Source of the DNA: Quatrionicoccus australiensis
GTDB lineage: Bacteria; Pseudomonadota; Gammaproteobacteria; Burkholderiales; Rhodocyclaceae
NCBI RefSeq assembly: GCF_020510425.1
Contig: NZ_JAHBAH010000001.1
Location: forward strand, 744,001 to 808,000
Direction of reading: 5' to 3'
DNA: 64,000 nucleotides
Both the position numbers and the translations under genes were made by a program. This document shows positions 1 through 64,000 of the stretch, one piece after another (the first letter of the stretch is position 1; each line of letters opens with the position of its first letter). The notes below the pieces were generated by a model. It had not been told where the DNA came from, made no database searches, and saw nothing but the letters and a program-made list of their open reading frames with translations.

Positions 1-3
1 TAA
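1..3 (+). other. Probable stop codon of an upstream gene outside the window
   Basis: The window opens with TAA directly abutting the exbB start codon. In TonB-exbB-exbD operons the gene upstream is often tonB, so this could be its stop. Only the triplet is visible, so this is inference. Confidence 0.3.
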
Positions 4-861
4 ATGTCCCGCCTCATCAGAATCCGAGCCCTGGCTACCGCCCTGGTCATCGCCATCAGCGCCGTCGCTTCGCCCATCGCCATGGCCCAGCAAACCCAGC
101 CGGTTGCCGAAAAGGCTGCAGCCCCGGCAGAAGGGACCACCAAGGAAACCGTCGACAACCCCTACGGTCTCGACGCCTTGTGGAAGGGCGGCGACGCCGT
201 CGCCAAGGGCACGCTGGCCATCCTGGTCATCATGTCGGCCGGCAGCTGGTTCATCATCTTCACCAAGCTTTACGAACAGAGCAAACTGGCCCGCCAGAGC
301 AAGAAAGCCAACGAAACCTTCTGGGCGGCCGGTGGTGTCGAACAGGCCATTGAATCGCTCGACACGAGCAGCGCCTTCCATTACATCGCCAAGTCCGGCG
401 CCGAAGCCACCGCGCATCACCGCGGCCTGCTCGGTTATATCGACCTGAACGACTGGATCCAGCTTTCCATCCATCGCTCGATCGAAAACGTCCAGAGCCG
501 TCTGCAGGATGGTCTCGCTTTCCTCGGTACGGTCGGTTCGACAGCACCGTTCGTTGGTCTGTTCGGTACGGTGTGGGGGATCTATCACGCCCTGACCGCA
601 ATCGGCATCGCCGGCCAGGCATCGATCGACAAAGTCGCCGGCCCGGTTGGCGAGTCGCTGATCATGACCGCGATCGGCCTCGCCGTGGCCGTCCCCGCCG
701 TGCTCGGCTACAACTGGCTGGTGCGCCGCAACAAGGCCGCGCTCGAGGATGTCCGCACCTTCGGCAACGAACTGCATGCCGTGCTGCTTGGCGCCGCCGC
801 CAGCCGCATCAGCGACAGCTCGCCGAAGGTGGTGCACACCATCCGCGCGATCTCGGTGTAA
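4..861 (+). CDS. exbB: ExbB, MotA/TolQ/ExbB proton channel family protein
   Basis: Inner-membrane proton-channel subunit that, with ExbD, uses the proton motive force to energise TonB and thus outer-membrane receptor uptake. The 285-residue product has an N-terminal signal-like segment ending near AMAQQ (about residue 29), an Ala/Pro-rich linker, a membrane segment at about 70-90, a cytoplasmic region, and two further membrane segments at about 175-200 and 215-240 with the family-typical GTVGSTAPFVGLFGTVWGI stretch. The signal-bearing N-terminus is a known variant of ExbB. It lies 6 bp upstream of an exbD and forms an operon with two exbD genes. The large TonB-dependent receptor at 30.9 kb is a possible client. 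Family assignment is firm. Confidence 0.95.
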   Translation: MSRLIRIRALATALVIAISAVASPIAMAQQTQPVAEKAAAPAEGTTKETVDNPYGLDALWKGGDAVAKGTLAILVIMSAGSWFIIFTKLYEQSKLARQSKKANETFWAAGGVEQAIESLDTSSAFHYIAKSGAEATAHHRGLLGYIDLNDWIQLSIHRSIENVQSRLQDGLAFLGTVGSTAPFVGLFGTVWGIYHALTAIGIAGQASIDKVAGPVGESLIMTAIGLAVAVPAVLGYNWLVRRNKAALEDVRTFGNELHAVLLGAAASRISDSSPKVVHTIRAISV

Positions 862-867
862 TCAGCC

Positions 868-1290
868 ATGGCAATGACCGTTGGCGCCACGGAAGAGGAC
901 GAAGTCCTCTCCGCCATCAACACGACCCCACTGGTCGACGTGATGCTGGTTTTGCTGATCATCTTCCTGATCACCATTCCCGTCGTCACCCACACCGTGC
1001 CGGTTGAACTGCCCAAGGAGCGCAACCAGCCGCGCGTCACCAAGCCGGAGAACATCAACATTTCGGTGGCGCGCGATGGTGGCGTGTATTGGAACGAAAA
1101 ACGCGTCGCCGGCAATGACGAGTTGCTCAAGCAACTGAAGGGCATCGCCAGCGTCGAGCCGCAGCCGGAAGTCCAGATCCGCGGCGACGGCGGCGCGCCT
1201 TACGAGTTCGTCGGCAAGGTGGTTCTGGCATGTCAGCGCGCCGGGATTCTCAAGCTCGGTTTCATCACCGACCCGCCGCCGCTGCACTGA
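868..1290 (+). CDS. exbD: ExbD/TolR family biopolymer transport protein (first copy)
   Basis: ExbD partners ExbB in the TonB-energising complex: one N-terminal membrane helix with a periplasmic domain. The 140-residue product shows the classic order: short cytoplasmic N-terminus, the INTTPLVDVMLVLLIIFLI segment at about residues 18-36 carrying the essential membrane aspartate (D23-24 region), then a periplasmic domain ending in the typical GILKLGFIT strand. It starts 6 bp after exbB. A second exbD follows, so the complex may use two ExbD types. Confidence 0.95.
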   Translation: MAMTVGATEEDEVLSAINTTPLVDVMLVLLIIFLITIPVVTHTVPVELPKERNQPRVTKPENINISVARDGGVYWNEKRVAGNDELLKQLKGIASVEPQPEVQIRGDGGAPYEFVGKVVLACQRAGILKLGFITDPPPLH

Positions 1291-1312
1291 CCGTTCATTT
1301 AGGAGAACACGC

Positions 1313-1741
1313 ATGGCCATGAACGTTGGCTCGGGGAGCAGTTCGGGAGATCCCGACATCCTCGTCGATATCAATACCACGCCGCTGATCGATGTGCTGC
1401 TGGTGCTGCTGATCATGTTGATCATCACCATCCCGATCCAGCTGCACTCGGTGAACATGAACATGCCGGTCGGCAATCCGCCGCCGGCGACCAGCAAGCC
1501 CGACATCGTCAAGATCGACATCGCTTCGAGCGGTGCGGTTTCGTGGAACGGCGAGCAACTGGCCGATGCCGGAGCACTCGAAGGACACCTGGTCGTTGCG
1601 GCGGCACAGGCCGTCCAGCCCGAACTGCATGTCCGCCCGGATAAACGCGCCCCCTACCGCTATGTGGCAGGGGTCATGGCCTCGGTGCAGCGCAAGGGAC
1701 TGACCAAGGTCGGTCTGGTCGGCGCCGAGCAATTCCTCTAG
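1313..1741 (+). CDS. exbD: ExbD/TolR family biopolymer transport protein (second copy)
   Basis: Second ExbD paralogue of 142 residues. It has the same layout: about 15 cytoplasmic residues, the INTTPLIDVLLVLLIMLII membrane segment with the conserved Asp, then a periplasmic domain ending KGLTKVGLVGAEQFL. A good ribosome-binding site (AGGAGA) lies about 8 bp upstream. It is 22 bp after the first exbD in the same operon. The copies diverge outside the membrane segment, so this is an old paralogue rather than a recent duplication. ExbB-ExbD-ExbD arrangements are known in several proteobacteria. Confidence 0.94.
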   Translation: MAMNVGSGSSSGDPDILVDINTTPLIDVLLVLLIMLIITIPIQLHSVNMNMPVGNPPPATSKPDIVKIDIASSGAVSWNGEQLADAGALEGHLVVAAAQAVQPELHVRPDKRAPYRYVAGVMASVQRKGLTKVGLVGAEQFL

Positions 1742-1775
1742 GCGCAAGCGACAGCACATCGATCCATTTTTCCGC

Positions 1776-1828
1776 GCAGACGCCAGGGCTGGCACCGCAT
1801 CCGCAACGGTGCCAGCCCTGGCGTCCGC
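1776..1828 (+). repeat. Long perfect inverted repeat between exbD and the efflux operon
   Basis: An 18-bp perfect inverted repeat (arms 1779-1796 and 1808-1825, 11-nt loop), extendable by two pairs after one mismatch. It could form a very stable hairpin in RNA. There is no T-tract on either side, so it is not a classical intrinsic terminator. It may be a transcript-end stabiliser, a Rho-assisted terminator or a protein-binding palindrome for control of the efflux operon. Confidence 0.75.
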
Positions 1829-1906
1829 ATGCACGGCACACACCAATCAACGACACGTCAGCCTGCTGGCGACCAGCAACACCTCATCCGATACGGAACC
1901 TGTTTC

Positions 1907-3358
1907 ATGGGAATCAAAGAAAAACTTCGGGGCGGCTTCAGTCGCCGGACAAAAATCCTGGCCGTTTCGGCCACGCTCCTGCTCGCGGCCGGGGCCGGAT
2001 ATCTCGTTTTTGCACCGTCGACCGATCAGAAAGCCGATGAAGCGACCAATCCCGGGGGGCCGGCCGGCGGCCGGCGCGGTGATCGCCAGGGTCGTCCGGG
2101 CGGACCGGCGCGTAGCCAGCCGGTCAAGGCCACCGAAGCCAAAGCCGGCGAACTCGATGTGGTCGTTGCCGCGCTGGGCACGGCGACAGCCTCCAACACC
2201 GCCCTGGTCAAGGCACGGGTGGATGGCCCCATCGTCCGCATCAACTTCCGGGAAGGCCAGCAGGTCAAGGCCGGCGACGTGCTCGCCGAAATCGATCCAC
2301 GCCCCTTCCAGATCCAGCTCGACCAGATCCGCGGCCAGGTGCAGAAGGACGAAGCCTTGCTCGCCGCCGCCCAGGTTGACCTGGAACGCTATCGCGGCCT
2401 GCTCGGCAAGGATTCGATCGCCAAGCAGCAGGTCGACACCCAGGAAGCGCTGGTTCGCCAGTACAAGGGCAGCGTCGAGACAGACAAGGCACAGGAGGCC
2501 AATGCCCGCCTCAACCTCGGTTTCACCCGCATCACGGCGCCCGCCGCCGGGCGTCTCGGCCTGCGCCAGGTCGATGTCGGCAATATCGTGCGCTCCTCCG
2601 ACAGCACCGGCATCGCCGTGATCACCCAGACGCAGCCGATCAATGTCGTTTTTGCCATTCCAGCCGAACGCATCGGCAATATCGTCAGCCGCCTGCACAA
2701 GGGCGACAACCTGGTCGTCGAGGCCTGGGACCGCGACAACCGGACCCTGCTCGGCACCGGAAAATTGCGCAGCATCGACAACCAGATCGACGTCAGTACC
2801 GGCACCGTCAAGCTCAAGGCCGAATTTGCCAACCAGGACGACAGCCTGTTCCCCAACCAGTTCGTCAATGCCCGCCTCAAGGTGGAAACCCGGCACGACG
2901 CAATCCTGCTCCAGTCGGCTGCTGTGCAGCGCAATCCGCAGGGCACCTACGTCTATGTGATCAACAAGGAACAACAGGTCGAATCGCGCCCGGTCCGTCT
3001 TGGCCCGAGCAATGGCAACCAGGTAGCGATCGAGGAAGGTCTCGCCGCCGGCGAGCGTGTTGTGCTCGATGGCGCCGACCGCCTGCAGGCCGACAGCAAG
3101 GTCGAAGTGCTGAGCGTCGATGGCAAGGCGCAGAACGGCGAAACGCCGGCCACCGGCGAAGGCAAGCGACCGCGCCGCAGCGAGGGCGAAGGCAAGCGCG
3201 GTGATGGCGAAGGGCGCCGTGGCAACGGTGAAAAACGCCAGCAAAGCTCGGTTGCCGGCACTACCCACCTGGCCTCGCTCGAACTCGGCAACCGCATTTC
3301 GCTGCGCATCGGCCAGGCCTTTGGCGCATCCACCGGCAAGGTGGATCTGCGTCCATGA
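1907..3358 (+). CDS. RND efflux periplasmic adaptor subunit (MdtA-like)
   Basis: Membrane-fusion protein bridging the inner-membrane RND pump and the outer-membrane channel. Start chosen at 1907 because the residues [16 protein letters not shown] precede a hydrophobic anchor (about residues 17-35); a longer frame opens at 1829 but adds no plausible signal. Order seen: anchor, Gly/Arg-rich linker, biotinyl-lipoyl half ([16 protein letters not shown]), alpha-hairpin at about 135-185, second lipoyl half ([19 protein letters not shown]), beta-barrel and C-terminal domain. After about residue 410 comes an unusual basic Gly/Glu/Arg-rich repeat (GEGKR, GEGRR units), then a roughly 35-residue tail not typical of the family. 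Its stop overlaps the next permease start, implying translational coupling. 483 residues. Confidence 0.92.
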
Positions 3359-6300
3359 ATCCGTCGCGTCTCTACATCCTCCGGCCGGTCGCCACCTCGC
3401 TGCTGATGGTGGCCATCCTGCTCGCCGGCCTGATCGGCTACCGGATGCTGCCAGTCTCGGCCCTGCCCGAGGTGGAATACCCGACCATCCAGGTGACGAC
3501 GCTTTATCCCGGCGCCAGCCCGGAGGTCATGACCTCGTCGGTGACGGCGCCGCTCGAGCGCCAGCTCGGCCAGATCGCCGGCCTCAACCAGATGTCGTCC
3601 ACCAGCTCCGGCGGCGCCTCGGTCGTCACCCTGCAGTTCTCGCTCGGTCTCGATCTCGACGTCGCGCAGCAGGAAGTACAGTCCGCGATCAATTCGGCGA
3701 GCGCCTTCCTGCCCAACGACCTGCCGATGCCGCCGGTGTTCAGCAAGGTCAACCCGGCCGACGCGCCGATTATCACCCTCGCCATCACGTCGACCGCCCT
3801 GCCCCTGCCCAAGGTCGAAGACCTGGTCGACACCCGCCTCGCCCAGCGCATCTCCCGCGTCGCCGGCGTCGGCCTGGTCAGCATCGGCGGCGGCCAGCGC
3901 CCGGCCGTGCGCATCCAGGCCAATCCGCAGGCACTGACCGCGAACGGCATCAATCTTGAGGAATTGCGCAGCATCATCGGCAACGCCAACGTGAACATGG
4001 CCAAGGGCAGCTTCGACGGCCCGCTGCGCGCCTCGACGCTGGATGCCAACGACCAGTTGCGCTCGGCCGCCGAATACCGCGACCTGGTCATCGCCTGGAA
4101 GAACGGCGCGCCGATCCGTCTCGGCGATGTCGCCGAACTGGTCGATGGCGCCGAGAACAACCGCCTCGCCGCCTGGGCCGGCAAGGACCCGGCGATCATC
4201 CTGAACATCCAGCGCCAGCCCGGCGCCAATGTCATCGAAACCGTAGACCGCATCAAGCAATTGCTGCCCCAGTTGCAGGAGTCGCTGCCGGCCAACGTCA
4301 GCCTGCAATTGCTGACCGACCGCACGGTAACCATCCGCGCCTCGGTACACGACGTCAGGATCGAACTTTTGCTGTCGATCGGCCTCGTCGTGCTGGTCAT
4401 CTTCCTGTTCCTGCGCAATGTCCCGGCGACCATCATCCCCAGCGTCGCTGTACCGCTCTCGCTGGTCGGCACCTTCGGCGTCATGTACCTGGCCGGCTTT
4501 TCGATCAACAACCTGACCCTGATGGCGCTGACCATCGCCACCGGCTTCGTCGTCGACGACGCGATCGTGATGATCGAGAACGTCGCCCGCTACGTCGAGG
4601 AAGGCGATACGCCCATGGAAGCTGCCCTCAAGGGCTCGGCGCAGATCGGCTTCACCATCATCTCGCTGACCTTCTCGCTGATCGCCGTGCTGATTCCACT
4701 ACTCTTCATGGGTGATGTGGTCGGCCGCCTGTTTCGCGAATTCGCCATCACGCTGGCCGTTTCCATCCTGATCTCGGCCGTTGTTTCGCTGACCCTGACG
4801 CCGATGATGTGCGCCCGCCTGCTGCATCACGTGCCCGACGAAAAGCAGGGCTGGTTCTACCATGCCGCCGGCGCCGCCATTGACCGCATCATCGCGCGCT
4901 ACGCCGTCGCGCTGCGCTGGGTATTGCAGCGCCAGGGCCTGACCCTGATCGTTGCTGTCGGCACGCTGGTGCTGACCGTCGTGCTCTACATCCTGATCCC
5001 GAAAGGCTTTTTCCCGGTGCAGGACACCGGCCTGATCCAGGGCGTCACCGAGGCCACCCAGAACATCTCCTTCGCTGCCATGCGCGAACGCCAGCAGGCT
5101 GTGGTCGAGGCACTCGCCGAAGATCCCGCGGTAGACAGCATTTCCTCGATCATCGGCGTCGACGGCATCAACGCGACGCTGAACAGCGGCCGCCTGCTGA
5201 TCAACCTGAAACCGCATGAACAACGGGCCGAGAGCGCCTCCGCCATCATCCGCCGCCTGCAGGCGCGGACGACCGGCCTCGAAGGCATCACGCTGTTCAT
5301 GCAGCCGGTACAGGACCTGACCATCGAGAGCCGCCTGAGCCGGACGCAGTATCAGTTCAGCCTGGAAGGCGCCGATTCCGAGCAGCTCGGTGTCTGGGTG
5401 CATCGCCTGCAGGAACGCCTGGCGCAACTGCCGCAACTGGCCGATGTCGCCAACGACTGGCAGGACCAAGGCCGCCAGGCCTATGTCGAGATCGACCGTG
5501 ACAACGCCGGCCGGCTCGGCGTGACCACGGCGGCGATCGACAACGTGCTCTACAACGCCTTCGGTCAACGCCTGGTTTCGACCATTTTTACCCAGGCCAA
5601 CCTGTATCGCGTCGTGCTCGAGGTCAAGCCGGAGTTCCAGCGTGGCCTCGATGCGATCGGCAATCTCTACGTCGTCGCCGCCAACGGCGCGCAGATTCCG
5701 CTCTCCGCAGTGGCGCGCATCAGCGAACGGCCGACCCTGCTTGCCGTGAACCACATCGGCCAGTTCCCGGCCGCGACCTTCTCCTTCAACCTGGCGCCCG
5801 GCGTCGCGCTCGGCGATGCCGTCAAGGCGATCCGCGCCGCGCAGGACGAAGCCGCACTACCGGCCAGCCTCGGCATTCGCTTCCAGGGCGCGGCGCAGGC
5901 CTTCCAGGCCTCGCTCGACAGCACGGTCTGGCTGATCATCGCCGCCATCGTCACCATGTACATCGTGCTCGGTGTGCTCTACGAGAGCTACATCCACCCG
6001 GTGACCATCCTGTCCACGCTTCCCTCGGCCGGGGTCGGTGCGCTGCTCGCCCTCATCCTGTGCCGCAGCGACCTCGGCATCGTCGGCATCATCGGGATCA
6101 TCCTGCTGATCGGCATCGTCAAGAAAAACGCCATCATGATGATTGACTTCGCGCTCGAAGCGGAGCGCGAACAGGGCAAGACGCCGGACGAAGCGATTTA
6201 CGAAGCCTGCCTGCTGCGTTTCCGGCCCATCCTGATGACGACGCTGGCCGCCCTACTCGGCGCGCTGCCGCTGATGCTCGGCACCGGCGTCGGCTCCGAG

Positions 6301-6450
6301 CTGCGCCAGCCGCTCGGCATCACCATGGTTGGCGGGCTGATCGTTTCGCAGGTGCTGACGCTGTTTACGACCCCGGTCATCTACCTCGCCTTCGACCGCC
6401 TGGCGCGCCGTATCGCCGCCGTGCGCCCGCCGGCAGGTGGCCTGAGGTGA
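3355..6450 (+). CDS. RND efflux transporter permease (MdtB-like)
   Basis: Inner-membrane proton-driven drug/solute exporter of the HAE1 RND family, 1031 residues (normal length). It has the first helix ([22 protein letters not shown]), two large periplasmic loops and a central helix bundle including the [18 protein letters not shown] stretch (helix 4 region with the proton-relay aspartates). The C-terminal half carries [19 protein letters not shown] and the [20 protein letters not shown] motif. The start overlaps the adaptor stop. A second, different permease follows at 8 bp, as in MdtBC-type heteromeric pumps. Substrate unknown. Confidence 0.94.
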
Positions 6451-6457
6451 CGCCGCG

Positions 6458-9400
6458 ATGAGTTTTGCCGCCACCTTCATCAAGCGCCCGGTCGCCACCA
6501 CGCTGCTCACGCTGGGCATCACCCTGCTCGGCATTGCAGCCTACTTCCAGCTGCCGGCCGCTGCGCTGCCGCAAGTCGAGTACCCGGTCATCTCGGTGCG
6601 TGCCAGCCTGCCCGGCGCCAGCCCGGAAACCATGGCGTCCAGCGTCGCGACACCGCTCGAACGCGCCCTCGGCAGCATCGCCGGAATCAACGAGATCACC
6701 TCGAACAACTCGCTGGGCAGCACCGACATCAACCTGCAGTTCGATCTCAACCGCAACATCAACGACGCGGCGCGCGATGTCCAGGCGGCAATCAACGCCG
6801 CCCGCGCCCAGCTGCCGAGCGGCATGACCGGCAACCCGTCGGTGCGCAAGGCCAACTCCAGCGACGGGCCGGTGGTGATCCTGTCGCTGACCTCGAACAC
6901 CCTGTCGCGCGCCCAAATGTACGACGCCGCGGTCACCATCCTCGGCCAGAAGCTGTCGCAGATCGAAGGCGTCGGCCAGATCAACGTCGGCGGCAGCGCC
7001 CTGCCCGCCGTGCGCATCGAACTCAACCCGCAGGCCCTGTCGCGCAGCGGCATCAGCCCGGAAGACGTGCGGACGGCGGTCGTCGCCACCAACGTCAACC
7101 GGCCCAAGGGCGTGATCGAGGACGGCGAGCAAAGCTGGCAGATCACCGCCAACGACCAGGCAAAAAAGGCCGAGGACTACGGGCCGCTGATCGTTGCCTG
7201 GAAGAGCGGCGCCGCACTGCGCCTCGCCGACGTCGCCGAGGTTCAGGACGGCGCCCAGGACTTGCGCAACGCCGCGCTGACCAACGGCAAACCCTCGGTC
7301 ATCCTGCAGATCCAGCGCCAGCCCGGCGCCAACATCATCGCCACCGTGGACAAGGTACGCGCCCGCCTGCCCGAACTGCAGGCAGCGATTCCGGCCGAGA
7401 TCAAGCTCGAGATCGTGCAGGATCGCAGCGTGACCATCCGCGCCTCGTTGCGCGATGTCGGTTTCAGCCTGTTCACCTCGGTCTGCCTGGTCGTCATGGT
7501 CGTCATGCTTTTCCTGCGCGACCGCCGCGCCGCGCTGATTCCGGCCGTGGCCGTTCCGGTCTCGCTGATCGGCACGCTGGCCGTGATGCACCTGGCCGGC
7601 TTCAGCCTGAATAATCTCTCGCTGATGGCGTTGACCGTAGCGACCGGCTTTGTCGTCGATGATGCGGTGGTCGTGCTGGAAAACGTCAGCCGCCACATCG
7701 AGCGCGGCATGACGCCGATGCAGGCGGCGATCCACGGCTTTCGCGAAGTCAGCTCGACCATCGTCTCGATGACGGTATCGCTGATCGCGGCCTTCATTCC
7801 CATCCTCTTCATGGGTGGCATCGTCGGTCGCCTGTTCCGCGAATTCGCGGTGACGCTGGCCGCGGCCATCGTGCTTTCGCTGTTCGTCTCGCTGCTGACC
7901 ACGCCGGTGATGTGCTCACGCCTGCTGCGCCCGGCTGACAGCTACCGCAGCGGACGCCTGGCGCAACTCGCCGAGCGCGGCGTCGGGCTGCTCCTCGCCG
8001 GCTACCGGCGCAGCCTGGGCTGGACGCTCGATCATGGCCGCATCACGCTCTGCGTACTGTTGGCCGTGATCGGTCTCAATGTCTATCTCTACGGTATCGT
8101 GCCCAAAGGCTTTTTCCCGCAGCAGGATACCGGCCGTCTGGTCGGCTTCATCCGCGCCGACCAGAGCAGCTCCTTCCAGTCGATGCAGGAAAAGCTCGCC
8201 GATTTCGTCGATATCGTGCGGCGCGACCCGGCCATTGCCAATGTCGCCGGCTCGACCGGCGGCGGCAGCGGCGGTCCCGGTGGCGGCGGACGTAATTCGG
8301 CACAGATGTTCGTGACCCTGAAGCCGCTCGCCGAGCGCGACGCCAGCGCCGAGCAAATCATCGAGCGCCTGCGCCGGCAGACCTCGCATGTTGCCGGTGC
8401 CCGCCTGTTCCTGATCTCGGCGCAGGAAATCCGCATCGGCGCCCGTTCGAGCAGCGCCAGCTACCAATACACGCTGCTTACCGACAATCTGGCCGAATTG
8501 CGCGCCTGGGAGCCGAAAATCCGCAAGGCCTTGTCAGCCCTGCCCGAGCTTGTCGATATCGATACCGACAACGAAGACAAGGGCGTGCAGACCTCGCTGG
8601 TCGTCGACCGCGACGCTGCGGCCCGGCTCGGCCTGACCCAGCGCGCCATCGACACCGCGCTCAACGACTATTTCGGACAGCGCCTGGTATCGACCATCTA
8701 CAACCCGCTCAACCAGTACCGGGTCGTCATGGAAGCCGCACCGCGTTACTGGCAGAGCCCGGAATCGCTCTCCGAAATCGTGTTGACCGCACCCGGCGGC
8801 AAGGAAATCCCGCTGTCGGCGATCGCCAGCTGGGGACCGACCTTCGCGCCGCTCTCGGTCAGCCACCAGAGCCAGTTCGTCGCCTCAACGATCAGTTTCT
8901 CGCTGCCGCCCGGCGTTTCGCTCGGCGACGCGACGCTGGCGATCAACGACGCGATGGCGCGGCTCGGCGTGCCGACTTCGCTGTATGGCAGTTTCGAAGG
9001 CTCGGCCAAGGCATTTCAGGCCTCGATGGGCAGTCAACCGCTACTCATCCTCGGCGCCATCATCGCTGTCTATCTCGTACTCGGAATTCTTTACGAAAGC
9101 CTGGTTCATCCGCTGACCATCCTGTCCACGCTGCCCTCGGCCGGCGTCGGTGCCCTGCTTGGTCTGCTCGCTTTCAAGAGCGAGTTCACGGTGATCGCGA
9201 TGATCGGCGTCATCCTGCTGGTCGGCATCGTCAAGAAAAACGCCATCATGATGATCGACTTCGCACTGCAGGCCGAACGGGACGGTGACCTGACGCCGCG
9301 CGAGGCCATCTTCCAGGCCTGCTTACTGCGTTTCCGACCGATCATGATGACGACGCTGGCTGCCATCTTCGGCGCCATTCCGCTCGCGCTGGGCAGCGGC

Positions 9401-9571
9401 GACGGCGCCGAACTGCGCCAGCCGCTCGGCATCTCCATCGTCGGCGGCCTGATCGTCAGCCAGCTGCTCACCCTGTATACGACCCCGGTCGTCTATCTTT
9501 ACCTCGACCGCCTGCGCCTCGCCGTCAAGGCCTGGAAAACCCGTCGCCACCCAGCCGCGGAAGCGGCCTGA
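6458..9571 (+). CDS. RND efflux transporter permease (MdtC-like)
   Basis: Second RND permease of 1037 residues with the same domain order as its neighbour: helix 1 ([20 protein letters not shown]), a periplasmic porter loop, the [18 protein letters not shown] helix-4 region, a second periplasmic loop and [22 protein letters not shown] Gly-rich insertion ([11 protein letters not shown]) sits at about residues 602-612 in the second periplasmic loop. The two permeases are clearly paralogous but diverged, which fits a heterotrimeric MdtB2C-type pump. It starts 7 nt after the upstream stop, and the outer-membrane factor follows 5 nt later. Confidence 0.94.
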
Positions 9572-9576
9572 AACAA

Positions 9577-10998
9577 ATGATCAAAAACATGCAACTGCGT
9601 CCCCTTTCCCTGGCCTGCCTGGCAGCCCTTTCCCTGCTCGGCGGCTGCGCCCTTGGCCCGGACTTCCAGCGTCCGGAAATCAGCGTTCCCGCCGAGTTCC
9701 GCGCCGCCCGGGGCTGGAAGGCAGCCGAACCACAGGATCAGGCGGCGCCCGCGGCCTGGTGGGAAATTTATGGCGACCCCGTTCTCAACGACCTGGTTGC
9801 CCAGGTTGCCAGCGCCAACCAGAACGTCGCCGCCGCCGAAGCCCAGTACCGCCAGGCGCAAGGCCTGCTCTCCGGCTCGCGCGCCGCCTGGTTTCCCAAC
9901 CTGGGCAGCAGCGTGACAGCGACACGCAGCCAGGGCAGCACCACCGGGAGCACGGTCAACAACACCAGTCCGGCCAAAAACACCGACCGCCTGTCACTGA
10001 GCTCCAGCTGGGAACTCGACCTGTGGGGCCGGATCAGCCGCCAGGTCGAGAGCAGCGAACGCTCGGCCCAGGCCAGCGCTGCCGATCTTGCCGCCGCACG
10101 GCTCAGCGCCCAGGCGACGCTGGCCCAGAGCTACCTGCAACTGCGCATCAACGACGCGCAGCAGCGCCTGCTCGCCAAGACCCTGAGCGCCTACCGCCGT
10201 TCGCACGAAATCACCCGCAACCGCTACGAGGCCGGCGTCGCCAGCCAGGCCGATGTCGCCCAGGCCGAAACGCAGTTGAAGACGACCGAGGCGCAGGCGA
10301 TCGATCTCGGCATCCAGCGCGCCCAGCTTGAACACGCAATTGCCGTGCTGATCGGTCAACCGCCTGCAACGGTGCAAATTGCCCCGGTTGATGCCGTGCC
10401 CAGCCTGCCGGCGATCCCGGCAAGCCTGCCCTCGGCCCTGCTCGAACGCCGCCCCGACGTTGCCGCGGCAGAACGCCGGGTGGCCGCCGCCAATGCCCAG
10501 ATCGGCGTCGCCCAGGCGGCCTTTTTCCCGACCCTGACGCTGTCGGCGAGCGGTGGTTACGTCAATGACAATTTTGCCGACATCATCAGCACGCCCCACC
10601 GTTTCTGGTCGCTCGGCCCGGCCCTCGCGCTCAGCCTGTTCGATGCCGGCGCCCGCTCGGCAGTCAAGGAACAGGCTGTCGCCGGCTATGACAAGAGCGT
10701 CGCCAGTTACCGCCAGACGGTGCTGACCGCATTCGGCGAAGTCGAAGACAACCTTACCGCCCTGCGCATTCTCGACCGGGAAAAGGATGTCCAGCGGGCG
10801 GCCACCGTCGCTGCCAACCAGTTCCAGACCCTGACCAACAACCAGTACCTGGCCGGCACGGTGAGCTACCTCAATGTCGCGACCGCGCAGGCGGCGGCCC
10901 TGAACGCCGAGCGCAGCAGCCTCGACCTGCTCAACCGCCAGCTCACGGCGAGCGTCGCGCTGATCAAGGCGCTGGGTGGCAACGACTGGCGACAGTGA
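9577..10998 (+). CDS. Outer-membrane efflux lipoprotein (OprM/NodT family)
   Basis: TolC-like outer-membrane channel of the tripartite pump, 473 residues. A lipoprotein signal ends at LLGGC (lipobox Cys about residue 25), followed by GPDFQRPE, typical of the NodT/OprM family. Two outer-membrane efflux repeats follow, rich in Ala/Gln coiled-coil helices, with the hallmark LLERRPDVAAAERRVAAANAQIGVAQAAFFPTL segment split here by description: ERRPDVAAAER at about residue 289, then the IGVAQAAFFPTLTL strand. It is the last recognisable pump gene. The stop lies 2 nt before the likely start of the following small gene. Confidence 0.94.
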   Translation: MIKNMQLRPLSLACLAALSLLGGCALGPDFQRPEISVPAEFRAARGWKAAEPQDQAAPAAWWEIYGDPVLNDLVAQVASANQNVAAAEAQYRQAQGLLSGSRAAWFPNLGSSVTATRSQGSTTGSTVNNTSPAKNTDRLSLSSSWELDLWGRISRQVESSERSAQASAADLAAARLSAQATLAQSYLQLRINDAQQRLLAKTLSAYRRSHEITRNRYEAGVASQADVAQAETQLKTTEAQAIDLGIQRAQLEHAIAVLIGQPPATVQIAPVDAVPSLPAIPASLPSALLERRPDVAAAERRVAAANAQIGVAQAAFFPTLTLSASGGYVNDNFADIISTPHRFWSLGPALALSLFDAGARSAVKEQAVAGYDKSVASYRQTVLTAFGEVEDNLTALRILDREKDVQRAATVAANQFQTLTNNQYLAGTVSYLNVATAQAAALNAERSSLDLLNRQLTASVALIKALGGNDWRQ

Positions 10999-10999
10999 A

Positions 11000-11404
11000 A
11001 TGCCCGGCAAGCACCTGCCCGAGGTCCTGAAACCCCACATTCTCCCTTTCGACTGGGACGTCCGCCGGGTCTGGATGCTGGAAGCCGCAACGCACCGGAT
11101 CAAGTGCAGCGAATTCGCCTATCTGCTGGAACTGCCGCTATGGTCCTCTTGTGCCGGCCAGGGCATGTTGTTCGACACCTGCCCCGGCGATGTCATTCGC
11201 GATCGGGCCCTGTCGCCCTATCAGACCAGACGACTGGAGGAAGTCGATCTGATGTATCCGGTCGATGTTCTTCTCCTCGACAACAGGCGCTGGATACTCG
11301 ACGGTGTACATCGGATCGCCAGGCATTTTCAGCTCAAGCATCCGGAAATCCCGGTTCGCTTCCACGATTTCCGGGTTGTGCCGGACATCCTCGTGAAGCA
11401 ATGA
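11000..11404 (+). CDS. Uncharacterised protein at the end of the efflux operon
   Basis: 134-residue soluble protein of unknown function. The start at 11000 follows the outer-membrane factor stop at once (TGA-A-ATG), so it is probably co-translated; an in-frame ATG at 10976 would overlap that gene. No signal peptide or membrane segment. The C-terminal half has DVLLLDNRRWILDGVHRIA, whose DG-x-HR pattern resembles the phosphate-binding box of ParB/sulfiredoxin-like folds; this is a weak resemblance only. Contains four cysteines in the middle region. Coding is supported by tight packing and by the terminator at its end. Confidence 0.7.
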   Translation: MPGKHLPEVLKPHILPFDWDVRRVWMLEAATHRIKCSEFAYLLELPLWSSCAGQGMLFDTCPGDVIRDRALSPYQTRRLEEVDLMYPVDVLLLDNRRWILDGVHRIARHFQLKHPEIPVRFHDFRVVPDILVKQ

Positions 11405-11409
11405 GCATC

Positions 11410-11439
11410 GCCCGCACGCGATGCGGGCTACTTTCTTTT
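11410..11439 (+). terminator. Intrinsic terminator after the efflux operon
   Basis: A 7-bp GC-rich stem (11410-11416 with 11422-11428), 5-nt loop, followed by the T-rich tract TACTTTCTTTT on the plus strand. It overlaps the stop codon of the convergent minus-strand gene. Confidence 0.7.
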
Positions 11440-11796
11440 CAGCTTCGGCGGATCGATCCGGGTCAGCGAAATGATCGGATATTTCTGGCCGTACACCACA
11501 ACGCTGTCGAATGTTTCGAGGGTGCCGGACGGGCCGGTGGCAAAAAGCAGGCCCTTCGAGTGGGCCAGGTAGTAGGCAGGACCGACCAGCCTGGCGCGAT
11601 ACCACTGCCCTTGGCGGTCCTGGAGCAGAAGATTGGCATCATCCTCAACCACCCAGTCGCGAATACCGCCGCGATTGACGAAGGGAATCGATGCCTGCGC
11701 AGCCTTGGGCTCGGCAGGCGAGTCGGCAAAAACAGTTGAAGTAGCCAGGGCAACGATGCCAAGAGCAAGCAGAACAGAGCGCAAATGTCGCGTCAT
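11428..11796 (-). CDS. Small secreted protein, DUF6491-like
   Basis: 122-residue exported protein. The start at 11796 gives MTRHLRSVLLALGIVALATSTVFA, a clean signal peptide cut near ADS; a frame opening at 11874 lacks this logic. The mature part reads IRDWVVEDDANLLLQDRQGQWYRARLVGPAYYLA in two adjacent blocks and ends in PPKLKRK. The pattern (a region stating dependence on a single-residue display, then a small beta fold) resembles DUF6491 proteins; the assignment is tentative and the function unknown. Confidence 0.75.
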   Translation of the reverse strand: MTRHLRSVLLALGIVALATSTVFADSPAEPKAAQASIPFVNRGGIRDWVVEDDANLLLQDRQGQWYRARLVGPAYYLAHSKGLLFATGPSGTLETFDSVVVYGQKYPIISLTRIDPPKLKRK

Positions 11797-11837
11797 GGGT
11801 TTCTCGGACGCAATACGGTCAACGACTAAAATGGGGT

Positions 11838-11872
11838 AAAAATCGGCAAGGGGGAAGGCTTCTCCCCCTTGC
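11838..11872 (-). terminator. Intrinsic terminator after the lectin-like gene
   Basis: A perfect 10-bp stem (11846-11855 with 11863-11872), 7-nt loop, followed on the minus strand by CGATTTTT. It sits just beyond the stop of the gene ending at 11884. Confidence 0.8.
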
Positions 11873-11883
11873 ATCGATTGGCT

Positions 11884-12561
11884 TCAGTCCGCCGCGAAGC
11901 AGTAGAACAGGCCTGCACCGCCGCTGCTCTTGAGCTTTTCCTGGCTGCAGCCGCGGCTGGCGTGCGCCGAATTCCAGGAGGTATTGCCACCGCCGGTACG
12001 GTCAAAGTGACCGACCTGCACCGAACCGTCTTCAGCGCTGCTCGTGTAGTTCTTGCAGGTGTGGTCGGCAGCATCGGCAAAGGCGCGGCCGTCCGGCTGC
12101 GAACCGGTCAGGATGTCGTGTTCGTTGGGCGTGTCGCCTGCACCCTTGACCGGCTGATTCTTCTCGGTCAAGGCGGTGGTCCGGCTCAGATTGTTGCCAA
12201 GACGGGCGCCTTCAACGGTATCGCCATGCAGATGCGCGACATCCTTGGCGACGGCGGCACCGCGCACGTTGTACCAGGGGCCGTTGCCAATCCGGTCGCG
12301 CGCATTGACGGCCGGTTTGCCGTCTGCCGCCGGGGTACTCAGGTAGGCGCGCCAGACCTGCTTCGGCGAACCGGCCGCTTTGGCGAGCTCGGCACAGTGC
12401 GCATCGGCACCGGCCAGACCGCCGAGATCGGCCCCCTTGCCCAGTCCGCTGCTGGTCACGAAAAAGCTCAAGGGCTGGGCCGGCGCGGCCGCCTGTTGCT
12501 GCGCGAAGGCAAGGCTGCTGGCGAGCAGACAGCCGGCGAGGACGAACGAACTTTTCTTCAT
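11884..12561 (-). CDS. Secreted lectin/endostatin-like protein
   Basis: 225-residue exported protein. The start at 12561 gives MKKSSFVLAGCLLASSLAFAQQ, a signal peptide. The mature domain begins FFVTSSGLGKGADLGGLAGADAHC and ends GAGLFYCFAAD, with a conserved W (QVWRAYLS) and four cysteines (ADAHC, HTCKNY, RGC, FYC) that could form disulfides. This pattern matches a family annotated as lectin, with the C-type lectin/endostatin-like fold, in many proteobacteria. A ligand cannot be inferred. Own terminator downstream; divergent from the molybdenum hydroxylase operon. Confidence 0.75.
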   Translation of the reverse strand: MKKSSFVLAGCLLASSLAFAQQQAAAPAQPLSFFVTSSGLGKGADLGGLAGADAHCAELAKAAGSPKQVWRAYLSTPAADGKPAVNARDRIGNGPWYNVRGAAVAKDVAHLHGDTVEGARLGNNLSRTTALTEKNQPVKGAGDTPNEHDILTGSQPDGRAFADAADHTCKNYTSSAEDGSVQVGHFDRTGGGNTSWNSAHASRGCSQEKLKSSGGAGLFYCFAAD

Positions 12562-12902
12562 CTGGATTTTTCCCTGTTTATTGATCTGAAGCCCGAATCC
12601 GCGGCAGAGCGGGAAATCGGGGCGCAAGGGATCAGCAGCTTTCGTACCACGCCGTCACCAGGACAAAACTCAACGGAAACAAATGGATAGGCGCAGCCTG
12701 ACCGGACCGCGCTGTTGCCGGAGAAACAGTTTGGCCGGCAACTGCTGCAAACGCAGCAGATCAGCACGCAAAGTCGCCCGCAGGCGGGTTTTGCACCTGA
12801 GAAAAAAGCCTTAACAATCATCGGATTGTGACACCCGCAGGCAGTGCGCTGCGGGGTGGCATGTTCGCTGCTGCTGATGCCTGATTTATCTCCGCGAAAC
12901 CA
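12562..12902. promoter_or_regulatory. Divergent intergenic region with a run of hairpins
   Basis: 341 bp without a gene between the secreted protein (minus) and the molybdenum hydroxylase (plus). Several short inverted repeats follow each other: 12714-12742 (8-bp arms), 12742-12759 (7-bp arms, 4-nt loop), a small GC hairpin with TTTT near 12776-12793, 12814-12829 (6-bp arms) and 12832-12858 (9-bp arms with one bulge). On the plus strand they lie within the last 190 nt before the start codon, so they could form a structured mRNA leader. No promoter was identified with confidence. Confidence 0.5.
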
Positions 12903-13379
12903 ATGAGCAAATACACCCTGACCATCAATGGCGAAACACGCAGCGTCGATGTCGCCCCGGATACTCCGCTGCTCTGGGTCTTGCGCGACACGCTCGGTCT
13001 GGTCGGCACCAAATTCGGCTGCGGTGCAGGCCATTGCGGCGCCTGTACCGTGCATCTCAACGACGTGCCGGCACGGGCCTGCATGACGCCGGTGTCGACG
13101 GTCGGCCGCAAGCGGATCACCACCATCGAGGGGCTCGACCCGAAGGGCCAGCACCCGCTGCAGCAAGCTTGGCAAGAACTCGACGTGCCACAGTGCGGCT
13201 ACTGCCAGGCCGGCCAGATCATGACGGCCGCTGCCCTGCTCAAGGAAAACCCGAATCCCAGCGACGAGGACATTGACAACGCGCTAGCCGGCAACCTCTG
13301 TCGCTGTGGCACCTACCTGCGCATCCGCGAGGGCATCCACCAGGCTGCCGCACTGGCCGGCAAGAAAGGGAAGAAATGA
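12903..13379 (+). CDS. Molybdenum hydroxylase iron-sulfur subunit (IorA-like)
   Basis: Small [2Fe-2S] electron-transfer subunit of a xanthine-oxidase-family hydroxylase, 158 residues. The N-terminal plant-type ferredoxin domain shows [15 protein letters not shown] at about residues 39-53. The C-terminal four-helix [2Fe-2S] domain shows [10 protein letters not shown] (about 99-108) and CRCGTYLRI (about 137-145). Length and order match isoquinoline 1-oxidoreductase alpha subunits, which lack the FAD subunit. The stop overlaps the start of the molybdenum subunit (ATGA). Confidence 0.92.
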
Positions 13380-15592
13380 ACGCGCCCGTCCTGAACAATC
13401 CTGGCCGACGCAAGTTCCTGCGTAATTCGGCGATCGGCAGCGGCCTGGTTTTGGGCTTTTATTTGCAGTCGACCGCCAGCGCCCTCGGCCAGGTCGCCAA
13501 ACCGGCCAGCACGCCGGGGACCGACTTCGTTCCCAATGCTTTCATCCGCATCGCGCCGGACGGCACGGTGACGCTGATTTCCAAGCAGCCCGAGATCGGC
13601 CAGGGCATCAAGACCTCGCTGCCCGCGGTGATTGCCGAGGAGCTCGAAGTCCGCTGGCAGGATGTACGCATCGTCCAGGGCGACCTCAATCCCGCCTACG
13701 GCCGGCAAAGCGCCGGTGGCTCGACCTCGACGCCGACCAATTACGAGGAATTCCATCGCCTTGGCGCCACGGCGCGGACCATGCTGGTCGAAGCGGCGGC
13801 CGCAACCTGGGGCGTGCCGAGCAGCGAATGCTACGCCGCCGACAGCGCGGTCCATCACCGGTCGAGCAAGCGCAAGCTGGGCTATGGCCATCTTGCCGCC
13901 CGGGCCGCCACGCTGCCCGTACCGCCGGCCAGCGCCGTCGTGCTCAAGGATCCCAAGGATTTCAAGCTGCTCGGCAAACGCATCAGCGGCGTGGACAACC
14001 CGGCCGTACTGACCGGCAAGCCGCTGTTCGGCATCGATGTACAGTTGCCCGGCCTGCTTTACGCCGTCTATGAGAAAAGCCCGGTCTTCGGCGGCAAGGT
14101 GATCCGCGCCAATCTCGACGCGATCAAGGCCCTGCCCGGCGTGCGCGACGCCTTCGTGATCGAGGGCACAGCCAACCTCAACGGCCTGCTGCCCGGCGTC
14201 GCCATCGTCGCCGAATCGACCTGGGCCGCCTTCAGCGCCCGCAAGCAGTTGCGTGTCGAATGGGACGAAGGCAAGGTCGCCAGTGAAAACTGGGCCGGCT
14301 TCGTCGCCCGCGCCAACGAACTCGCCCGCCAGCCGGGTGCCAGCGTCCAGCGCCAGGACGGCGACGTGGCCAAGGCCCTGGCCGGCGCGGCAAAAACCGT
14401 CGAAGCCGCCTACAGCTACCCGTTCATTTCGCACACCAGCATCGAGCCGCAAAACTGCACGGCGCATTTCAAGGATGGCGGCGTCGAGATCTGGGCGCCA
14501 ACCCAGAACCCGAACAGCGCCCAGGATGCGGTGGTGCGCGACTTCGGCCTGGCCAAGGACAAGATCGTCATCCACATCACGCGCAGTGGCGGCGGCTTCG
14601 GTCGCCGGCTGTCGTCGGATTATGTCGTCGAAGCGGTGGCCATCGCCCAGAAGGTTGGTGCCCCGGTCAAGCTGACCTGGTCGCGTGAAGATGACCTGCG
14701 CCACGACCACTTCCGCCCCGGCGGCTTCCATTTTCTGCGCGGCGGCGTCGATGCCGCCGGCAAGCTGGTCGCCTGGCACAATCATTTTGTTACCTTTGCC
14801 AACAACGGCAAGACTGGCAGCGGCGGTAGCCTCTCCGGTGACGAGTTTCCCGGTCGCTGGGTGGAAAACTGCCGGCTCGAACAGACCGCCATCGACTGCG
14901 GCGTGCCGATGGGGCCGTGGCGGGCGCCGGGCAGTTGCGTCTTCGCCTGGGTCTTCCACAGTTTCATAGACGAACTGGCGCACGCCGCCGGCCGCGATCC
15001 ACTTGAATTTCGCCTCGAACTGCTCGGCAATCGCGACGAAGTACCGGGCAGCAACGGCGGCCAGGCCTACAACGTCTCGCGCATGCGCAACGTGCTCAGG
15101 GCGGTGGCCGATAAATCCGGCTGGGGCAAGAAGCTGCCGCGCGGCCGCGGCCAGGGCATCGCCTTCCATTTCAGCCATCGCGGCTATATCGCCGAAGTGG
15201 CCGAGGTCACGGTCAAGAAAACGGGCGAATTGAAGGTCGACCGTGTCACCGTCGTCTCCGACATCGGCGCCCAGATCGTCAACCTGAGCGGCGCCGAAAA
15301 CCAGGTTCAGGGCTCGGTCGTCGACGGGCTGGGCACATTGATGTTCCAGGAGCTCGACATCGAGCGCGGCCGCATTGTGCAAAGCAACTTCAACGAATAC
15401 CCGATGATCCGCATCCCGGACGCGCCAACCAAAATTGACGTGCATTTCCTGAAGACCAATTACCCGGTCACCGGCCTCGGCGAACCGGCCCTGCCACCAC
15501 TCGCGCCGGCCGTCTGCAACGCCATCTTCGCCGCCACCGGCAAGCGCGTCCGGCAGTTCCCGCTGGCGCGCAGCGACCTGCGCTGGAGTTAA
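13376..15592 (+). CDS. Molybdopterin-binding hydroxylase subunit (IorB-like), Tat-exported
   Basis: Large subunit that binds the molybdenum cofactor and hydroxylates an aldehyde or N-heterocycle, 738 residues. The N-terminus reads [21 protein letters not shown], a twin-arginine signal, so the complex is probably periplasmic. Mo-binding features include [10 protein letters not shown] (about residue 403), [11 protein letters not shown] (about 512) and, near the C-terminus, [12 protein letters not shown] with the glutamate equivalent to the family's catalytic base. No FAD subunit is nearby, so electrons would pass to a c-type cytochrome or another acceptor as in isoquinoline oxidoreductase-type enzymes. 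Substrate unknown; two maturation genes follow. Confidence 0.9.
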
Positions 15593-15596
15593 GAGC

Positions 15597-16601
15597 ATGG
15601 ACAGCCTCGATCAGCAGGTATTGTCGGCCGCCCGACGCTGGGCCGGCGAAGGCTATCGCTTCGCACTGGTCACCGTCGCCAGGACCTGGGGCTCGTCGCC
15701 ACGCCCGCCCGGGGCACGGCTCGCCCTGCGCGAGGATGGACTGGTCCAGGGTTCGGTTTCCGGCGGCTGCATCGAGGATGACCTGATCGACCGCATGCGC
15801 ACCGGCCGTCTGGGCGGTGAACGTGCCGACGAGAAGCCTTTTTCCCTGATTTACGGCGTCGACCGTGCAGATGCCCTGCGCTACGGTCTGCCCTGCGGCG
15901 GCAGCCTGGAACTGGTCATCGAGCCGGCCCCCGAGCTCAGTCTGCTCAGTGACCTCGCCGAACGTCTGAAAGCCGGCCAGCTGGCACAGCGTCGCATCGA
16001 CCTGGCCTCCGGCCAGGTGCGCATCGACAGCGGCCAAGGTCATGCCGGCGTGAGCTGGGACGGCCAGACCCTGATCACCCAGCACGGCCCGCGCTGGCGC
16101 CTGCTGATCATCGGCGCCGGCCAGGTTTCCCGCTTCCTGGCACCGATCGCCCTGGCCCTCGATTACCAGGTCAGCATTTGCGACCCGCGCCTCGAATACA
16201 GCAGCGAATGGGACATTCCCGATGCACCGTGGGTGCCTGGCATGCCTGACGATGTCGTGCTCGACATGCAGCCTGATCCGCACACCGCCATCGTCGCCTT
16301 GACCCACGACCCGAAACTGGATGACATGGCCCTGCTTGAAGCGCTCAAATCGCCGGCCTTCTACATCGGAGCTCTGGGCTCCCAAACCAACAATGCCCGC
16401 CGACGCGAACGCCTGCGCCAGCATTTCGAGCTCACTGAAGAGGAAGTCCAGCGTCTGCATGGCCCGGTCGGCCTGAGCATCGGCAGCAGGACGCCACCGG
16501 AAATCGCCGTCGCCATCGCCGCCGAACTGGTCGCCGTCCGGCACGCCGATAAAGCCGCCGGCGCACCGACCAGCACGGCCAACGCCTGCGCCCGGGCCTG
16601 A
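15597..16601 (+). CDS. XdhC/CoxI family molybdenum hydroxylase maturation protein
   Basis: 334-residue protein of the family that inserts sulfurated molybdenum cofactor into xanthine-dehydrogenase-type enzymes. The N-terminal XdhC domain shows WGSSPRPPGARLA and GSVSGGCIEDDLI (about residues 54-66). The C-terminal Rossmann domain shows LIIGAGQVSRFLAPIA (about 169-184) and GALGSQTNNARRRERL (about 259-274). It lies 4 nt after the Mo subunit and 3 nt before the MocA-like gene, so it almost certainly serves that enzyme. Confidence 0.92.
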   Translation: MDSLDQQVLSAARRWAGEGYRFALVTVARTWGSSPRPPGARLALREDGLVQGSVSGGCIEDDLIDRMRTGRLGGERADEKPFSLIYGVDRADALRYGLPCGGSLELVIEPAPELSLLSDLAERLKAGQLAQRRIDLASGQVRIDSGQGHAGVSWDGQTLITQHGPRWRLLIIGAGQVSRFLAPIALALDYQVSICDPRLEYSSEWDIPDAPWVPGMPDDVVLDMQPDPHTAIVALTHDPKLDDMALLEALKSPAFYIGALGSQTNNARRRERLRQHFELTEEEVQRLHGPVGLSIGSRTPPEIAVAIAAELVAVRHADKAAGAPTSTANACARA

Positions 16602-16604
16602 CAC

Positions 16605-17279
16605 ATGACCAGCCGCGGACTCGTCGGCATCCTGCTGGCCGGCGGCCTGAGCCGCCGTTTCGGCAGCGACAAGCTGCTGCATCCGCTGCCCGACGGCACG
16701 CCGATCGCCGTGGCGGCCGCCCGCAATCTGAAACAGTCGGGCCTGCACTGCATTTCGGTACTGCGCCCGGAGCAGCAAGCGCTAAGCCAATTGCTGCAAG
16801 GCGAAGGATTCGGCATTCACTACGACCACACGGCCGAACAGGGCATGGGCCACAGCCTGGCCGCCGCTGTTCGTGCCACACCGGCGGCCAGCGGCTGGCT
16901 AGTCGCCCTCGCCGACATGCCTTTCATCACACCAACCACCATTTCGCTGCTCACCTACGCCCTGCGCGGCGGCGCCAGCCTGGCCGCGCCTTTTTACAAC
17001 GGTCGACGCGGCCATCCGGTCGGTTTTGCCCGGCCGTGGTTTGCGCGACTCAGCAGTTTGCAGGGCGACGCCGGCGCGCGCGAACTACTCTCCGGCCATG
17101 CCGACCTGATGCTGCATGTACCCTGCAACGATCCCGGCATTCTGGTCGATATCGATACCCCGCAAGGCCTTGCTTCCGGATCAATGGCACCCAACGCCGA
17201 CCGGATGCCGGCTGTTGCTGCAGCAGCACTTTGCAGAAAGCGATGCCCGAAACTCAGCAACGACGCCGGCGCCAAGTGA
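16605..17279 (+). CDS. MocA-like molybdenum cofactor nucleotidyltransferase
   Basis: 224-residue nucleotidyltransferase. The N-terminal nucleotide-binding loop reads GILLAGGLSRRFGSDKLLHPL, typical of the MobA/MocA family; LADMPFITPTTI (about residues 99-110) carries the metal-binding aspartate. In this context the likely reaction is CTP-dependent conversion of molybdopterin to the cytosine dinucleotide cofactor used by xanthine-oxidase-family hydroxylases. The cofactor type is inferred from neighbours. Last gene of the four-gene operon. Confidence 0.88.
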   Translation: MTSRGLVGILLAGGLSRRFGSDKLLHPLPDGTPIAVAAARNLKQSGLHCISVLRPEQQALSQLLQGEGFGIHYDHTAEQGMGHSLAAAVRATPAASGWLVALADMPFITPTTISLLTYALRGGASLAAPFYNGRRGHPVGFARPWFARLSSLQGDAGARELLSGHADLMLHVPCNDPGILVDIDTPQGLASGSMAPNADRMPAVAAAALCRKRCPKLSNDAGAK

Positions 17280-17503
17280 GGCAAAGGCGAGGAAAAAGGG
17301 CAAAAAGCAGCGTTTACCGGATGAAATCCCGCGCTTTCCGCCCGGATTCAGGCGTCGACCGCTGCCAGGCTGCCCAATCGTCTTTGGCACGATAGTTGCC
17401 ATCCTTACCCCGAGGCAGCTCGCCGGCCGGCCCTGACCAGGCCGAGCAGCAGGGCGCCCGCATCCTTTTTCATTCGCATTACTCAAACCCGAAAGAACTA
17501 CCC

Positions 17504-17947
17504 GTGAAAAAACTCAAACTGCTTTTCGCCGTGGCCATCGGCCTGGTTGCGACCGTCGCCTTTGCCCAGCAACAAAAGCCTTACGTGGCGCCGCCTTGGG
17601 AATACAAGACCAAGCAACTGAAACGCGCCGAAATCGATGCGCTGCTCGCCAAGCCAGAGCAGGTCGTGGTCATCGACGTGCGCCGCCCGGACGAGCTGAT
17701 CGCGCGTGGCCAGTTCCCGGTCTTCCTCAGCATCCAGATCAAGGATGTCGAAAAGTATCTGGCCTACATTCCCAAGGATCGCGCCATCGTCACCGTCTCG
17801 AACCGCGCCCATCGTGCCGGTGCTGCCGGTGACCTGCTGACCGCCAAGGGCTTCAAGGTGGCCGGTGCCGCCGGTTCGCTCGATTATGAAGACGAAGGCG
17901 GCACGGTGCTGCGCATCACCCCGCCGCCGCCCCGCAATCCGCAGTAA
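17504..17947 (+). CDS. Secreted rhodanese-like protein lacking the catalytic cysteine
   Basis: 147-residue exported single-domain rhodanese fold. A GTG start at 17504 gives a short Lys-rich N-terminus and hydrophobic core ending TVAFAQQQ, a good signal peptide; upstream in-frame ATG codons lack this. The domain shows VVVIDVRRPDELIARGQFP (about residues 46-64) and AYIPKDRAIVTVSNRAHRAGAAGDLL. Active rhodaneses carry Cys at the start of this loop; here it is Ser-Asn-Arg, so sulfurtransferase activity is unlikely. It may bind a ligand or partner. It is not clearly in an operon with either neighbour. Confidence 0.8.
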   Translation: MKKLKLLFAVAIGLVATVAFAQQQKPYVAPPWEYKTKQLKRAEIDALLAKPEQVVVIDVRRPDELIARGQFPVFLSIQIKDVEKYLAYIPKDRAIVTVSNRAHRAGAAGDLLTAKGFKVAGAAGSLDYEDEGGTVLRITPPPPRNPQ

Positions 17948-18045
17948 CTAAACAAGGCCCCGGAGCGAGTCCGCACGACCGACTTTGGGGCCAAGCCCCT
18001 CCCCAAGAGAAGCCGGCCGACACCGCCGGTCGAGAAGGTGATCGC

Positions 18046-19476
18046 ATGCCCGCCCTTGAACAAGCCTTTACCCGGGCTTCGCCCCGCCTGTCACCGAGAG
18101 AGATATCGCTCCTCAGCCATGGCATCCGCCTTGGCGTCCTGATTTTTGCCGTTCTGGCGGTGTCGACCGCCTTTTTCCTGCACGACCTCATGCGCTGGTC
18201 GAGCGGCATCACGCTACTTGCCTACGATGCCGCATTGCTGCTCTTCGTGCTGTGGAAAACCCTCCCGCTCTGGCGCGCCGCCACGCCAGCCGAGCCTCCC
18301 GTTGCCGCCAGACCCAGCCTGGGCGTGATCATTGCCGCCCACAACGAGGTCGCGGTAATCGAACGCACCCTGCAGTCATTGCTCACCCAGACCGTCGTAC
18401 CCGACGAGATCCTGATTGCCGATGACGGCTCGACAGATGGCACGGCCGCGCTACTGATCCGACGTTTTTCCTTTGTTGCCCCAGCCCCCGGCGGCGATTC
18501 TGCCTGGATCAGCCAGAGCACGCCGGGCCTGCGCTGGCTGCGCCTGCCGCACGGCGGCAAGGCGCGGGCGCTGAACAATGCCTTGCCGCTGCTGCGCAGC
18601 GAACTGGTGGTCACGGTCGATGCCGACACCCGGCTTGCCAACGACGCGCTGGACGAGATGCAGCAGGCCTTTGGCCGTAATCGCTCACTGGTGGCGGCAA
18701 CGGGCGTTCTTACGCCATGCTGCGACGACAGTCCAGGTGGGCGCCTGCTGCAATGGTTCCAGACCTGCGAATACATCCGCAACTTCATGTCGCGCTATGC
18801 CTGGATGCGCGCCAACAGCCTGCTGTTGATCTCCGGCGCCTTTGCCGGATTTCGCCGAGAAGCGCTGCTCACGGTCGGCGGCTTCGATGCGCAATGCCTG
18901 GTCGAGGACTATGAAGTGATTCATCGCCTGCACCGACACGCCATCGAACACGGACACGACTGGCAGGTCAGCGTGGTCGGCAGTGCCTGCGCCAGAACCT
19001 CAGCACCGTCTTCGCTGCGCGATTTCCTGCGCCAGCGCCAGCGCTGGTTCGCCGGTTTCCTGCAGACCCAGCACTGGAACCGCGACATGATCGGCAATCG
19101 CCGCTTTGGCAAGCTCGGCACGCTGATGCTGCCGGTCAAGAGCGTGGACACAATCCAGCCATTCTTCGGCCTGACTGCGGCGCTGACCCTGCTCGGTCTT
19201 GTCCTCCACAGCGAGCTGTCCTTGCTCGGTTTATTGTTGGGCATCATTTCCGGCAAGATCGTCATCGATATCGTCTGTCAGGTCTGGATTATTCACCTCT
19301 ACCGGCGGTTGACCGGCGGGCGAGCCCAGATCAGCCTGCCACTGGCGATTCTTGCCATCCTACTTGAGCCCTTCTCCTTTCAGCTCCTGCGTCAGTTCGC
19401 TGCCGTACTCGGCTGGTATCGCTTCCTGAGCGGTCGCCAGCACTGGGGCAGGCAGGCACGCCATGCCCTCGCCTGA
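18046..19476 (+). CDS. Membrane glycosyltransferase family 2
   Basis: 476-residue inner-membrane GT2 enzyme, presumably making or extending an exported polysaccharide or glycolipid. Two N-terminal membrane segments (about residues 25-45 and 55-75) precede the GT-A domain: ADDGSTDGT (about 124-132), VDADTRLANDAL with the DxD-type metal site, VEDYEVIHRL, and QRQRWFAGFLQ, the QxxRW motif of processive synthases. At least three C-terminal membrane segments follow. The layout resembles PgaC/IcaA-type synthases, but no partner polysaccharide genes are adjacent, so the product is unknown. RBS GAAGGTG upstream. Confidence 0.87.
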   Translation: MPALEQAFTRASPRLSPREISLLSHGIRLGVLIFAVLAVSTAFFLHDLMRWSSGITLLAYDAALLLFVLWKTLPLWRAATPAEPPVAARPSLGVIIAAHNEVAVIERTLQSLLTQTVVPDEILIADDGSTDGTAALLIRRFSFVAPAPGGDSAWISQSTPGLRWLRLPHGGKARALNNALPLLRSELVVTVDADTRLANDALDEMQQAFGRNRSLVAATGVLTPCCDDSPGGRLLQWFQTCEYIRNFMSRYAWMRANSLLLISGAFAGFRREALLTVGGFDAQCLVEDYEVIHRLHRHAIEHGHDWQVSVVGSACARTSAPSSLRDFLRQRQRWFAGFLQTQHWNRDMIGNRRFGKLGTLMLPVKSVDTIQPFFGLTAALTLLGLVLHSELSLLGLLLGIISGKIVIDIVCQVWIIHLYRRLTGGRAQISLPLAILAILLEPFSFQLLRQFAAVLGWYRFLSGRQHWGRQARHALA

Positions 19477-19513
19477 AAGCCCCGTCATGCCCAACCCATT
19501 GCGGAACATCCCG

Positions 19514-21640
19514 ATGAAAAAAAAATTCTGCTGCTTGCTGCTTGCAGCCCTCTCGTCCTCGGCTTTCGCCCTTGAACTGACGCCGCTGCCACAGCAGCCA
19601 CGCGCCGCTCTGATCGCCTCGGAACTGCTCTCGCGCTATCACTACAAGACCACCCGGCTCGACGACGCACTTTCCGCACAGATTTTCGAGCGTTACCTGA
19701 AAGCACTCGATGGTGAAAAGCATTTCTTCGACCAGACCGATGTCGACCGTCTGGCACCACTGCGTACGCGGCTCGACGATGCCATCCTGAACGAGAACCT
19801 GGCCCCCGCCTTCGGCATCTTCAACCTCTATGCCCAGCGCGTCGTCGAGCGCTATACCTATGCCCGCAACCTGCTCAAGGACGGCTTTGATTTCAGTCAG
19901 CAGGAAAGCCTGCTGGTCTCGCGCGAAAAGGCGGCCTGGCCCGCCTCCGAGGCCGAGCTCAACGACCTCTGGCGCAAGCGCGTCAAGAATGACTGGTTGC
20001 GCCTGAAACTGGCCGGCAAGGACGACAAGGGCATCGTCGAAACCCTGGACAAGCGCTACGACGCCTCGATCCGCCGGATCGGCCGTCTCAAGAGCGAGGA
20101 CGCCTTCCAGATCTTCATGAATGCCTACACCACGGCAATCGAGCCGCACACCAACTACCTCGGCCCGAGTGCGACCGAGAACTTCGATATTTCGATGCGG
20201 CTATCGCTGGTCGGCATCGGTGCCGTGCTGCAGGAGCGCGAGGAATACACCACCATCCGCGAGCTGATGGCCGGCAGCCCGGCCGCCAACTCAGGCCAGC
20301 TCAAGGTTGGCGACCGCATCGTCGGCGTCGCCCAGGGCGAAGGCACGCCGATCATCGACGTAACCGGCTGGCGCCTCGACGATACCGTGCGCCTGATTCG
20401 CGGCGAAGCCGACAGCGTCGTCGTGCTCGACATCCTGCCGGCCGATGCCGGTGCCGCCGAAAAGCACAAGCTGGTACCGCTGGTACGCAAGAAGATCAGC
20501 CTGGAAGAGCAGGCGGCAAAGAAATCGATCATTCCGGTCAGCGAGGCTGGCATCACCCGGCGCATCGGCGTCATTGCTCTGCCCTCTTTCTATCAGGACT
20601 TCACAGCCAGGCAACAAGGCGAACGCGATTTCAAGAGCGCCACGCGCGATGTCGAACGCATCCTCAATGAACTGAAGAAGGAAAAGGTCGATAGTGTGCT
20701 GATCGACCTGCGTGGCAACGGTGGTGGCTCGCTGGTCGAGGCGATCGAACTGACCGGCTTGTTCATCGACAAGGGACCGGTCGTGCAGCAACGCAACGCC
20801 AGCGGCCAGATCACCGTGGAAAGCGACAGCAAGGCCGGCGTCGCCTGGGACGGTCCGCTCGGCGTCCTGATCAATCGCGAATCGGCTTCCGCCTCGGAAA
20901 TCTTCGCGGCGGCAATCCAGGATTACGGACGCGGCCTGATCATTGGCGAACCCAGCTATGGCAAGGGCACCGTGCAGACGATGATCGACATTGACCGGAT
21001 TACGCGGCATGAGCGCCCGCTTTACGGCGAACTGAAAATGACGGTCGCCCAGTTTTTCCGCATCGATGGCGGTACCACCCAATTGAAAGGCGTGACGCCG
21101 GATATCGCTTTCCCGCTGGCTACGGACGAAGACAACCGGGGCGAGTCTGCCTTCGACAACGCCCTGCCCTGGACCAAAATCAGCACCGCCAGCTATGTCC
21201 CCCTTGGTGACCACAAGGACAAGCTGAGCACCCTGCGCGCCCGACATGCGGCACGCATCAAACAGGACAAGGAGTTCGTCGCCTTGCAGGAAGACATCGC
21301 GGAAATCACGCGACTGCGCAAGGAAAACGTGATTTCGCTGAACGAAGCCGAGCGGCGAAAATTGCGTGATGAACAAGAAGCGCTGACAACACGTCGCGAG
21401 ATGCGCGATGCGGCTGGAAAGGCGAATGGCAGGGACAAGCGACCAGGCTTCCGCGACGATGGCCTGCAATCCGAGGAGCGTCCGCTGCACAGCGAACTGG
21501 CCGAAGCCGCCGAGCACAAGAATGCGCCAGACCCGTTGCTGAATGAAGCAGCTCACATTCTTGGCGATGAAGTCGGACTGCTAAAACCGGGCGCCCGCCT
21601 GGCGGCGAAAACAGGGGCAAGAGCCCAGCTGGCACGCTAG
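19514..21640 (+). CDS. prc: Carboxy-terminal processing protease Prc (tail-specific protease)
   Basis: Periplasmic S41 serine protease that trims or degrades envelope proteins from their C-termini. The start at 19514 gives MKKKFCCLLLAALSSSAFA, a signal peptide; upstream in-frame ATGs at 19463 and 19487 overlap the preceding gene. Domains: N-terminal TSP domain to about 220, PDZ at about 220-320 (LVGIGAVLQEREEYTTI), then the S41 core with NRESASASEIF carrying the catalytic serine (about residue 459) and SYGKGTVQT with the catalytic lysine. The C-terminal DUF3340-type helical region is Arg/Glu-rich. 708 residues is normal for the family. Confidence 0.92.
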   Translation: MKKKFCCLLLAALSSSAFALELTPLPQQPRAALIASELLSRYHYKTTRLDDALSAQIFERYLKALDGEKHFFDQTDVDRLAPLRTRLDDAILNENLAPAFGIFNLYAQRVVERYTYARNLLKDGFDFSQQESLLVSREKAAWPASEAELNDLWRKRVKNDWLRLKLAGKDDKGIVETLDKRYDASIRRIGRLKSEDAFQIFMNAYTTAIEPHTNYLGPSATENFDISMRLSLVGIGAVLQEREEYTTIRELMAGSPAANSGQLKVGDRIVGVAQGEGTPIIDVTGWRLDDTVRLIRGEADSVVVLDILPADAGAAEKHKLVPLVRKKISLEEQAAKKSIIPVSEAGITRRIGVIALPSFYQDFTARQQGERDFKSATRDVERILNELKKEKVDSVLIDLRGNGGGSLVEAIELTGLFIDKGPVVQQRNASGQITVESDSKAGVAWDGPLGVLINRESASASEIFAAAIQDYGRGLIIGEPSYGKGTVQTMIDIDRITRHERPLYGELKMTVAQFFRIDGGTTQLKGVTPDIAFPLATDEDNRGESAFDNALPWTKISTASYVPLGDHKDKLSTLRARHAARIKQDKEFVALQEDIAEITRLRKENVISLNEAERRKLRDEQEALTTRREMRDAAGKANGRDKRPGFRDDGLQSEERPLHSELAEAAEHKNAPDPLLNEAAHILGDEVGLLKPGARLAAKTGARAQLAR

Positions 21641-21651
21641 CAAACGGCAAA

Positions 21652-21683
21652 GCATGCAGCAGGCAACATGACCTGCTGCATGC
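21652..21683 (+). repeat. 12-bp perfect inverted repeat after prc
   Basis: Arms 21652-21663 and 21672-21683 with an 8-nt loop. It lies just downstream of the prc stop and could form a strong RNA hairpin, but no T-tract follows, so it is either a Rho-assisted or weak terminator or a transcript stabiliser. Confidence 0.6.
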
Positions 21684-21886
21684 CGGACAGCAAATGTCCC
21701 CAGCGCAGCACTCCGGAAATACCGGGCTAGCGGAAGCCTTCCGGAAATTTAAAAATAAACAACTAAAAACAATGCACTAGAAGCACCTTCCGGACCCGAT
21801 GACCCAGTCTGGCCTTTGGTATGGATATTGCGCCTTGAATAACTCCAAAGTTCTTCCCAGTTTGTTTTCACCAATATGGAGGTTCC

Positions 21887-23335
21887 ATGCCCCGCAAGAT
21901 GTTCCCCGCCCTTGGTCTGATGGCCGCAATGATGGTTGCCGCGTTCCCGGCCCAGGCTGCTTCGCTGCAGGAAGCAGCCGACCTGCTCGGCGCAGCGAAA
22001 ACCAAAAGCATCGAGTTCTCCGGTGCCGGCCACTGGTATCAGTTCGGCCAGGCCCCCAGTGCCGTGCTCCCCTGGCCGCAGTTCGACGTCAGCAGCTACA
22101 AGGCCGAGATCAATTACGAAACAGCCAGCGCCGGCGTCCATATCACCCGCATCCAGGCCGACGACCCGAAACGCCGCCGTCCGGCCCCGACCACGCAGTG
22201 GGTAAACCAATACGTCAGCGGCAAATATGCCTGGAACCTGCCGGTCGAGAGCGCGCCGCAAACCCCGTCGGCGCAGCCGGCTGCGGTCGAGGAACGCCGT
22301 GCTGAAATCTGGTCGACACCACAAGGCTTCGTCAAGGCGGCTCTGGCCAACAATGCCGTGAGCAAGCCGGATAAGGGCGGCGTCGAAGTCACGTTTACCG
22401 TCGATGGCAAATATCGCGTGGTCGGCCGCATCAATGCGAAGAACGATGTCGAGCAGGTGCAAACCTGGATCGATACGCCAGTCCTCGGCGACACCCTGGT
22501 CGAAACGAAATTCTCCGACTACCAGGACTTCAAGGGTGTCCGCTTCCCGGCCCGTATCATTCGTGAACAGGGCGGCCACCCGGTCCTTGCCCTTGGCATC
22601 GAAACGGTCAAGGCCAATAGCGAGGTCGCGATCACGCCCCCGGACAGCGTCAGCAAGGCCGCGCCTGCAGCGATCAGTGTCAAGTCCGACAAGCTGGCCG
22701 AAGGCGTCTTCTACCTGACAGGTGGCACCCACCACAGCGTCGCCATTGAGCAGAAGGACCATGTCGTGCTGGTCGAGGCGCCGCTCAACGAGGCGCGCTC
22801 GCTTGCATTGATCGAGAAGATCAAGGAAATCATCCCGGGCAAGCCGATCAAGACCCTGGTCAATTCGCACTTCCACTTTGACCATTCGGGCGGCCTACGC
22901 ACCTTCGTCGATGCCGGTGCCACCATCGTCACCCACAAGCTGAACGAGCCTTACTACAAGAAGGCATGGGCTGCACCGCGCAGCATCAATCCGGACCGTC
23001 TCGCCAAGTCGGGCAAGGCAGCGAAATTCGAGACATTCGGCGACAAGTACGTGATTTCTGATGGTACGCGCAAGATCGAACTGCACAATATCGCCAGCAG
23101 CGGCCATAACGACGGTTTTGCGCTGATCTATCTGCCGGCCGAGAAGATCCTGATCGAAGCCGACGCCTTCACGCCAGGTGCCGTTGGCGCCCCCCTGCCT
23201 GCTTCACCGAATCCGTACAGCGTCAATCTCTACGACAACATCCAGCGCCTGAAACTGGATGTTGACCAGATCGCCCCGCTGCATGGCCGCCTGGTGAAAC
23301 TGGCCGACCTGAAAGCGGCCATCGGACAGAAATAA
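21887..23335 (+). CDS. Exported metallo-beta-lactamase-fold hydrolase with N-terminal extra domain
   Basis: 482-residue exported protein. Signal peptide MPRKMFPALGLMAAMMVAAFPAQAA; strong RBS GGAGG upstream. The first roughly 240 residues form a beta-rich domain (with FSGAGHWYQFGQAP) of unknown role. The MBL domain follows, with the metal motif HFHFDHSGG at residues 328-336, ASSGHNDGFALIYLP at about 404-418 and a final HGR (about 465). The class covers lactonases, thioesterases, glyoxalases and sulfatases, so the reaction cannot be named. It stands alone, with an AT-rich upstream region and a terminator behind it. Confidence 0.86.
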   Translation: MPRKMFPALGLMAAMMVAAFPAQAASLQEAADLLGAAKTKSIEFSGAGHWYQFGQAPSAVLPWPQFDVSSYKAEINYETASAGVHITRIQADDPKRRRPAPTTQWVNQYVSGKYAWNLPVESAPQTPSAQPAAVEERRAEIWSTPQGFVKAALANNAVSKPDKGGVEVTFTVDGKYRVVGRINAKNDVEQVQTWIDTPVLGDTLVETKFSDYQDFKGVRFPARIIREQGGHPVLALGIETVKANSEVAITPPDSVSKAAPAAISVKSDKLAEGVFYLTGGTHHSVAIEQKDHVVLVEAPLNEARSLALIEKIKEIIPGKPIKTLVNSHFHFDHSGGLRTFVDAGATIVTHKLNEPYYKKAWAAPRSINPDRLAKSGKAAKFETFGDKYVISDGTRKIELHNIASSGHNDGFALIYLPAEKILIEADAFTPGAVGAPLPASPNPYSVNLYDNIQRLKLDVDQIAPLHGRLVKLADLKAAIGQK

Positions 23336-23348
23336 GACATCCACTCAC

Positions 23349-23375
23349 GGGGTCGGCGGAATGCCGGCCCCTTTT
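23349..23375 (+). terminator. Intrinsic terminator after the MBL-fold gene
   Basis: 9-bp stem (23349-23357 with 23363-23371, one G-T pair), 5-nt loop, TTTT tail on the plus strand. Confidence 0.8.
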
Positions 23376-23425
23376 ACAAGCTCTGCAGCGCAGCCAGAAC
23401 CGAAGCAAAGGATATCTGCTTCCTT

Positions 23426-23911
23426 TTAGCGTCTGGTCGCCGGATCCCAGTGCTCGGCAATCCGGCCATTCTCGATACGGAACTGGTCGAACCAGGTAGT
23501 GGTGTATTTCACCCCGGGATTCTTTGGGTCGTCGTATTCCCGGACAAAACTCAGGGTCACCCAATCACCGTCGGCCAGGATGGCCACCAGTGGCGCCTTG
23601 ACCCGTGCTTCAATGGGCTTGGCTGTCGCTACCTTGGCAAAGAATTCAACAAAGGCAGCACGCCCGGTCGGCACATTCGGATTGTGCTGAATATAGGACT
23701 CGGCGAGATATTTATCCGCCAACTCCATATGCCCGCCCTCAAACACCTCGCGCCAGAAGTCGTAAACCAGTTTCTTGTTGGCTGCCAAACGGGCATCCGG
23801 GCTGGCCAGAAGCTGTTCATGATGTGGATTCGCAGCTACCGGCACCTGAGCCGCCGCTGAGGTGATCAAGGTGCAGGCAAAAAGAGGGGCACAAAAAAGG
23901 GAAAGTTTCAT
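23426..23911 (-). CDS. Secreted NTF2/SnoaL-like protein
   Basis: 161-residue exported protein. The start at 23911 gives MKLSLFCAPLFACTLITSAAAQV, a signal peptide. The mature part has the pattern KKLVYDFWREVFEGG, ADKYLAESYIQHNPNVPTGR and a final strand GRIAEHWDPATRR, characteristic of SnoaL-like polyketide cyclase/NTF2-fold proteins. These cover isomerases, small hydrolases and binding proteins; no reaction can be assigned. Last gene of the minus-strand redox run; 141 bp separate it from the cytochrome gene upstream. Confidence 0.82.
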   Translation of the reverse strand: MKLSLFCAPLFACTLITSAAAQVPVAANPHHEQLLASPDARLAANKKLVYDFWREVFEGGHMELADKYLAESYIQHNPNVPTGRAAFVEFFAKVATAKPIEARVKAPLVAILADGDWVTLSFVREYDDPKNPGVKYTTTWFDQFRIENGRIAEHWDPATRR

Positions 23912-24052
23912 GTTCGCTTTGATAAAAGGCCTGCTCTCCGACTCAGAGGGCTTGCCGAAAGGCGGGCGCCGACAATGCTTCAGCACGCCCACCGATAGCT
24001 CAGACGTAAAAAGAGCAGCCCACCGAACGATGGTCTGCTCCCGGCAATAACC

Positions 24053-24538
24053 TCAGAGCTTGATGCGGTAATCGTCGTGGCAAGCCTTGCAGGTGGCGGT
24101 AACCTTGCCGAACTGAGCCTTCACGGCTGCCACATCGGAGGTGTTGGCGACCTTGACCAGTTCATTGGTTTCGCGTGCCAGATTGCCGGCTATTTCACCG
24201 GCCTTGCTGCCGGCAGCGAAGAATTCGGGCTTGGTGGCCGTGTCGTGCCAGCCCTTGCCCTGCTCGGTGCCCGCTGCAAACAGGCTGCCGATGCCGGAGT
24301 TGGAGACGGCGGCCAGCGCGGTGGCGGCCTTGATCACCTCGTCCTTGTCGTAGACGGCGGCTTCGAGCGCCAGCTTGACACGGCCGCAGGTCCAGCCGAT
24401 TACCTGGAACACCGATTGCCGCCATTTGATCAGGGTTTCCGGCTTGGCTGCCGCCTGTTGGGCATAGACGCCGGCGGAAGCAGCGAGAAGGCTGCCGCCG
24501 ATGACGGACGCCAGAAGAACTTGGTGAGACTTGCGCAT
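24053..24538 (-). CDS. Class II cytochrome c (cytochrome c'-like), copy 1
   Basis: 161-residue periplasmic monoheme cytochrome. The start at 24538 gives MRKSHQVLLASVIGGSLLAASAGVYAQ, a signal peptide. The heme site CKACHDDYR lies at the extreme C-terminus, as in four-helix cytochrome c'. The N-terminal motif KPETLIKWRQSVFQVIGW and the GTEQGKGWHDT segment are shared with the second copy at 40528-40995; the two are roughly 55-60 % identical by eye. Such proteins bind NO or transfer electrons. It sits between the NTF2-like and peroxiredoxin genes. Confidence 0.92.
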   Translation of the reverse strand: MRKSHQVLLASVIGGSLLAASAGVYAQQAAAKPETLIKWRQSVFQVIGWTCGRVKLALEAAVYDKDEVIKAATALAAVSNSGIGSLFAAGTEQGKGWHDTATKPEFFAAGSKAGEIAGNLARETNELVKVANTSDVAAVKAQFGKVTATCKACHDDYRIKL

Positions 24539-24567
24539 TGGACTTCCTCTATCAGTTTGGTTGAAAC

Positions 24568-24608
24568 GAAAAAAGCCGGGTGAAGGCAAGCAGCCCACAT
24601 CCGGCTTC
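24568..24608 (-). terminator. Probable terminator between peroxiredoxin and cytochrome c' genes
   Basis: 8-bp stem (24572-24579 with 24601-24608) with a long loop of about 21 nt, followed on the minus strand by a TTTTTTCG tract. It lies just after the peroxiredoxin stop and may partly separate that gene from the cytochrome c' gene. Confidence 0.55.
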
Positions 24609-24632
24609 AAGGAACAGGCCCATGTGGGCGGC

Positions 24633-25211
24633 CTATTTTTTTGTTGCCAGGCCCTGGACGACTGCCAAGGCCTGCTCGACATTGGCGGTCGGTGTCACGC
24701 CGCCGATGGTCGCGGCAATCTTGCCGTCCGGTGTGACGATGAAGGTAGTACGTTCGGCAAAACCATGATCGAGATCCTCACCCTTGCTGTCCTTGCGGCC
24801 GGCAACGGCATCCCGGACGGTCAACGCATAGGATTTGGCGATTTTGCCGCTGGCATCGGAGGCAACGACCAGCTTGCCGGCGCAGTAATCGGGATCGGCC
24901 GAAAACTTGTTGAGACGGGCAATGCTGTCGAGCGATACGCCGACGATGCTGGCTCCGGCCGCAGCGAACTTGTCGATGTTCTCGGCAAAGGTATGCGCCT
25001 GGATATTGCAGCCGTTGGTATAGGCCGAGGGATAGAAATAGACGACAACCGGGCCTTTCTTCAGCGCATCCTTGAGCGAGAAGTCAAAGGCCTTGCCAGC
25101 GAGTGAGGCCTGCGTGCGGAACTCCGGTGCGACATCGCCGGCATCGAGCGCAGCCAGGGCAGGCAAGGAAAAGAGTGCGGCGAACAGGCCGGCAGTCAGT
25201 AGTTTTTTCAT
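24633..25211 (-). CDS. Exported peroxiredoxin (AhpC/TSA, BCP-like)
   Basis: 192-residue exported thiol peroxidase. The start at 25211 gives MKKLLTAGLFAALFSLPALAA, a signal peptide. The active-site loop YFYPSAYTNGCNIQAHTF carries the T-x-x-C of peroxiredoxins with the peroxidatic cysteine at about residue 68; a further Cys (DPDYC, about 116) may act in resolution. TTFIVTPDGKIAATIGG is the usual later beta strand. It would detoxify peroxides produced in or entering the periplasm. It is surrounded by cytochrome c genes, which suggests a redox-stress role in that pathway. Confidence 0.88.
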   Translation of the reverse strand: MKKLLTAGLFAALFSLPALAALDAGDVAPEFRTQASLAGKAFDFSLKDALKKGPVVVYFYPSAYTNGCNIQAHTFAENIDKFAAAGASIVGVSLDSIARLNKFSADPDYCAGKLVVASDASGKIAKSYALTVRDAVAGRKDSKGEDLDHGFAERTTFIVTPDGKIAATIGGVTPTANVEQALAVVQGLATKK

Positions 25212-25239
25212 GGATTTTCTCTGTAGGTTAATGGGCACC

Positions 25240-25941
25240 CTAGCGCCCGGAGATGTAATCGGCCAGCGCGTCGATTTCGGCATCGCTGAGGGTTTTCGCC
25301 ATCGTGTTCATGATGCCGCCCGGGCTGTTATGGCGAACGCCGGCGCGCCATTCCATCAACTGCTTCTGCAGATAGCGACGATGCTGCCCGACGATCAGCG
25401 GTGTTTCGGCCGCACTCGGCACACCGCCGGCACTGCGCTCGTTGTGACAACCGACGCACGCGAGAATGCCACGCGCCGGGTCGCCCTCGTGGAACAGTTT
25501 TCTACCGACCGGGTTGTCGCCCTTGCCATCGCCCTGCATCGCCTTCTGACTGGAGAAATAGGCTGCGATGTCGGCGAGATCAACTGCCGACACCGTTTTC
25601 GCCATCACCGCCATGGTTTCGTTCTCACGCTTGCCGGAACGGAACTCGCCAAACTGCTTGATGATGTAGCCAACATTCTGGCCGGCCAGGCGAGGGAACT
25701 TGCCGATATTGCCGACCCCGTCCTCGATGTCATTGGCGTTGCCATCGTGACCGTGGCATTCGACGCAGCGCTCGTCTTCGGCCTTGAGCCGGCCGGCTGC
25801 AGCATTGCCCTGGTGAATCACCGGTGCAGCCACCTTGACCGCAGGCGCGGCTTTCGCCGCGGGCCTGGCGGACTGGGCGAGGAGCGGACCGGCGGCGAGG
25901 AGGAGCAGGCCGCCGAGAAAAAATGACGCAGAGATACGCAT
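25240..25941 (-). CDS. Diheme c-type cytochrome (c4-like)
   Basis: 233-residue periplasmic electron carrier. The start at 25941 gives MRISASFFLGGLLLLAAGPLLAQ, a signal peptide; the ATG overlaps the upstream gene's stop (TGATG). Two class I domains are visible, with heme motifs CVECHGHDG (about residue 60) and CVGCHNERS (about 158). Distal methionines are likely in the IGKFPRLAGQN...ETMAVMAK and GGIMNTMAKTLSD regions. The architecture matches cytochrome c4-type proteins that feed terminal oxidases. Translational coupling to the class II-type cytochrome upstream suggests a paired function. Confidence 0.92.
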   Translation of the reverse strand: MRISASFFLGGLLLLAAGPLLAQSARPAAKAAPAVKVAAPVIHQGNAAAGRLKAEDERCVECHGHDGNANDIEDGVGNIGKFPRLAGQNVGYIIKQFGEFRSGKRENETMAVMAKTVSAVDLADIAAYFSSQKAMQGDGKGDNPVGRKLFHEGDPARGILACVGCHNERSAGGVPSAAETPLIVGQHRRYLQKQLMEWRAGVRHNSPGGIMNTMAKTLSDAEIDALADYISGR

Positions 25942-26321
25942 CAGGATTTCTTGTAAAAATTGTGGCACGCCTTGCAAGCCCGAGAGAGCTCGGTTGCCTT
26001 CAGGTTGGCCGTCTCGAAATCCTTGGCGCTGGCGAGTTTCTGGATATCGTTACTGAGATCCTTGCTCTGTTTCGAAATGGTCACCGCATCAGGCGCATCG
26101 CCTTTTTGCACGTAATAGGCCTCGATCTGCGCAAACATGCCGGCCAACTCCTTTGCATCGGCAATGCTGCCAGGTGCGTTGCCGACACCGACGTTGCCGG
26201 TCAGACTTTTGTGGGTATCTTCGACCGAGCGCATGAAATCATCGTCGATGGCGGTTTCGGCAGAGACAATCCCGATGCTTAACAACAAGGCGGCGAGGAA
26301 AAGTGAAGCTGTTTTTTTCAT
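25941..26321 (-). CDS. Small class II-type cytochrome c
   Basis: 126-residue exported protein. The start at 26321 gives MKKTASLFLAALLLSIGIVSA, a signal peptide. It is predicted helical and ends CKACHNFYKKS, a C-terminal heme site like that of cytochrome c'. The motif MRSVEDTHKSLTGNVG near the mature N-terminus is unlike the two cytochrome c' copies, so it is a different subfamily. The stop overlaps the diheme cytochrome start by one base. Confidence 0.88.
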   Translation of the reverse strand: MKKTASLFLAALLLSIGIVSAETAIDDDFMRSVEDTHKSLTGNVGVGNAPGSIADAKELAGMFAQIEAYYVQKGDAPDAVTISKQSKDLSNDIQKLASAKDFETANLKATELSRACKACHNFYKKS

Positions 26322-26371
26322 GATGATTGGGGAGTGATTCATATTTTTTTGCTCCGACCGGTCAACACGAC

Positions 26372-26410
26372 ACAACAGCCCGAAAAGCCGGAGGCCTTGC
26401 GGGCTGTTGT
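26372..26410 (-). terminator. Hairpin between the DUF1501 gene and the cytochrome genes
   Basis: 11-bp perfect inverted repeat (26372-26382 with 26400-26410), 17-nt loop, immediately downstream of the DUF1501 stop on the minus strand. No T-tract follows. It may mark a processing site or a weak terminator separating the two halves of the run. Confidence 0.5.
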
Positions 26411-26441
26411 TCATGTATCTGGAACGGATGTACGACCAGGA

Positions 26442-27893
26442 CTAGGCCAGGAGTTCCTTGATGACCTTGCCGTAAACCACGGTCGGACGCTCGGAACGAC
26501 CGTTGTTCAGGAAGGTCGTCTTGAGGTGATCGAGGCCGAGCAAATGCAGCACGGTGGCGTGCAGGTCATAGGTATCGACTGCTGTGTCCTTGTCGGCCAC
26601 TTGCAGACCGATCTCGTCGGTTGCGCCATGGGTGTAGCCCGCCTTGACGCCAGCGCCCGCCATCCACTGGGTGTAACCCCACGGATTGTGGTCGCGGCCA
26701 GTACCGCTTTCGCCCCAAGAGGTGCGGCCGAATTCGGAGGTCCAGACAACCAGCGTCGATTCGAGCAGACCGCGTGACTTCAGGTCGGCAAGAAGACCGG
26801 CGATCGGCTTGTCCACCATGCGGGCCTGGGTGCCGTGATTGCCTTCCAGGTCGCTGTGGGCATCCCAGCTGCGGCGCTCGTTGTCCGAAACGTTTTCCGG
26901 GTGGCCGGAGACGACATGCACGAAACGCACGCCGCGCTCGACCAGGCGACGGGCGCGTAGCAGCACCTTGCCGTAGCTCTCGCTGGTCTTGTCGTCGAGA
27001 CCGTAGAGCTTCTTGGTGGCATCGCTTTCCTTGTCGAGATCGACGGCTTCCGGGGCAGCGCGCTGCATGCGGTCGGCCAGTTCGTAGGACTCGAGACGGG
27101 CGCGCAGTTCGCTGTCTTCCGGGCGACGATCGGCACCGATCCGGTTGAGCGTCTTGAGCAGATCGAGCGAACCGCGCTGCTGCGCGACCGAACGCAGCTC
27201 CGGGCGTTCGAGATAAAGAATCGGGGAATCGCCTGGACGGAACGGCGTGCCCTGATAGACGGCAGGCAGGAAGCCGGAGCTCCAGTTTACCGAACCGGCG
27301 CTCGGCTCACGGTCACCGTTGTAGAGCACGACGTAGGACGGCAGGTCCGGATTCAGCGAACCCAGCGCGTAGTTCACCCACGCGCCGAGCGACGGCCGGC
27401 CCGGATTGACGTCACCGGTGTTGAGCTTGAGGATGGAAATATCGTGCGTCGCGCCAACCGTCACGCTCGACTTGATGAAGGCAATCTTGTCGGCATGTTC
27501 GGCCAGGTTGGGCAGCAGATTGGAGAACCATGCACCGCTGTCACCGTACTGCTTCCAGGTCCGCTTGTCGGAAGCGAACAGCTTGCCGACCCCACCCTGG
27601 GTACTGGTCTTGATGCCCTTCATGAAAGAAGCCGGGGTTTCCTTGCCAGCCAGCTTGATCAATTCGGGCTTGTAGTCATAAAGGTCCAGCGTCGAAGGCG
27701 CGCCGTTCTGGTGCAACCAGATCACGGACTTGACCTTGGCCGGAAAATGCGGCGACTTGGGGGCCAAGGGATTGGCCAGGTCGGCCGCCGAAGCGGCATT
27801 GATGAAACCGATACCCGGGATGAAACCGCTGGCAGCGGCACCGCCCAGACCAAGACCGGACTTGATCAGAAAATCACGACGATTGATGCTCAT
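26442..27893 (-). CDS. DUF1501 protein, Tat-exported, alkaline-phosphatase-like fold
   Basis: 483-residue protein with a twin-arginine signal (NRRDFLIKSGLGLGG) at the N-terminus, then KSVIWLHQNGAPSTLDLYDYKP, typical of DUF1501 (PF07394). Later motifs VVWTSEFGRTSWGE and GRDHNPWGY (about residues 384-410) look like metal-binding loops; the family is regarded as related to sulfatases and alkaline phosphatases. The substrate is unknown. DUF1501 genes are typically paired with PSCyt2/PSD1 genes, abundantly in Planctomycetes and Verrucomicrobia, and exactly that pair is present here: the partner is 35 bp upstream. Confidence 0.9.
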   Translation of the reverse strand: MSINRRDFLIKSGLGLGGAAASGFIPGIGFINAASAADLANPLAPKSPHFPAKVKSVIWLHQNGAPSTLDLYDYKPELIKLAGKETPASFMKGIKTSTQGGVGKLFASDKRTWKQYGDSGAWFSNLLPNLAEHADKIAFIKSSVTVGATHDISILKLNTGDVNPGRPSLGAWVNYALGSLNPDLPSYVVLYNGDREPSAGSVNWSSGFLPAVYQGTPFRPGDSPILYLERPELRSVAQQRGSLDLLKTLNRIGADRRPEDSELRARLESYELADRMQRAAPEAVDLDKESDATKKLYGLDDKTSESYGKVLLRARRLVERGVRFVHVVSGHPENVSDNERRSWDAHSDLEGNHGTQARMVDKPIAGLLADLKSRGLLESTLVVWTSEFGRTSWGESGTGRDHNPWGYTQWMAGAGVKAGYTHGATDEIGLQVADKDTAVDTYDLHATVLHLLGLDHLKTTFLNNGRSERPTVVYGKVIKELLA

Positions 27894-27928
27894 ATGTTTT
27901 GTTCCTTGAAAATTGAATGTCGCGGCGC

Positions 27929-30259
27929 TTAGAAGCGATAGGCGAAGTCGTTGGAGTTGGCGACGGTATGAACCAGGTCGACGAAGGCAGCACCGCGCAC
28001 CGGATTGACCAGACGGGTGTCCTTGACGCCGAGCGGCACGGCTGCTTCGAACTTGCCGTCAGCCACCTTCTGTTGCACGGCAGCCTCTTCCTTGACCAGG
28101 AAGGCTTTGAGCGCGGCGGATTCGGCCTTGCTCGGCTCACGCGAGAAGAGGATCTGATACAGGCGGCTGATCTGGGCGTTTTCGTCCTTGCCGGCTTCGT
28201 TGATGACGCGACCAGCCAAGGCCTGCGACCAATTGACCGTGATGTCGCTGTTGAACAGGGTCAGGGCCTGCAACGGCGTCGTCGTCACGTCACGCTTGTG
28301 GTGTGCCTGCGACGGATTGGCCGGGTCGAAATTGGAAAGCAGCGGATACGGCAGGCTACGGCGGCTGAAGATATAGATGCTGCGACGATTCCAGTCATCC
28401 TTGTCCTTCGACACTACCCAAGCGCGGTCGCCGTTGAAATCGGCCGCACCGGAAACCAGGGCTTGGTTGATCGGCGGGAAAACGCCCGGACCACCCACCT
28501 TGTCGTTCAGCTCACCGGAGGCATAGAGCAGTGCATCGCGGATTTCCTCGGCTTCAAGACGCTTGCGCGGATAGACGGCAAGCAACTTGTTCTGCGGATC
28601 GGCCTTGGCAACATCCGGACGTTCGGCAGAAGACTGGCGATAGACGCTGGACAACAGGATATCGCGTTGCAGCTTCTTGACGCTCCAGCCGTTCTTGACG
28701 AAATTGTCGGCCAGGTAATCGAGCAGTTCCGGATTGGTGGGCTTCTCGCCGGCACGGCCAAAATCGGCCGGGGTCGGTACGATGCCCTTGTCGAACAACT
28801 GCGCCCAGACGCGATTCACGTAAACACGGGCAGTCAGCGGATTGTTGGCACTGGACAACCAATTGGCGAGTGCCGTGCGACGACCGGAAGACGTAGCCGT
28901 CGGCTTGATCTCGATCTTGTCGCCGCCCCACAGTGCCGGGATGACTGGCTGAACTTCCTCGAGCGGCCGTTCGTGAATACCGCCAAAGCGCACGAAGGTC
29001 GGCGGCGAATCGGAGTGGCCCAATTCGGTCGCCGTGGTGATGTTGACCGAACCGCTGACCGGACGCAGATCGTCAAACTTGCGCAACTCAGCCTGCAGCT
29101 TCTGGTATTCCTTCCAAGCCTCCGGCTTATCCGCGCTATATTGCGGATGCCCTTCCTTGCTGGCTTCGCGCAGATAGCCGGCAACACCACCATCAGCACC
29201 GGCAACAGTCTTGTGGCGGAAATTCACCCAACGATCCAGCGCATTCCATTCCTTTTCCGGCTTGAAAATCGCTTCGCGGCTATCCGTCAGATAACGCTCT
29301 TTCTGATACTTGACCGACGCATCACGATACTTGTCGTCAATGACGCGCTGCTTGTCACGAATCTCCTTGGTTGCCGCACGATATTTCGCCTGCTGCTCGG
29401 CAAACCTCTTGTCCCAGGCCGATTCGGTGCCCTTGGCGAGCGGCGACGACTGATCGAACGAGGTATTGGCGAAGAAGGCCTGCAGCTGGAAGTAATCCTT
29501 CTGGCTCAGCTTGTCGGTCTTGTGATTGTGGCAACGGGCGCAACCAGTGGTCGAGGCCAGGAAGGTCTCGCCGATGGTATCGGTGATGTCGGTGGCGATC
29601 TGATACTTGCGCTGCACGAGGTCGCGTGAATTGGCGTTGTCCGGATAACCGGCCAGGAAGCCGGTGGCGATTTTCGCCTCCTGGCTGTCCGGATAGAGTT
29701 CGTCGCCGGCAACCTGCTCCTTGATGAAGCGGTCAAACGGCTTGTCCTGATTGAAGGCGCTGATCACGTAATCGCGGTAACGCCAGTTGTTCGGACGGGT
29801 ATTGTCATTCTGGAAACCGGAGGAATCGGCATAACGCGCCAGATCCAGCCAGCGGCGCGCCTGGCGCTCACCGAAGTGATGCGAGGCAAGCAGGCGGTCA
29901 ACCAGTTTTTCGTAGGCATCCGGCGACTTGTCATTGACAAAGGCCTTGACCTCTTCCGGCGTCGGCAGCAAGCCCCAGGTATCCAGCGTCGCGCGCCGGA
30001 TGAAGGTGGCGCGGTCCGCATCCGGCGACGGCTTCAGACCCTTGGCTTCGAGCTGGGCAAGAATGAATGCATCGATCGGCTTGCGCACCCATGCCTTCTG
30101 GGCAACCGCCGGCACCGGCGGCACTGCGACGGCAACATAAGGCGACCACTTGGCCGACGACGCCTTCGCCACATCAATGCCGACCTTATTTTCTTCGGCT
30201 GCAATCGCCACCACCGTCGTGAAGCACGACAGCACGGCAAGATAAGCAATTTTTTTCAT
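27929..30259 (-). CDS. PSCyt2/PSD1 (DUF1549-DUF1553) protein with heme motif
   Basis: 776-residue exported protein. The start at 30259 gives MKKIAYLAVLSCFTTVVAIAAEE, a signal peptide; a longer frame from 30409 does not resemble one. The DUF1549 domain (about residues 50-260) shows FIRRATLDTWGLLPTPEEV, RRWLDLARYADSSGFQND and the hallmark GCARCHNHKTD with a c-type heme site at about residue 240. The DUF1553 domain (about 490-740) shows RTALANWLSSANNPLTARVYVNRVW (split here as TALANWL and ARVYVNRVW) and later LPYPLLSNFDPANPSQAH. The family is of unknown function. Proposed partner of the DUF1501 protein downstream. Confidence 0.9.
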   Translation of the reverse strand: MKKIAYLAVLSCFTTVVAIAAEENKVGIDVAKASSAKWSPYVAVAVPPVPAVAQKAWVRKPIDAFILAQLEAKGLKPSPDADRATFIRRATLDTWGLLPTPEEVKAFVNDKSPDAYEKLVDRLLASHHFGERQARRWLDLARYADSSGFQNDNTRPNNWRYRDYVISAFNQDKPFDRFIKEQVAGDELYPDSQEAKIATGFLAGYPDNANSRDLVQRKYQIATDITDTIGETFLASTTGCARCHNHKTDKLSQKDYFQLQAFFANTSFDQSSPLAKGTESAWDKRFAEQQAKYRAATKEIRDKQRVIDDKYRDASVKYQKERYLTDSREAIFKPEKEWNALDRWVNFRHKTVAGADGGVAGYLREASKEGHPQYSADKPEAWKEYQKLQAELRKFDDLRPVSGSVNITTATELGHSDSPPTFVRFGGIHERPLEEVQPVIPALWGGDKIEIKPTATSSGRRTALANWLSSANNPLTARVYVNRVWAQLFDKGIVPTPADFGRAGEKPTNPELLDYLADNFVKNGWSVKKLQRDILLSSVYRQSSAERPDVAKADPQNKLLAVYPRKRLEAEEIRDALLYASGELNDKVGGPGVFPPINQALVSGAADFNGDRAWVVSKDKDDWNRRSIYIFSRRSLPYPLLSNFDPANPSQAHHKRDVTTTPLQALTLFNSDITVNWSQALAGRVINEAGKDENAQISRLYQILFSREPSKAESAALKAFLVKEEAAVQQKVADGKFEAAVPLGVKDTRLVNPVRGAAFVDLVHTVANSNDFAYRF

Positions 30260-30862
30260 GAACCACTCCAAACAAGAAAAATTCAGAATCACCCTATAAA
30301 ACCCGCACCTGAAAAACCGCCCGGGCAACAACACTCGACAAGCATTAGCAGCCATCGTGCCAAGGGGAAATCCATCTTGAACGAAGCAAAAATATCCAGA
30401 AAAAAACAATTCAACACATTGATTTTATTTATTTAAATAAAAAAACAAAAACCAGTCATCGTGCATGAGCGGCTCAGAACCACACTCGGAACAGTGTCTC
30501 TCCGGCAGCAGATAAAACACTCACCTGCTGCGCAGGAGACAGGAAAACAAAAAGCCTGAATGCAATTAAAGCCAAATAATCGACAAAACACCGAACAACC
30601 CATAGCCGGGAGAAAATTTGAATATGGGCCAGATGCAGCAGAACACCACCAGAAGTGCACCTGCAGCAACACCCTTTGTTTATTTGTTTTGCATATAAAA
30701 CTTAAGTTAATAAACTTACAATTTTTAAAACTATGCCTTTTTAACATGTAGTTACTGACACATTTTCTTACATAATTTTCGATAAAAATTTACAAGTCGA
30801 TATCTGGCACGCGCATTGCTGAAATGAATCACTTTTGTTCATTTCCAATGGAGAGTTTTGCC
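30260..30862. promoter_or_regulatory. AT-rich divergent control region
   Basis: About 600 bp without a gene, strikingly AT-rich between about 30380 and 30850 compared with the surrounding GC-rich DNA. It separates the divergently transcribed PSCyt2/PSD1 run (minus) and TonB-receptor run (plus), so promoters for both should lie here. Poly-A stretches and TA-rich words around 30420-30450 and 30700-30800 could host promoters or a nucleoid-protein site. CTGACA at about 30755-30760 may be a -35 element, but I could not pair it convincingly. Small frames in it (30433-30747, 30560-30751) lack signals of being genes. Confidence 0.6.
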
Positions 30863-33748
30863 ATGAGCAGCATCCCAGCGTCCGCGCACTTACGCCAGAG
30901 CCGATTGCGTCAGTCATCCATCCCGTTCCGCCTTTCACCCCTGGCTGCGGTCATCGCCGGTATGGCATTTTTCTCGGGTACGCCTGCCTACGCAGCCGAC
31001 GAAAAGACTGTCGCCGAACTGCAGGCAGAAATCTCCCGCCTTAAGCAGGCACTGGAAAAGAATCAGCAGGAATTGATCGCCAAGACTGGTGCCCAGCCGG
31101 AAACCACCACCAGCTTCGAAGCAGCAGCCCCCGCGGTAAAGCAACAACCTGACGAACCGCAGGCCCTCGACACCGTCGTCGTGCGCAGCCGCAACCGCAT
31201 CGAACGCCTGCAGGATGTGCCGTTATCGGTTTCCGTCGTAACCGGCAAGGAACTCGACCGCCTCGGCGCCCACGATATTGATGCGATCACCAAGCGTGCC
31301 GCCAACGTTTCCTGGAACCAGGGCAACCAACGCACCAGCAGCCTGTCGATTCGCGGGATTGGCAAGCAAGGTCAGACTGAAGCCCAGGACCCCAGCGTCG
31401 GCCTCATCGTCGATGGCGTGAATTACGCCTACAACGCACTATCCTCAAGCTATGACTTTACCGACGTCGATGCCGTCGAAGTCACGCGCGGCCCGCAGGG
31501 CACGCTGCTCGGCAAGAACACCAGCCTCGGTGTCATCAATATCCAGACCCGCCGCCCTTCGTTCACGCCGAGCGCCGACTACTCGCTGACCTACGGCCAG
31601 CGCGACCGCTTCAAGGGAACCTTGTCAGCTGGCGGCCCCGTCGTCGACAACCTGCTCGCGTGGCGCGGCAGCTTTGTCGTCAATCGCGGCGCCGGCGACA
31701 TCACCAACGAGTACAACAAGGATCTGTCCTATGCCAACATCGATCGCGTTTCCGGTCGCGTCCAGTTCCTGCTGACCCCAAGCGAAGACTTCAATGCCCG
31801 CGTCTCGGTCAACCTGACGCCGCGGGCCGGCGAATTCACCAATGGCCGGACCATCTACACGCCGACGCCGACGACCTACGCCAATGGTTCGGTGAACAAC
31901 CTGAGCACCGATGCCAAGACCCGTCTCGGCAGAAGCTGGTTCACCCAGTCCGGCTACAGCTACGAAAGGGATTACCTGTACGGAGGGAACAACAAGAACG
32001 TCAATAACGATGCCGCCCGCCCGCTGGTCACCGGCAGCAAAGGGGCTTCAGCCGAGCTGAACTGGAACATCGGCGACCACACCCTGACCTCGATCACGGC
32101 CTATCAGGACTACCATTTCAACGCAGTGAATGACGAGGGCACGCCTTTTGACATCAACCGCAACTCGGGCGGTTTCTGGAACGATTACCAGCAGACCAGT
32201 CAGGAATTGCGTTTGAGCTCACGGACAGGCGGTTTCGTCGACTACCAGACCGGCCTCTATTTCATCGACGTCAAGAACGAGTCGAACTACCAGAAAATCT
32301 GGGGGGCCGACGCCGGCGCATGGTTTGCTTCGACGACCCAGTACAACGCCCTCAACGCGACAGCCGAAGGCAAGGTCCTGCTGCGCGACTCGCTGGCCAA
32401 CCTGAAGATGTACTACAACTCGCCGGCCGGCACGCAATCGATCACCAACCAGAGTTCGGCCATCTTCGGCCAGGCCAACTGGCACTTCACCGATGCGCTG
32501 ACGCTGACCACCGGCCTGCGCTTTACCCAGGAGAACCGCAACAACACGGCTAGCTCGGTGATTACCAGCAACGGCGATGGCGCAATCCTCAATCCCTCCG
32601 TGGTCAACGGCGTAACGCTGGGCGGCTTCGACTCCTATTACAACTCGGCGGCAACCGACAAGTGGGTACTTAACGGCAATGTCGTCGCAGCGGGCACGCC
32701 CGGTGCCTATCTGGTGACGGCCGGCTCGGTCGCGCTGACCACCAGTGCGGCCGGTGCTGCAGCCGCTTTGACCCAGGCCAATGCCGCTGCGCTGAAGTAT
32801 TTCGGCGTCGCCACCTGGGCCGGGCTGACAGCACCCCAGCAACAGCAACTAGCCTATGCCCAAGCGATCCGCAAGAAAGAAATCGGCGTCGTCTTCAACT
32901 CCACCCGCGCCAAGGCCTTCCAGGCCGTGCAGCCGGCTTTCGTGGTCAGTCCGTCGTACAAGATCAACGACAACCTGACCACCTACTTCTCGCTGCAATA
33001 TGGCGAAAAGGCCGGGATTTCGCAGTTCGTCAATGGCATTTCCAGCCCGGTTGAGGCCGAAAAATCGACGTCGTTCGAAGTCGGCCTCAAATCCGCACTG
33101 TTCAACAAGACGCTGATCCTCAATGCCGACCTGTTCCTGACCAACATCAAGAACTACCAGCAGTCGGTGCGTGTCGTCGATCAATACAGTACCTCGATCG
33201 ACCCGGACGGCAAGACGGTCTATACCTCGGCGACCGGCAACGTGCCCAAGGTGCAGGCCAAGGGTCTGGAAATCGACGGTGTCTACGCCGGCATTCCGCG
33301 TACCACGATCCGCTTTTCCGGCGCTTACAACATCGCGCGCTACAAGGACTTCAAGAACGCCGCCCAACCGAATGAGTACGGCTATACCGGCGCCCCGGCC
33401 TACCGCGACGTGACCGGCCAAATCCTGCCAGGCGCCTCGAAGGTGTCGTTCAACATCGGAGCCGAATATCGCCAGCCGGTATTCAACAACCAGGAGTTCC
33501 ATTTCGGTTTCAACACGGCCTATACCAGCAAGTACAACTCGGACAACTCCCTGTCCGACTACTCGTGGATTTCGGCCAAGTACATCACCGACATCTCGAT
33601 CGGCCTGGGCCGCTCGGACAAGTCCTACGACGTCAGCCTGCTGGTCAAGAATGCGTTTGACGACGACACGCCGCTGACCAAGTCCTGGAACAGCTATACC
33701 CCGGCCATCCCGCGCTGGTATGGCGTCGTGTTCACCGGCAAGTTGTAA
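30863..33748 (+). CDS. Large TonB-dependent outer-membrane receptor
   Basis: 961-residue receptor. The start at 30863 has a good RBS (GGAGAG, 7 bp spacing); upstream in-frame ATGs at 30824 and 30848 are poorer. Order: long signal region ending TPAYAA, a short coiled coil (TVAELQAEISRLKQALEKN) at about residues 50-68, Ala/Pro linker, TonB box LDTVVVRSR, plug domain (RLQDVPLSVSVVTGKELDRL, then SIRGIGKQG), and a beta-barrel ending in FTGKL with the terminal aromatic pattern. Iron-complex-type plug, but the substrate is unknown. It heads a plus-strand run with an arylsulfatase and a multiheme cytochrome, suggesting uptake of the compound they process. Confidence 0.9.
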   Translation: MSSIPASAHLRQSRLRQSSIPFRLSPLAAVIAGMAFFSGTPAYAADEKTVAELQAEISRLKQALEKNQQELIAKTGAQPETTTSFEAAAPAVKQQPDEPQALDTVVVRSRNRIERLQDVPLSVSVVTGKELDRLGAHDIDAITKRAANVSWNQGNQRTSSLSIRGIGKQGQTEAQDPSVGLIVDGVNYAYNALSSSYDFTDVDAVEVTRGPQGTLLGKNTSLGVINIQTRRPSFTPSADYSLTYGQRDRFKGTLSAGGPVVDNLLAWRGSFVVNRGAGDITNEYNKDLSYANIDRVSGRVQFLLTPSEDFNARVSVNLTPRAGEFTNGRTIYTPTPTTYANGSVNNLSTDAKTRLGRSWFTQSGYSYERDYLYGGNNKNVNNDAARPLVTGSKGASAELNWNIGDHTLTSITAYQDYHFNAVNDEGTPFDINRNSGGFWNDYQQTSQELRLSSRTGGFVDYQTGLYFIDVKNESNYQKIWGADAGAWFASTTQYNALNATAEGKVLLRDSLANLKMYYNSPAGTQSITNQSSAIFGQANWHFTDALTLTTGLRFTQENRNNTASSVITSNGDGAILNPSVVNGVTLGGFDSYYNSAATDKWVLNGNVVAAGTPGAYLVTAGSVALTTSAAGAAAALTQANAAALKYFGVATWAGLTAPQQQQLAYAQAIRKKEIGVVFNSTRAKAFQAVQPAFVVSPSYKINDNLTTYFSLQYGEKAGISQFVNGISSPVEAEKSTSFEVGLKSALFNKTLILNADLFLTNIKNYQQSVRVVDQYSTSIDPDGKTVYTSATGNVPKVQAKGLEIDGVYAGIPRTTIRFSGAYNIARYKDFKNAAQPNEYGYTGAPAYRDVTGQILPGASKVSFNIGAEYRQPVFNNQEFHFGFNTAYTSKYNSDNSLSDYSWISAKYITDISIGLGRSDKSYDVSLLVKNAFDDDTPLTKSWNSYTPAIPRWYGVVFTGKL

Positions 33749-33775
33749 TTTGCCGACCGCCTGATCCCTCCCATC

Positions 33776-33806
33776 ACGCCTGCCCGGTCATGCCGGGCAG
33801 GCGTTT
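33776..33806 (+). terminator. Intrinsic terminator after the TonB-dependent receptor
   Basis: 12-bp perfect stem (33776-33787 with 33793-33804), 5-nt loop, then TTTCCGTTTT. It may reduce read-through from the receptor into the sulfatase gene, giving lower downstream expression. Confidence 0.72.
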
Positions 33807-33856
33807 CCGTTTTGCCGCCTGCGATGCGCGCCCGGCGCGCCTTTTCCGGAGAAGAC

Positions 33857-36187
33857 ATGAAACGCACACCCTTTTTGCCCGCCCCGCTGGGCGGGCTGAT
33901 TTTCGGCCTTTTTGCCGCGTCGACCGTTGCGCATGCCCAGGAAGTCCTGCCGCGTCCCACCCTGCCTTTTGCCGGCAAGCTCGACCCGGCGCGGGACAAG
34001 GCCCAGCCGGCCTGGCCGGAACTCGCCAAGGCGCCCAAGGGCGCGCCCAACGTTGTCGTCGTGCTGCTCGACGACGTCGGATTCTCTGCCGCATCGACCT
34101 TCGGCGGCGTGGCCCAGACGCCGACCCTGCAGCAACTCGCCAACAACGGCATCAGCTACAACCAGTTCCACGTCACGGCGCTATGTTCGCCGACCCGCGC
34201 CGCCCTGCTCACCGGGCGCAACCATCACGAGGTCGGCTTCGGCACGGTGGCCGACAACTCTTCCGGCTATCCCGGCTACAACTCGATCTGGTCGAAAGAC
34301 ACCGTCTCGGTCGCCGAAGTGCTGCGCCAGAACGGCTACAGCACGGCTGCCTTCGGCAAATGGCACAACACGCCGGGCTGGGAGATCACGCCGGCCGGCC
34401 CCTACGACCACTGGCCGACCAGTCTCGGCTTCGAGCAGTTCTACGGCTTCATGGGCGGTTTCGACAGCCAGTACGAACCGCGCCTGTACCGCAACACGAC
34501 ACCGGTCGAGCCGCCGGCAACGCCCGAACAGGGTTACCACCTGGTTGCCGACATGGCCGACCAGGCAACCCGCTGGCTCAACACCCACGACGCGATCTAC
34601 CCAGACAAGCCCTTCTTCCTGTGGTTCGCGCCGGGCGGCACGCACTGGCCGCAACACGTGCCCAAGGACTGGATCGCCAAATACCAGGGCAAGTTCGACC
34701 AGGGCTGGGACAAGCTGCGCGAGGAAAACTTTGCCCGCCAGAAGAAGGCCGGCGTCATCCCGGCCAACGCCGTACTCACGCCACGCCCGCCGGAACTGCC
34801 GGCCTGGGATAGTCTGTCGCCCGACGAGAAGAAGCTGCTCGCCCGCCAGGCCGAGATTTCGGCGGCCTTCCTCGCCTTCGTCGATGCCCAGGTCGGGCGC
34901 GTCCTGGATAACATCCGCGCCGCTGGCCAGGCCGACAACACCGTCGTCTTCTACATCGTCGGCGACAACGGCAGTGCCCTGAATGCCAACCTGCTCGGCA
35001 ACGACGCGCTCGATGCGACAGGCAAACCCCTGAGCGTCGCCGAGCGTCTGAAGAACCTCGCCGAACTCGGCGGGCCGAAGTTCGACAACCTGTTCGGCGC
35101 CGCCTGGGGCTGGGCCGACAACACGCCTTTCCAGTACGGCAAGGGGATTCCCGCCTATCTCGGCGGCACGCGCAATCCGCTCGTCGTCTCCTGGCCGAAG
35201 GGCATCACTGACAAGGGCGCGGTGCGCAGCCAGTTCGGCCATGCCATCGACCTGGCACCGACCATCTACGAGATCACCGGCGTCAAGTTCCCGGAGCAGG
35301 TCGAAGGCGTGCGCCAGACGCCGCTGTCCGGGCAAAGTCTGGCAGTGAGCTTCACGCAGCCGAACGCATTGAGCCGTCGCACCCTGCAGTATTTCGAAAT
35401 CGGTGGCAATCGCGGCATCTACAAGGACGGCTGGTGGGCCGGCTCGCGCAACGTGGCAAACAACCCGAATTCGGTGTGGACCAGCGCGCCTTACGGTCAA
35501 CGCGACTGGGAGCTCTATAACCTGAATGAGGATTTCAGCCAGGCCAACAACCTGGCCGGCAAAAATCCGCAGAAGGTCGCCGAACTGGCCGCCCTCTTCG
35601 ACCAGGAAGCCTGGCGCAACGACGTCTATCCGCTCAGCCCGATTGCCGGCGTCGGCCGCCCGGCGCCGGCCACCGCCGGACGCACGCTGTTTACCTACCG
35701 GGCCGGCGTCAATCGCATTCCGTCGCGTAATGCGCCGGACGTCATCCGCCGCGCCCACCGGATCACCGCCGAGCTTGAAATCGGCAGCGGCGACAACGGC
35801 GTGATCATCGCCAACGGCGGGCGCTTCGGCGGCTACAGCCTGTTCGTCAAGGACGGCCGCCTGGTTTACGAAGCCAATGCGCACGGTCAGCGCAGCGCGC
35901 GCATCGTTTCCAGCGCTGTACTGCCCAAGGGCAAGCTCAAGGTCGCTTTCAGCTTCGAGCCGGATGCCGCGGCGCCGGCCGGGCAGCCCAACGCCGCCGT
36001 AGCGGGCACCGGCCGCCTGTACGTCAACGACCAGCCTGTCGGTGAAGGCCGTATCAGCAAGATCACGTTGAGCAATTACGACTCGCAGGATGTCGGCAGC
36101 GATCTCGGTACGCCGGTCAGCAACGACTACAAGGTGCCTTACGCGTTCAGCGGCAAGCTGAACAAGGTCGAGGTGGAACTGCGCTGA
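33857..36187 (+). CDS. Exported arylsulfatase
   Basis: 776-residue type I sulfatase hydrolysing sulfate esters in the periplasm. The start at 33857 (RBS CCGGAGAAG) gives a signal peptide ending STVAHAQ. The metal-binding strand VVVVLLDDVGFSAAS lies at about residues 67-81. The maturation motif CSPTRAALLTGR starts at C110, the residue normally converted to formylglycine; no maturation enzyme is in this window. FGKWHN (about 170), FFLWFAPGGTHWP and VGDNGSA provide further family motifs. A C-terminal roughly 140-residue beta domain follows, as in large arylsulfatases. The multiheme cytochrome gene follows after a few bases, suggesting coupled expression. Confidence 0.92.
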   Translation: MKRTPFLPAPLGGLIFGLFAASTVAHAQEVLPRPTLPFAGKLDPARDKAQPAWPELAKAPKGAPNVVVVLLDDVGFSAASTFGGVAQTPTLQQLANNGISYNQFHVTALCSPTRAALLTGRNHHEVGFGTVADNSSGYPGYNSIWSKDTVSVAEVLRQNGYSTAAFGKWHNTPGWEITPAGPYDHWPTSLGFEQFYGFMGGFDSQYEPRLYRNTTPVEPPATPEQGYHLVADMADQATRWLNTHDAIYPDKPFFLWFAPGGTHWPQHVPKDWIAKYQGKFDQGWDKLREENFARQKKAGVIPANAVLTPRPPELPAWDSLSPDEKKLLARQAEISAAFLAFVDAQVGRVLDNIRAAGQADNTVVFYIVGDNGSALNANLLGNDALDATGKPLSVAERLKNLAELGGPKFDNLFGAAWGWADNTPFQYGKGIPAYLGGTRNPLVVSWPKGITDKGAVRSQFGHAIDLAPTIYEITGVKFPEQVEGVRQTPLSGQSLAVSFTQPNALSRRTLQYFEIGGNRGIYKDGWWAGSRNVANNPNSVWTSAPYGQRDWELYNLNEDFSQANNLAGKNPQKVAELAALFDQEAWRNDVYPLSPIAGVGRPAPATAGRTLFTYRAGVNRIPSRNAPDVIRRAHRITAELEIGSGDNGVIIANGGRFGGYSLFVKDGRLVYEANAHGQRSARIVSSAVLPKGKLKVAFSFEPDAAAPAGQPNAAVAGTGRLYVNDQPVGEGRISKITLSNYDSQDVGSDLGTPVSNDYKVPYAFSGKLNKVEVELR

Positions 36188-36192
36188 AACAG

Positions 36193-38331
36193 TTGCTCGG
36201 CTTCATCCTGCGCCTAGTGGCCGCGCTCTGGCTGGGCGGCGCCAGCGCCGCTCCGGCCGGGCCGGGCTACATCGGCAACCCGGCCTGCGCTGCCTGTCAT
36301 GCCGAGGCGGCGCGCGCCTGGCAAGGTTCGCATCACGCCCATTCGATGCAGCCGGCCACCCCGCAAAGCGTGCTCGGCGACTTCGCCGATGCGAGTTTCG
36401 AGCAGCACGGGCAGCGCAGCCGCTTCTTTCGCCGGGGCGGCAAGTTCTGGGTCAATACGCAAGGGCCGGACGGCCGGGTGCAGGATTTCGAAATTCGCTA
36501 CACCTTCGGTATCGAGCCGCTGCAGCAATACCTGATCGCCCTGCCCGGCGGTCGCCTGCAGGCATTTTCGCTCGCCTGGGACAGTCGACCGCACCAGGCT
36601 GGCGGCCAGCGCTGGTACGCGCTCTATCCGGACAACCCGCCAGCGCCCGGCGATCCGACGCACTGGAGCGGACGCGACCAGAACTGGAACTTCATGTGCG
36701 CCAGTTGCCATTCAACCGGACTGGACAAGAATTTCGATCTCGGCAAGAACAGTTATGCGACGCGCTGGGCGGAAATCAGCGTCGGCTGCGAAAGCTGCCA
36801 CGGCCCCGGTGCGCGTCACCGGGACTGGGCGCGCGGTAAGCGGAGCGGCGATAACGGCCTGATCGCTCTCGCCGCAATGAATTCCCTTGCCTGGCGCTTC
36901 ACCGAACCGGGCCAGAAAATCGCCAGGCCGCAGGGCGACGTTGCCGCAGCGAAGGAGGCAAGCGAAGCCTGCTACGGTTGCCATTCGCGCCGCCAGGAAT
37001 TGCTGGCCAAGGCCGAGCCCGGCGCCCGCTTTCTCGACAATTACCTGCCGCGCCTGCTCGAACCGACGCTGTACCACGCCGATGGCCAGATCGACGGCGA
37101 GGTCTTCGAATACGGCTCCTTCATGCAGAGCCGGATGCAGGCGGCCGGCGTCACCTGCAGCAACTGCCACCAGACGCACAGCCTCAAGCTCAGGGCGGAA
37201 GGCAACGCGCTGTGCGCGCAATGCCACCGCAGCGAGCATTACGACCGCAGCAACCACCACCATCACGCGGAAGGCTCGGCCGGCGCCCTGTGCACCAGCT
37301 GCCACATGCCACAGAAGACCTATATGGGCGTTGATGTACGGCACGATCACGGCTTTCGCATCCCCGACCCGACGCTGGCCGGGGGCAAGCTACCGAACAC
37401 CTGCGGCCAGTGCCACGCCGAGCGCGACCGCGCCTGGGCCAGCGAGCAACTGCAGCGGTGGACCGCGGGAAAAACGACAAAACCGCCCCATTTTGCCAGC
37501 GCCCTGGGTTCGGGCTCAGACAGCTTGCCGGCGCTCTCTGCGGCGCTCGGCATCAATTGGTCCGGCATCGTCCGCGCCAGCGCCCTCAACCTGCTGCGCG
37601 GCGCGGCAACGCGTGAAAGTGCAGAGATCATTGCCACGGCAGCCAACGATGCCGACGACCTGGTCCGTCTCGGCGCGGCCCGCGCCCTGCCTACCCTGCC
37701 CGGGCGCGCGGCGGCAACACTGGCTGGTCGCCTGCTGGCCGACCCGCGCCGGGCGGTACGCATCGAGGCGGCGCGCTCCCTGGCCGGGATACCGGGCCAC
37801 TTTCTACCCCCCGAAACGGCGGCTCGCCTGCAGGCGGCCCTTGGCGAACTCGAAACCGCCGAGCTGGCCGCCGGCGAACGCCCGGAGTCGCATTTCAACC
37901 TGGCGCAATTGCACGCCCGGCAAGGCAAGGCCAGTGCCGCTGAACAGGCCTATCGCAGCGCACTGCGCCTGGCCCCCGACTTCTCGCCGGCCCGGCTCGG
38001 CCTCACCGACCTGTACCGGATGCAAGGACGTGACCAGGAAGGGGAAAAACTGCTCCGCCAGGCAGTTGACCGTCCGGAAGTGGCCAATGCGCTGGGCCTG
38101 CTGCTGATCCGGCAAGCTCGCCTGGGCGATGCCCTGCCCTGGCTGGCGCAGGCGGCTGCCGGCGCCCCGGAGAATCCCGGCTTTGCCCTCACACATGCCC
38201 TTGCACTAGCCGAAAGCGGCAATCGCGAAGGGGCCAGGGCGGTGCTGGACGATGCGCTCCGGCTGCACCCGCAGGCGCAGAGCCTGCGCGTGGCAAGACA
38301 CCAATTGACGGAAGACCATACAAGAAACTGA
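36193..38331 (+). CDS. Octaheme c-type cytochrome with HEAT-like and TPR repeats
   Basis: Exported multiheme cytochrome, about 712 residues. Eight CxxCH motifs, at about residues 32, 169, 199, 260, 322, 341, 367 and 404, including CAACHAE, CESCHGPG, CSNCHQTH and CTSCHMPQ. A His cluster (NHHHHAEG) lies between hemes 6 and 7. Residues about 450-545 look like HEAT repeats (DLVRLGAARALPTL, AVRIEAARSLAGI); about 555-700 look like TPRs (SHFNLAQLHARQGKASAAEQAYRSA in two pieces). No ATG start: TTG at 36193, or CTG at 36184 which would add Met-Lys-Gln and give a better signal peptide and overlap the sulfatase stop. Probable periplasmic electron carrier or reductase with a protein-interaction arm. Confidence 0.88.
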   Translation: MLGFILRLVAALWLGGASAAPAGPGYIGNPACAACHAEAARAWQGSHHAHSMQPATPQSVLGDFADASFEQHGQRSRFFRRGGKFWVNTQGPDGRVQDFEIRYTFGIEPLQQYLIALPGGRLQAFSLAWDSRPHQAGGQRWYALYPDNPPAPGDPTHWSGRDQNWNFMCASCHSTGLDKNFDLGKNSYATRWAEISVGCESCHGPGARHRDWARGKRSGDNGLIALAAMNSLAWRFTEPGQKIARPQGDVAAAKEASEACYGCHSRRQELLAKAEPGARFLDNYLPRLLEPTLYHADGQIDGEVFEYGSFMQSRMQAAGVTCSNCHQTHSLKLRAEGNALCAQCHRSEHYDRSNHHHHAEGSAGALCTSCHMPQKTYMGVDVRHDHGFRIPDPTLAGGKLPNTCGQCHAERDRAWASEQLQRWTAGKTTKPPHFASALGSGSDSLPALSAALGINWSGIVRASALNLLRGAATRESAEIIATAANDADDLVRLGAARALPTLPGRAAATLAGRLLADPRRAVRIEAARSLAGIPGHFLPPETAARLQAALGELETAELAAGERPESHFNLAQLHARQGKASAAEQAYRSALRLAPDFSPARLGLTDLYRMQGRDQEGEKLLRQAVDRPEVANALGLLLIRQARLGDALPWLAQAAAGAPENPGFALTHALALAESGNREGARAVLDDALRLHPQAQSLRVARHQLTEDHTRN

Positions 38332-38333
38332 AA

Positions 38334-38354
38334 CGGCGGGCCCGACGCCCGCCG
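38334..38354 (-). terminator. Hairpin between converging genes
   Basis: 8-bp GC stem (38334-38341 with 38347-38354), 5-nt loop. On the minus strand it is followed by TTTC, so it probably ends the small secreted protein transcript; it may also act on the plus-strand run. Confidence 0.5.
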
Positions 38355-38369
38355 CAAAGAAAGCGCTGC

Positions 38370-38714
38370 TTATTTGCCGTCGAACTTCTGATTGGCTGCC
38401 TTGACATCGGCCAGGATCTTGTCGCGCGCAGCACGGGCGGCCAGTTGTTCGTCGGTGATCGCCTTCGAGATCAGCTGGATATCGAGATTGCCTTCAGCCA
38501 CCAGGCAATCGAGGTAAGTGTTGGTGTCCTTCTGGTAGGCGGTCACCTTGTCCAGACTCTTGTTGTAGGCATCGGGATTGCGCTGGTCGACCGTGACGGC
38601 AGCCGGCTTGGCGCCGCAGCGCGCGCTGCTCCAGGCACCATTGGCGAGGTTGCCGGCCTGGGCACCAGCGGCGGCCAGGAAAATCATGGAAAGAAAAAAT
38701 ACAGGTTTGATCAT
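38370..38714 (-). CDS. Small secreted protein of unknown function
   Basis: 114-residue exported protein. The start at 38714 gives MIKPVFFLSMIFLAAAGAQA, a signal peptide. The mature part has two cysteines (SSARCGAKPAAV and YLDCLVAEG) that could form a disulfide, and is otherwise helical with many Lys and Asp. No family recognised. It is the last gene of the minus-strand run with the PepSY protein, from which it is separated by a hairpin. Confidence 0.75.
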   Translation of the reverse strand: MIKPVFFLSMIFLAAAGAQAGNLANGAWSSARCGAKPAAVTVDQRNPDAYNKSLDKVTAYQKDTNTYLDCLVAEGNLDIQLISKAITDEQLAARAARDKILADVKAANQKFDGK

Positions 38715-38747
38715 CAGGATTGCTCGGAAATAAAAGGGAAAATTCAA

Positions 38748-38779
38748 AGGCCGGCCCTACCCGCAGGCATGGCCGGCCT
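38748..38779 (-). terminator. Terminator-like hairpin after the PepSY gene
   Basis: 9-bp perfect GC stem (38748-38756 with 38771-38779), 14-nt loop, followed on the minus strand by TTTGAATTTTCCC. Confidence 0.55.
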
Positions 38780-38792
38780 CTTCAAACGAGTG

Positions 38793-40415
38793 TCAAGCCA
38801 CCGGGTTATCGGTGACCAGTACGGGCTCCGGACGTGACGTCCGGGCAGTGCGCGGCTTGTTTTTCGGCTTGACCGTGAATTTCAGGCGCTTCCAGCCGAT
38901 GAACAACGAGCTGACGCCGAGCACCAGGCCGAAGCCGATCCACAGCAGCATCCACGCATCCCAGACCGGGCGCACGTAGAGAAAGCCGATGTCCCAGTAA
39001 TGCAGCGCGTTGAACAGCCAGCGGTAGGCGCGGCGGCTGTTGTCCTGGCGTAGAAGCAGGCGGCCGTCCTGCGGGTCAAGATAGAAACGGGTGCCGACCG
39101 CGTCATCGAGGTCGACGCGCACTACCGGCAAAGGACGATCGTAGCTGCCGCGACCGTGGCGCAGGTAGTAGTAGCTGTCGTACTCGGTAATCAGCGACTG
39201 GGTCGCATTGACCTGGTCACCGGCCAAACGCTTCACGGCATCGGTCAGTGCGATGCTGCCAAAACTCTCGACTGAAGCGGCCACCGGCTGGCGTTGGCCG
39301 TTGCGGTCATAGGCCAGGAGCACGGCCTGATCACCCAGGCGCCGCCAGCTCAGTTCGACAGCATCGCCAGATGCGCCAGCCAGGGCGACCGGTTTCCAGT
39401 CGCGTGCAGCTGCCGGCAGGCCGCTGCCGTAGTAGCGCACCAGTTCCTCGCGGCTCGGTGTGGCCGGCGTGAACAGCTTCCAGGTATTGCCGTTGAAGAA
39501 GCCGCTGAGCGCCCAGAGGAAGGCAAAGCTGCCGCCGATCAGCCCGGCCCAGAAATGCCAGCGGAACCAGAAGGCGCGGTAGGGATGCACGCGGCCCTCG
39601 GCATAGGTTGCCTTGCCGAACAAGCCTGGCCGCCAGCGCAACCAGCCGACGATGAGGCCGGTCAGGCACGCGACGAAAGCGGCAATCACCGACCACATCA
39701 GGATTTCGGCGCGCGATTCGCTCCAGCTCGTGAGATCGAGGAAACGGAAGAAATGCAGCCAGTTGCCGGCCCAGTAAAGGCCGCGCTCGACACGCGTCGA
39801 GGCATGCACGACATCGCCGCTCTTCGCCGAGATGTAGAGCTCACTGCCCGAGCCGTCATCGATGGCGAAATGATGGAAGGGGCGCAACGCATCCTGGTTG
39901 CGGATGATCATCGGCTTGTCGACGGTTTCCAGGAAATGGACCGGCGTCGCCAGGCCGCTAGCCTCGTTGCCGTTAACCCACTGTTCGGCGATCCTGCCCG
40001 CCGTTTCGGCCGAGGTTTCAAGCAGATGTCCATCGATGGCGGAAATGGCAAAACGCTTGCCGGAAGTATCCTCGACCAGCCATTGCGGTTGTCCGGCGTG
40101 GCGCAACAGGCGAGCCTCGGTGACGGTGTTCGCCACCGGCTTGCCCTGCCCCTTGCCTGCCTCCTGGCCGGAACCCGCAGGTTTGCCGGCGCTACCGGCC
40201 TGCTTGCGTTCAGCCGCGCTGCGTTCCCAGGCCTCCCCCAGGCTCAGCCAGCCGGCTTCCGGGTTTAGCACTTCGGCGTGGGCCAGTTGCTGCGGCCGGG
40301 TCTGGTTCATCTGCACGGAATACAGGATGACCAGCCCGGAGAAAAACCACAGGGTCATGAACAGGGCCAGGGCGACCCCTGTCCAGCGATGCACCAGAAA
40401 TAGCAGGCGTTTCAT
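38793..40415 (-). CDS. PepSY domain inner-membrane protein
   Basis: 540-residue membrane protein. Membrane segments are visible at about residues 10-32 (VALALFMTLWFFSGLVILY), 235-260 (ILMWSVIAAFVACLTGLIVGW, two parts), 285-310 (WAGLIGGSFAFLWALSGFF) and 495-520 near the C-terminus (DAWMLLWIGFGLVLGVSSLFIGW, two parts). Large periplasmic PepSY-type regions lie between them (LLRHAGQPQWLVEDTSGKRF). A low-complexity Gly/Lys/Gln insertion sits at about 72-92. Such proteins are often linked to ferric reduction near TonB receptors, or to cytochrome b-like electron transfer. Preceded by its own intergenic space after the cytochrome c' terminator. Confidence 0.87.
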   Translation of the reverse strand: MKRLLFLVHRWTGVALALFMTLWFFSGLVILYSVQMNQTRPQQLAHAEVLNPEAGWLSLGEAWERSAAERKQAGSAGKPAGSGQEAGKGQGKPVANTVTEARLLRHAGQPQWLVEDTSGKRFAISAIDGHLLETSAETAGRIAEQWVNGNEASGLATPVHFLETVDKPMIIRNQDALRPFHHFAIDDGSGSELYISAKSGDVVHASTRVERGLYWAGNWLHFFRFLDLTSWSESRAEILMWSVIAAFVACLTGLIVGWLRWRPGLFGKATYAEGRVHPYRAFWFRWHFWAGLIGGSFAFLWALSGFFNGNTWKLFTPATPSREELVRYYGSGLPAAARDWKPVALAGASGDAVELSWRRLGDQAVLLAYDRNGQRQPVAASVESFGSIALTDAVKRLAGDQVNATQSLITEYDSYYYLRHGRGSYDRPLPVVRVDLDDAVGTRFYLDPQDGRLLLRQDNSRRAYRWLFNALHYWDIGFLYVRPVWDAWMLLWIGFGLVLGVSSLFIGWKRLKFTVKPKNKPRTARTSRPEPVLVTDNPVA

Positions 40416-40459
40416 CGGTATGCCTCACAAGATATTCGCCCTGCATTACACCAGGGCTC

Positions 40460-40498
40460 AAAAAAAGCTGCCGGCATGCTGGGCATGGACGGCAGCTT
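40460..40498 (-). terminator. Strong intrinsic terminator after cytochrome c' copy 2
   Basis: 9-bp perfect stem (40465-40473 with 40490-40498), 16-nt loop, followed on the minus strand by TTTTTTTGAG. It should separate the cytochrome c' transcript from the PepSY gene. Confidence 0.8.
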
Positions 40499-40527
40499 CG
40501 AGCGGGCGGCAGGAAGCCGCGCCTGAC

Positions 40528-40995
40528 TCAGTCCTTCTTCTTGAAATCGTCGTGGCAAGCCTTGCAAGTGCCTTGCAGCTTGCCAAACTGGGCCTTGACG
40601 GCAGCCTGGTCGCCAGTGGCGGCGATCTTGGCCAGTTCATTGGCTTCCTTGGCGAAGTTGCCAGCCAGTTCGCCGACGCGCTTGCCTTCGGTAAACAGTT
40701 CCGGCTTGACCGTGGTGTCATGCCAGCCCTTGCCCTGCTCGGTACCCGGGGCGTACAGGGCACCGAGGCCGGAATTGGCAATGGCAGCCGTGCTGTTGGC
40801 GGCACGGATCACTTCTTCCTTGTTGTAGGTACCTTCGACATTGGCCTTGATGCGGGCGCTGTTCCAGGCAACGACCTGATACACCGACTGGCGCCACTTG
40901 ATCAGGGTTTCCGGTTTCGGTGCCTGCTGCGCCAGGGCGCTGGCGGAAACGACGACGGCCAGGGCTGCGACCAGGGGTTTGATGGATTGCTTCAT
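40528..40995 (-). CDS. Class II cytochrome c (cytochrome c'-like), copy 2
   Basis: 155-residue exported monoheme cytochrome. MKQSIKPLVAALAVVVSASALAQQ is a signal peptide. The heme site CKACHDDFKKKD is at the C-terminus. Nearly every conserved block of copy 1 recurs (KPETLIKWRQSVYQVVAW, GTEQGKGWHDTTVKPELF). It lies downstream of a cytochrome b561 gene, a common partner that would reduce it from the quinol pool. Hairpin terminators lie both upstream and downstream, so its expression may be partly independent. Confidence 0.93.
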   Translation of the reverse strand: MKQSIKPLVAALAVVVSASALAQQAPKPETLIKWRQSVYQVVAWNSARIKANVEGTYNKEEVIRAANSTAAIANSGLGALYAPGTEQGKGWHDTTVKPELFTEGKRVGELAGNFAKEANELAKIAATGDQAAVKAQFGKLQGTCKACHDDFKKKD

Positions 40996-41010
40996 TGTTG
41001 CTCCTGTATT

Positions 41011-41037
41011 GAAAAGGGCAGCGCAACATGCGCTGCC
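41011..41037 (-). terminator. Hairpin between cytochrome b561 and cytochrome c' genes
   Basis: 9-bp perfect stem (41017-41025 with 41029-41037), 3-nt loop, followed on the minus strand by CTTTTC. It may act as a partial terminator (attenuator) or as an RNA stabiliser 5' of the cytochrome c' message. Confidence 0.6.
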
Positions 41038-41054
41038 ACGGATGGGGGATTCGG

Positions 41055-41759
41055 TTACCAGGCGGGCGCCGCAACGGCAGCCGGCGGAGGTGGCGGTTCG
41101 GCGGGCAGCAGCCCGCCGCTGGCGGCATAAACAGTGCTGCTGGCAATCAGTGCGGCAACGGCAAAAGCAACAGCGCTGCGCAACGGGCTATGCGGATGCT
41201 CAACCGGCGGCACAGACACATCGTCCTTCCAGCCGGTCAACATCGGTTTGAGCAGGTTTTCCTTCTTGACCCGGGTGTAGAAGGCAATCGCCGCCAGATG
41301 CAGGCCGACGATCGCCAGCAGCCCATAGAAAACCAGGGAATGCAGACCACGCGACTGATCCGAGGCTTCCTTGCTGAGTAGCACGGCAAGCGGCCCCTGG
41401 AAGGTGATGTCGTCGTTGGCGAACAGGCCAGTGAATACTTGCGCCGTAGTCAGTGCCAGCAGGGCAAGCACCGCCAGCGCACCGAGCGGGTTGTGTCCGA
41501 CTCCGCGCCATTCACCACGCAGATAGGCCCTGATCGCGGCCGAGCCGCGCACGAAGTTGGCAAAACGGGCGGTGGGCGCACCGACGAAGCCCCAGACGAC
41601 ACGAAAAATGACCAGACCGAGAATGAACAGACCACTGCGGCCATGCCATTCGATCAGCTCGCCACCGATCTGACCGGTCACCACGGCCGTCACGATGGCG
41701 GCGGCCAGCAACCAGTGGAACAGGCGGGTCGGCAGATCCCAGACACGTTGACGACTCAT
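41055..41759 (-). CDS. Cytochrome b561-type diheme membrane cytochrome
   Basis: 234-residue inner-membrane cytochrome b (Ni-Fe hydrogenase B-type/b561 family). Helices are visible at about residues 12-30 (TRLFHWLLAAAIVTAVV), 42-60 (LFILGLVIFRVVWGF), 97-115 (ALAVLALLALTTAQVFTGLF in two parts) and 145-165 (SLVFYGLLAIVGLHLAAIAFY). Likely heme ligands are His in FHWLL, WHGRSG, RGLHSLVFYG and VGLHLAAI. An extra C-terminal helix and Pro-rich periplasmic tail (PAEPPPPPAAV) follow. It probably passes quinol electrons to cytochrome c' encoded next. Confidence 0.9.
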   Translation of the reverse strand: MSRQRVWDLPTRLFHWLLAAAIVTAVVTGQIGGELIEWHGRSGLFILGLVIFRVVWGFVGAPTARFANFVRGSAAIRAYLRGEWRGVGHNPLGALAVLALLALTTAQVFTGLFANDDITFQGPLAVLLSKEASDQSRGLHSLVFYGLLAIVGLHLAAIAFYTRVKKENLLKPMLTGWKDDVSVPPVEHPHSPLRSAVAFAVAALIASSTVYAASGGLLPAEPPPPPAAVAAPAW

Positions 41760-41771
41760 CTTGCGTTCTCC

Positions 41772-42662
41772 TCAGGTGCGCAGGTGCTGGTTGAAGAAGG
41801 CGACGGTGCGCTGCCAGGCCAGCTTGGCGGCGGACTGGTCGAAGCGCGGCGTGGTGTCGTTGTTGAAGCCATGCTGGACGCCGGGATAGATATGCGCCTC
41901 GTAGCGCGTTCCGGCCGCCTTCAGCGCCGCTTCGAATTTTGGCCAACCGGCGTTGATGCGCTCGTCGTTCTCGGCGTACTGGATGAGCAGTGGCGCCTTG
42001 ATCTTCGCCACGTCCTCGGCCGGCGGCTGGCTGCCATAGAAAGGCACGCCGGCAGCCAGGTCGGGCAGACGGATGGCCAAGTAATTGACGATGCCGCCGC
42101 CGTAGCAAAAACCGACCGCACCGACCTTGCCATTGCCTTCCGGCAACTGCTTGAGCAGACCGGCGGCAGCGACGAAATCCTCGCGCGTCTTGCTCTGGTC
42201 GAGCTTGGGAAACAGCTCACGCGCCTTGTCCTCGTCGCCGGGGTAGCCGCCGAGCGGGAACAGCGCATCCGGGGCAAAGGCGATAAAGCCGTCGAGCGCC
42301 AGGCGGCGGGCGATATCCTCGATGTGCGGATTGAGGCCGCGATTTTCATGAATTACCAGTACCGTCGGCAGCTTGCCCTTGGCATTGGCCGGTTTCACCA
42401 GGTAGCCGCGCGCTGTGCCATAACCCTGCGGCGAAGCGAACTCGACGAAGCGCGCCGTGATCCGCGGGTCGTTGTCGCGCACCTGCTGCGCCTCGGCGAA
42501 ACGCGGGCTGAGCGCCTGCAACAAGCCTTCGGCCGTAGCTGCACCGAGCGCAAACTTGCCGGCCGACTTGAGGAAGTCGCGGCGCGGAATCAGGCCATGC
42601 ACGTATTTGTCGAACAGTTTCAGGACTTCCGGATGAAAATCCTTGGCGGTCAGTCGGCTCAT
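41772..42662 (-). CDS. Dienelactone hydrolase family protein, Tat-exported
   Basis: 296-residue alpha/beta hydrolase. A Tat motif (PRRDFLKSAGKFALGAA) at about residues 26-43 predicts export. The nucleophile elbow GFCYGGG (about 177-183) carries the Cys typical of dienelactone hydrolases rather than Ser; the acid lies near AENDERINAG and the His in VQHGFNND (about 262). The class hydrolyses lactones or esters from aromatic or other catabolism. The gene is 28 bp after the SMP-30-like gene and 12 bp before cytochrome b561, an operon combining two lactone/ester hydrolases with a cytochrome pair. Confidence 0.9.
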   Translation of the reverse strand: MSRLTAKDFHPEVLKLFDKYVHGLIPRRDFLKSAGKFALGAATAEGLLQALSPRFAEAQQVRDNDPRITARFVEFASPQGYGTARGYLVKPANAKGKLPTVLVIHENRGLNPHIEDIARRLALDGFIAFAPDALFPLGGYPGDEDKARELFPKLDQSKTREDFVAAAGLLKQLPEGNGKVGAVGFCYGGGIVNYLAIRLPDLAAGVPFYGSQPPAEDVAKIKAPLLIQYAENDERINAGWPKFEAALKAAGTRYEAHIYPGVQHGFNNDTTPRFDQSAAKLAWQRTVAFFNQHLRT

Positions 42663-42689
42663 GGGGAAACTCCTTTTTTATCGATCTGC

Positions 42690-43697
42690 TTACTTGGCGC
42701 GTCCGGCGTAACCCGCCGTCTGCGTGGCGATGCGGTAGGCTGAACCGCGCCCGACGACATATAGCGTCTTCTTGCCGGCGCCGGCAAAGGCAAGGTTCTG
42801 CGGCTTTTTCGGCAGGGCGATGCTGCCCAGCGCCGTGCCGTCGGCGGCGAATACTTCGATGCCGACATTGGAGGCGACATAGAGGCGTCCCTTTTCATCG
42901 ACCGCCAGGCCATCGGCGCCGCTCGACCAGGTGCCGTTGTCGGCCTTGCTCCAGCCGGCCAGCCTGGCGAAATTGCGGCGGGCACCGACCGAACCGTCGG
43001 CCGCCACGTCATAGGCCAGCACATGCTCGCCCAGCGTATTGGCGACGTAGAGGGTCTTTTCGTCGGGACTGAGCTGGATGCCGTTGGGGCGCTCGATATC
43101 GGCTGCCAGACGCTTCAGGATGCCGTCCGGCGTGATGTAATAGACGGCCGGCTTGGCAAATACCTTGGTCGGTGCCGGCTGGCCCGGCGCGACATTGACA
43201 CCGGAGTCGGTGAAATAGACGCCGCCGCGCTTGTCGACCACCAGATCGTTCGGGCGGCCGAAAGGCAGGCCTTCGAAATTGTCGGCCAGCGTGCGCTCCT
43301 TGCCCTGCGGATAAACCACGCCAACGCGGGTATCGGCGACCTGCACCGAGATCAGCTCGCCCTTGCCGTTGAAGCCCAAGCCATTCGAGCCATTGCTGTT
43401 CTCGAGGAAAGGCGAGGTCGAGCCGTCAGCGGCAATACGCGTGATCCGGTTAGCCTGGGTTTCGGTAAAGGCAAAAGTGCCGTCGGGCAGCGCCACCGGG
43501 CCCTCGGTGCCCTTGAAACCGTCCTTGATCAGTTCAATCCTGGTCCCTGCCGCAACCACGCCGGGAATCGCCTGGCTTACTGTTTCCTGAGCCATCGCCG
43601 AAGCAATCAGCAGGCTGCCGCCGAGTGCGGCAAGAATGCTGCGTGCGGATTTGCTCAGGGCAAAACGAGAGGTTTGGACAGGAACATGCAAGGACAT
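42690..43697 (-). CDS. Exported SMP-30/gluconolactonase family protein
   Basis: 335-residue exported six-bladed propeller. The signal region ends LLIASAMAQE (about residue 37); RBS GGAGA upstream. Family motifs include FKGTEGPVALPDGTFAFTE (with the metal-binding Glu), GRPNDLVVDKRGGVYFTDSG (about 151-170), PNGIQLSPDEKTLYVANT and SGADGLAVDEKGRLYVAS. Members hydrolyse lactones or phosphoesters with Ca or Zn. It heads the minus-strand run that also makes a dienelactone hydrolase, cytochrome b561 and cytochrome c'. Confidence 0.9.
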   Translation of the reverse strand: MSLHVPVQTSRFALSKSARSILAALGGSLLIASAMAQETVSQAIPGVVAAGTRIELIKDGFKGTEGPVALPDGTFAFTETQANRITRIAADGSTSPFLENSNGSNGLGFNGKGELISVQVADTRVGVVYPQGKERTLADNFEGLPFGRPNDLVVDKRGGVYFTDSGVNVAPGQPAPTKVFAKPAVYYITPDGILKRLAADIERPNGIQLSPDEKTLYVANTLGEHVLAYDVAADGSVGARRNFARLAGWSKADNGTWSSGADGLAVDEKGRLYVASNVGIEVFAADGTALGSIALPKKPQNLAFAGAGKKTLYVVGRGSAYRIATQTAGYAGRAK

Positions 43698-44145
43698 CGG
43701 TCATTCTCCAAAGGCTGAACGGGCGACACCCCGAACCGGGATGCCTGACTGGGGGCTGTTCAGCAGCAAGCGTGCCAATCCCGGCGCGGCAAGCGGTGCC
43801 AGGCGGTAGACACGCGACAATCCCATGATTTGAATAGGGAATTGACTACCACCCGAATCCCGGCCGCCCACCCCGGCCTGACGCCCCGGTCACCCCACCC
43901 TGCTGCGCTGGCAACAGGCGAAAGGAAAGACTGCTCGCCGGGCAACACCCGGGCTTTGTTGCGCCAAGAAAAAAAGGCCCGCCAGGGTTTGCTGGCGGGC
44001 CTGAACGAGGCTTGGAGATGAGATTGATGAAAGCCGCAAAGCAATCACGAGGCTTAATTTACCGGGGATATGCCCTGGACCGAACCAAGCTTTTCGTCTA
44101 AGCAAATCGCGGGCGCTGCGTATCCTTAGAAAAGCCGCGCCCGGC
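43698..44145. other. Intergenic region between the SMP-30 gene and cysW
   Basis: About 450 bp without a gene. It holds the promoter region of the SMP-30 run at its left end, GC-rich featureless sequence around 43850-43920, the cys operon terminator at 43974-44002, and 140 bp of unassigned sequence up to the cysW stop. No convincing small gene was seen. Confidence 0.5.
43970..44002 (-). terminator. Intrinsic terminator of the sulfate transport operon
   Basis: A 10-bp perfect stem with arms about 43977-43986 and 43993-44002, short loop, followed on the minus strand by a run of eight T. It lies about 140 bp downstream of cysW. Confidence 0.8.
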
Positions 44146-45045
44146 TCAAGCGCTGCCTTCAACCTCCTCCTTGGCAGCCAGCCCGGCCCGCCATTCGATG
44201 AAGGACTTGATGACCAGGGTCAGCAAGGCGAGGATGGCGAGCAGAGAGGCCACGGCGAAGGCCGCCGCAAACTTGTACTCGCTGTAGATAATCTCGATGT
44301 GCAACGGCATGGTGTTGGTTTCGCCGCGGATATGCCCGGAGACGACCGATACTGCGCCGAACTCGCCCATGGCCCGCGCGTTGCACAGGATCACGCCGTA
44401 GAGCAGCCCCCATTTGACGTTGGGAATTGTGACATGCCAGAAAGTCTGCCAGCCCGAAGCACCCAGAACGGTCGACGCTTCCTCCTCGTCCTTTCCTTGC
44501 GCTTCCATGAGCGGGATCAGCTCACGGGCGACGAAGGGGAAGGTCACGAAGATGGTGGCCAGAACGATACCGGGCACGGCAAAAACAACTTTCATGTCGT
44601 GATCGATGAACCACGGCCCCAGCCAGCTGGTCCGCCCGAAGATCAGGACGTAGATCAAACCGGCGACGACCGGCGACACCGAGAACGGCAGGTCGATCAG
44701 CGTGATCAGAAAGGACTTGCCGGGAAAATCGAACTTGGCGATTGCCCAGGCCGCAGCCACACCGAAGACGAGATTGAGCGGCACCGCGATCAGTGCCGCG
44801 GTCAGCGTCAGCCTGACTGCACTCAGCGCATCCGGCTCGACGAGCGCGGCGACATAGGCATCCCAGCCTTTGCGCAGCCCCTCGTAGAAGACCACGATCA
44901 GCGGCAGGAGCAGGAAAAGCGTGAAGAAGGTCAGCGAGATGCCGATGATGGTCCATTTGACCCAGGCGCTTTCGCGCGTCGCCGGGTTGTTTTCGTAACG
45001 CTCGGCATGCGCCTGCGTCAGGTGGAGGGAAATTGCGCCAGCCAT
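44146..45045 (-). CDS. cysW: Sulfate/thiosulfate ABC transporter permease CysW
   Basis: 299-residue inner-membrane permease. The start at 45045, one base after the cysT stop, gives [21 protein letters not shown]. Six helices, with the first at about 30-52 ([22 protein letters not shown]) and the permease coupling loop [26 protein letters not shown] (two parts) near 195-220. [20 protein letters not shown] is the diagnostic CysW segment. It pairs with CysT; the ATPase CysA is not encoded here. Confidence 0.94.
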
Positions 45046-45046
45046 G

Positions 45047-45874
45047 TTATTTCGACTTTCCGGTACGTTTGGCCGTCCATGCCTGGAGGCTGTTGATGGC
45101 AATCAGGAGAACGAAGGAAACGACCAGCATGACCGTGGCGATTGCCGTGGCGCCGCGGTAGTCGTATTGCTCCAGCTTGGAGATGATCATCAGCGGCGTG
45201 ATTTCCGAAACCATCGGGATATTGCCGGCAATGAAGATCACCGAACCGTATTCGCCAACAGCACGCGCGAAGGACAGCGCGAAGCCGGTCAGCAGCGCCG
45301 GGAACAGCGTCGGAAAAATCACCTGACGGATGGTCTGCCAGCGATTGGCGCCGAGGCTGCTCGCCGCCTCCTCGATCTCGACCTCGAGATCCTCGAGCAC
45401 CGGCTGCACCGTGCGTACAACGAACGGCAGGCCGATGAAGACCAGGGCCAGCAATACGCCGAGCGGCGTGAAAGCGACCTTGATGCCGAGCGGCTCGACG
45501 ATACTACCGATCCAGCCGTTGCCGGCCCACAGCGCGGTCAGCGCGATGCCGGCGACGGCGGTAGGCAATGCGAACGGCAGGTCAACCAGGGAATCGACGA
45601 TCTTCTTGCCGGGAAAGGTGTAGCGCACCAGGCTCCAGGCGAGCAGCAGGCCGAACACGGCATTGATCGCGGCAGCCGCCAACGAAGCGCCGAAGGTCAG
45701 CTTGTAGGAAGCGACGACGCGCGGTGAGGTAACGACCACCCAGAACTGCTCGAGGCTCAGTTCGGCCGCCTTGATGAATACCGCCGACAGCGGAATCAGG
45801 ACGATCAGCGACAGCCAGGTCAGCGTGTAGCCGAGGGAAAGATTGAAACCGGGCAAGGCATTGCGATTACTCAT
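45047..45874 (-). CDS. cysT: Sulfate/thiosulfate ABC transporter permease CysT (CysU)
   Basis: 275-residue permease. The start at 45874 gives [20 protein letters not shown]; a longer frame from 45967 lacks family similarity at its start. Six membrane helices; coupling loop [23 protein letters not shown] (about 165-187) and the family segment [21 protein letters not shown] (split: [19 protein letters not shown]). One base separates it from cysW. A terminator-like hairpin lies between it and the binding-protein gene upstream. Confidence 0.94.
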
Positions 45875-46097
45875 CGGTAAACCTCGCCGGGCGCGACAAA
45901 TCCTGTTTGCATGTAATGCTCCGAAAACACTGTTGGTGAGGCAGGAGCTTAGAGAGCGGCCCGGCAATCAATAACCAATTTATTCGTCTTTGCTTATTCC
46001 GATTGCTGCAATAAGAAAGCCGGCGCCCGCGCCGATGGCAAAAATGGCCCCAGCCAGCGGTCGACCGCTAAAAAAGCCGGCAATTTGCCGCAAAGAA

Positions 46098-46133
46098 AAG
46101 CCCCGACTGGCCAGGAACGACCGCTCGGGGCTT
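46098..46133 (-). terminator. Terminator or attenuator between sbp and cysT
   Basis: A stem formed by about 46099-46106 and 46125-46132 (GCCCCGA with TCGGGGC), long loop, followed on the minus strand by TTTTCTTT. Lying in the 301-bp gap between the binding-protein and permease genes, it probably keeps permease expression below that of the binding protein. The rest of the gap (45875-46097) shows nothing clear. Confidence 0.65.
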
Positions 46134-46175
46134 GCGCCGGGCGCAGCAAGGCGCCCGGCTATCCAGCGTGTTTTC

Positions 46176-47180
46176 TTACTTGACGTAGATCTGGTCGAAC
46201 ACGCCACCATCGCCAAAATGAGTCTTCTGGGCATTGGTCCAGCCACCGAACTCCTTGTCGATGGAGAACAACTTGACGTTGGCAAACTGTTTGGCAAACT
46301 TGGCAGCAACCTTCTTGTCAGTCGGACGATAGTAGTTCTTGCCTGCAATTTCCTGACCTTCCGGCGAATACAGGTAGTTCAGGTACTCGGTGGCAACCTT
46401 GCGGGTGCCCTTCTTGTCGACGATCTTGTCGACCACGGCAACCGGCGGCTCAGCCAGGATGGAAACAGACGGCGTCACGATTTCGAACTTGTCCGGACCG
46501 AGTTCCTTGAGCGACAGGTAGGCTTCGTTTTCCCAGGCGATCAGTACGTCGCCGATACCGCGCTCGACGAAGGTGGTCGTCGAACCACGGGCGCCGGAGT
46601 CGAGGACCTTGACGTTGCCGTAGATCTTCTTGACGAATTCCTTGGCGGTCGCATCGCTGCCACCCTTCAGGTTCTTGGCGTAAGCCCAGGCAGCCAGGTA
46701 GTTCCAGCGGGCACCGCCGGAGGTCTTCGGATTCGGGGTAATGACTTCGACACCCGGCTTGGCCAGGTCAGCCCAGTCCTTGATGCCCTTCGGGTTGCCC
46801 TTGCGGACCAGCAGCACGATGGTGGAAGTGTACGGCGAGGCATTCAGCGGCAGCTTCTTTTGCCAATCCTTGGCGAGCAGGCCGGCTTCGGCGACTTCGT
46901 CGATATCGTAGGCGAGCGCCAGAGTCACGACGTCAGCATCCAGACCATCGATGACAGCACGCGCCTGCTTGCCGGAGCCGCCGTGCGAAGCCTTGATATT
47001 GACCGTTTCACCGGTCTTGGCTTTCCAGTGCTTGGCAAAGGCGGCGTTATATTCCTGATAGAGTTCGCGCGTCGGATCGTAGGAAACGTTGAGCAGATTG
47101 ACGTCGGCGAAGGCATTGCTGCCGAAAGCCAGACCAAGGGCCAGAGCAATCAGGCCGCGGCGGGTAGTGTTGAAGCGCAT
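46176..47180 (-). CDS. sbp: Periplasmic sulfate-binding protein
   Basis: 334-residue solute-binding protein. Signal peptide ends [11 protein letters not shown]. Family motifs: [20 protein letters not shown] (about 28-47), [16 protein letters not shown] (about 64-79), [16 protein letters not shown] and [16 protein letters not shown]. These include the sulfate-binding SGG and helix N-termini. It precedes cysT and cysW on the same strand, supplying sulfate or thiosulfate for cysteine synthesis. Confidence 0.95.
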
Positions 47181-47490
47181 TTGCGAAAGTCCCGTTGAGT
47201 TATGGAGACCTCAATTTACGAAAGGCGGGCCAACGCGGGAACGACGTTATTTTTATTTGGTTATGCATTGGCGGGCAAATCGCCATCGGCCGGCCCGCAG
47301 TGCCGCTCGGCCAGACCAGCCGAACAGGCTGGAATATCCGACAAATCGCTGATATCGACCCAAGCCGGCAGGCTTCCATCGATATAAAAAACAAGTCATT
47401 GGCATTTTTTCTCCGGCAAAGATAATGACATCGCATTGCCGCGCTGCAAGCCGGGCGCCGCGATCAGTCACCCAACCCCAGGAGATCCCC
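47181..47490. promoter_or_regulatory. Divergent region between sbp and the phasin gene
   Basis: 310 bp. For the phasin gene, TTGGCA (47399-47404) and GATAAT (47421-47426) with 16-bp spacing form a plausible sigma-70 promoter. An inverted GTCATT/AATGAC pair (47395-47400 and 47424-47429) overlaps it. The AT-rich patch at 47243-47270 upstream of sbp could hold a CysB-type activator site, since sulfate transport genes are usually CysB-controlled; this is inference. Confidence 0.5.
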
Positions 47491-48051
47491 ATGAGCACGC
47501 CATCCCTTGTTGAACATATCAGTTCGGCCAACCAGTCCACGCTCGACATCAGCCACGCGCTGTTGAAAAATGCGCTCGACAGCGTCGACCAGTTCAATGC
47601 GCTATCCCTTGCCTTCGCGCGCAACATCCTCGCCGAACAAGTTGATGCCGGCAAGAAACTGCTCGCTGCACGCACGCTGCCCGAGCTGTTTGCCTTGCCC
47701 GGCGCCTTGCTCCAGCCGCAGTTCGAGCATTTCATCGCCTTCGTGCGCGGCAGCCAGGAAATCGCCGGCGACGCCCGGAGCGAACTACTTCAGTTGCTGG
47801 AAAGCCGGCATGGCGAACTGAACCAGTCACTGACCTCGGCGCTCGAGCATTACGGCAAAACCAGCGGCAATTCCGAGATCGCGCTGGCCGCGGTGAAGTC
47901 GGCCATCTCGGCTGCCAATTCGGCATTTGAAAATACCAGCCGGGCAGTGCGCCAAGTCGCCAACCTGGCCGACAGCAACCTCAGCGCCGCCACCACGAGC
48001 GCGGTGCGTAGTACCGGCACCACCAGCCAGACCCGCAAGAAGGCGGCCTAA
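47491..48051 (+). CDS. Phasin family protein
   Basis: 186-residue helical granule-associated protein that coats polyhydroxyalkanoate granules. RBS AGGAGA 7 bp before the ATG at 47491. The phasin signature covers residues about 5-120 (HISSANQSTLDISHALLKNALDSVDQFNALS in pieces; AARTLPELFALPGALLQPQFEH is typical). The Ala/Ser-rich C-terminus ends TSQTRKKAA. The presence of a phasin implies PHA storage in this organism. Confidence 0.9.
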   Translation: MSTPSLVEHISSANQSTLDISHALLKNALDSVDQFNALSLAFARNILAEQVDAGKKLLAARTLPELFALPGALLQPQFEHFIAFVRGSQEIAGDARSELLQLLESRHGELNQSLTSALEHYGKTSGNSEIALAAVKSAISAANSAFENTSRAVRQVANLADSNLSAATTSAVRSTGTTSQTRKKAA

Positions 48052-48059
48052 AGCCGAGC

Positions 48060-48090
48060 GGTGGCGGCGCGGCCGACCCGCCGCCACCTT
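48060..48090 (+). terminator. GC-rich hairpin after the phasin gene
   Basis: 10-bp perfect stem (48060-48069 with 48079-48088), 9-nt loop, followed only by TTCT, so it is a weak-tract terminator. Confidence 0.55.
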
Positions 48091-48229
48091 CTATGCATAT
48101 GCCGCAGCAATGGTAAGCAAGGAAGAAGCGAATCGTTCACCACACCGTCCCTGCCCCATAAAATCCCGCCCCAATACGCTGGCACCCCTGTCGGCAAGCC
48201 GCCCGGAATCCGACCAAAAAAGGGACACC

Positions 48230-49066
48230 ATGCCACTCAGCGACCTCGTCAGAACACTCAACGCCCCCAGCGGGGTCTTTCCCCGGCATTACTCGCGCTC
48301 CGGCCTGGATCAGCCATTCGTCGCAGTCGATGGCCGGGTCTTCCTGCACTACGCCAACATTCGCATCGATTCGGTTTTTCTGCCCGTAATCGAGACAGCG
48401 AGTGGCAAACAGCATGGGCATGTCGCCTCATTTCAGGCCATCGGCCTGAAGAACCGGATCCCGCTGCTGCCGGAAGCGCTCTTTGCGCTGCCGACCGATG
48501 ACGAAGAGTTCGTTTATCTCGATCGCCTGCTGCGCACACTGCACGCGCTGAACTACCTGACCCGGCCAACGCGCGGCAATCTGCTGCTCAAGGTGCATAC
48601 CCGGCATGTGCTCAGCGTACCAGCCCATCATGGCCTCGCCTTCGAGGAAATCCTGCGCCCCTGCGGCCTGTTCCCCGAACAGGTCACGCTGGAAATCAAC
48701 GCCGATGCAATCAGTGACACGGCACACCTGATCCGCGCCGTCACCAGCTACCGCTCGCGTGGCTATGGCATTGCGATCAGCAATCTCGGCCGCACCCGGC
48801 TCGACTACACCTTGCTGCGCGAACTACAGCCCGACATCGTCCGCCTCGATGCCAGCCTGCTCACCGAATCACCGCAAGTGCTACGCATCATCGAAAGCCT
48901 GCGCCAGCTTCCTTGCCGCGTATTAATCGAAGGCAAGGACATCGCTCAACTCAGCCTGCCTGACCTGGCTACGGAAATCGACCTGCTGCAGGCCAATGCG
49001 CCCACCCTCAAGCTTTTACAGCGGCAACCTGAAACCAGCGCAAAAAGCATTCGCGATGCCGCCTGA
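48230..49066 (+). CDS. Degenerate EAL-domain protein
   Basis: 278-residue cytosolic protein with an EAL-like (cyclic-di-GMP phosphodiesterase) fold but without its catalytic residues. LEINADAI (about residue 158) stands where active enzymes have LEITE; SNLGRTRLDYTLLRELQPDIVRLD (two parts) matches the DDFGTGYSSL...DxIKID stretch with Asp-Asp replaced by Ser-Asn; VLIEGKDIAQL matches the VIAEGVE helix. The N-terminal EAL signature itself is not visible. Probably a non-catalytic sensor or protein-binding domain. Start at 48230 with AGGGAC RBS. It follows the phasin gene by 178 bp. Confidence 0.72.
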   Translation: MPLSDLVRTLNAPSGVFPRHYSRSGLDQPFVAVDGRVFLHYANIRIDSVFLPVIETASGKQHGHVASFQAIGLKNRIPLLPEALFALPTDDEEFVYLDRLLRTLHALNYLTRPTRGNLLLKVHTRHVLSVPAHHGLAFEEILRPCGLFPEQVTLEINADAISDTAHLIRAVTSYRSRGYGIAISNLGRTRLDYTLLRELQPDIVRLDASLLTESPQVLRIIESLRQLPCRVLIEGKDIAQLSLPDLATEIDLLQANAPTLKLLQRQPETSAKSIRDAA

Positions 49067-49214
49067 GTCGTTTTGGGCAGCGGCTCACCTGCCAACCGCT
49101 CAAGGCCAAGACAGGCAACCGGCCGAAGACTGTTACCCGCCAGTCACCCCGAACCTGTCAAAACCCCAATAGCAGCGCCAGACGATTACAACTACGCTGG
49201 TTGATTTCAGGCCA

Positions 49215-49250
49215 ACAAAAAACCCGCCGAGCCTTGCGCTGAGCGGGTTT
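49215..49250 (-). terminator. Terminator of tRNA-Val, possibly bidirectional
   Basis: Stem from about 49221-49227 and 49243-49250, 15-nt loop. On the minus strand it is followed by TTTTTTG, as expected for tRNA-Val; on the plus strand CTGTTTTC follows, so it may also end the EAL-domain gene transcript. Confidence 0.75.
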
Positions 49251-49265
49251 CTGTTTTCTCGAAAG

Positions 49266-49340
49266 TGGTGGGCGGTACTGGGATCGAACCAGTGACCCCT
49301 GCCGTGTGAAGGCAGTGCTCTACCGCTGAGCTAACCGCCC
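49266..49340 (-). tRNA. tRNA-Val (anticodon CAC)
   Basis: 75 nt including encoded CCA. 7-bp acceptor stem (49334-49340 with 49270-49276), anticodon loop TTCACAC giving CAC, T-loop GGTTCGATCCC. Read on the minus strand. Confidence 0.95.
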
Positions 49341-49355
49341 ACTTGAGAGGCGCGC

Positions 49356-49384
49356 ATTTAACCACAAGTCACGGGACGGGTCAA
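49356..49384 (-). promoter_or_regulatory. Sigma-70 promoter of tRNA-Val
   Basis: On the minus strand TTGACC (49379-49384) and TTAAAT (49356-49361) are 17 bp apart, upstream of the tRNA at a suitable distance. Confidence 0.7.
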
Positions 49385-49435
49385 ACGCGGGTCGGATAGA
49401 ATACCGCCTTTGTTTCCGTATAGATTCCGTATCCC

Positions 49436-50830
49436 ATGAAGCCTGTCCGCACCCGTTTTGCCCCCAGCCCCACCGGCTACCTGCACATTGGCGGCGCCCG
49501 CACCGCTCTCTTCTCCTGGGCCTTTGCCCGTCGCCACGGCGGCACTTTCGTGCTGCGCATCGAGGATACCGACGTCGCCCGCTCGACCCCGGAAGCCGTG
49601 CAGGCGATCATCGATGGCATGAACTGGCTGGGACTGGAACACGACGAAGGTCCGTTCTACCAGATGCAGCGCATGGAGCGTTACAAGGAAGTCATCCAGC
49701 AGATGCTGGCCAATGGCACCGCCTATTATTGCTATACGACGCGCGAAGAACTCGACGCGCTGCGTGCCGAGCAGGAAGCGAAGAAGGAAAAGCCGCGCTA
49801 CGACGGGCGCTGGCGTCCGGAAGCCGGCAAGACCCTGCCGCAACCGCCGGCCGATGTGCCGCCGGTTATCCGCTTCAAGAACCCGAAGGACGGCGTCGTC
49901 GCCTGGGACGACCAGGTCAAGGGCCGCATCGAGATCGCCAATGGCGAGCTCGACGACCTGATCATCGCCCGCGCCGACGGCACGCCGACCTATAACTTCT
50001 GCGTCTGCGTCGACGACTGGGACATGGGCATCACCCACGTCATCCGCGGCGACGACCACGTCAATAACACGCCGCGCCAGATCAACATCCTCGCTGCGCT
50101 GGGCGCCGAAGTGCCGCAATACGCCCACCTTTCGATGATCCTCGGCGACGATGGCGCCAAGCTGTCGAAGCGTCATGGCGCGGTCTCGGTCATGCAGTAC
50201 GACGAAGACGGCTTCCTGACCGAAGCCGTGATCAATTACCTGGCCCGCCTCGGCTGGTCGCACGGTGACGATGAAGTGTTCTCGCGCGAACAGTTCGTCG
50301 AGTGGTTCGACCTCGACCACATCACTGCCTCGGCCGCCCAGTTCAATACCGAAAAGCTGCTCTGGCTGAACCAGCACTACATGAAGCTGTTGCCGGCCGC
50401 CGAACTGGCTGCCAAGGTCCAGAGCCGCCTCGCTGCGCGTGGTGTTGATACGAGCGCCGGCCCCGATCTGGAAAAAGCCGTGGTTTTGTATGTCGACCGC
50501 TGCAATACGCTGAACGTGCTGGCCGATGCCGTCGAAGTGTTCTACAAGCCGGTCACGCCCAGCCCGGAACTGCTCGCCCAGCACCTGACCGACGAGATCA
50601 AGCCGGCCCTGGCCGATTTCGCAACCGGGATCGCCGGCGTGGCCTGGGAAATTCCGGCCATTTCGGCGCTGATCAAGGAAACAATCGCCAAGCACGGCCT
50701 CAAGATGCCGAAGCTGGCAATGCCCTTGCGTGCCCTGCTGGTGGGTCAGACGCAGACGCCTTCGGTCGATGCCGTGGTCGAACTGGTCGGTCGCGAACGC
50801 GCTTTGGCCAACCTGCAAAAATATCTCTGA
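49436..50830 (+). CDS. gltX: Glutamyl-tRNA synthetase
   Basis: 464-residue class I aminoacyl-tRNA synthetase charging tRNA-Glu. [19 protein letters not shown] (two parts; HIGH-type motif) lies at the N-terminus (about residues 7-25), RIEDTD follows at about 42, and [11 protein letters not shown] carries the KMSKS-type signature (about 242-252). The C-terminal anticodon-binding domain ends [17 protein letters not shown]. The length and motifs are standard. A tRNA cassette including two tRNA-Glu genes lies immediately downstream. Confidence 0.97.
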
Positions 50831-50847
50831 AAAATCGCGAAAGGCCC

Positions 50848-50876
50848 TTTACAAGGGGAAAGTCGATCCCTATAAT
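50848..50876 (+). promoter_or_regulatory. Near-consensus sigma-70 promoter of the tRNA cassette
   Basis: TTTACA (50848-50853) and a perfect TATAAT (50871-50876) are 17 bp apart; the first tRNA starts 19 bp later. Confidence 0.88.
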
Positions 50877-50894
50877 GCGGCCTTCTTTCGCGGC

Positions 50895-50970
<76 letters not shown>

Positions 50971-50994
50971 AAAGCGCGAAAGAAGATAGTCCGG

Positions 50995-51070
50995 GTCCCC
51001 ATCGTCTAGAGGCCTAGGACACCGCCCTTTCACGGCGGTAACTGGGGTTCGAATCCCCATGGGGACGCCA
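50995..51070 (+). tRNA. tRNA-Glu (anticodon TTC), copy 1
   Basis: 76 nt with encoded CCA. Acceptor GTCCCCA/TGGGGAC, anticodon loop CTTTCAC (TTC), T-loop GGTTCGAATCC. Confidence 0.96.
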
Positions 51071-51101
51071 AGAATTTGGCAGTAAAGAGTTAAGCAGCAC
51101 T

Positions 51102-51178
51102 GGAGTGGTAGTTCAGTTGGTTAGAATACCGGCCTGTCACGCCGGGGGTCGCGGGTTCGAGTCCCGTCCACTCCGCCA
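51102..51178 (+). tRNA. tRNA-Asp (anticodon GTC), copy 1
   Basis: 77 nt with encoded CCA. Acceptor GGAGTGG/CCACTCC, anticodon loop CTGTCAC (GTC), T-arm CGGGTTCGAGTCCCG. Confidence 0.96.
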
Positions 51179-51187
51179 ACTTTCAGA

Positions 51188-51212
51188 AATCGGATTCATC
51201 CGGTTTTGTTTT
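51188..51212 (+). terminator. Possible terminator between the two tRNA cassettes
   Basis: 7-bp stem (51188-51194 with 51199-51205, one T-G pair), 4-nt loop, followed by TTGTTTT. If active, the second cassette would need its own promoter in 51213-51278, where none is obvious. Confidence 0.5.
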
Positions 51213-51278
51213 ACGGGTTGAGACCTTCGGGTTGAAGTCCGGGTCGCAAGACCGAATGGTTCGGCTGTCTCTCCGAAT

Positions 51279-51354
<76 letters not shown>

Positions 51355-51389
51355 GATACCGAACCAGCCGCAGTAGATGTACCGTCCGG

Positions 51390-51465
51390 GTCCCCATCGT
51401 CTAGAGGCCTAGGACACCGCCCTTTCACGGCGGTAACTGGGGTTCGAATCCCCATGGGGACGCCA
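51390..51465 (+). tRNA. tRNA-Glu (anticodon TTC), copy 2
   Basis: 76 nt with encoded CCA; matches copy 1. Confidence 0.96.
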
Positions 51466-51495
51466 AGAATTTGGCAGTAAAGTTTTAGTAGTACT

Positions 51496-51572
51496 GGAGT
51501 GGTAGTTCAGTTGGTTAGAATACCGGCCTGTCACGCCGGGGGTCGCGGGTTCGAGTCCCGTCCACTCCGCCA
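51496..51572 (+). tRNA. tRNA-Asp (anticodon GTC), copy 2
   Basis: 77 nt with encoded CCA; matches copy 1. Confidence 0.96.
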
Positions 51573-51584
51573 ACATCATGAGAA

Positions 51585-51619
51585 AAGCCGTTGAAACCCT
51601 GTTTCAACGGCTTTTTTTC
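51585..51619 (+). terminator. Intrinsic terminator of the tRNA cassette
   Basis: A perfect stem of about 13 bp (51585-51597 with 51600-51612 region), very short loop, followed by TTTTTTTC on the plus strand. Confidence 0.88.
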
Positions 51620-51658
51620 GTTGGGCCGCCGGAAAAACCCCGCCGGCCCTCTCCCGCC

Positions 51659-52435
51659 TTACTTCTCGACGAAAGCGCGCTCGATCACGTAATCGCCGGC
51701 AACGCCGATGTGCGGCGAGATCTTGAAGCCGCGCGCATCGAGCATGGCCGCCGTATCGTTCAGCATGGCCGGGCTGCCACAGATCATGGCGCGATCGAAT
51801 TCCGGGTCGAGCGGCGGCTGACCGATATCAGCAAACAGCTTGCCGCTTTCGATCAGATCCGTGAGTCGACCTTCATTGCGGAAGGATTCGCGCGTCACGG
51901 TCGGGTAATAGATCAGCTTGTCGCTCGCCCAGTCGCCGAAGAACTCGTGCTTGACCAACTCTTCGGTGATGTAGTCGTGATAGGCCAGTTCATTGGTCCA
52001 GCGCACGCCGTGGATGAGGATGATCTTGTCGAAATTCTCGTAGGTTTCCGGATCGTGGATCAGGCTCATGAACGGCGCCAGGCCGGTGCCGGTGGCGAAC
52101 ATGAACAGGCGCTTGCCCGGTTTGAGATCGCGCAGCACCAGCGTGCCGGTCGGCTTGCGACTGACGATCAGCGGATCGCCCGGCTGCAGATGTTGCAGGC
52201 GCGAGGTCAGCGGCCCGTTCGCCACCTTGATGCTGAAGAACTCGAGATGCTCTTCGTGATTGGCACTGGCGATGCTGTAGGCACGGGTCAGCGGCCGACC
52301 GTTAACTTCAAGGCCGATCATCACGAACTGGCCGTTGATGAAGCGCAAACCGGGATCGCGCGTGGTGCGAAAGGAAAACAGCGTGTCGTTCCAGTGATGA
52401 ACGGAAAGTATCGTCTCGGTGGCGAGTGAGCTCAT
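51659..52435 (-). CDS. fpr: Ferredoxin/flavodoxin-NADP(+) reductase, bacterial subclass I
   Basis: 258-residue FAD enzyme moving electrons between NADPH and ferredoxin or flavodoxin, often in oxidative-stress defence. The start at 52435 gives MSSLATETILSVHHWND; an upstream ATG at 52474 is less likely. FAD motif RAYSIAS (about residues 48-54), NADP-binding FATGTGLAPFMSLIHD (about 110-125), CGSPAMLND (about 212-220), and the C-terminal AFVEK ending typical of subclass I. Divergent from a LysR regulator gene, as finR is from fprA in Pseudomonas. Confidence 0.94.
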   Translation of the reverse strand: MSSLATETILSVHHWNDTLFSFRTTRDPGLRFINGQFVMIGLEVNGRPLTRAYSIASANHEEHLEFFSIKVANGPLTSRLQHLQPGDPLIVSRKPTGTLVLRDLKPGKRLFMFATGTGLAPFMSLIHDPETYENFDKIILIHGVRWTNELAYHDYITEELVKHEFFGDWASDKLIYYPTVTRESFRNEGRLTDLIESGKLFADIGQPPLDPEFDRAMICGSPAMLNDTAAMLDARGFKISPHIGVAGDYVIERAFVEK

Positions 52436-52501
52436 GGCGGATATTCCTGATGCAAGGTTAATGCAAGCCATCATAGACTTCCCCGCTTAGTTACTTAAGC
52501 G

Positions 52502-52523
52502 GATAATTTCGATATCTGTTATC
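52502..52523. promoter_or_regulatory. Candidate LysR operator between fpr and the regulator gene
   Basis: Inverted repeat GATAA-N12-TTATC inside the 100-bp divergent gap. It contains the T-N11-A-type dyad expected for LysR regulators. It lies 13 bp before the regulator's start codon and about 67 bp before the fpr start, suggesting autoregulation and control of fpr. Inferred. Confidence 0.5.
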
Positions 52524-52535
52524 GGTTAAACAACT

Positions 52536-53456
52536 ATGCGTATCACGCTGCGCCAGCTCGAAATATTCACCGCCATTGCCGCCAGCGAAAACGTGTCGCG
52601 CGCCGCCGGGCAGCTCGCCATGTCGCAATCGGCGGCAAGCAGCGCCCTGGTCGAACTGGAGCGGCAATTCGACTGCCCGCTCTTCGACCGGATCGGCAAG
52701 TCGCTGCGCCTTAATGCGACCGGCCGCGGCCTGCTGCCACAAGCACGCGAAATCCTGGCGCGCGGCGCCGACATCGAGAGCTACCTGGCCGGCGGCACGC
52801 TCGGCCCGCTCGCCGTTGGCGCCACCCTGACCATAGGCAACTACCTGGCGACGCTGATCGTCGCCGAACATCTGCGCCGGCATCCCGCCTCGAAAGTTCA
52901 GCTGCGCGTTGCCAACACCAGCGCCATCATCGAACAGTTGCTGCATTTCGAACTCGACATCGGCCTGATCGAAGGCGAAGCCAGCCACCCCGATCTGCTG
53001 CTCGAAGCCTGGCTGGAGGACAGCCTGGTCGTCTTCTGCGCGCCGCAACATGCCCTGGCCAGTCACGGCATGGCGACGCCAGCCGAGCTTGCCGCGCAGC
53101 AATGGGTGGTGCGCGAGCACGGCTCCGGCACACGCGCCCTGTTCGACCGGGTGATCGGCAAGGCCCTGCCCGACCTGCGCATCCAGCTTGAACTGGAACA
53201 CACCGAAGCGATCAAGCGCGCCGTCGAATCCGGTCTTGGCATTGGCTGCCTGTCACGCCTGTCGCTGCGCGAAGCCTTCCGGCGCGGCAGCCTGGTCGAG
53301 ATCAAGACGCCCTTCGACCTGCGTCGCCATTTCTATTTCGCCCGGCATCGCCAACGCCACCTCAGCCCGGCGACGCAAAGCTTCATTGCACTGTGCCGCG
53401 AAACCAGCGGCACGGCGCACGACACCGATGCACTAACGCTGCCGTTTATCGGCTGA
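52536..53456 (+). CDS. LysR family transcriptional regulator
   Basis: 306-residue regulator. The N-terminal winged helix (residues about 1-60) shows LRQLEIFTAIAASENVSRAA, AMSQSAASSALVELERQF and LFDRIGKSLRL. The effector-binding domain runs about 88-295 (VGATLTIGNYLATLIVAEHL at its start). By position it is the likely regulator of the divergent fpr gene, comparable to FinR. The ligand or redox signal is unknown. Confidence 0.92.
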   Translation: MRITLRQLEIFTAIAASENVSRAAGQLAMSQSAASSALVELERQFDCPLFDRIGKSLRLNATGRGLLPQAREILARGADIESYLAGGTLGPLAVGATLTIGNYLATLIVAEHLRRHPASKVQLRVANTSAIIEQLLHFELDIGLIEGEASHPDLLLEAWLEDSLVVFCAPQHALASHGMATPAELAAQQWVVREHGSGTRALFDRVIGKALPDLRIQLELEHTEAIKRAVESGLGIGCLSRLSLREAFRRGSLVEIKTPFDLRRHFYFARHRQRHLSPATQSFIALCRETSGTAHDTDALTLPFIG

Positions 53457-53464
53457 GCCAGCGG

Positions 53465-54673
53465 TCAACCGCCCACGGAGGCCGTTTTTCCCGAGAACAT
53501 CCGGCGCGTCGCCAACAACAGCAAGGCAAGCAGACAGAAGACGGCCCCCACCAGGAAGGTCGTCGAAGCGCCACCGGTATCCCAGAGCAGGCCGGCCAGC
53601 ACACTGGCGAGCAGCATGGCCAGACCACTCAGCAGATTGAAGAAACCGAAGGCCGTGCCGCGCATGTCGGCCGGTGCCGTCGCCGCGACCATGGTCGCGA
53701 GCAGGCCCTGCGTCATGCCCATGTGCACGCCCCAGAGCGCCACGCCGCACAGAACCACCAGCCAGTCGCTGCTCGCCGCCAGCACGAGATCAGCGCCAAC
53801 CAGCACGAGCAGGCCATAGACCAGCAGGCGGACATGGCTCATGCGGTCCGACAGCTTGCCGAAGGGGTAGGCGGAAGCGGCGTAGATCACGTTCATTGCC
53901 ACCATGACCAGCGGCACCAGGGCGAGCGGAATGCCGCCCTGTTCGGCGCGCAGCACAAGAAAGGCCTCGCTGAAGCGAGCCAGCGTGAACACCGCGCCAA
54001 CCGCCACCACCCACCAGTAGGCCGGGCCAAGGCGACGCAGGTTTTCCCGGCGGATCGGGTTGTGGCGCTTTTCCCCGGCCGTTGCCACCGGCTCATGAAT
54101 ACCGAAGAAAAGCAGCGCCACGGCGAGCAGACCGGGAATCACCGCCACCCAGAACACCGCCCGGAAATCGTTGGCCCACAACAGCATCAGGGCCACGGCG
54201 AGCAGCGGCCCGAGAAAGGCGCCGACCGTATCGAGCGACTGGCGCAGACCAAAGGCTGCCCCACGCAGATGCGCCGGCGCGATGTCGGCGACCAGCGCAT
54301 CGCGTGGCGCGCCGCGGATGCCCTTGCCGACGCGGTCAAGCAGGCGCGCGCCGAGCACGACCCCGGCCGTCGGTGCCAATGCGAACAGCGGCTTGGTCAG
54401 CGCTCCCAGCGCATAGCCGAACAGCGCCAGCCCCTTGCGCCGGCCGAGATAGTCGCTGAGCGCACCGGAGAACACCTTGACGATCAGCGCCGTCGACTCG
54501 GCCAGGCCTTCGATCAGGCCGACCATCAGCGCACTCGCGCCGAGCGTGGTGACCATGAACAGCGGCAACAGGCTGTGGATCATCTCCGACGAGACGTCCA
54601 TCAGCAGACTGACGCCGCCAAGCACCCAGATACCGGCCGGCAGACGCCCCGCGTTCGAGACGGATGAATTCAT
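53465..54673 (-). CDS. Major facilitator superfamily transporter
   Basis: 402-residue inner-membrane protein with about 12 helices. The start at 54673 gives MNSSVSNAGRLPAGIWVLGG. The MFS loop 2-3 motif appears as GALSDYLGRRKGLALFGY (about 62-79), and RLLDRVGKGIRGAPRDALVADI (two parts) occupies the helix 4-5 area. A second-half equivalent reads GKLSDRMSHVRLLVYG. Substrate unknown. It converges with the LysR gene, with 8 bp between the two stop codons. Confidence 0.9.
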   Translation of the reverse strand: MNSSVSNAGRLPAGIWVLGGVSLLMDVSSEMIHSLLPLFMVTTLGASALMVGLIEGLAESTALIVKVFSGALSDYLGRRKGLALFGYALGALTKPLFALAPTAGVVLGARLLDRVGKGIRGAPRDALVADIAPAHLRGAAFGLRQSLDTVGAFLGPLLAVALMLLWANDFRAVFWVAVIPGLLAVALLFFGIHEPVATAGEKRHNPIRRENLRRLGPAYWWVVAVGAVFTLARFSEAFLVLRAEQGGIPLALVPLVMVAMNVIYAASAYPFGKLSDRMSHVRLLVYGLLVLVGADLVLAASSDWLVVLCGVALWGVHMGMTQGLLATMVAATAPADMRGTAFGFFNLLSGLAMLLASVLAGLLWDTGGASTTFLVGAVFCLLALLLLATRRMFSGKTASVGG

Positions 54674-54851
54674 CAAGACTCCAGATAAAAGGCCGGGCAA
54701 AAACGCCCGCCAGCAGCGGTCAACCGGTAAAAACCGGCCATTTTGCAGCCCGCCCGAATCCCCAAAAACGGCCGAACGGGAAGCGCCCCCGGACGAGCTC
54801 GGGTATAATCCTCGTTTCAGTCGACCCCGTTCGCGCCCGGAGCCTCATTCT

Positions 54852-56453
54852 ATGCAACATCGCAACGTTCTGTCGCTTGTTCGCCGCATTTTAGGCACAA
54901 GTCTTTGTGCCGCCGCGCTTGCCGCCATGGCACCGGCACACGCGGAAACGGCAACAGAAAAGGCGAGCGAAAAGGCAAGCGATGCGGGCGGCAGTTTCCG
55001 GCTGATTTCCCTGCTCATGCCCTCGCTGTTGTCCGATACGCCGCCCGAACCGTCGCTGCGCATCGAAGACAACGCGCTGGCCACCTACGAGTTGCGCAGC
55101 GCCCCGCAACTGCCCGGCACCATTGATCTGACCGCCAATCCGGACAACCTCTGGGACCGCATCCGCAACGGTTTCTCGATGATCGATCTCAATGACGATC
55201 TGACCCTCTATTACCAGCAGTGGTACCAGAACCGCCCGGACGCATTGCGCCGCATGGTCGAGCGCAGCCGTCCCTACATGCACTACATCGTGCAGGAACT
55301 CGAGGCGCGCGGCATGCCGACCGAGCTGGCGCTGCTGCCCATGGTCGAGAGTTCGTTCAACCCGATGGCCTATTCGCGCTCGAACGCGTCCGGCCTGTGG
55401 CAGTTCATCCCGGCCACCGGCAAGCGCTTCAACCTGGAACAGAACTGGTGGCAGGACCAGCGCCGCGACATCGTCGCCTCGACCGGCGCCGCGCTCGACT
55501 ACCTGCAGACCATCTACGAAATGCACGGCGACTGGCATCTCGCGCTGGCCTCGTACAACTGGGGCGAAGGCGCCGTCAAACGGGCGATCGAGAAAAACAA
55601 CGCGCGCGGCCTGCCGACCGACTACGCCAACCTCAACATGCCGAACGAAACGCGGCATTACGTCCCCAAGCTGCAGGCGCTCAAGAACATTTTCGGCAAC
55701 CCGGTATTGATGGTGCAGTTGCGCCTGCCGGAAATCCTCAACCGTCCCTACTTCGCGACCATCGACACCGGCCGCACCATGGACGTCAAGACGGCGGCCC
55801 GCCTCGCCAACATGCCGCTCGAGGAATTCATCGCCCTCAACCCGTCGCACAACCGCCCGGTGATCAAGGCCGACACGCCGCTGGTGATCCCGACCGACAA
55901 GCTGGAAACCTTCCGCAGCAATCTCGAACGCCACTCGGCACCGCTCACCGAATGGCAGGCCTACACACTCAAGCATGGCGAAAAGCTGAACCAGGTCGGC
56001 TCGCGCTTCGGCATCGCCACGCCGGAACTGCTGCGCATCAACGGCCTGCCCACCCGCGCCCGGCTCGGCGCCGGCACAACCCTGCTCGTCCCGGCCGGAC
56101 GTGGCGCCGACGACATCGGCCGCCTCGCCGCAACACCATCGCTGCCGCAGATTTTCGAGCCGGAACCGGAGAGCCGTTCAAGCAGCAAGGGCGGAAAATC
56201 AGCCAAGGGCGGCAAGAACAAGGCCGAGGGCAAGCAGGCAAGCAAGGGTGGCAAGACCGACAGCCGCCAGGCTGCCGGCAAGCGCGACAGCAAGCAGGCG
56301 AGCAGCAAGCCCGCAGGCAAGACAGCCAAGGCTGGCGGCGACAGCAAATCCGCCAGCAAGAGCGCCAAGAGCGGCAGCGACAGCAAGTCGGCCAGCAAAG
56401 GCAGCGGCAAAGCTCCCAAGGTCGCCAAATCGGGCAACGGCAAGCGCGGCTGA
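54852..56453 (+). CDS. mltD: Membrane-bound lytic transglycosylase MltD-like with LysM and basic tail
   Basis: 533-residue exported peptidoglycan lytic enzyme. The start at 54852 follows a TATAAT-like box at 54804-54809 and gives a signal peptide ending AMAPAHAE. The SLT domain (about 130-260) shows LLPMVESSFNPMAYSRSNASG (two parts) with the catalytic glutamate (about residue 166), then GLWQFIPATGK and ALASYNWGEGAV. One clear LysM (YTLKHGEKLNQVGSRFGIATPELLRING in parts) lies at about 375-420. The last roughly 95 residues are a low-complexity Ser/Lys/Gly/Ala tail (KSASK, SKSAKSG units), which should be highly basic and may bind anionic polymers. Confidence 0.88.
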   Translation: MQHRNVLSLVRRILGTSLCAAALAAMAPAHAETATEKASEKASDAGGSFRLISLLMPSLLSDTPPEPSLRIEDNALATYELRSAPQLPGTIDLTANPDNLWDRIRNGFSMIDLNDDLTLYYQQWYQNRPDALRRMVERSRPYMHYIVQELEARGMPTELALLPMVESSFNPMAYSRSNASGLWQFIPATGKRFNLEQNWWQDQRRDIVASTGAALDYLQTIYEMHGDWHLALASYNWGEGAVKRAIEKNNARGLPTDYANLNMPNETRHYVPKLQALKNIFGNPVLMVQLRLPEILNRPYFATIDTGRTMDVKTAARLANMPLEEFIALNPSHNRPVIKADTPLVIPTDKLETFRSNLERHSAPLTEWQAYTLKHGEKLNQVGSRFGIATPELLRINGLPTRARLGAGTTLLVPAGRGADDIGRLAATPSLPQIFEPEPESRSSSKGGKSAKGGKNKAEGKQASKGGKTDSRQAAGKRDSKQASSKPAGKTAKAGGDSKSASKSAKSGSDSKSASKGSGKAPKVAKSGNGKRG

Positions 56454-56535
56454 TTGACACGGGACGCTTCGGTCCGGCACTCGCTCTTGACCACCTGAAC
56501 GCAGCCCCGGATTCCTCCGGGCAAAGAGTCCCGAT

Positions 56536-58512
56536 TTATCCCGGAAAATGACAGTTGACCGTATGGCTCACTGATTGCGCACTGCTTTCCGGATAACGCT
56601 CGCGGCAGATGTCGGCAGCGCGCGGACAGCGCGGATGGAAATGGCAACCGGCCGGCGGATTGGCCGGCGACGGCGTTTCGCCGGGCAGGCGGATGATTTC
56701 CGGACGCGCTTCGAGGCGCGGCACCGGCACCGCCGACAGCAGGGCCTGCGTGTAGGGATGGCGCGGCGTGCGCAGCACCTCTTCAGCCCGCCCGCGCTCG
56801 ACGATGCGCCCGAGATACATCACCGCGACGTCGTGCGCCAGATATTCGACCACGGCAAAATTGTGCGTGATGAACAGGTAGGCTACGCCCAACTCTTCCT
56901 GCAACTGCTTCAGCAGGTTGAGAATCTGCGCCTGCACCGAGACGTCGAGCGCCGAAGTCGGCTCGTCACAGACCAGCAGCTCCGGCTGTACGGCCAGGGC
57001 GCGGGCAATCGCGATGCGCTGGCGCTGGCCGCCGGAAAATTCGTGCGGATAACGCCCGGCCGCCTCGGCCGGCAAACCGACCTGAGCGAGCAAGGCGGCC
57101 ACCGCTGCGTCACGCGCCGCCGCATCCGCCGCCAGGCCAAGCGCCGCCATGCCTTCGGCAATGATTTCACCGACCCGCAGACGCGGATTCAGCGAGGCGA
57201 AAGGATCCTGGAAGACCATCTGCAGATGCCGGCGTGCCGCGCGCAGACGCTGGCCGGCCAGGCCGACCAGTTCCGCCCCGCCGACGCGGACGCTGCCGGC
57301 GGTCGGTTTGATCAATTGCAGCAGCGCCTTGCCGACCGTCGTCTTGCCGCAGCCCGACTCGCCGACCAGAGCCAGCGTACGGCCCGGCGAAATGGCCAAT
57401 GAAACGCCGTCGACCGCCCGGACGTGACCGACCGTACGCTGCAGGAAGCCGCGCCGGATCGGGAAATGCACCTGCAGACGGTCGACCTGCAAAAATGCGG
57501 CATTTTGCGCGTCGACCGCTGGCCGGCTAACAACAGTTTGCGTCGCCGCCCGTTCGCCCGACCAGTGACAGCGCACGGCATGCCCGGGCGTCGCTTCGCG
57601 CCAGGGCGGCGAGACTTCGCGACAGACCGGCATCGCCTCGGCGCAGCGCGCCGCAAAGCGGCAGCCGGCCGGCATCGCGGCCAGCGCCGGAACCTGGCCG
57701 GGAATCGTGGTCAGTTGCGTGCCGCGCCGCGCCACTTCGGGCAAGGCGGCGAACAGCGCCTGCGTGTAGGGGTGCTGCGGCCGGCTGAAGAAATCCTCGC
57801 GCGTCGCCACCTCGACCAACTCGCCGGCGTACATCACGCCGATGCGCTGCGCCATGCGCGCGACGACGCCGAGGTCGTGCGTGATCAGCAGCATGCCCAT
57901 GCCGCGCTCGGCCTGGATTTTCGCCAGCAGATCGAGAATCTGCGCCTGCACGGTGACGTCGAGCGCCGTGGTCGGCTCGTCGGCGATCAGCAGTTCCGGC
58001 TCGCCGGCCAGCGCGATGGCGATCATCACACGCTGCTTCATGCCGCCCGAGAGCTGGAAGGGATATTCGCCGAGACGCCGCTCGGGATCGGCAATGCCGA
58101 CCTGGCGCAGCAGTTCGAGCATGCGCGCCGTGGCGGGTGCGCCGCGCAGGTCAAGGTGGCGTTCGAGCACTTCGCCGATCTGGCGGCCGACGGTGAGCAC
58201 CGGATTCAGGCTGGTCGCCGGTTCCTGGAAGATCATCGCCATCTTGCGTCCGCGCAGGCGGCGCATTTCGGCCTCGGGCAGCGCGAGCAATTCTTCGTCA
58301 TCGAGCCGGATCGCGCCGCCAAGCAGGCGTCCGGCCGCCGGCAGCAGGCGCATGATGCCCTGCGCGGTGGCCGACTTGCCGCAGCCCGACTCGCCGAGCA
58401 GCGCAAAAGTCTCGCCGCGGGAAATGGCAAAGGAAATGCCGTCGACCGCTGGCAGCGTGGTCTTGCCGGCGGTGAAGCCGAGGCGGAGATTTTCTACCTG
58501 CAACAAACTCAT
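56536..58512 (-). CDS. Fused two-domain peptide ABC transporter ATPase (YejF-like)
   Basis: 658-residue protein with two ABC ATPase domains. The first (about 1-290) has [23 protein letters not shown] and [12 protein letters not shown], and ends with the oligopeptide-type Cys-rich region ([19 protein letters not shown]). The second (about 325-655) has [23 protein letters not shown] and CDEPTSALD, and a like ending ([19 protein letters not shown]). It energises uptake of peptides or peptide-like compounds (Yej/Dpp/Opp type) with the two permeases upstream. The start overlaps the permease stop. Confidence 0.92.
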
Positions 58513-59912
58513 GCCGCCCTCGGATCAAATGCGTCGCGCACGGCGTCGGCGAACAGGTTGGCGGCGAGCACAAGGATGAACATCGCCGTGAAGGCGGCCG
58601 CCAGCGACCACCAGACGACCGGCTCGCGGCCGAGTTCGAGGCGGGCGTTGTTGATCATCGTGCCGAAGCTGGTCATGCTCGGATCGACGCCGATGCCGAC
58701 GTAGGACAGCACGGCCTCGGCCAGGACCAGGCCGGAGAAGTCCATGACCAGCGAGATGATCACGATATGCATCAGGTTGGGCAGGATGTGGCGGACGATG
58801 ATGCGCCAGTTCGACACGCCGAAGGCCTGCGCCGCCTGGATGTATTCCAGCTCGCGCAGCTTCAGCGTCTCGCCGCGCAGCAACCGGCACAGGCCGGTCC
58901 AGCTGGTGATGCCGAGAATGAAGCAAAGCGCCAGCAGGCGCAGGTCGGCGCGCTCGGCGGCGGTCGAAAACCATTGCGGATGCGTGTCGATGACCACCTG
59001 CATCATCAGCACCGAAGCGGCGATCAGCAGCACGCCGGGAATCGAGTTGAGCACGGTATAGACGTACTGGATCAGGTCATCGATCCAGCCGCGGAAATAA
59101 CCGGCGACGATGCCGAGCAGCACCGCCATCGGCAGCATGACCAGCGTCGTGACCAGGCCGATGATCAGGCCGGTGCGCACGCTCTTGAGGATTTGATAGA
59201 GCACGTCCTGACCGACCTTGTCGGTGCCGAAGACGTGGTACTGGCCGGCCAGCCAGAATAGCGGCAGCGCCGCGAGCAGGATCAGGCCGAACGTCGCCAG
59301 CACCGCATCCCAGGCCAGCGCCGTTTCGCCGCGCCAGATTTTGCGCCAGCCGGAGGCGTCGACCGCTGCGCCATCACCGACCCTGGCCGCGACGCCACCG
59401 GCCAGCACCAGCCAGAGCAGCAGCGCCAGCACGCCGGCGCGCAGGGCGGTGAAACCGGCATCGGCCGCCACGTCGTTTTCGTTCGCGCCGAGGTGTGCAC
59501 CGCCAAACTTCAGGCGCGGATAATCGCGCACGCTGCCCTGCCCCGGCACATCGACGCTTTCCTTGGCGTAGAGCCGGGTTGCAAACGGCGCCGAGTAGGT
59601 CTTTTCATTGCGCGTGCGCAGCGGCGTCGCCAGCGCATCGAGCAGCGAGCGCACCTCGATGCCGTAGCGCACCGGCTCGCCGGGCTTGCCATCGAGTTGA
59701 ACGCGGTAATGCAGGGAATCGAGCAGACCGATGCCGATGAAAACCAGCAGCACCGTCGCCGCCGCCATGCCGACCCGGTTGGCGCCAACCCGTCGCCAGG
59801 CGGCGAGCAGGGGCGGACTGCGCGCAATCAGCACGCCGAACCCGATCCCGGCTGCGACCAGCAGCCAGACCAGCACATCCGACCAGAGCACGACGACCTG
59901 GAAGCCCATCAT
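58509..59912 (-). CDS. Peptide ABC transporter permease (YejE/DppC-like), enlarged N-terminus
   Basis: 467-residue permease, longer than the usual 300-350 residues of this family. Extra residues form an N-terminal region with several hydrophobic segments (about 8-30, 45-65, 160-180) and an extracytoplasmic stretch (RYGIEVRSLLDALATPLRTR) before the standard permease. The standard part shows FGTDKVGQDVLYQIL (about 237-251), the coupling loop EYIQAAQAFGVSNWRIIVRHILPN (two parts, about 350-373) and the terminal [13 protein letters not shown] typical of YejE/DppC. Start and stop overlap its neighbours by 4 nt each. Confidence 0.9.
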   Translation of the reverse strand: MMGFQVVVLWSDVLVWLLVAAGIGFGVLIARSPPLLAAWRRVGANRVGMAAATVLLVFIGIGLLDSLHYRVQLDGKPGEPVRYGIEVRSLLDALATPLRTRNEKTYSAPFATRLYAKESVDVPGQGSVRDYPRLKFGGAHLGANENDVAADAGFTALRAGVLALLLWLVLAGGVAARVGDGAAVDASGWRKIWRGETALAWDAVLATFGLILLAALPLFWLAGQYHVFGTDKVGQDVLYQILKSVRTGLIIGLVTTLVMLPMAVLLGIVAGYFRGWIDDLIQYVYTVLNSIPGVLLIAASVLMMQVVIDTHPQWFSTAAERADLRLLALCFILGITSWTGLCRLLRGETLKLRELEYIQAAQAFGVSNWRIIVRHILPNLMHIVIISLVMDFSGLVLAEAVLSYVGIGVDPSMTSFGTMINNARLELGREPVVWWSLAAAFTAMFILVLAANLFADAVRDAFDPRAA

Positions 59913-60886
59913 TCGAAGCGTATCCGCGGGTCGACCAGGGTGTAGGAAATGTCGGTCAGGATCAGGCCGACGATGTAGAGCAGCGAACCGATGAAGACCA
60001 TCGAGCGCACCACGGCAAAGTCCTGCGCATTGATCGCATCGATCGTGTAGCTGCCCAGGCCGGGAATGCCGAAGAAGGATTCGGTCAGCAGCGAGCCCAT
60101 GAACAACAGCGGAATGACCACGACGACACCGGTCAGGATCGGGATCAGCGCATTGCGCAGGATGTGGCGGAAGAAGACCAGCGTTTCCGGCAGGCCCTTG
60201 GCGCGGGCGGTGCGCACGTAATCCTTGCTGACTTCCTCAAGAAAGATGGTGCGATACCAGCGCGTGGATGAGCCGATGCCGGACACGATGCCGATCAGCA
60301 CCGGCAGCACGAGGAAACGCCAGGCATCCAGACCGTCGCCGAAACCCGAGATCGGCACCAGGCGCCAGACCTTGCTGATCAGGTACTGCCCGCCGATGAT
60401 GTAGAACAACCCGGACACCGACATCGCCGCGACGCAGAGCACGACGCCCCAGAAATCGAAGGCAGTGGCACGAAAGAAGGCCAGTGTCAGCGCAAAGCTG
60501 ACCGTGACGAACAGCCCGAGAATGAAGGTGGGCAGCGCAATAGCCAGCGACGGCAGCATGCGGTTGCCGATTTCGCGCGCAATGTCGCGGCCATCCTCGG
60601 CACGCCCGAAGTCGCCGACGAACATGCGCGCCGACTTCTCGAAAAAGATCGTTTCCGTAACGGTCGACCGCCCGGAAACGGCCGAATTGAACAGCAGCGG
60701 CTTGTCGTAACCACGCTCCGCCTTCCATTTCTGGATCGCCTCGGGCGTGACCCGCTTGACGCCCAGTTGCATGCGCGCCATGTCATCCGGCGTATTGACG
60801 ACGAAAAACAGCGCGAAAGTGATGAGATTGACGCCGACCAGAATCGGGACGGCGTACAGCAGGCGGCGGAAGATGTAGGCAAGCAC
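59909..60886 (-). CDS. Peptide ABC transporter permease (YejB/DppB-like)
   Basis: 325-residue permease. A GTG start at 60886 gives the standard YejB-type beginning LAYIFRRLLYAVPILVGVNLITF; the frame continues to 60964 without family similarity. RMQLGVKRVTPEAIQKWKAERGYDKPL (split) is the usual loop after helix 1. The coupling loop reads DYVRTARAKGLPETLVFFRHILRN (two parts, near 225-250). No substrate-binding protein gene lies upstream; tRNA-Ser is there instead, so binding proteins must be encoded elsewhere. Confidence 0.91.
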   Translation of the reverse strand: MLAYIFRRLLYAVPILVGVNLITFALFFVVNTPDDMARMQLGVKRVTPEAIQKWKAERGYDKPLLFNSAVSGRSTVTETIFFEKSARMFVGDFGRAEDGRDIAREIGNRMLPSLAIALPTFILGLFVTVSFALTLAFFRATAFDFWGVVLCVAAMSVSGLFYIIGGQYLISKVWRLVPISGFGDGLDAWRFLVLPVLIGIVSGIGSSTRWYRTIFLEEVSKDYVRTARAKGLPETLVFFRHILRNALIPILTGVVVVIPLLFMGSLLTESFFGIPGLGSYTIDAINAQDFAVVRSMVFIGSLLYIVGLILTDISYTLVDPRIRFE

Positions 60887-61083
60887 AGGCGGATTATGCC
60901 AAGACCCGGCGCGGGATGGACAGCGGTGCGGAAAAAACGACGAAATGCGCGGCGAATCGCACACCGGGCGCGATGGCAGATTTGTAAATGGCCTTACAAA
61001 TTCCCGCTACCCGCGACTTGCAAGCTGTGAGATATTCCGCCTCGCCAAAGGCGGGGGAGAATTCCCAAGCCCGCAGGCAAGCC

Positions 61084-61140
61084 TGAAAAAAGAAACCCTG
61101 TTGTTCGCAAGTCATTGATAGACAAGGAAAAACAGGGCTT
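61084..61140 (-). terminator. Probable terminator of tRNA-Ser
   Basis: 7-bp stem (61096-61102 with 61131-61137) with a long loop of about 28 nt, followed on the minus strand by TTTCTTTTTTC. Confidence 0.5.
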
Positions 61141-61148
61141 GTTTGGTG

Positions 61149-61237
<89 letters not shown>

Positions 61238-61268
61238 GCAGCGGCCGGCATAATAGCACAAAGAATTG

Positions 61269-62690
61269 ATGCACTGGATTAAAACTCTTGCTGTCGTAAC
61301 ACTGATTTTTTGCCTGGGCGCCTGTGAGTGGCTCGGCGGCCCCTTGCCGTTTCCGACGCCGGCGCAGCACGACCTGATCGTCCTGACCCGTCCCGGCCCG
61401 CTGACTTATTCAAATGACGACAACGGCAATACCCTCGGCCTGGAGCACGACCTGATCGAGGCCTTTGCGCAGGACCTCGGTGTCGGTGTCGATTATGTCG
61501 TCGCCGGCCCGGATGAGTTCAATGCAGAACTGGGCCGTGGCCGCTATCACCTGGCAACCGCTTGGCTGTCGCCGGATGACAATCCGCAACTCCAGGCCAC
61601 TCCGCCGATCTGGCTGAGTGCTGACGTGCTGGCACAAAACGATGCTTCGCTGCCGTTGACCGATAAGGCGCAACTCGCCGGCAAGACCGTGCACGCCATG
61701 GCCGGTTCGCGCCAGGCGGCGACGCTGCATCGTCTGACCGGAGAAATCACCGACCTCAAGGTGGTTGAAGTCAGCGAGGGCGACATCCTCGATCTGCTTG
61801 AGGCGCTTGGCAACGGCAAGGTGGACTACGTGGTGATGGATGCCAACCTGGAAGACCTCGCCACCCAGTTCGTGCCAACCCTGAACACCACGCTCGAACT
61901 GAGCGAGGAAAAGCCCATCGTCTGGCTGCTCGGCAGCCGCCCCAATGCCGAACTGGCAGCCCGCGCCAAGGCTTTCATCGAGCGCATCCAGCTCGACGGC
62001 ACGCTGGCCCGCCTCGAAGACCGCTATTTCGGCCATGTCCGCCGCCTTGAGCAAGCCGACATCGTCAAGTTCATGGGCGAGATCGAAGCCACCCTGCCCC
62101 GCCTGCGCAAGCATTTCCAGGCTGCGGAAGCGGTCACCGGCATCGACTGGCGGCTGATTGCCTCGATCGCCTACCACGAGTCGCACTGGGACCCGAACGC
62201 GACCAGCTACACCAATGTGCGCGGCATCATGATGCTGACCGAGGAAACGGCTGACCGCATGGGCGTCAGCAACCGGCTCGACCCGCAGGAAAGCATCCTG
62301 GCCGGGGCGCGTTACCTGAACATCCTGCGGGAACAGGTTGGCGAAAACATCCAGGAACCGGACCGCACCTGGCTGGCGCTCGCTGCCTACAACATCGGCC
62401 CCGGCCACTTCAATGCGGCGCGCCGCCTGGCCAAGGTGCTCGGCAGCGAAGACAACAACTGGTTCGAGATGAAGCGCATCTTGCCCCTGCTTGCCCAGTC
62501 CAAGTACTACCAGCGCATCAAGTCGAGCCGGGCGCGCGGCGGCGAAGCGGTCATTCTGGTCGAGAACATCCGCAGCTATTACGACATCCTGCAGCGCAAC
62601 GAGCGCCCCTACCTGTCGCTGGCCGACAAGATCGAAGGCATGGCCGGCCGACTGGGCAGCAGCCCCGGCCTGAAACTGAAGCACCCATGA
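61269..62690 (+). CDS. mltF: Membrane-bound lytic murein transglycosylase F
   Basis: 473-residue outer-membrane-anchored transglycosylase. The ATG at 61269 gives [19 protein letters not shown] with a lipobox Cys at residue 19. An N-terminal periplasmic-binding-protein-like domain (about 35-265, [29 protein letters not shown]) is the regulatory module of MltF. The C-terminal SLT domain shows [23 protein letters not shown] (two parts) with the catalytic Glu at about residue 304, [14 protein letters not shown] and [15 protein letters not shown]. Domain order and length match the family. Confidence 0.94.
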
Positions 62691-62692
62691 AA

Positions 62693-62718
62693 AATCCCCG
62701 CCGCAGCGGGGATTTTTT
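62693..62718. terminator. Bidirectional terminator between mltF and serS
   Basis: 8-bp stem (62693-62700 with 62707-62714), 6-nt loop. T-tracts follow on both strands (TTTTTTCG on plus, TTTTTC on minus), so it can end both converging genes. Confidence 0.85.
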
Positions 62719-62738
62719 CGTCAGGCAAACCGAGTGGC

Positions 62739-64000
<1,262 letters not shown>

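Follow-up and report, generated by a model that had tools for sequence, protein, structure and literature searches.

The closest described relative of the system reported here is the sulfone and sulfonate regulon of Pseudomonas (sfn, msu), in which the activator SfnR works through sigma54 promoters and the targets are flavin monooxygenases. A second point of comparison is offered by the arylsulfatase and TonB-linked sulfate-ester clusters of P. aeruginosa (atsA, sft); the regulator of the sft type belongs to the LysR family and is of another kind than SfnR. Three protein families of our locus, PSCyt2, PSD1 and DUF1501, have no known function. Their genes occur as PSCyt2/PSD1-DUF1501 pairs, with the same domains in the same neighbourhood, in Planctomycetes, Verrucomicrobia and Acidobacteria, and the accessible part of a study on freshwater Verrucomicrobia describes PSCyt genes as numerous, often near sulfatases and of unknown function (PMC5615132). 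In the accessible portions of the open-licence literature that we searched, we found no link of PSCyt2/PSD1 or DUF1501 to SfnR or to sulfur starvation. Here we tie the proteobacterial clade of these families to a regulator of sulfur hunger and to a DNA signature.

The locus lies in a 64,000-nucleotide stretch of the Quatrionicoccus australiensis genome, which we call the window (Table 1). An earlier note on this DNA had described 16 mostly exported genes at 23426-43697, in three runs around an AT-rich intergenic region. All 16 are present in the positions described, and the GC content at 30001-31000 is 0.476, compared with 0.57-0.70 in all other 1-kb windows. On the plus strand lies the receptor gene, followed by those for the sulfatase and the octaheme protein; the two remaining runs are encoded by the minus strand. 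By a rough export rule (a basic residue, then a hydrophobic stretch with a mean hydropathy of at least 1.5), 14 of the 16 products qualify, two of them (PepSY and b561) as membrane proteins, while the DLH and octaheme proteins fall below 1.5. By eye, a Tat-like RRDFL motif is seen in the DUF1501 and DLH proteins, and the TonB receptor has a coiled-coil-like N-terminal extension. In our view these genes probably form the centre of a regulon for sulfur scavenging under an SfnR-type activator. The three runs belong together, most likely as members of a sulfur-starvation regulon wider than these 20 kb.

Table 1. Genes, promoters and candidate activator sites in the window
Feature	Position	Strand	Remarks
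Sigma54-like promoter	12634..12649	-	heads exported-protein gene 11884-12627
Perfect dyad CTGCTG-N6-CAGCAG	12742..12759		between two divergent sigma54 sites
Sigma54 promoter	12857..12872	+	heads molybdenum hydroxylase genes
Two-subunit molybdenum hydroxylase	12903..15592	+	[2Fe-2S] and MoCo subunits; under every NCBIfam cut-off
Sigma54 promoter with 1-mismatch dyads	17385..17400	+	heads exported rhodanese-like gene
Rhodanese-like exported protein	17396..17947	+	PF00581 E 0.0017, under cut-off; family in 19/56 loci
MBL-fold exported protein	21887..23335	+	PF00753; possible regulon member
SnoaL-like protein	23426..23992	-	PF12680
Cytochrome c'	24053..24682	-	PF01322
Exported peroxiredoxin (AhpC/TSA)	24633..25283	-	PF00578
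Diheme cytochrome c	25240..25977	-	PF00034
Monoheme protein, 157 aa	25941..26414	-	CKACH; no Pfam match at E 0.001; kept beside PSD1 in other loci
DUF1501 protein	26442..27893	-	PF07394 432.6 bits; weakly sulfatase-like
PSCyt2/PSD1 heme protein	27929..30259	-	likely start 30259; PF07583 282.6 bits, PF07587 306 bits
Sigma54 promoter TGGCACGATGGCTGCT	30347..30362	-	heads PSD1 operon; one of 13 exact sites
Degenerate candidate activator dyad	30525..30542		2 mismatches; common to both divergent promoters, 162 and 262 bp off
Sigma54 promoter TGGCACGCGCATTGCT	30805..30820	+	heads TonB-sulfatase-octaheme operon; exact consensus, one of 13 in genome
TonB-dependent receptor	30863..33748	+	plug and barrel; PF07715, PF00593
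Arylsulfatase	33812..36187	+	PF00884; CSPTR motif
Octaheme cytochrome	36193..38331	+	8 CxxCH; C-terminal HEAT/TPR repeats
Small exported protein, 125 aa	38370..38747	-	outside any Pfam family at E 0.001
PepSY membrane protein (PepSY_TM)	38793..40415	-	PF03929
Second cytochrome c'	40528..40995	-	PF01322
Cytochrome b561	41055..41759	-	PF01292
Dienelactone-hydrolase family (DLH), YghX-like	41772..42662	-	PF01738; NF041440 429.6 bits, below cut-off 460
SMP-30/gluconolactonase	42690..43697	-	PF08450
Sigma54 promoter TGGCACGCTTGCTGCT	43762..43777	-	heads SMP-30 operon; one of 13 exact sites
Candidate activator dyad CTGTTG-N6-CAGCAG	43900..43917	-	0 mismatches; 122 bp upstream of 43762 promoter
Sulfate importer CysW, CysT, Sbp	44146..47180	-	TIGR02140, TIGR02139, NF008022 above cut-off

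As in an SfnR regulon, -24/-12 promoters stand ahead of the target operons. The exact consensus TGGCACG-N4-YTGCW occurs 13 times in the 4.31-Mb genome and three of these sites head the three runs (binomial p-value for exact sites in the 20-kb region, 2.9e-5); a looser sigma54 pattern is at background in the window (100 sites versus 90 expected). The predicted regulon extends past the limits that had been drawn around the unit, taking in the molybdenum hydroxylase and rhodanese-like genes. For the MBL-fold gene the window holds weak candidate sites only, outside the six promoters of Table 1; its homologues in loci L044 and L034 carry the promoter-dyad element. With stricter scoring across loci, a sigma54 site is found at 25 of 60 PSD1 starts, 22 of 52 TonB starts and one of 23 SMP-30 genes, the window's own.

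A gene for an SfnR-like activator (C1:741318-742673) lies 1.3 kb to the left of the window and is the best match in its own genome to the activator of locus L061. Its product shares 59% identity with an activator whose gene neighbours msuE and one for an alkanesulfonate monooxygenase, and 58% with one encoded next to sfnG/msuE; SfnR-type relatives adjoin sulfone or sulfonate genes in Pseudomonas and Burkholderia. In the L061 relative the sigma54-interaction domain begins at residue 28, leaving little or no N-terminal sensor domain, as expected of the SfnR type. The activator is found in 37 of 40 genomes with a proteobacterial PSD1, the other three having no match at E 1e-90; this count covers 40 of the 48 proteobacterial loci, near copies and short contigs being left out (L049, L051, L053, L082, L083, L085, L091, L096). 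Among 100 relatives, all eight that carry PSD1 or strongly match the TonB receptor have the activator, as against two of the other 92 (hypergeometric p-value 2.4e-10; scoring was limited to 8 and 16 candidates per genome, so that absence here is not final).

The presumed activator site is a dyad, CTGYTG-N6-CARCAG, near the sigma54 promoters. We compared 77 loci, 48 counted as proteobacterial and 29 serving as contrast. Upstream of sigma54 promoters, 38 of the 52 proteobacterial loci scanned carry the dyad, in 96 dyad-promoter pairs altogether; two of these pairs look like chance hits (L055 21778, L060 1341). Each of five shuffles gives none, as do 200 kb of other loci of the window genome, and the contrast loci give one, the level of their own shuffles. 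The same dyad precedes sigma54 sites at msuE in all three plasmid regions that were opened, from among 30 listed of 315 matching records, with 0, 0 and 1 mismatches, which likens the locus further to the Pseudomonas regulon, the binding of the protein to the dyad being putative. Four of the eight strict dyads in the window genome fall within 743,045-787,917 (p-value 7.9e-7, with bounds chosen after the sites were seen). On its own, the relaxed dyad shows no enrichment across the genome (16 sites versus 19 for the reversed pattern), and by eye 11 of 12 opened dyad sites outside the region lack a recognisable sulfur gene. Next to the activator gene are two perfect dyads for which the 3-kb locus offers no sigma54 site scoring at least 10. 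The PSD1 and TonB promoters of the window have the dyad only with two mismatches, which counts against our preferred explanation; in L044 the dyad likewise lies 162 bp upstream of the PSD1 promoter.

Exact scans of 40 genomes (30 from among the 48 loci, and those of the 10 activator-carrying relatives) yield 12 dyad-promoter pairs and no control hits. Downstream, named from translations by eye unless a family match is given, are genes for a TonB receptor, PSD1, RND, rhodanese (two), a molybdenum hydroxylase, ExbB (three), DUF6152, SsuD and a DszB/SsuA-like protein. Five pairs come from the loci used to derive the dyad and seven from elsewhere, including those of SsuD and the DszB-like protein. 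Known sulfur genes are among the candidate targets: SsuD, above cut-off in Derxia, the DszB-like gene and an arylsulfotransferase. At a spacing of 111-141 bp the exact scan finds none in 40 genomes, while a looser scan has many pairs at that spacing.

Are the three runs kept together in other organisms? The PSCyt2/PSD1-DUF1501-cytochrome-peroxiredoxin set is conserved through beta- and gammaproteobacteria. Among 47 PSD1 loci (all 48 but L096), 31 have the TonB-receptor family, 33 at least one gene of the third (lactonase) run and 22 both, the last figure counting receptors without an identity floor; many loci are close kin, so these counts are not independent. None of the 29 contrast loci has the TonB family or a third-run gene. 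Within the genus, the PSD1 and receptor modules are sometimes separate. Because all three runs begin with sigma54 promoters and the genes are co-conserved elsewhere, we regard the runs as linked, as the earlier note had proposed, and genome comparison does not show the lack of co-conservation that would have refuted this; judged from sequence features, their co-regulation is well supported. The idea of a single set holds for the runs but not for two of their genes: in none of the 47 loci does a match to the sulfatase or the octaheme cytochrome reach 30% identity over half the length, and both were dropped from the core and look like local additions.

Peroxiredoxin is present in 39 of the 47 loci, and the accessible part of one study reports that sulfur starvation strongly induces the 1-Cys peroxiredoxin LsfA in P. 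aeruginosa (PMC12581299). The PSD1/cytochrome/peroxiredoxin operon might accordingly serve protection (peroxide, redox balance) during sulfur starvation rather than desulfurisation. We consider this unlikely, since the linkage to the TonB receptor and to the lactonase (21 of 47 loci) points to a substrate, as do sulfonate-type importers and an arylsulfotransferase, linked in fewer loci.

The molybdenum hydroxylase, SMP-30 lactonase and DLH hydrolase under the same control circuit could be read as a pathway feeding sulfated or lignin-like aromatics into carbon metabolism, a carbon form of the single pathway suggested in the earlier note. However, a Pfam scan of 30 window proteins finds no ring-cleavage dioxygenase or CoA ligase, and the other targets of SfnR-type control are sulfur genes; we therefore reject a stand-alone lignin or carbon pathway, hold a catabolic role to be improbable, and see sulfur acquisition as the likelier theme. 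The same scan finds no glycoside hydrolases or lyases, and a polysaccharide utilisation locus was rejected. The plug of the receptor resembles those of siderophore and pesticin receptors, and PepSY proteins can act as siderophore reductases, so that a TonB-linked system for uptake and reduction of iron or another metal was also considered. It is very improbable and was rejected: the promoters and the activator are those of sulfur control, and sulfate transport genes adjoin. CysK is encoded near the activator gene, and other loci have an SsuA-like protein (under cut-off) and an arylsulfotransferase nearby.

Under the sulfur-scavenging explanation, low sulfate would lead to synthesis of the activator, which would switch on the receptor, PSD1/DUF1501/cytochrome and lactonase/cytochrome operons, the molybdenum hydroxylase and the rhodanese-like protein, and possibly also the TonB-ExbB genes next to its own. 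The substrate entering through the receptor would be an organosulfur compound in short supply, with aryl sulfate esters or sulfonates as the likeliest candidates. Once it is in the periplasm, sulfate or sulfite might be released by the sulfatase, DUF1501 and other hydrolases together with the heme-bearing PSD1, while the cytochromes, b561 and PepSY would carry electrons, the peroxiredoxin would act as guard, and the adjacent Sbp-CysTW importer would take in the sulfate. The predicted targets (TonB receptor, PSCyt2/PSD1, DUF1501, cytochromes, lactonase, molybdenum hydroxylase) differ from the Pseudomonas monooxygenases; if the assignment is true, the SfnR regulon would reach beyond small sulfones and sulfonates and take in TonB-dependent uptake as well as processing in the periplasm. 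Sulfur scavenging from organic compounds thus appears to be a first testable role for this heme-protein family. The set is carried by genera that have members in culture (Zoogloea, Duganella, Derxia, Methylobacillus), which opens the question to experiment, and the dyad-plus-promoter signature provides a search tool for more unknown sulfur genes.

The PSCyt2/PSD1 protein has both Pfam domains and one CxxCH motif, whose C240, C243 and H244 are invariant in 49 sequences. Proteobacterial PSD1 proteins form a clade of their own (32 rows, 100/100 support), and DUF1501 occurs in 21 of the 29 contrast loci, but these lack the set of cytochromes, peroxiredoxin and receptor (0/29). Searching PDB sequences with the PSD1 profile gives two hits, the best at E 1.2. 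DUF1501 has neither a CxPxR/SxPxR nucleophile motif nor any Cys, and is not assigned to the FGly sulfatases; its profile matches sulfatases weakly (best E 0.003), and comparison with the window sulfatase profile gives a probability of 1.0 on a scale of 0-100 (E 0.054). It is tempting to hypothesize, if only tentatively, that PSCyt2/PSD1 and DUF1501 together make up a periplasmic, heme-dependent enzyme for cleaving organosulfur compounds that a dedicated TonB receptor delivers, by a new desulfurisation chemistry. If so, the numerous PSCyt/PSD genes found in Planctomycetes and Verrucomicrobia would encode related enzymes that act on sulfated or sulfonated compounds.

The window sulfatase carries the FGly motif CSPTR, and the genome has one match to the formylglycine-generating enzyme (PF03781). 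The best solved relative of the window sulfatase is the arylsulfatase 4cxk (E 2.5e-64). Like the atsA/sft clusters of P. aeruginosa, the locus places a sulfatase nearest the 1hdh/4cxk group behind a TonB receptor, but here it is not conserved with the rest of the set; a sulfatase match of 24% is seen in three loci.

The earlier note had placed sixteen genes in a 20-kb island around an AT-rich control region and proposed a single pathway for them. Gene calls and Pfam domains find all sixteen as described, and the control region is confirmed, its intergenic stretch falling in the window's sole AT-rich kilobase. The genes form three runs: the PSD1 run (PSCyt2/PSD1, DUF1501, monoheme and diheme proteins, peroxiredoxin, cytochrome c', SnoaL), the TonB receptor-sulfatase-octaheme run, and run 3 (SMP-30, DLH, b561, a second cytochrome c', PepSY, a small exported protein). 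The window is C1:744001-808000 of the source genome (4.31 Mb, two contigs). Among 100 relatives of that genome, PSD1 occurs in four and the window's TonB family in seven at E 1e-30, the match being strong in six of the seven; the PSD1 module and the receptor/lactonase module may be found apart within the genus. Two relatives (G002, G007) carry the PSD1-DUF1501-cytochromes-peroxiredoxin genes and lack a receptor of the window's TonB family, while in four (G016, G047, G051, G054) the receptor is accompanied by DLH and cytochrome c', and in two of these also by SMP-30; in three of the four, cysT and cysW adjoin the receptor. G083, from another family, carries PSD1 and two receptors in about 17 kb, together with SMP-30 and cytochrome c'.

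We surveyed 84,980 species genomes for PSD1 loci. The best 80 of 517 relative-encoding stretches, to which the locus counts of this paragraph refer, gave 77 loci, counted as 47 proteobacterial and 29 contrast loci (Planctomycetes, Acidobacteria, Verrucomicrobia, one Proteobacteria MAG), some ending at contig ends. DUF1501 lies inside the fetched flank in 44 of the 47 proteobacterial loci; the monoheme protein, diheme protein and peroxiredoxin are each found in 39, the window's TonB family in 31, SMP-30 in 21, cytochrome c' in 19, b561 and rhodanese in 16 each, PepSY in 7 and DLH in 6. At least one run-3 gene is present in 33/47, and 22/47 have both a run-3 gene and the receptor; where the flank is full (n = 33), the receptor occurs in 24 and a run-3 gene in 26. 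In the contrast loci of the same best 80 stretches, DUF1501 is found in 21/29, and the receptor and run-3 genes in 0/29. That the runs belong together is thus borne out by a set conserved across proteobacterial loci; the sulfatase and octaheme gene, also claimed for the unit, fall outside it. PSD1 retains CxxCH in 49/49 aligned sequences. In the tree, the proteobacterial PSD1 proteins make up a single clade with 100/100 support (32 rows, an Acidobacteria MAG among them), in which the window's copy clusters with Azonexaceae and Zoogloea and that of Cellvibrio is nested among betaproteobacteria. The locus counts, together with this single clade and its nested Cellvibrio, argue that the conserved set is real and that it probably moves between lineages.

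A second PSD1-DUF1501 module adjoins the first in L046-L051, L053 and L080 (Zoogloea and kin), L081-L082 (Paucibacter) and L070 (Methylobacillus); promoter elements of their own precede several of these modules. The second-module PSD1 of Zoogloea and Paucibacter is 50-55% identical to the window's and occupies a separate tree branch.

Exact matches to the sigma54 pattern TGGCACG-N4-YTGCW number 13 in the genome versus 3 for the reversed control, and three of the 13 head the three runs. By-eye reading places some of the other ten at glutamine synthetase, nitrate-reductase-like, flagellar and transporter genes; two are divergent at a quinoprotein-like gene (C1:1044291-1044537), near another sigma54 activator (about 1035350) and a TonB receptor (1039635). 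In the proteobacterial loci, sites scoring at least 11 of 12 precede PSD1 (25/60), TonB (22/52) and rhodanese (13/18) genes and are rare at internal ones (DUF1501 0/59, monoheme 1/51, diheme 0/48, peroxiredoxin 2/49, cytochrome c' 0/22); at the same score, 0/31 contrast PSD1 genes have one. SMP-30 has its own promoter in 1/23, solely the window's copy; in most other loci it lies downstream of PSD1 on the same strand.

Dyad counting upstream of sigma54 sites yielded CTGYTG-N6-CARCAG, the presumed activator site. TGCTG at gap 6 occurs in 14/84 upstream stretches (highest of 20 shuffles, 3), and the dyad occurs 52 times across the proteobacterial loci (1.05 Mb) versus 0-22 at other gaps, with none at gap 6 in the contrast set. 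Dyad-promoter pairs number 96, in 38/52 loci (none in any of five shuffles); receptor-only loci have nine in 4/6 (shuffles 0-1), the 29 contrast loci one (shuffles 0-1), and 200 kb of other source-genome regions none. The 96 precede PSD1 (36), TonB (19), rhodanese (15), sulfonate-type transporter porin (5), MBL (2), singles (3) and 16 other genes. By translation, these 16 include three TonB transducer genes, two RND pumps, two arylsulfotransferases, the window molybdenum hydroxylase, and the exported protein at 12627 with two relatives; two pairs (L055 21778, L060 1341) look like chance hits. A window search (sigma54-like score 10 or better, dyad with at most 2 mismatches within 40-270 bp) found six sites, all ahead of genes of this set; the weakest of the dyads, between PSD1 and TonB, keeps one intact half. 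Of the eight strict dyads in the source genome, four fall within a 45-kb stretch bounded by the activator gene and SMP-30; no sigma54 site was recognised with the two dyads next to the activator gene. Zoogloea ExbB genes have the full element.

Candidate regulatory sites and flanking genes (window positions unless marked C1)
Feature	Position	Remark
Island, sixteen genes	23426-43697
SfnR-like activator	C1:741318-742673	best match in source genome; 1.3 kb left of window
TOBE-domain gene, TonB-like gene		activator neighbours
ExbB	4-861	activator neighbour
CysK (cysteine synthase)		near activator
MBL-fold gene, protease-like gene		left flank of island
cysW, cysT, sbp (sulfate importer)		right flank of island; each over NCBIfam cut-off
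Exported protein	12634	dyad-promoter site
Mo-hydroxylase	12857	dyad-promoter site
Rhodanese	17385	dyad-promoter site
PSD1	30347	dyad-promoter site
TonB receptor	30805	dyad-promoter site
SMP-30	43762	dyad-promoter site

The dyad recurs at msuE, upstream of the sigma54 site, with no mismatch in P. aeruginosa (where msuE starts 58 bp past the promoter's first base) and B. pyrrocinia and one in B. glumae; the few extra one-mismatch dyads in these stretches lack a paired promoter. Exact pairs of two versions, spaced 80-110 bp, gave 7 + 5 sites in 40 whole genomes (control hits 0); no site in the 40 matched a third version spaced 111-141 bp. Five of the 12 (receptor, PSD1, two rhodaneses, Mo-hydroxylase) lie in dyad-derivation loci. 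The other seven are new places: RND, three ExbB, DUF6152, the alkanesulfonate monooxygenase SsuD of Derxia (TIGR03565, 595 bits; cut-off 518) and, in Methylobacillus, a protein nearest DszB.

The activator is found in 37/40 PSD1-bearing genomes, among the neighbours in 7 loci, and in 10/100 relatives: in 8/8 of those that carry PSD1 or match the receptor strongly versus 2/92 others (p 2.4e-10, uncorrected for kinship; 8/9 if a weak receptor match counts as a carrier). In the 3 of 315 plasmid records whose surroundings were opened, its relatives adjoin msuE, with an sfnG, SfnB-family or alkanesulfonate monooxygenase gene; the two that were aligned with it share 58-59% identity. Sulfur scavenging of the SfnR type is the most likely system. 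Regulators of this class are already known; the set of targets, so far as the literature searches go, is new. An SfnR-type regulon, its regulation read from sequence, with uptake and periplasmic release that we infer, seems to us quite probable.

The window sulfatase is of the canonical FGly type (CSPTR), an arylsulfatase is its nearest solved relative, and the source genome has one FGE match. DUF1501 shows a weak match to sulfatases in their C-terminal part (best E 0.003; 15 of 18 hits at E 1 or better carry a sulfatase or sulphohydrolase name) and may be a related hydrolase; the window protein has no Cys and no nucleophile motif, and we rejected the name sulfatase for it. One study reports peroxiredoxin induction among the sulfur-starvation responses of P. 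aeruginosa (PMC12581299). This fits the window peroxiredoxin, yet it also favors the main rival, a protective role of the PSD1/cytochrome/peroxiredoxin set under sulfur starvation. That PSCyt2/PSD1 and DUF1501 would form a new heme-dependent desulfurising enzyme, a biochemistry we infer, appears rather unlikely. Sulfatases near PSCyt genes in freshwater Verrucomicrobia, described in PMC5615132, fit a link to sulfur outside Proteobacteria as well.

Genes for RND pumps turn up repeatedly close to PSD1 (two families, 11/56 loci each; L036, L055, L058, L060, L061, L070, L071, L091, L113, L177), with a promoter-dyad element immediately upstream in L070, L071 and, outside the PSD1 locus, L177; our guess is that they export a desulfurised product. 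By eye, a coiled-coil-like stretch (LQAEIxRLKxALE) opens receptors of the window's TonB family, before the likely TonB box (window 30863-31200, L037, L038-L041, L175). The receptor-only islands L038-L041, from the same genus, hold DUF6152 and exported proteins with PDFSGIW or GQPDVQGHWSN motifs (the one scanned matched no Pfam family), and some have promoter-dyad elements. Two short open frames at 50746-51455 share the same start (MGIRTPVTAVKGRCPRPLDDGDPD) and are probably repeated non-coding DNA. Just right of the window, L155 has, by eye, a recombinase-like gene (3227) and a near-identical transposase-like gene pair (6531-7556 and 8667-9692).
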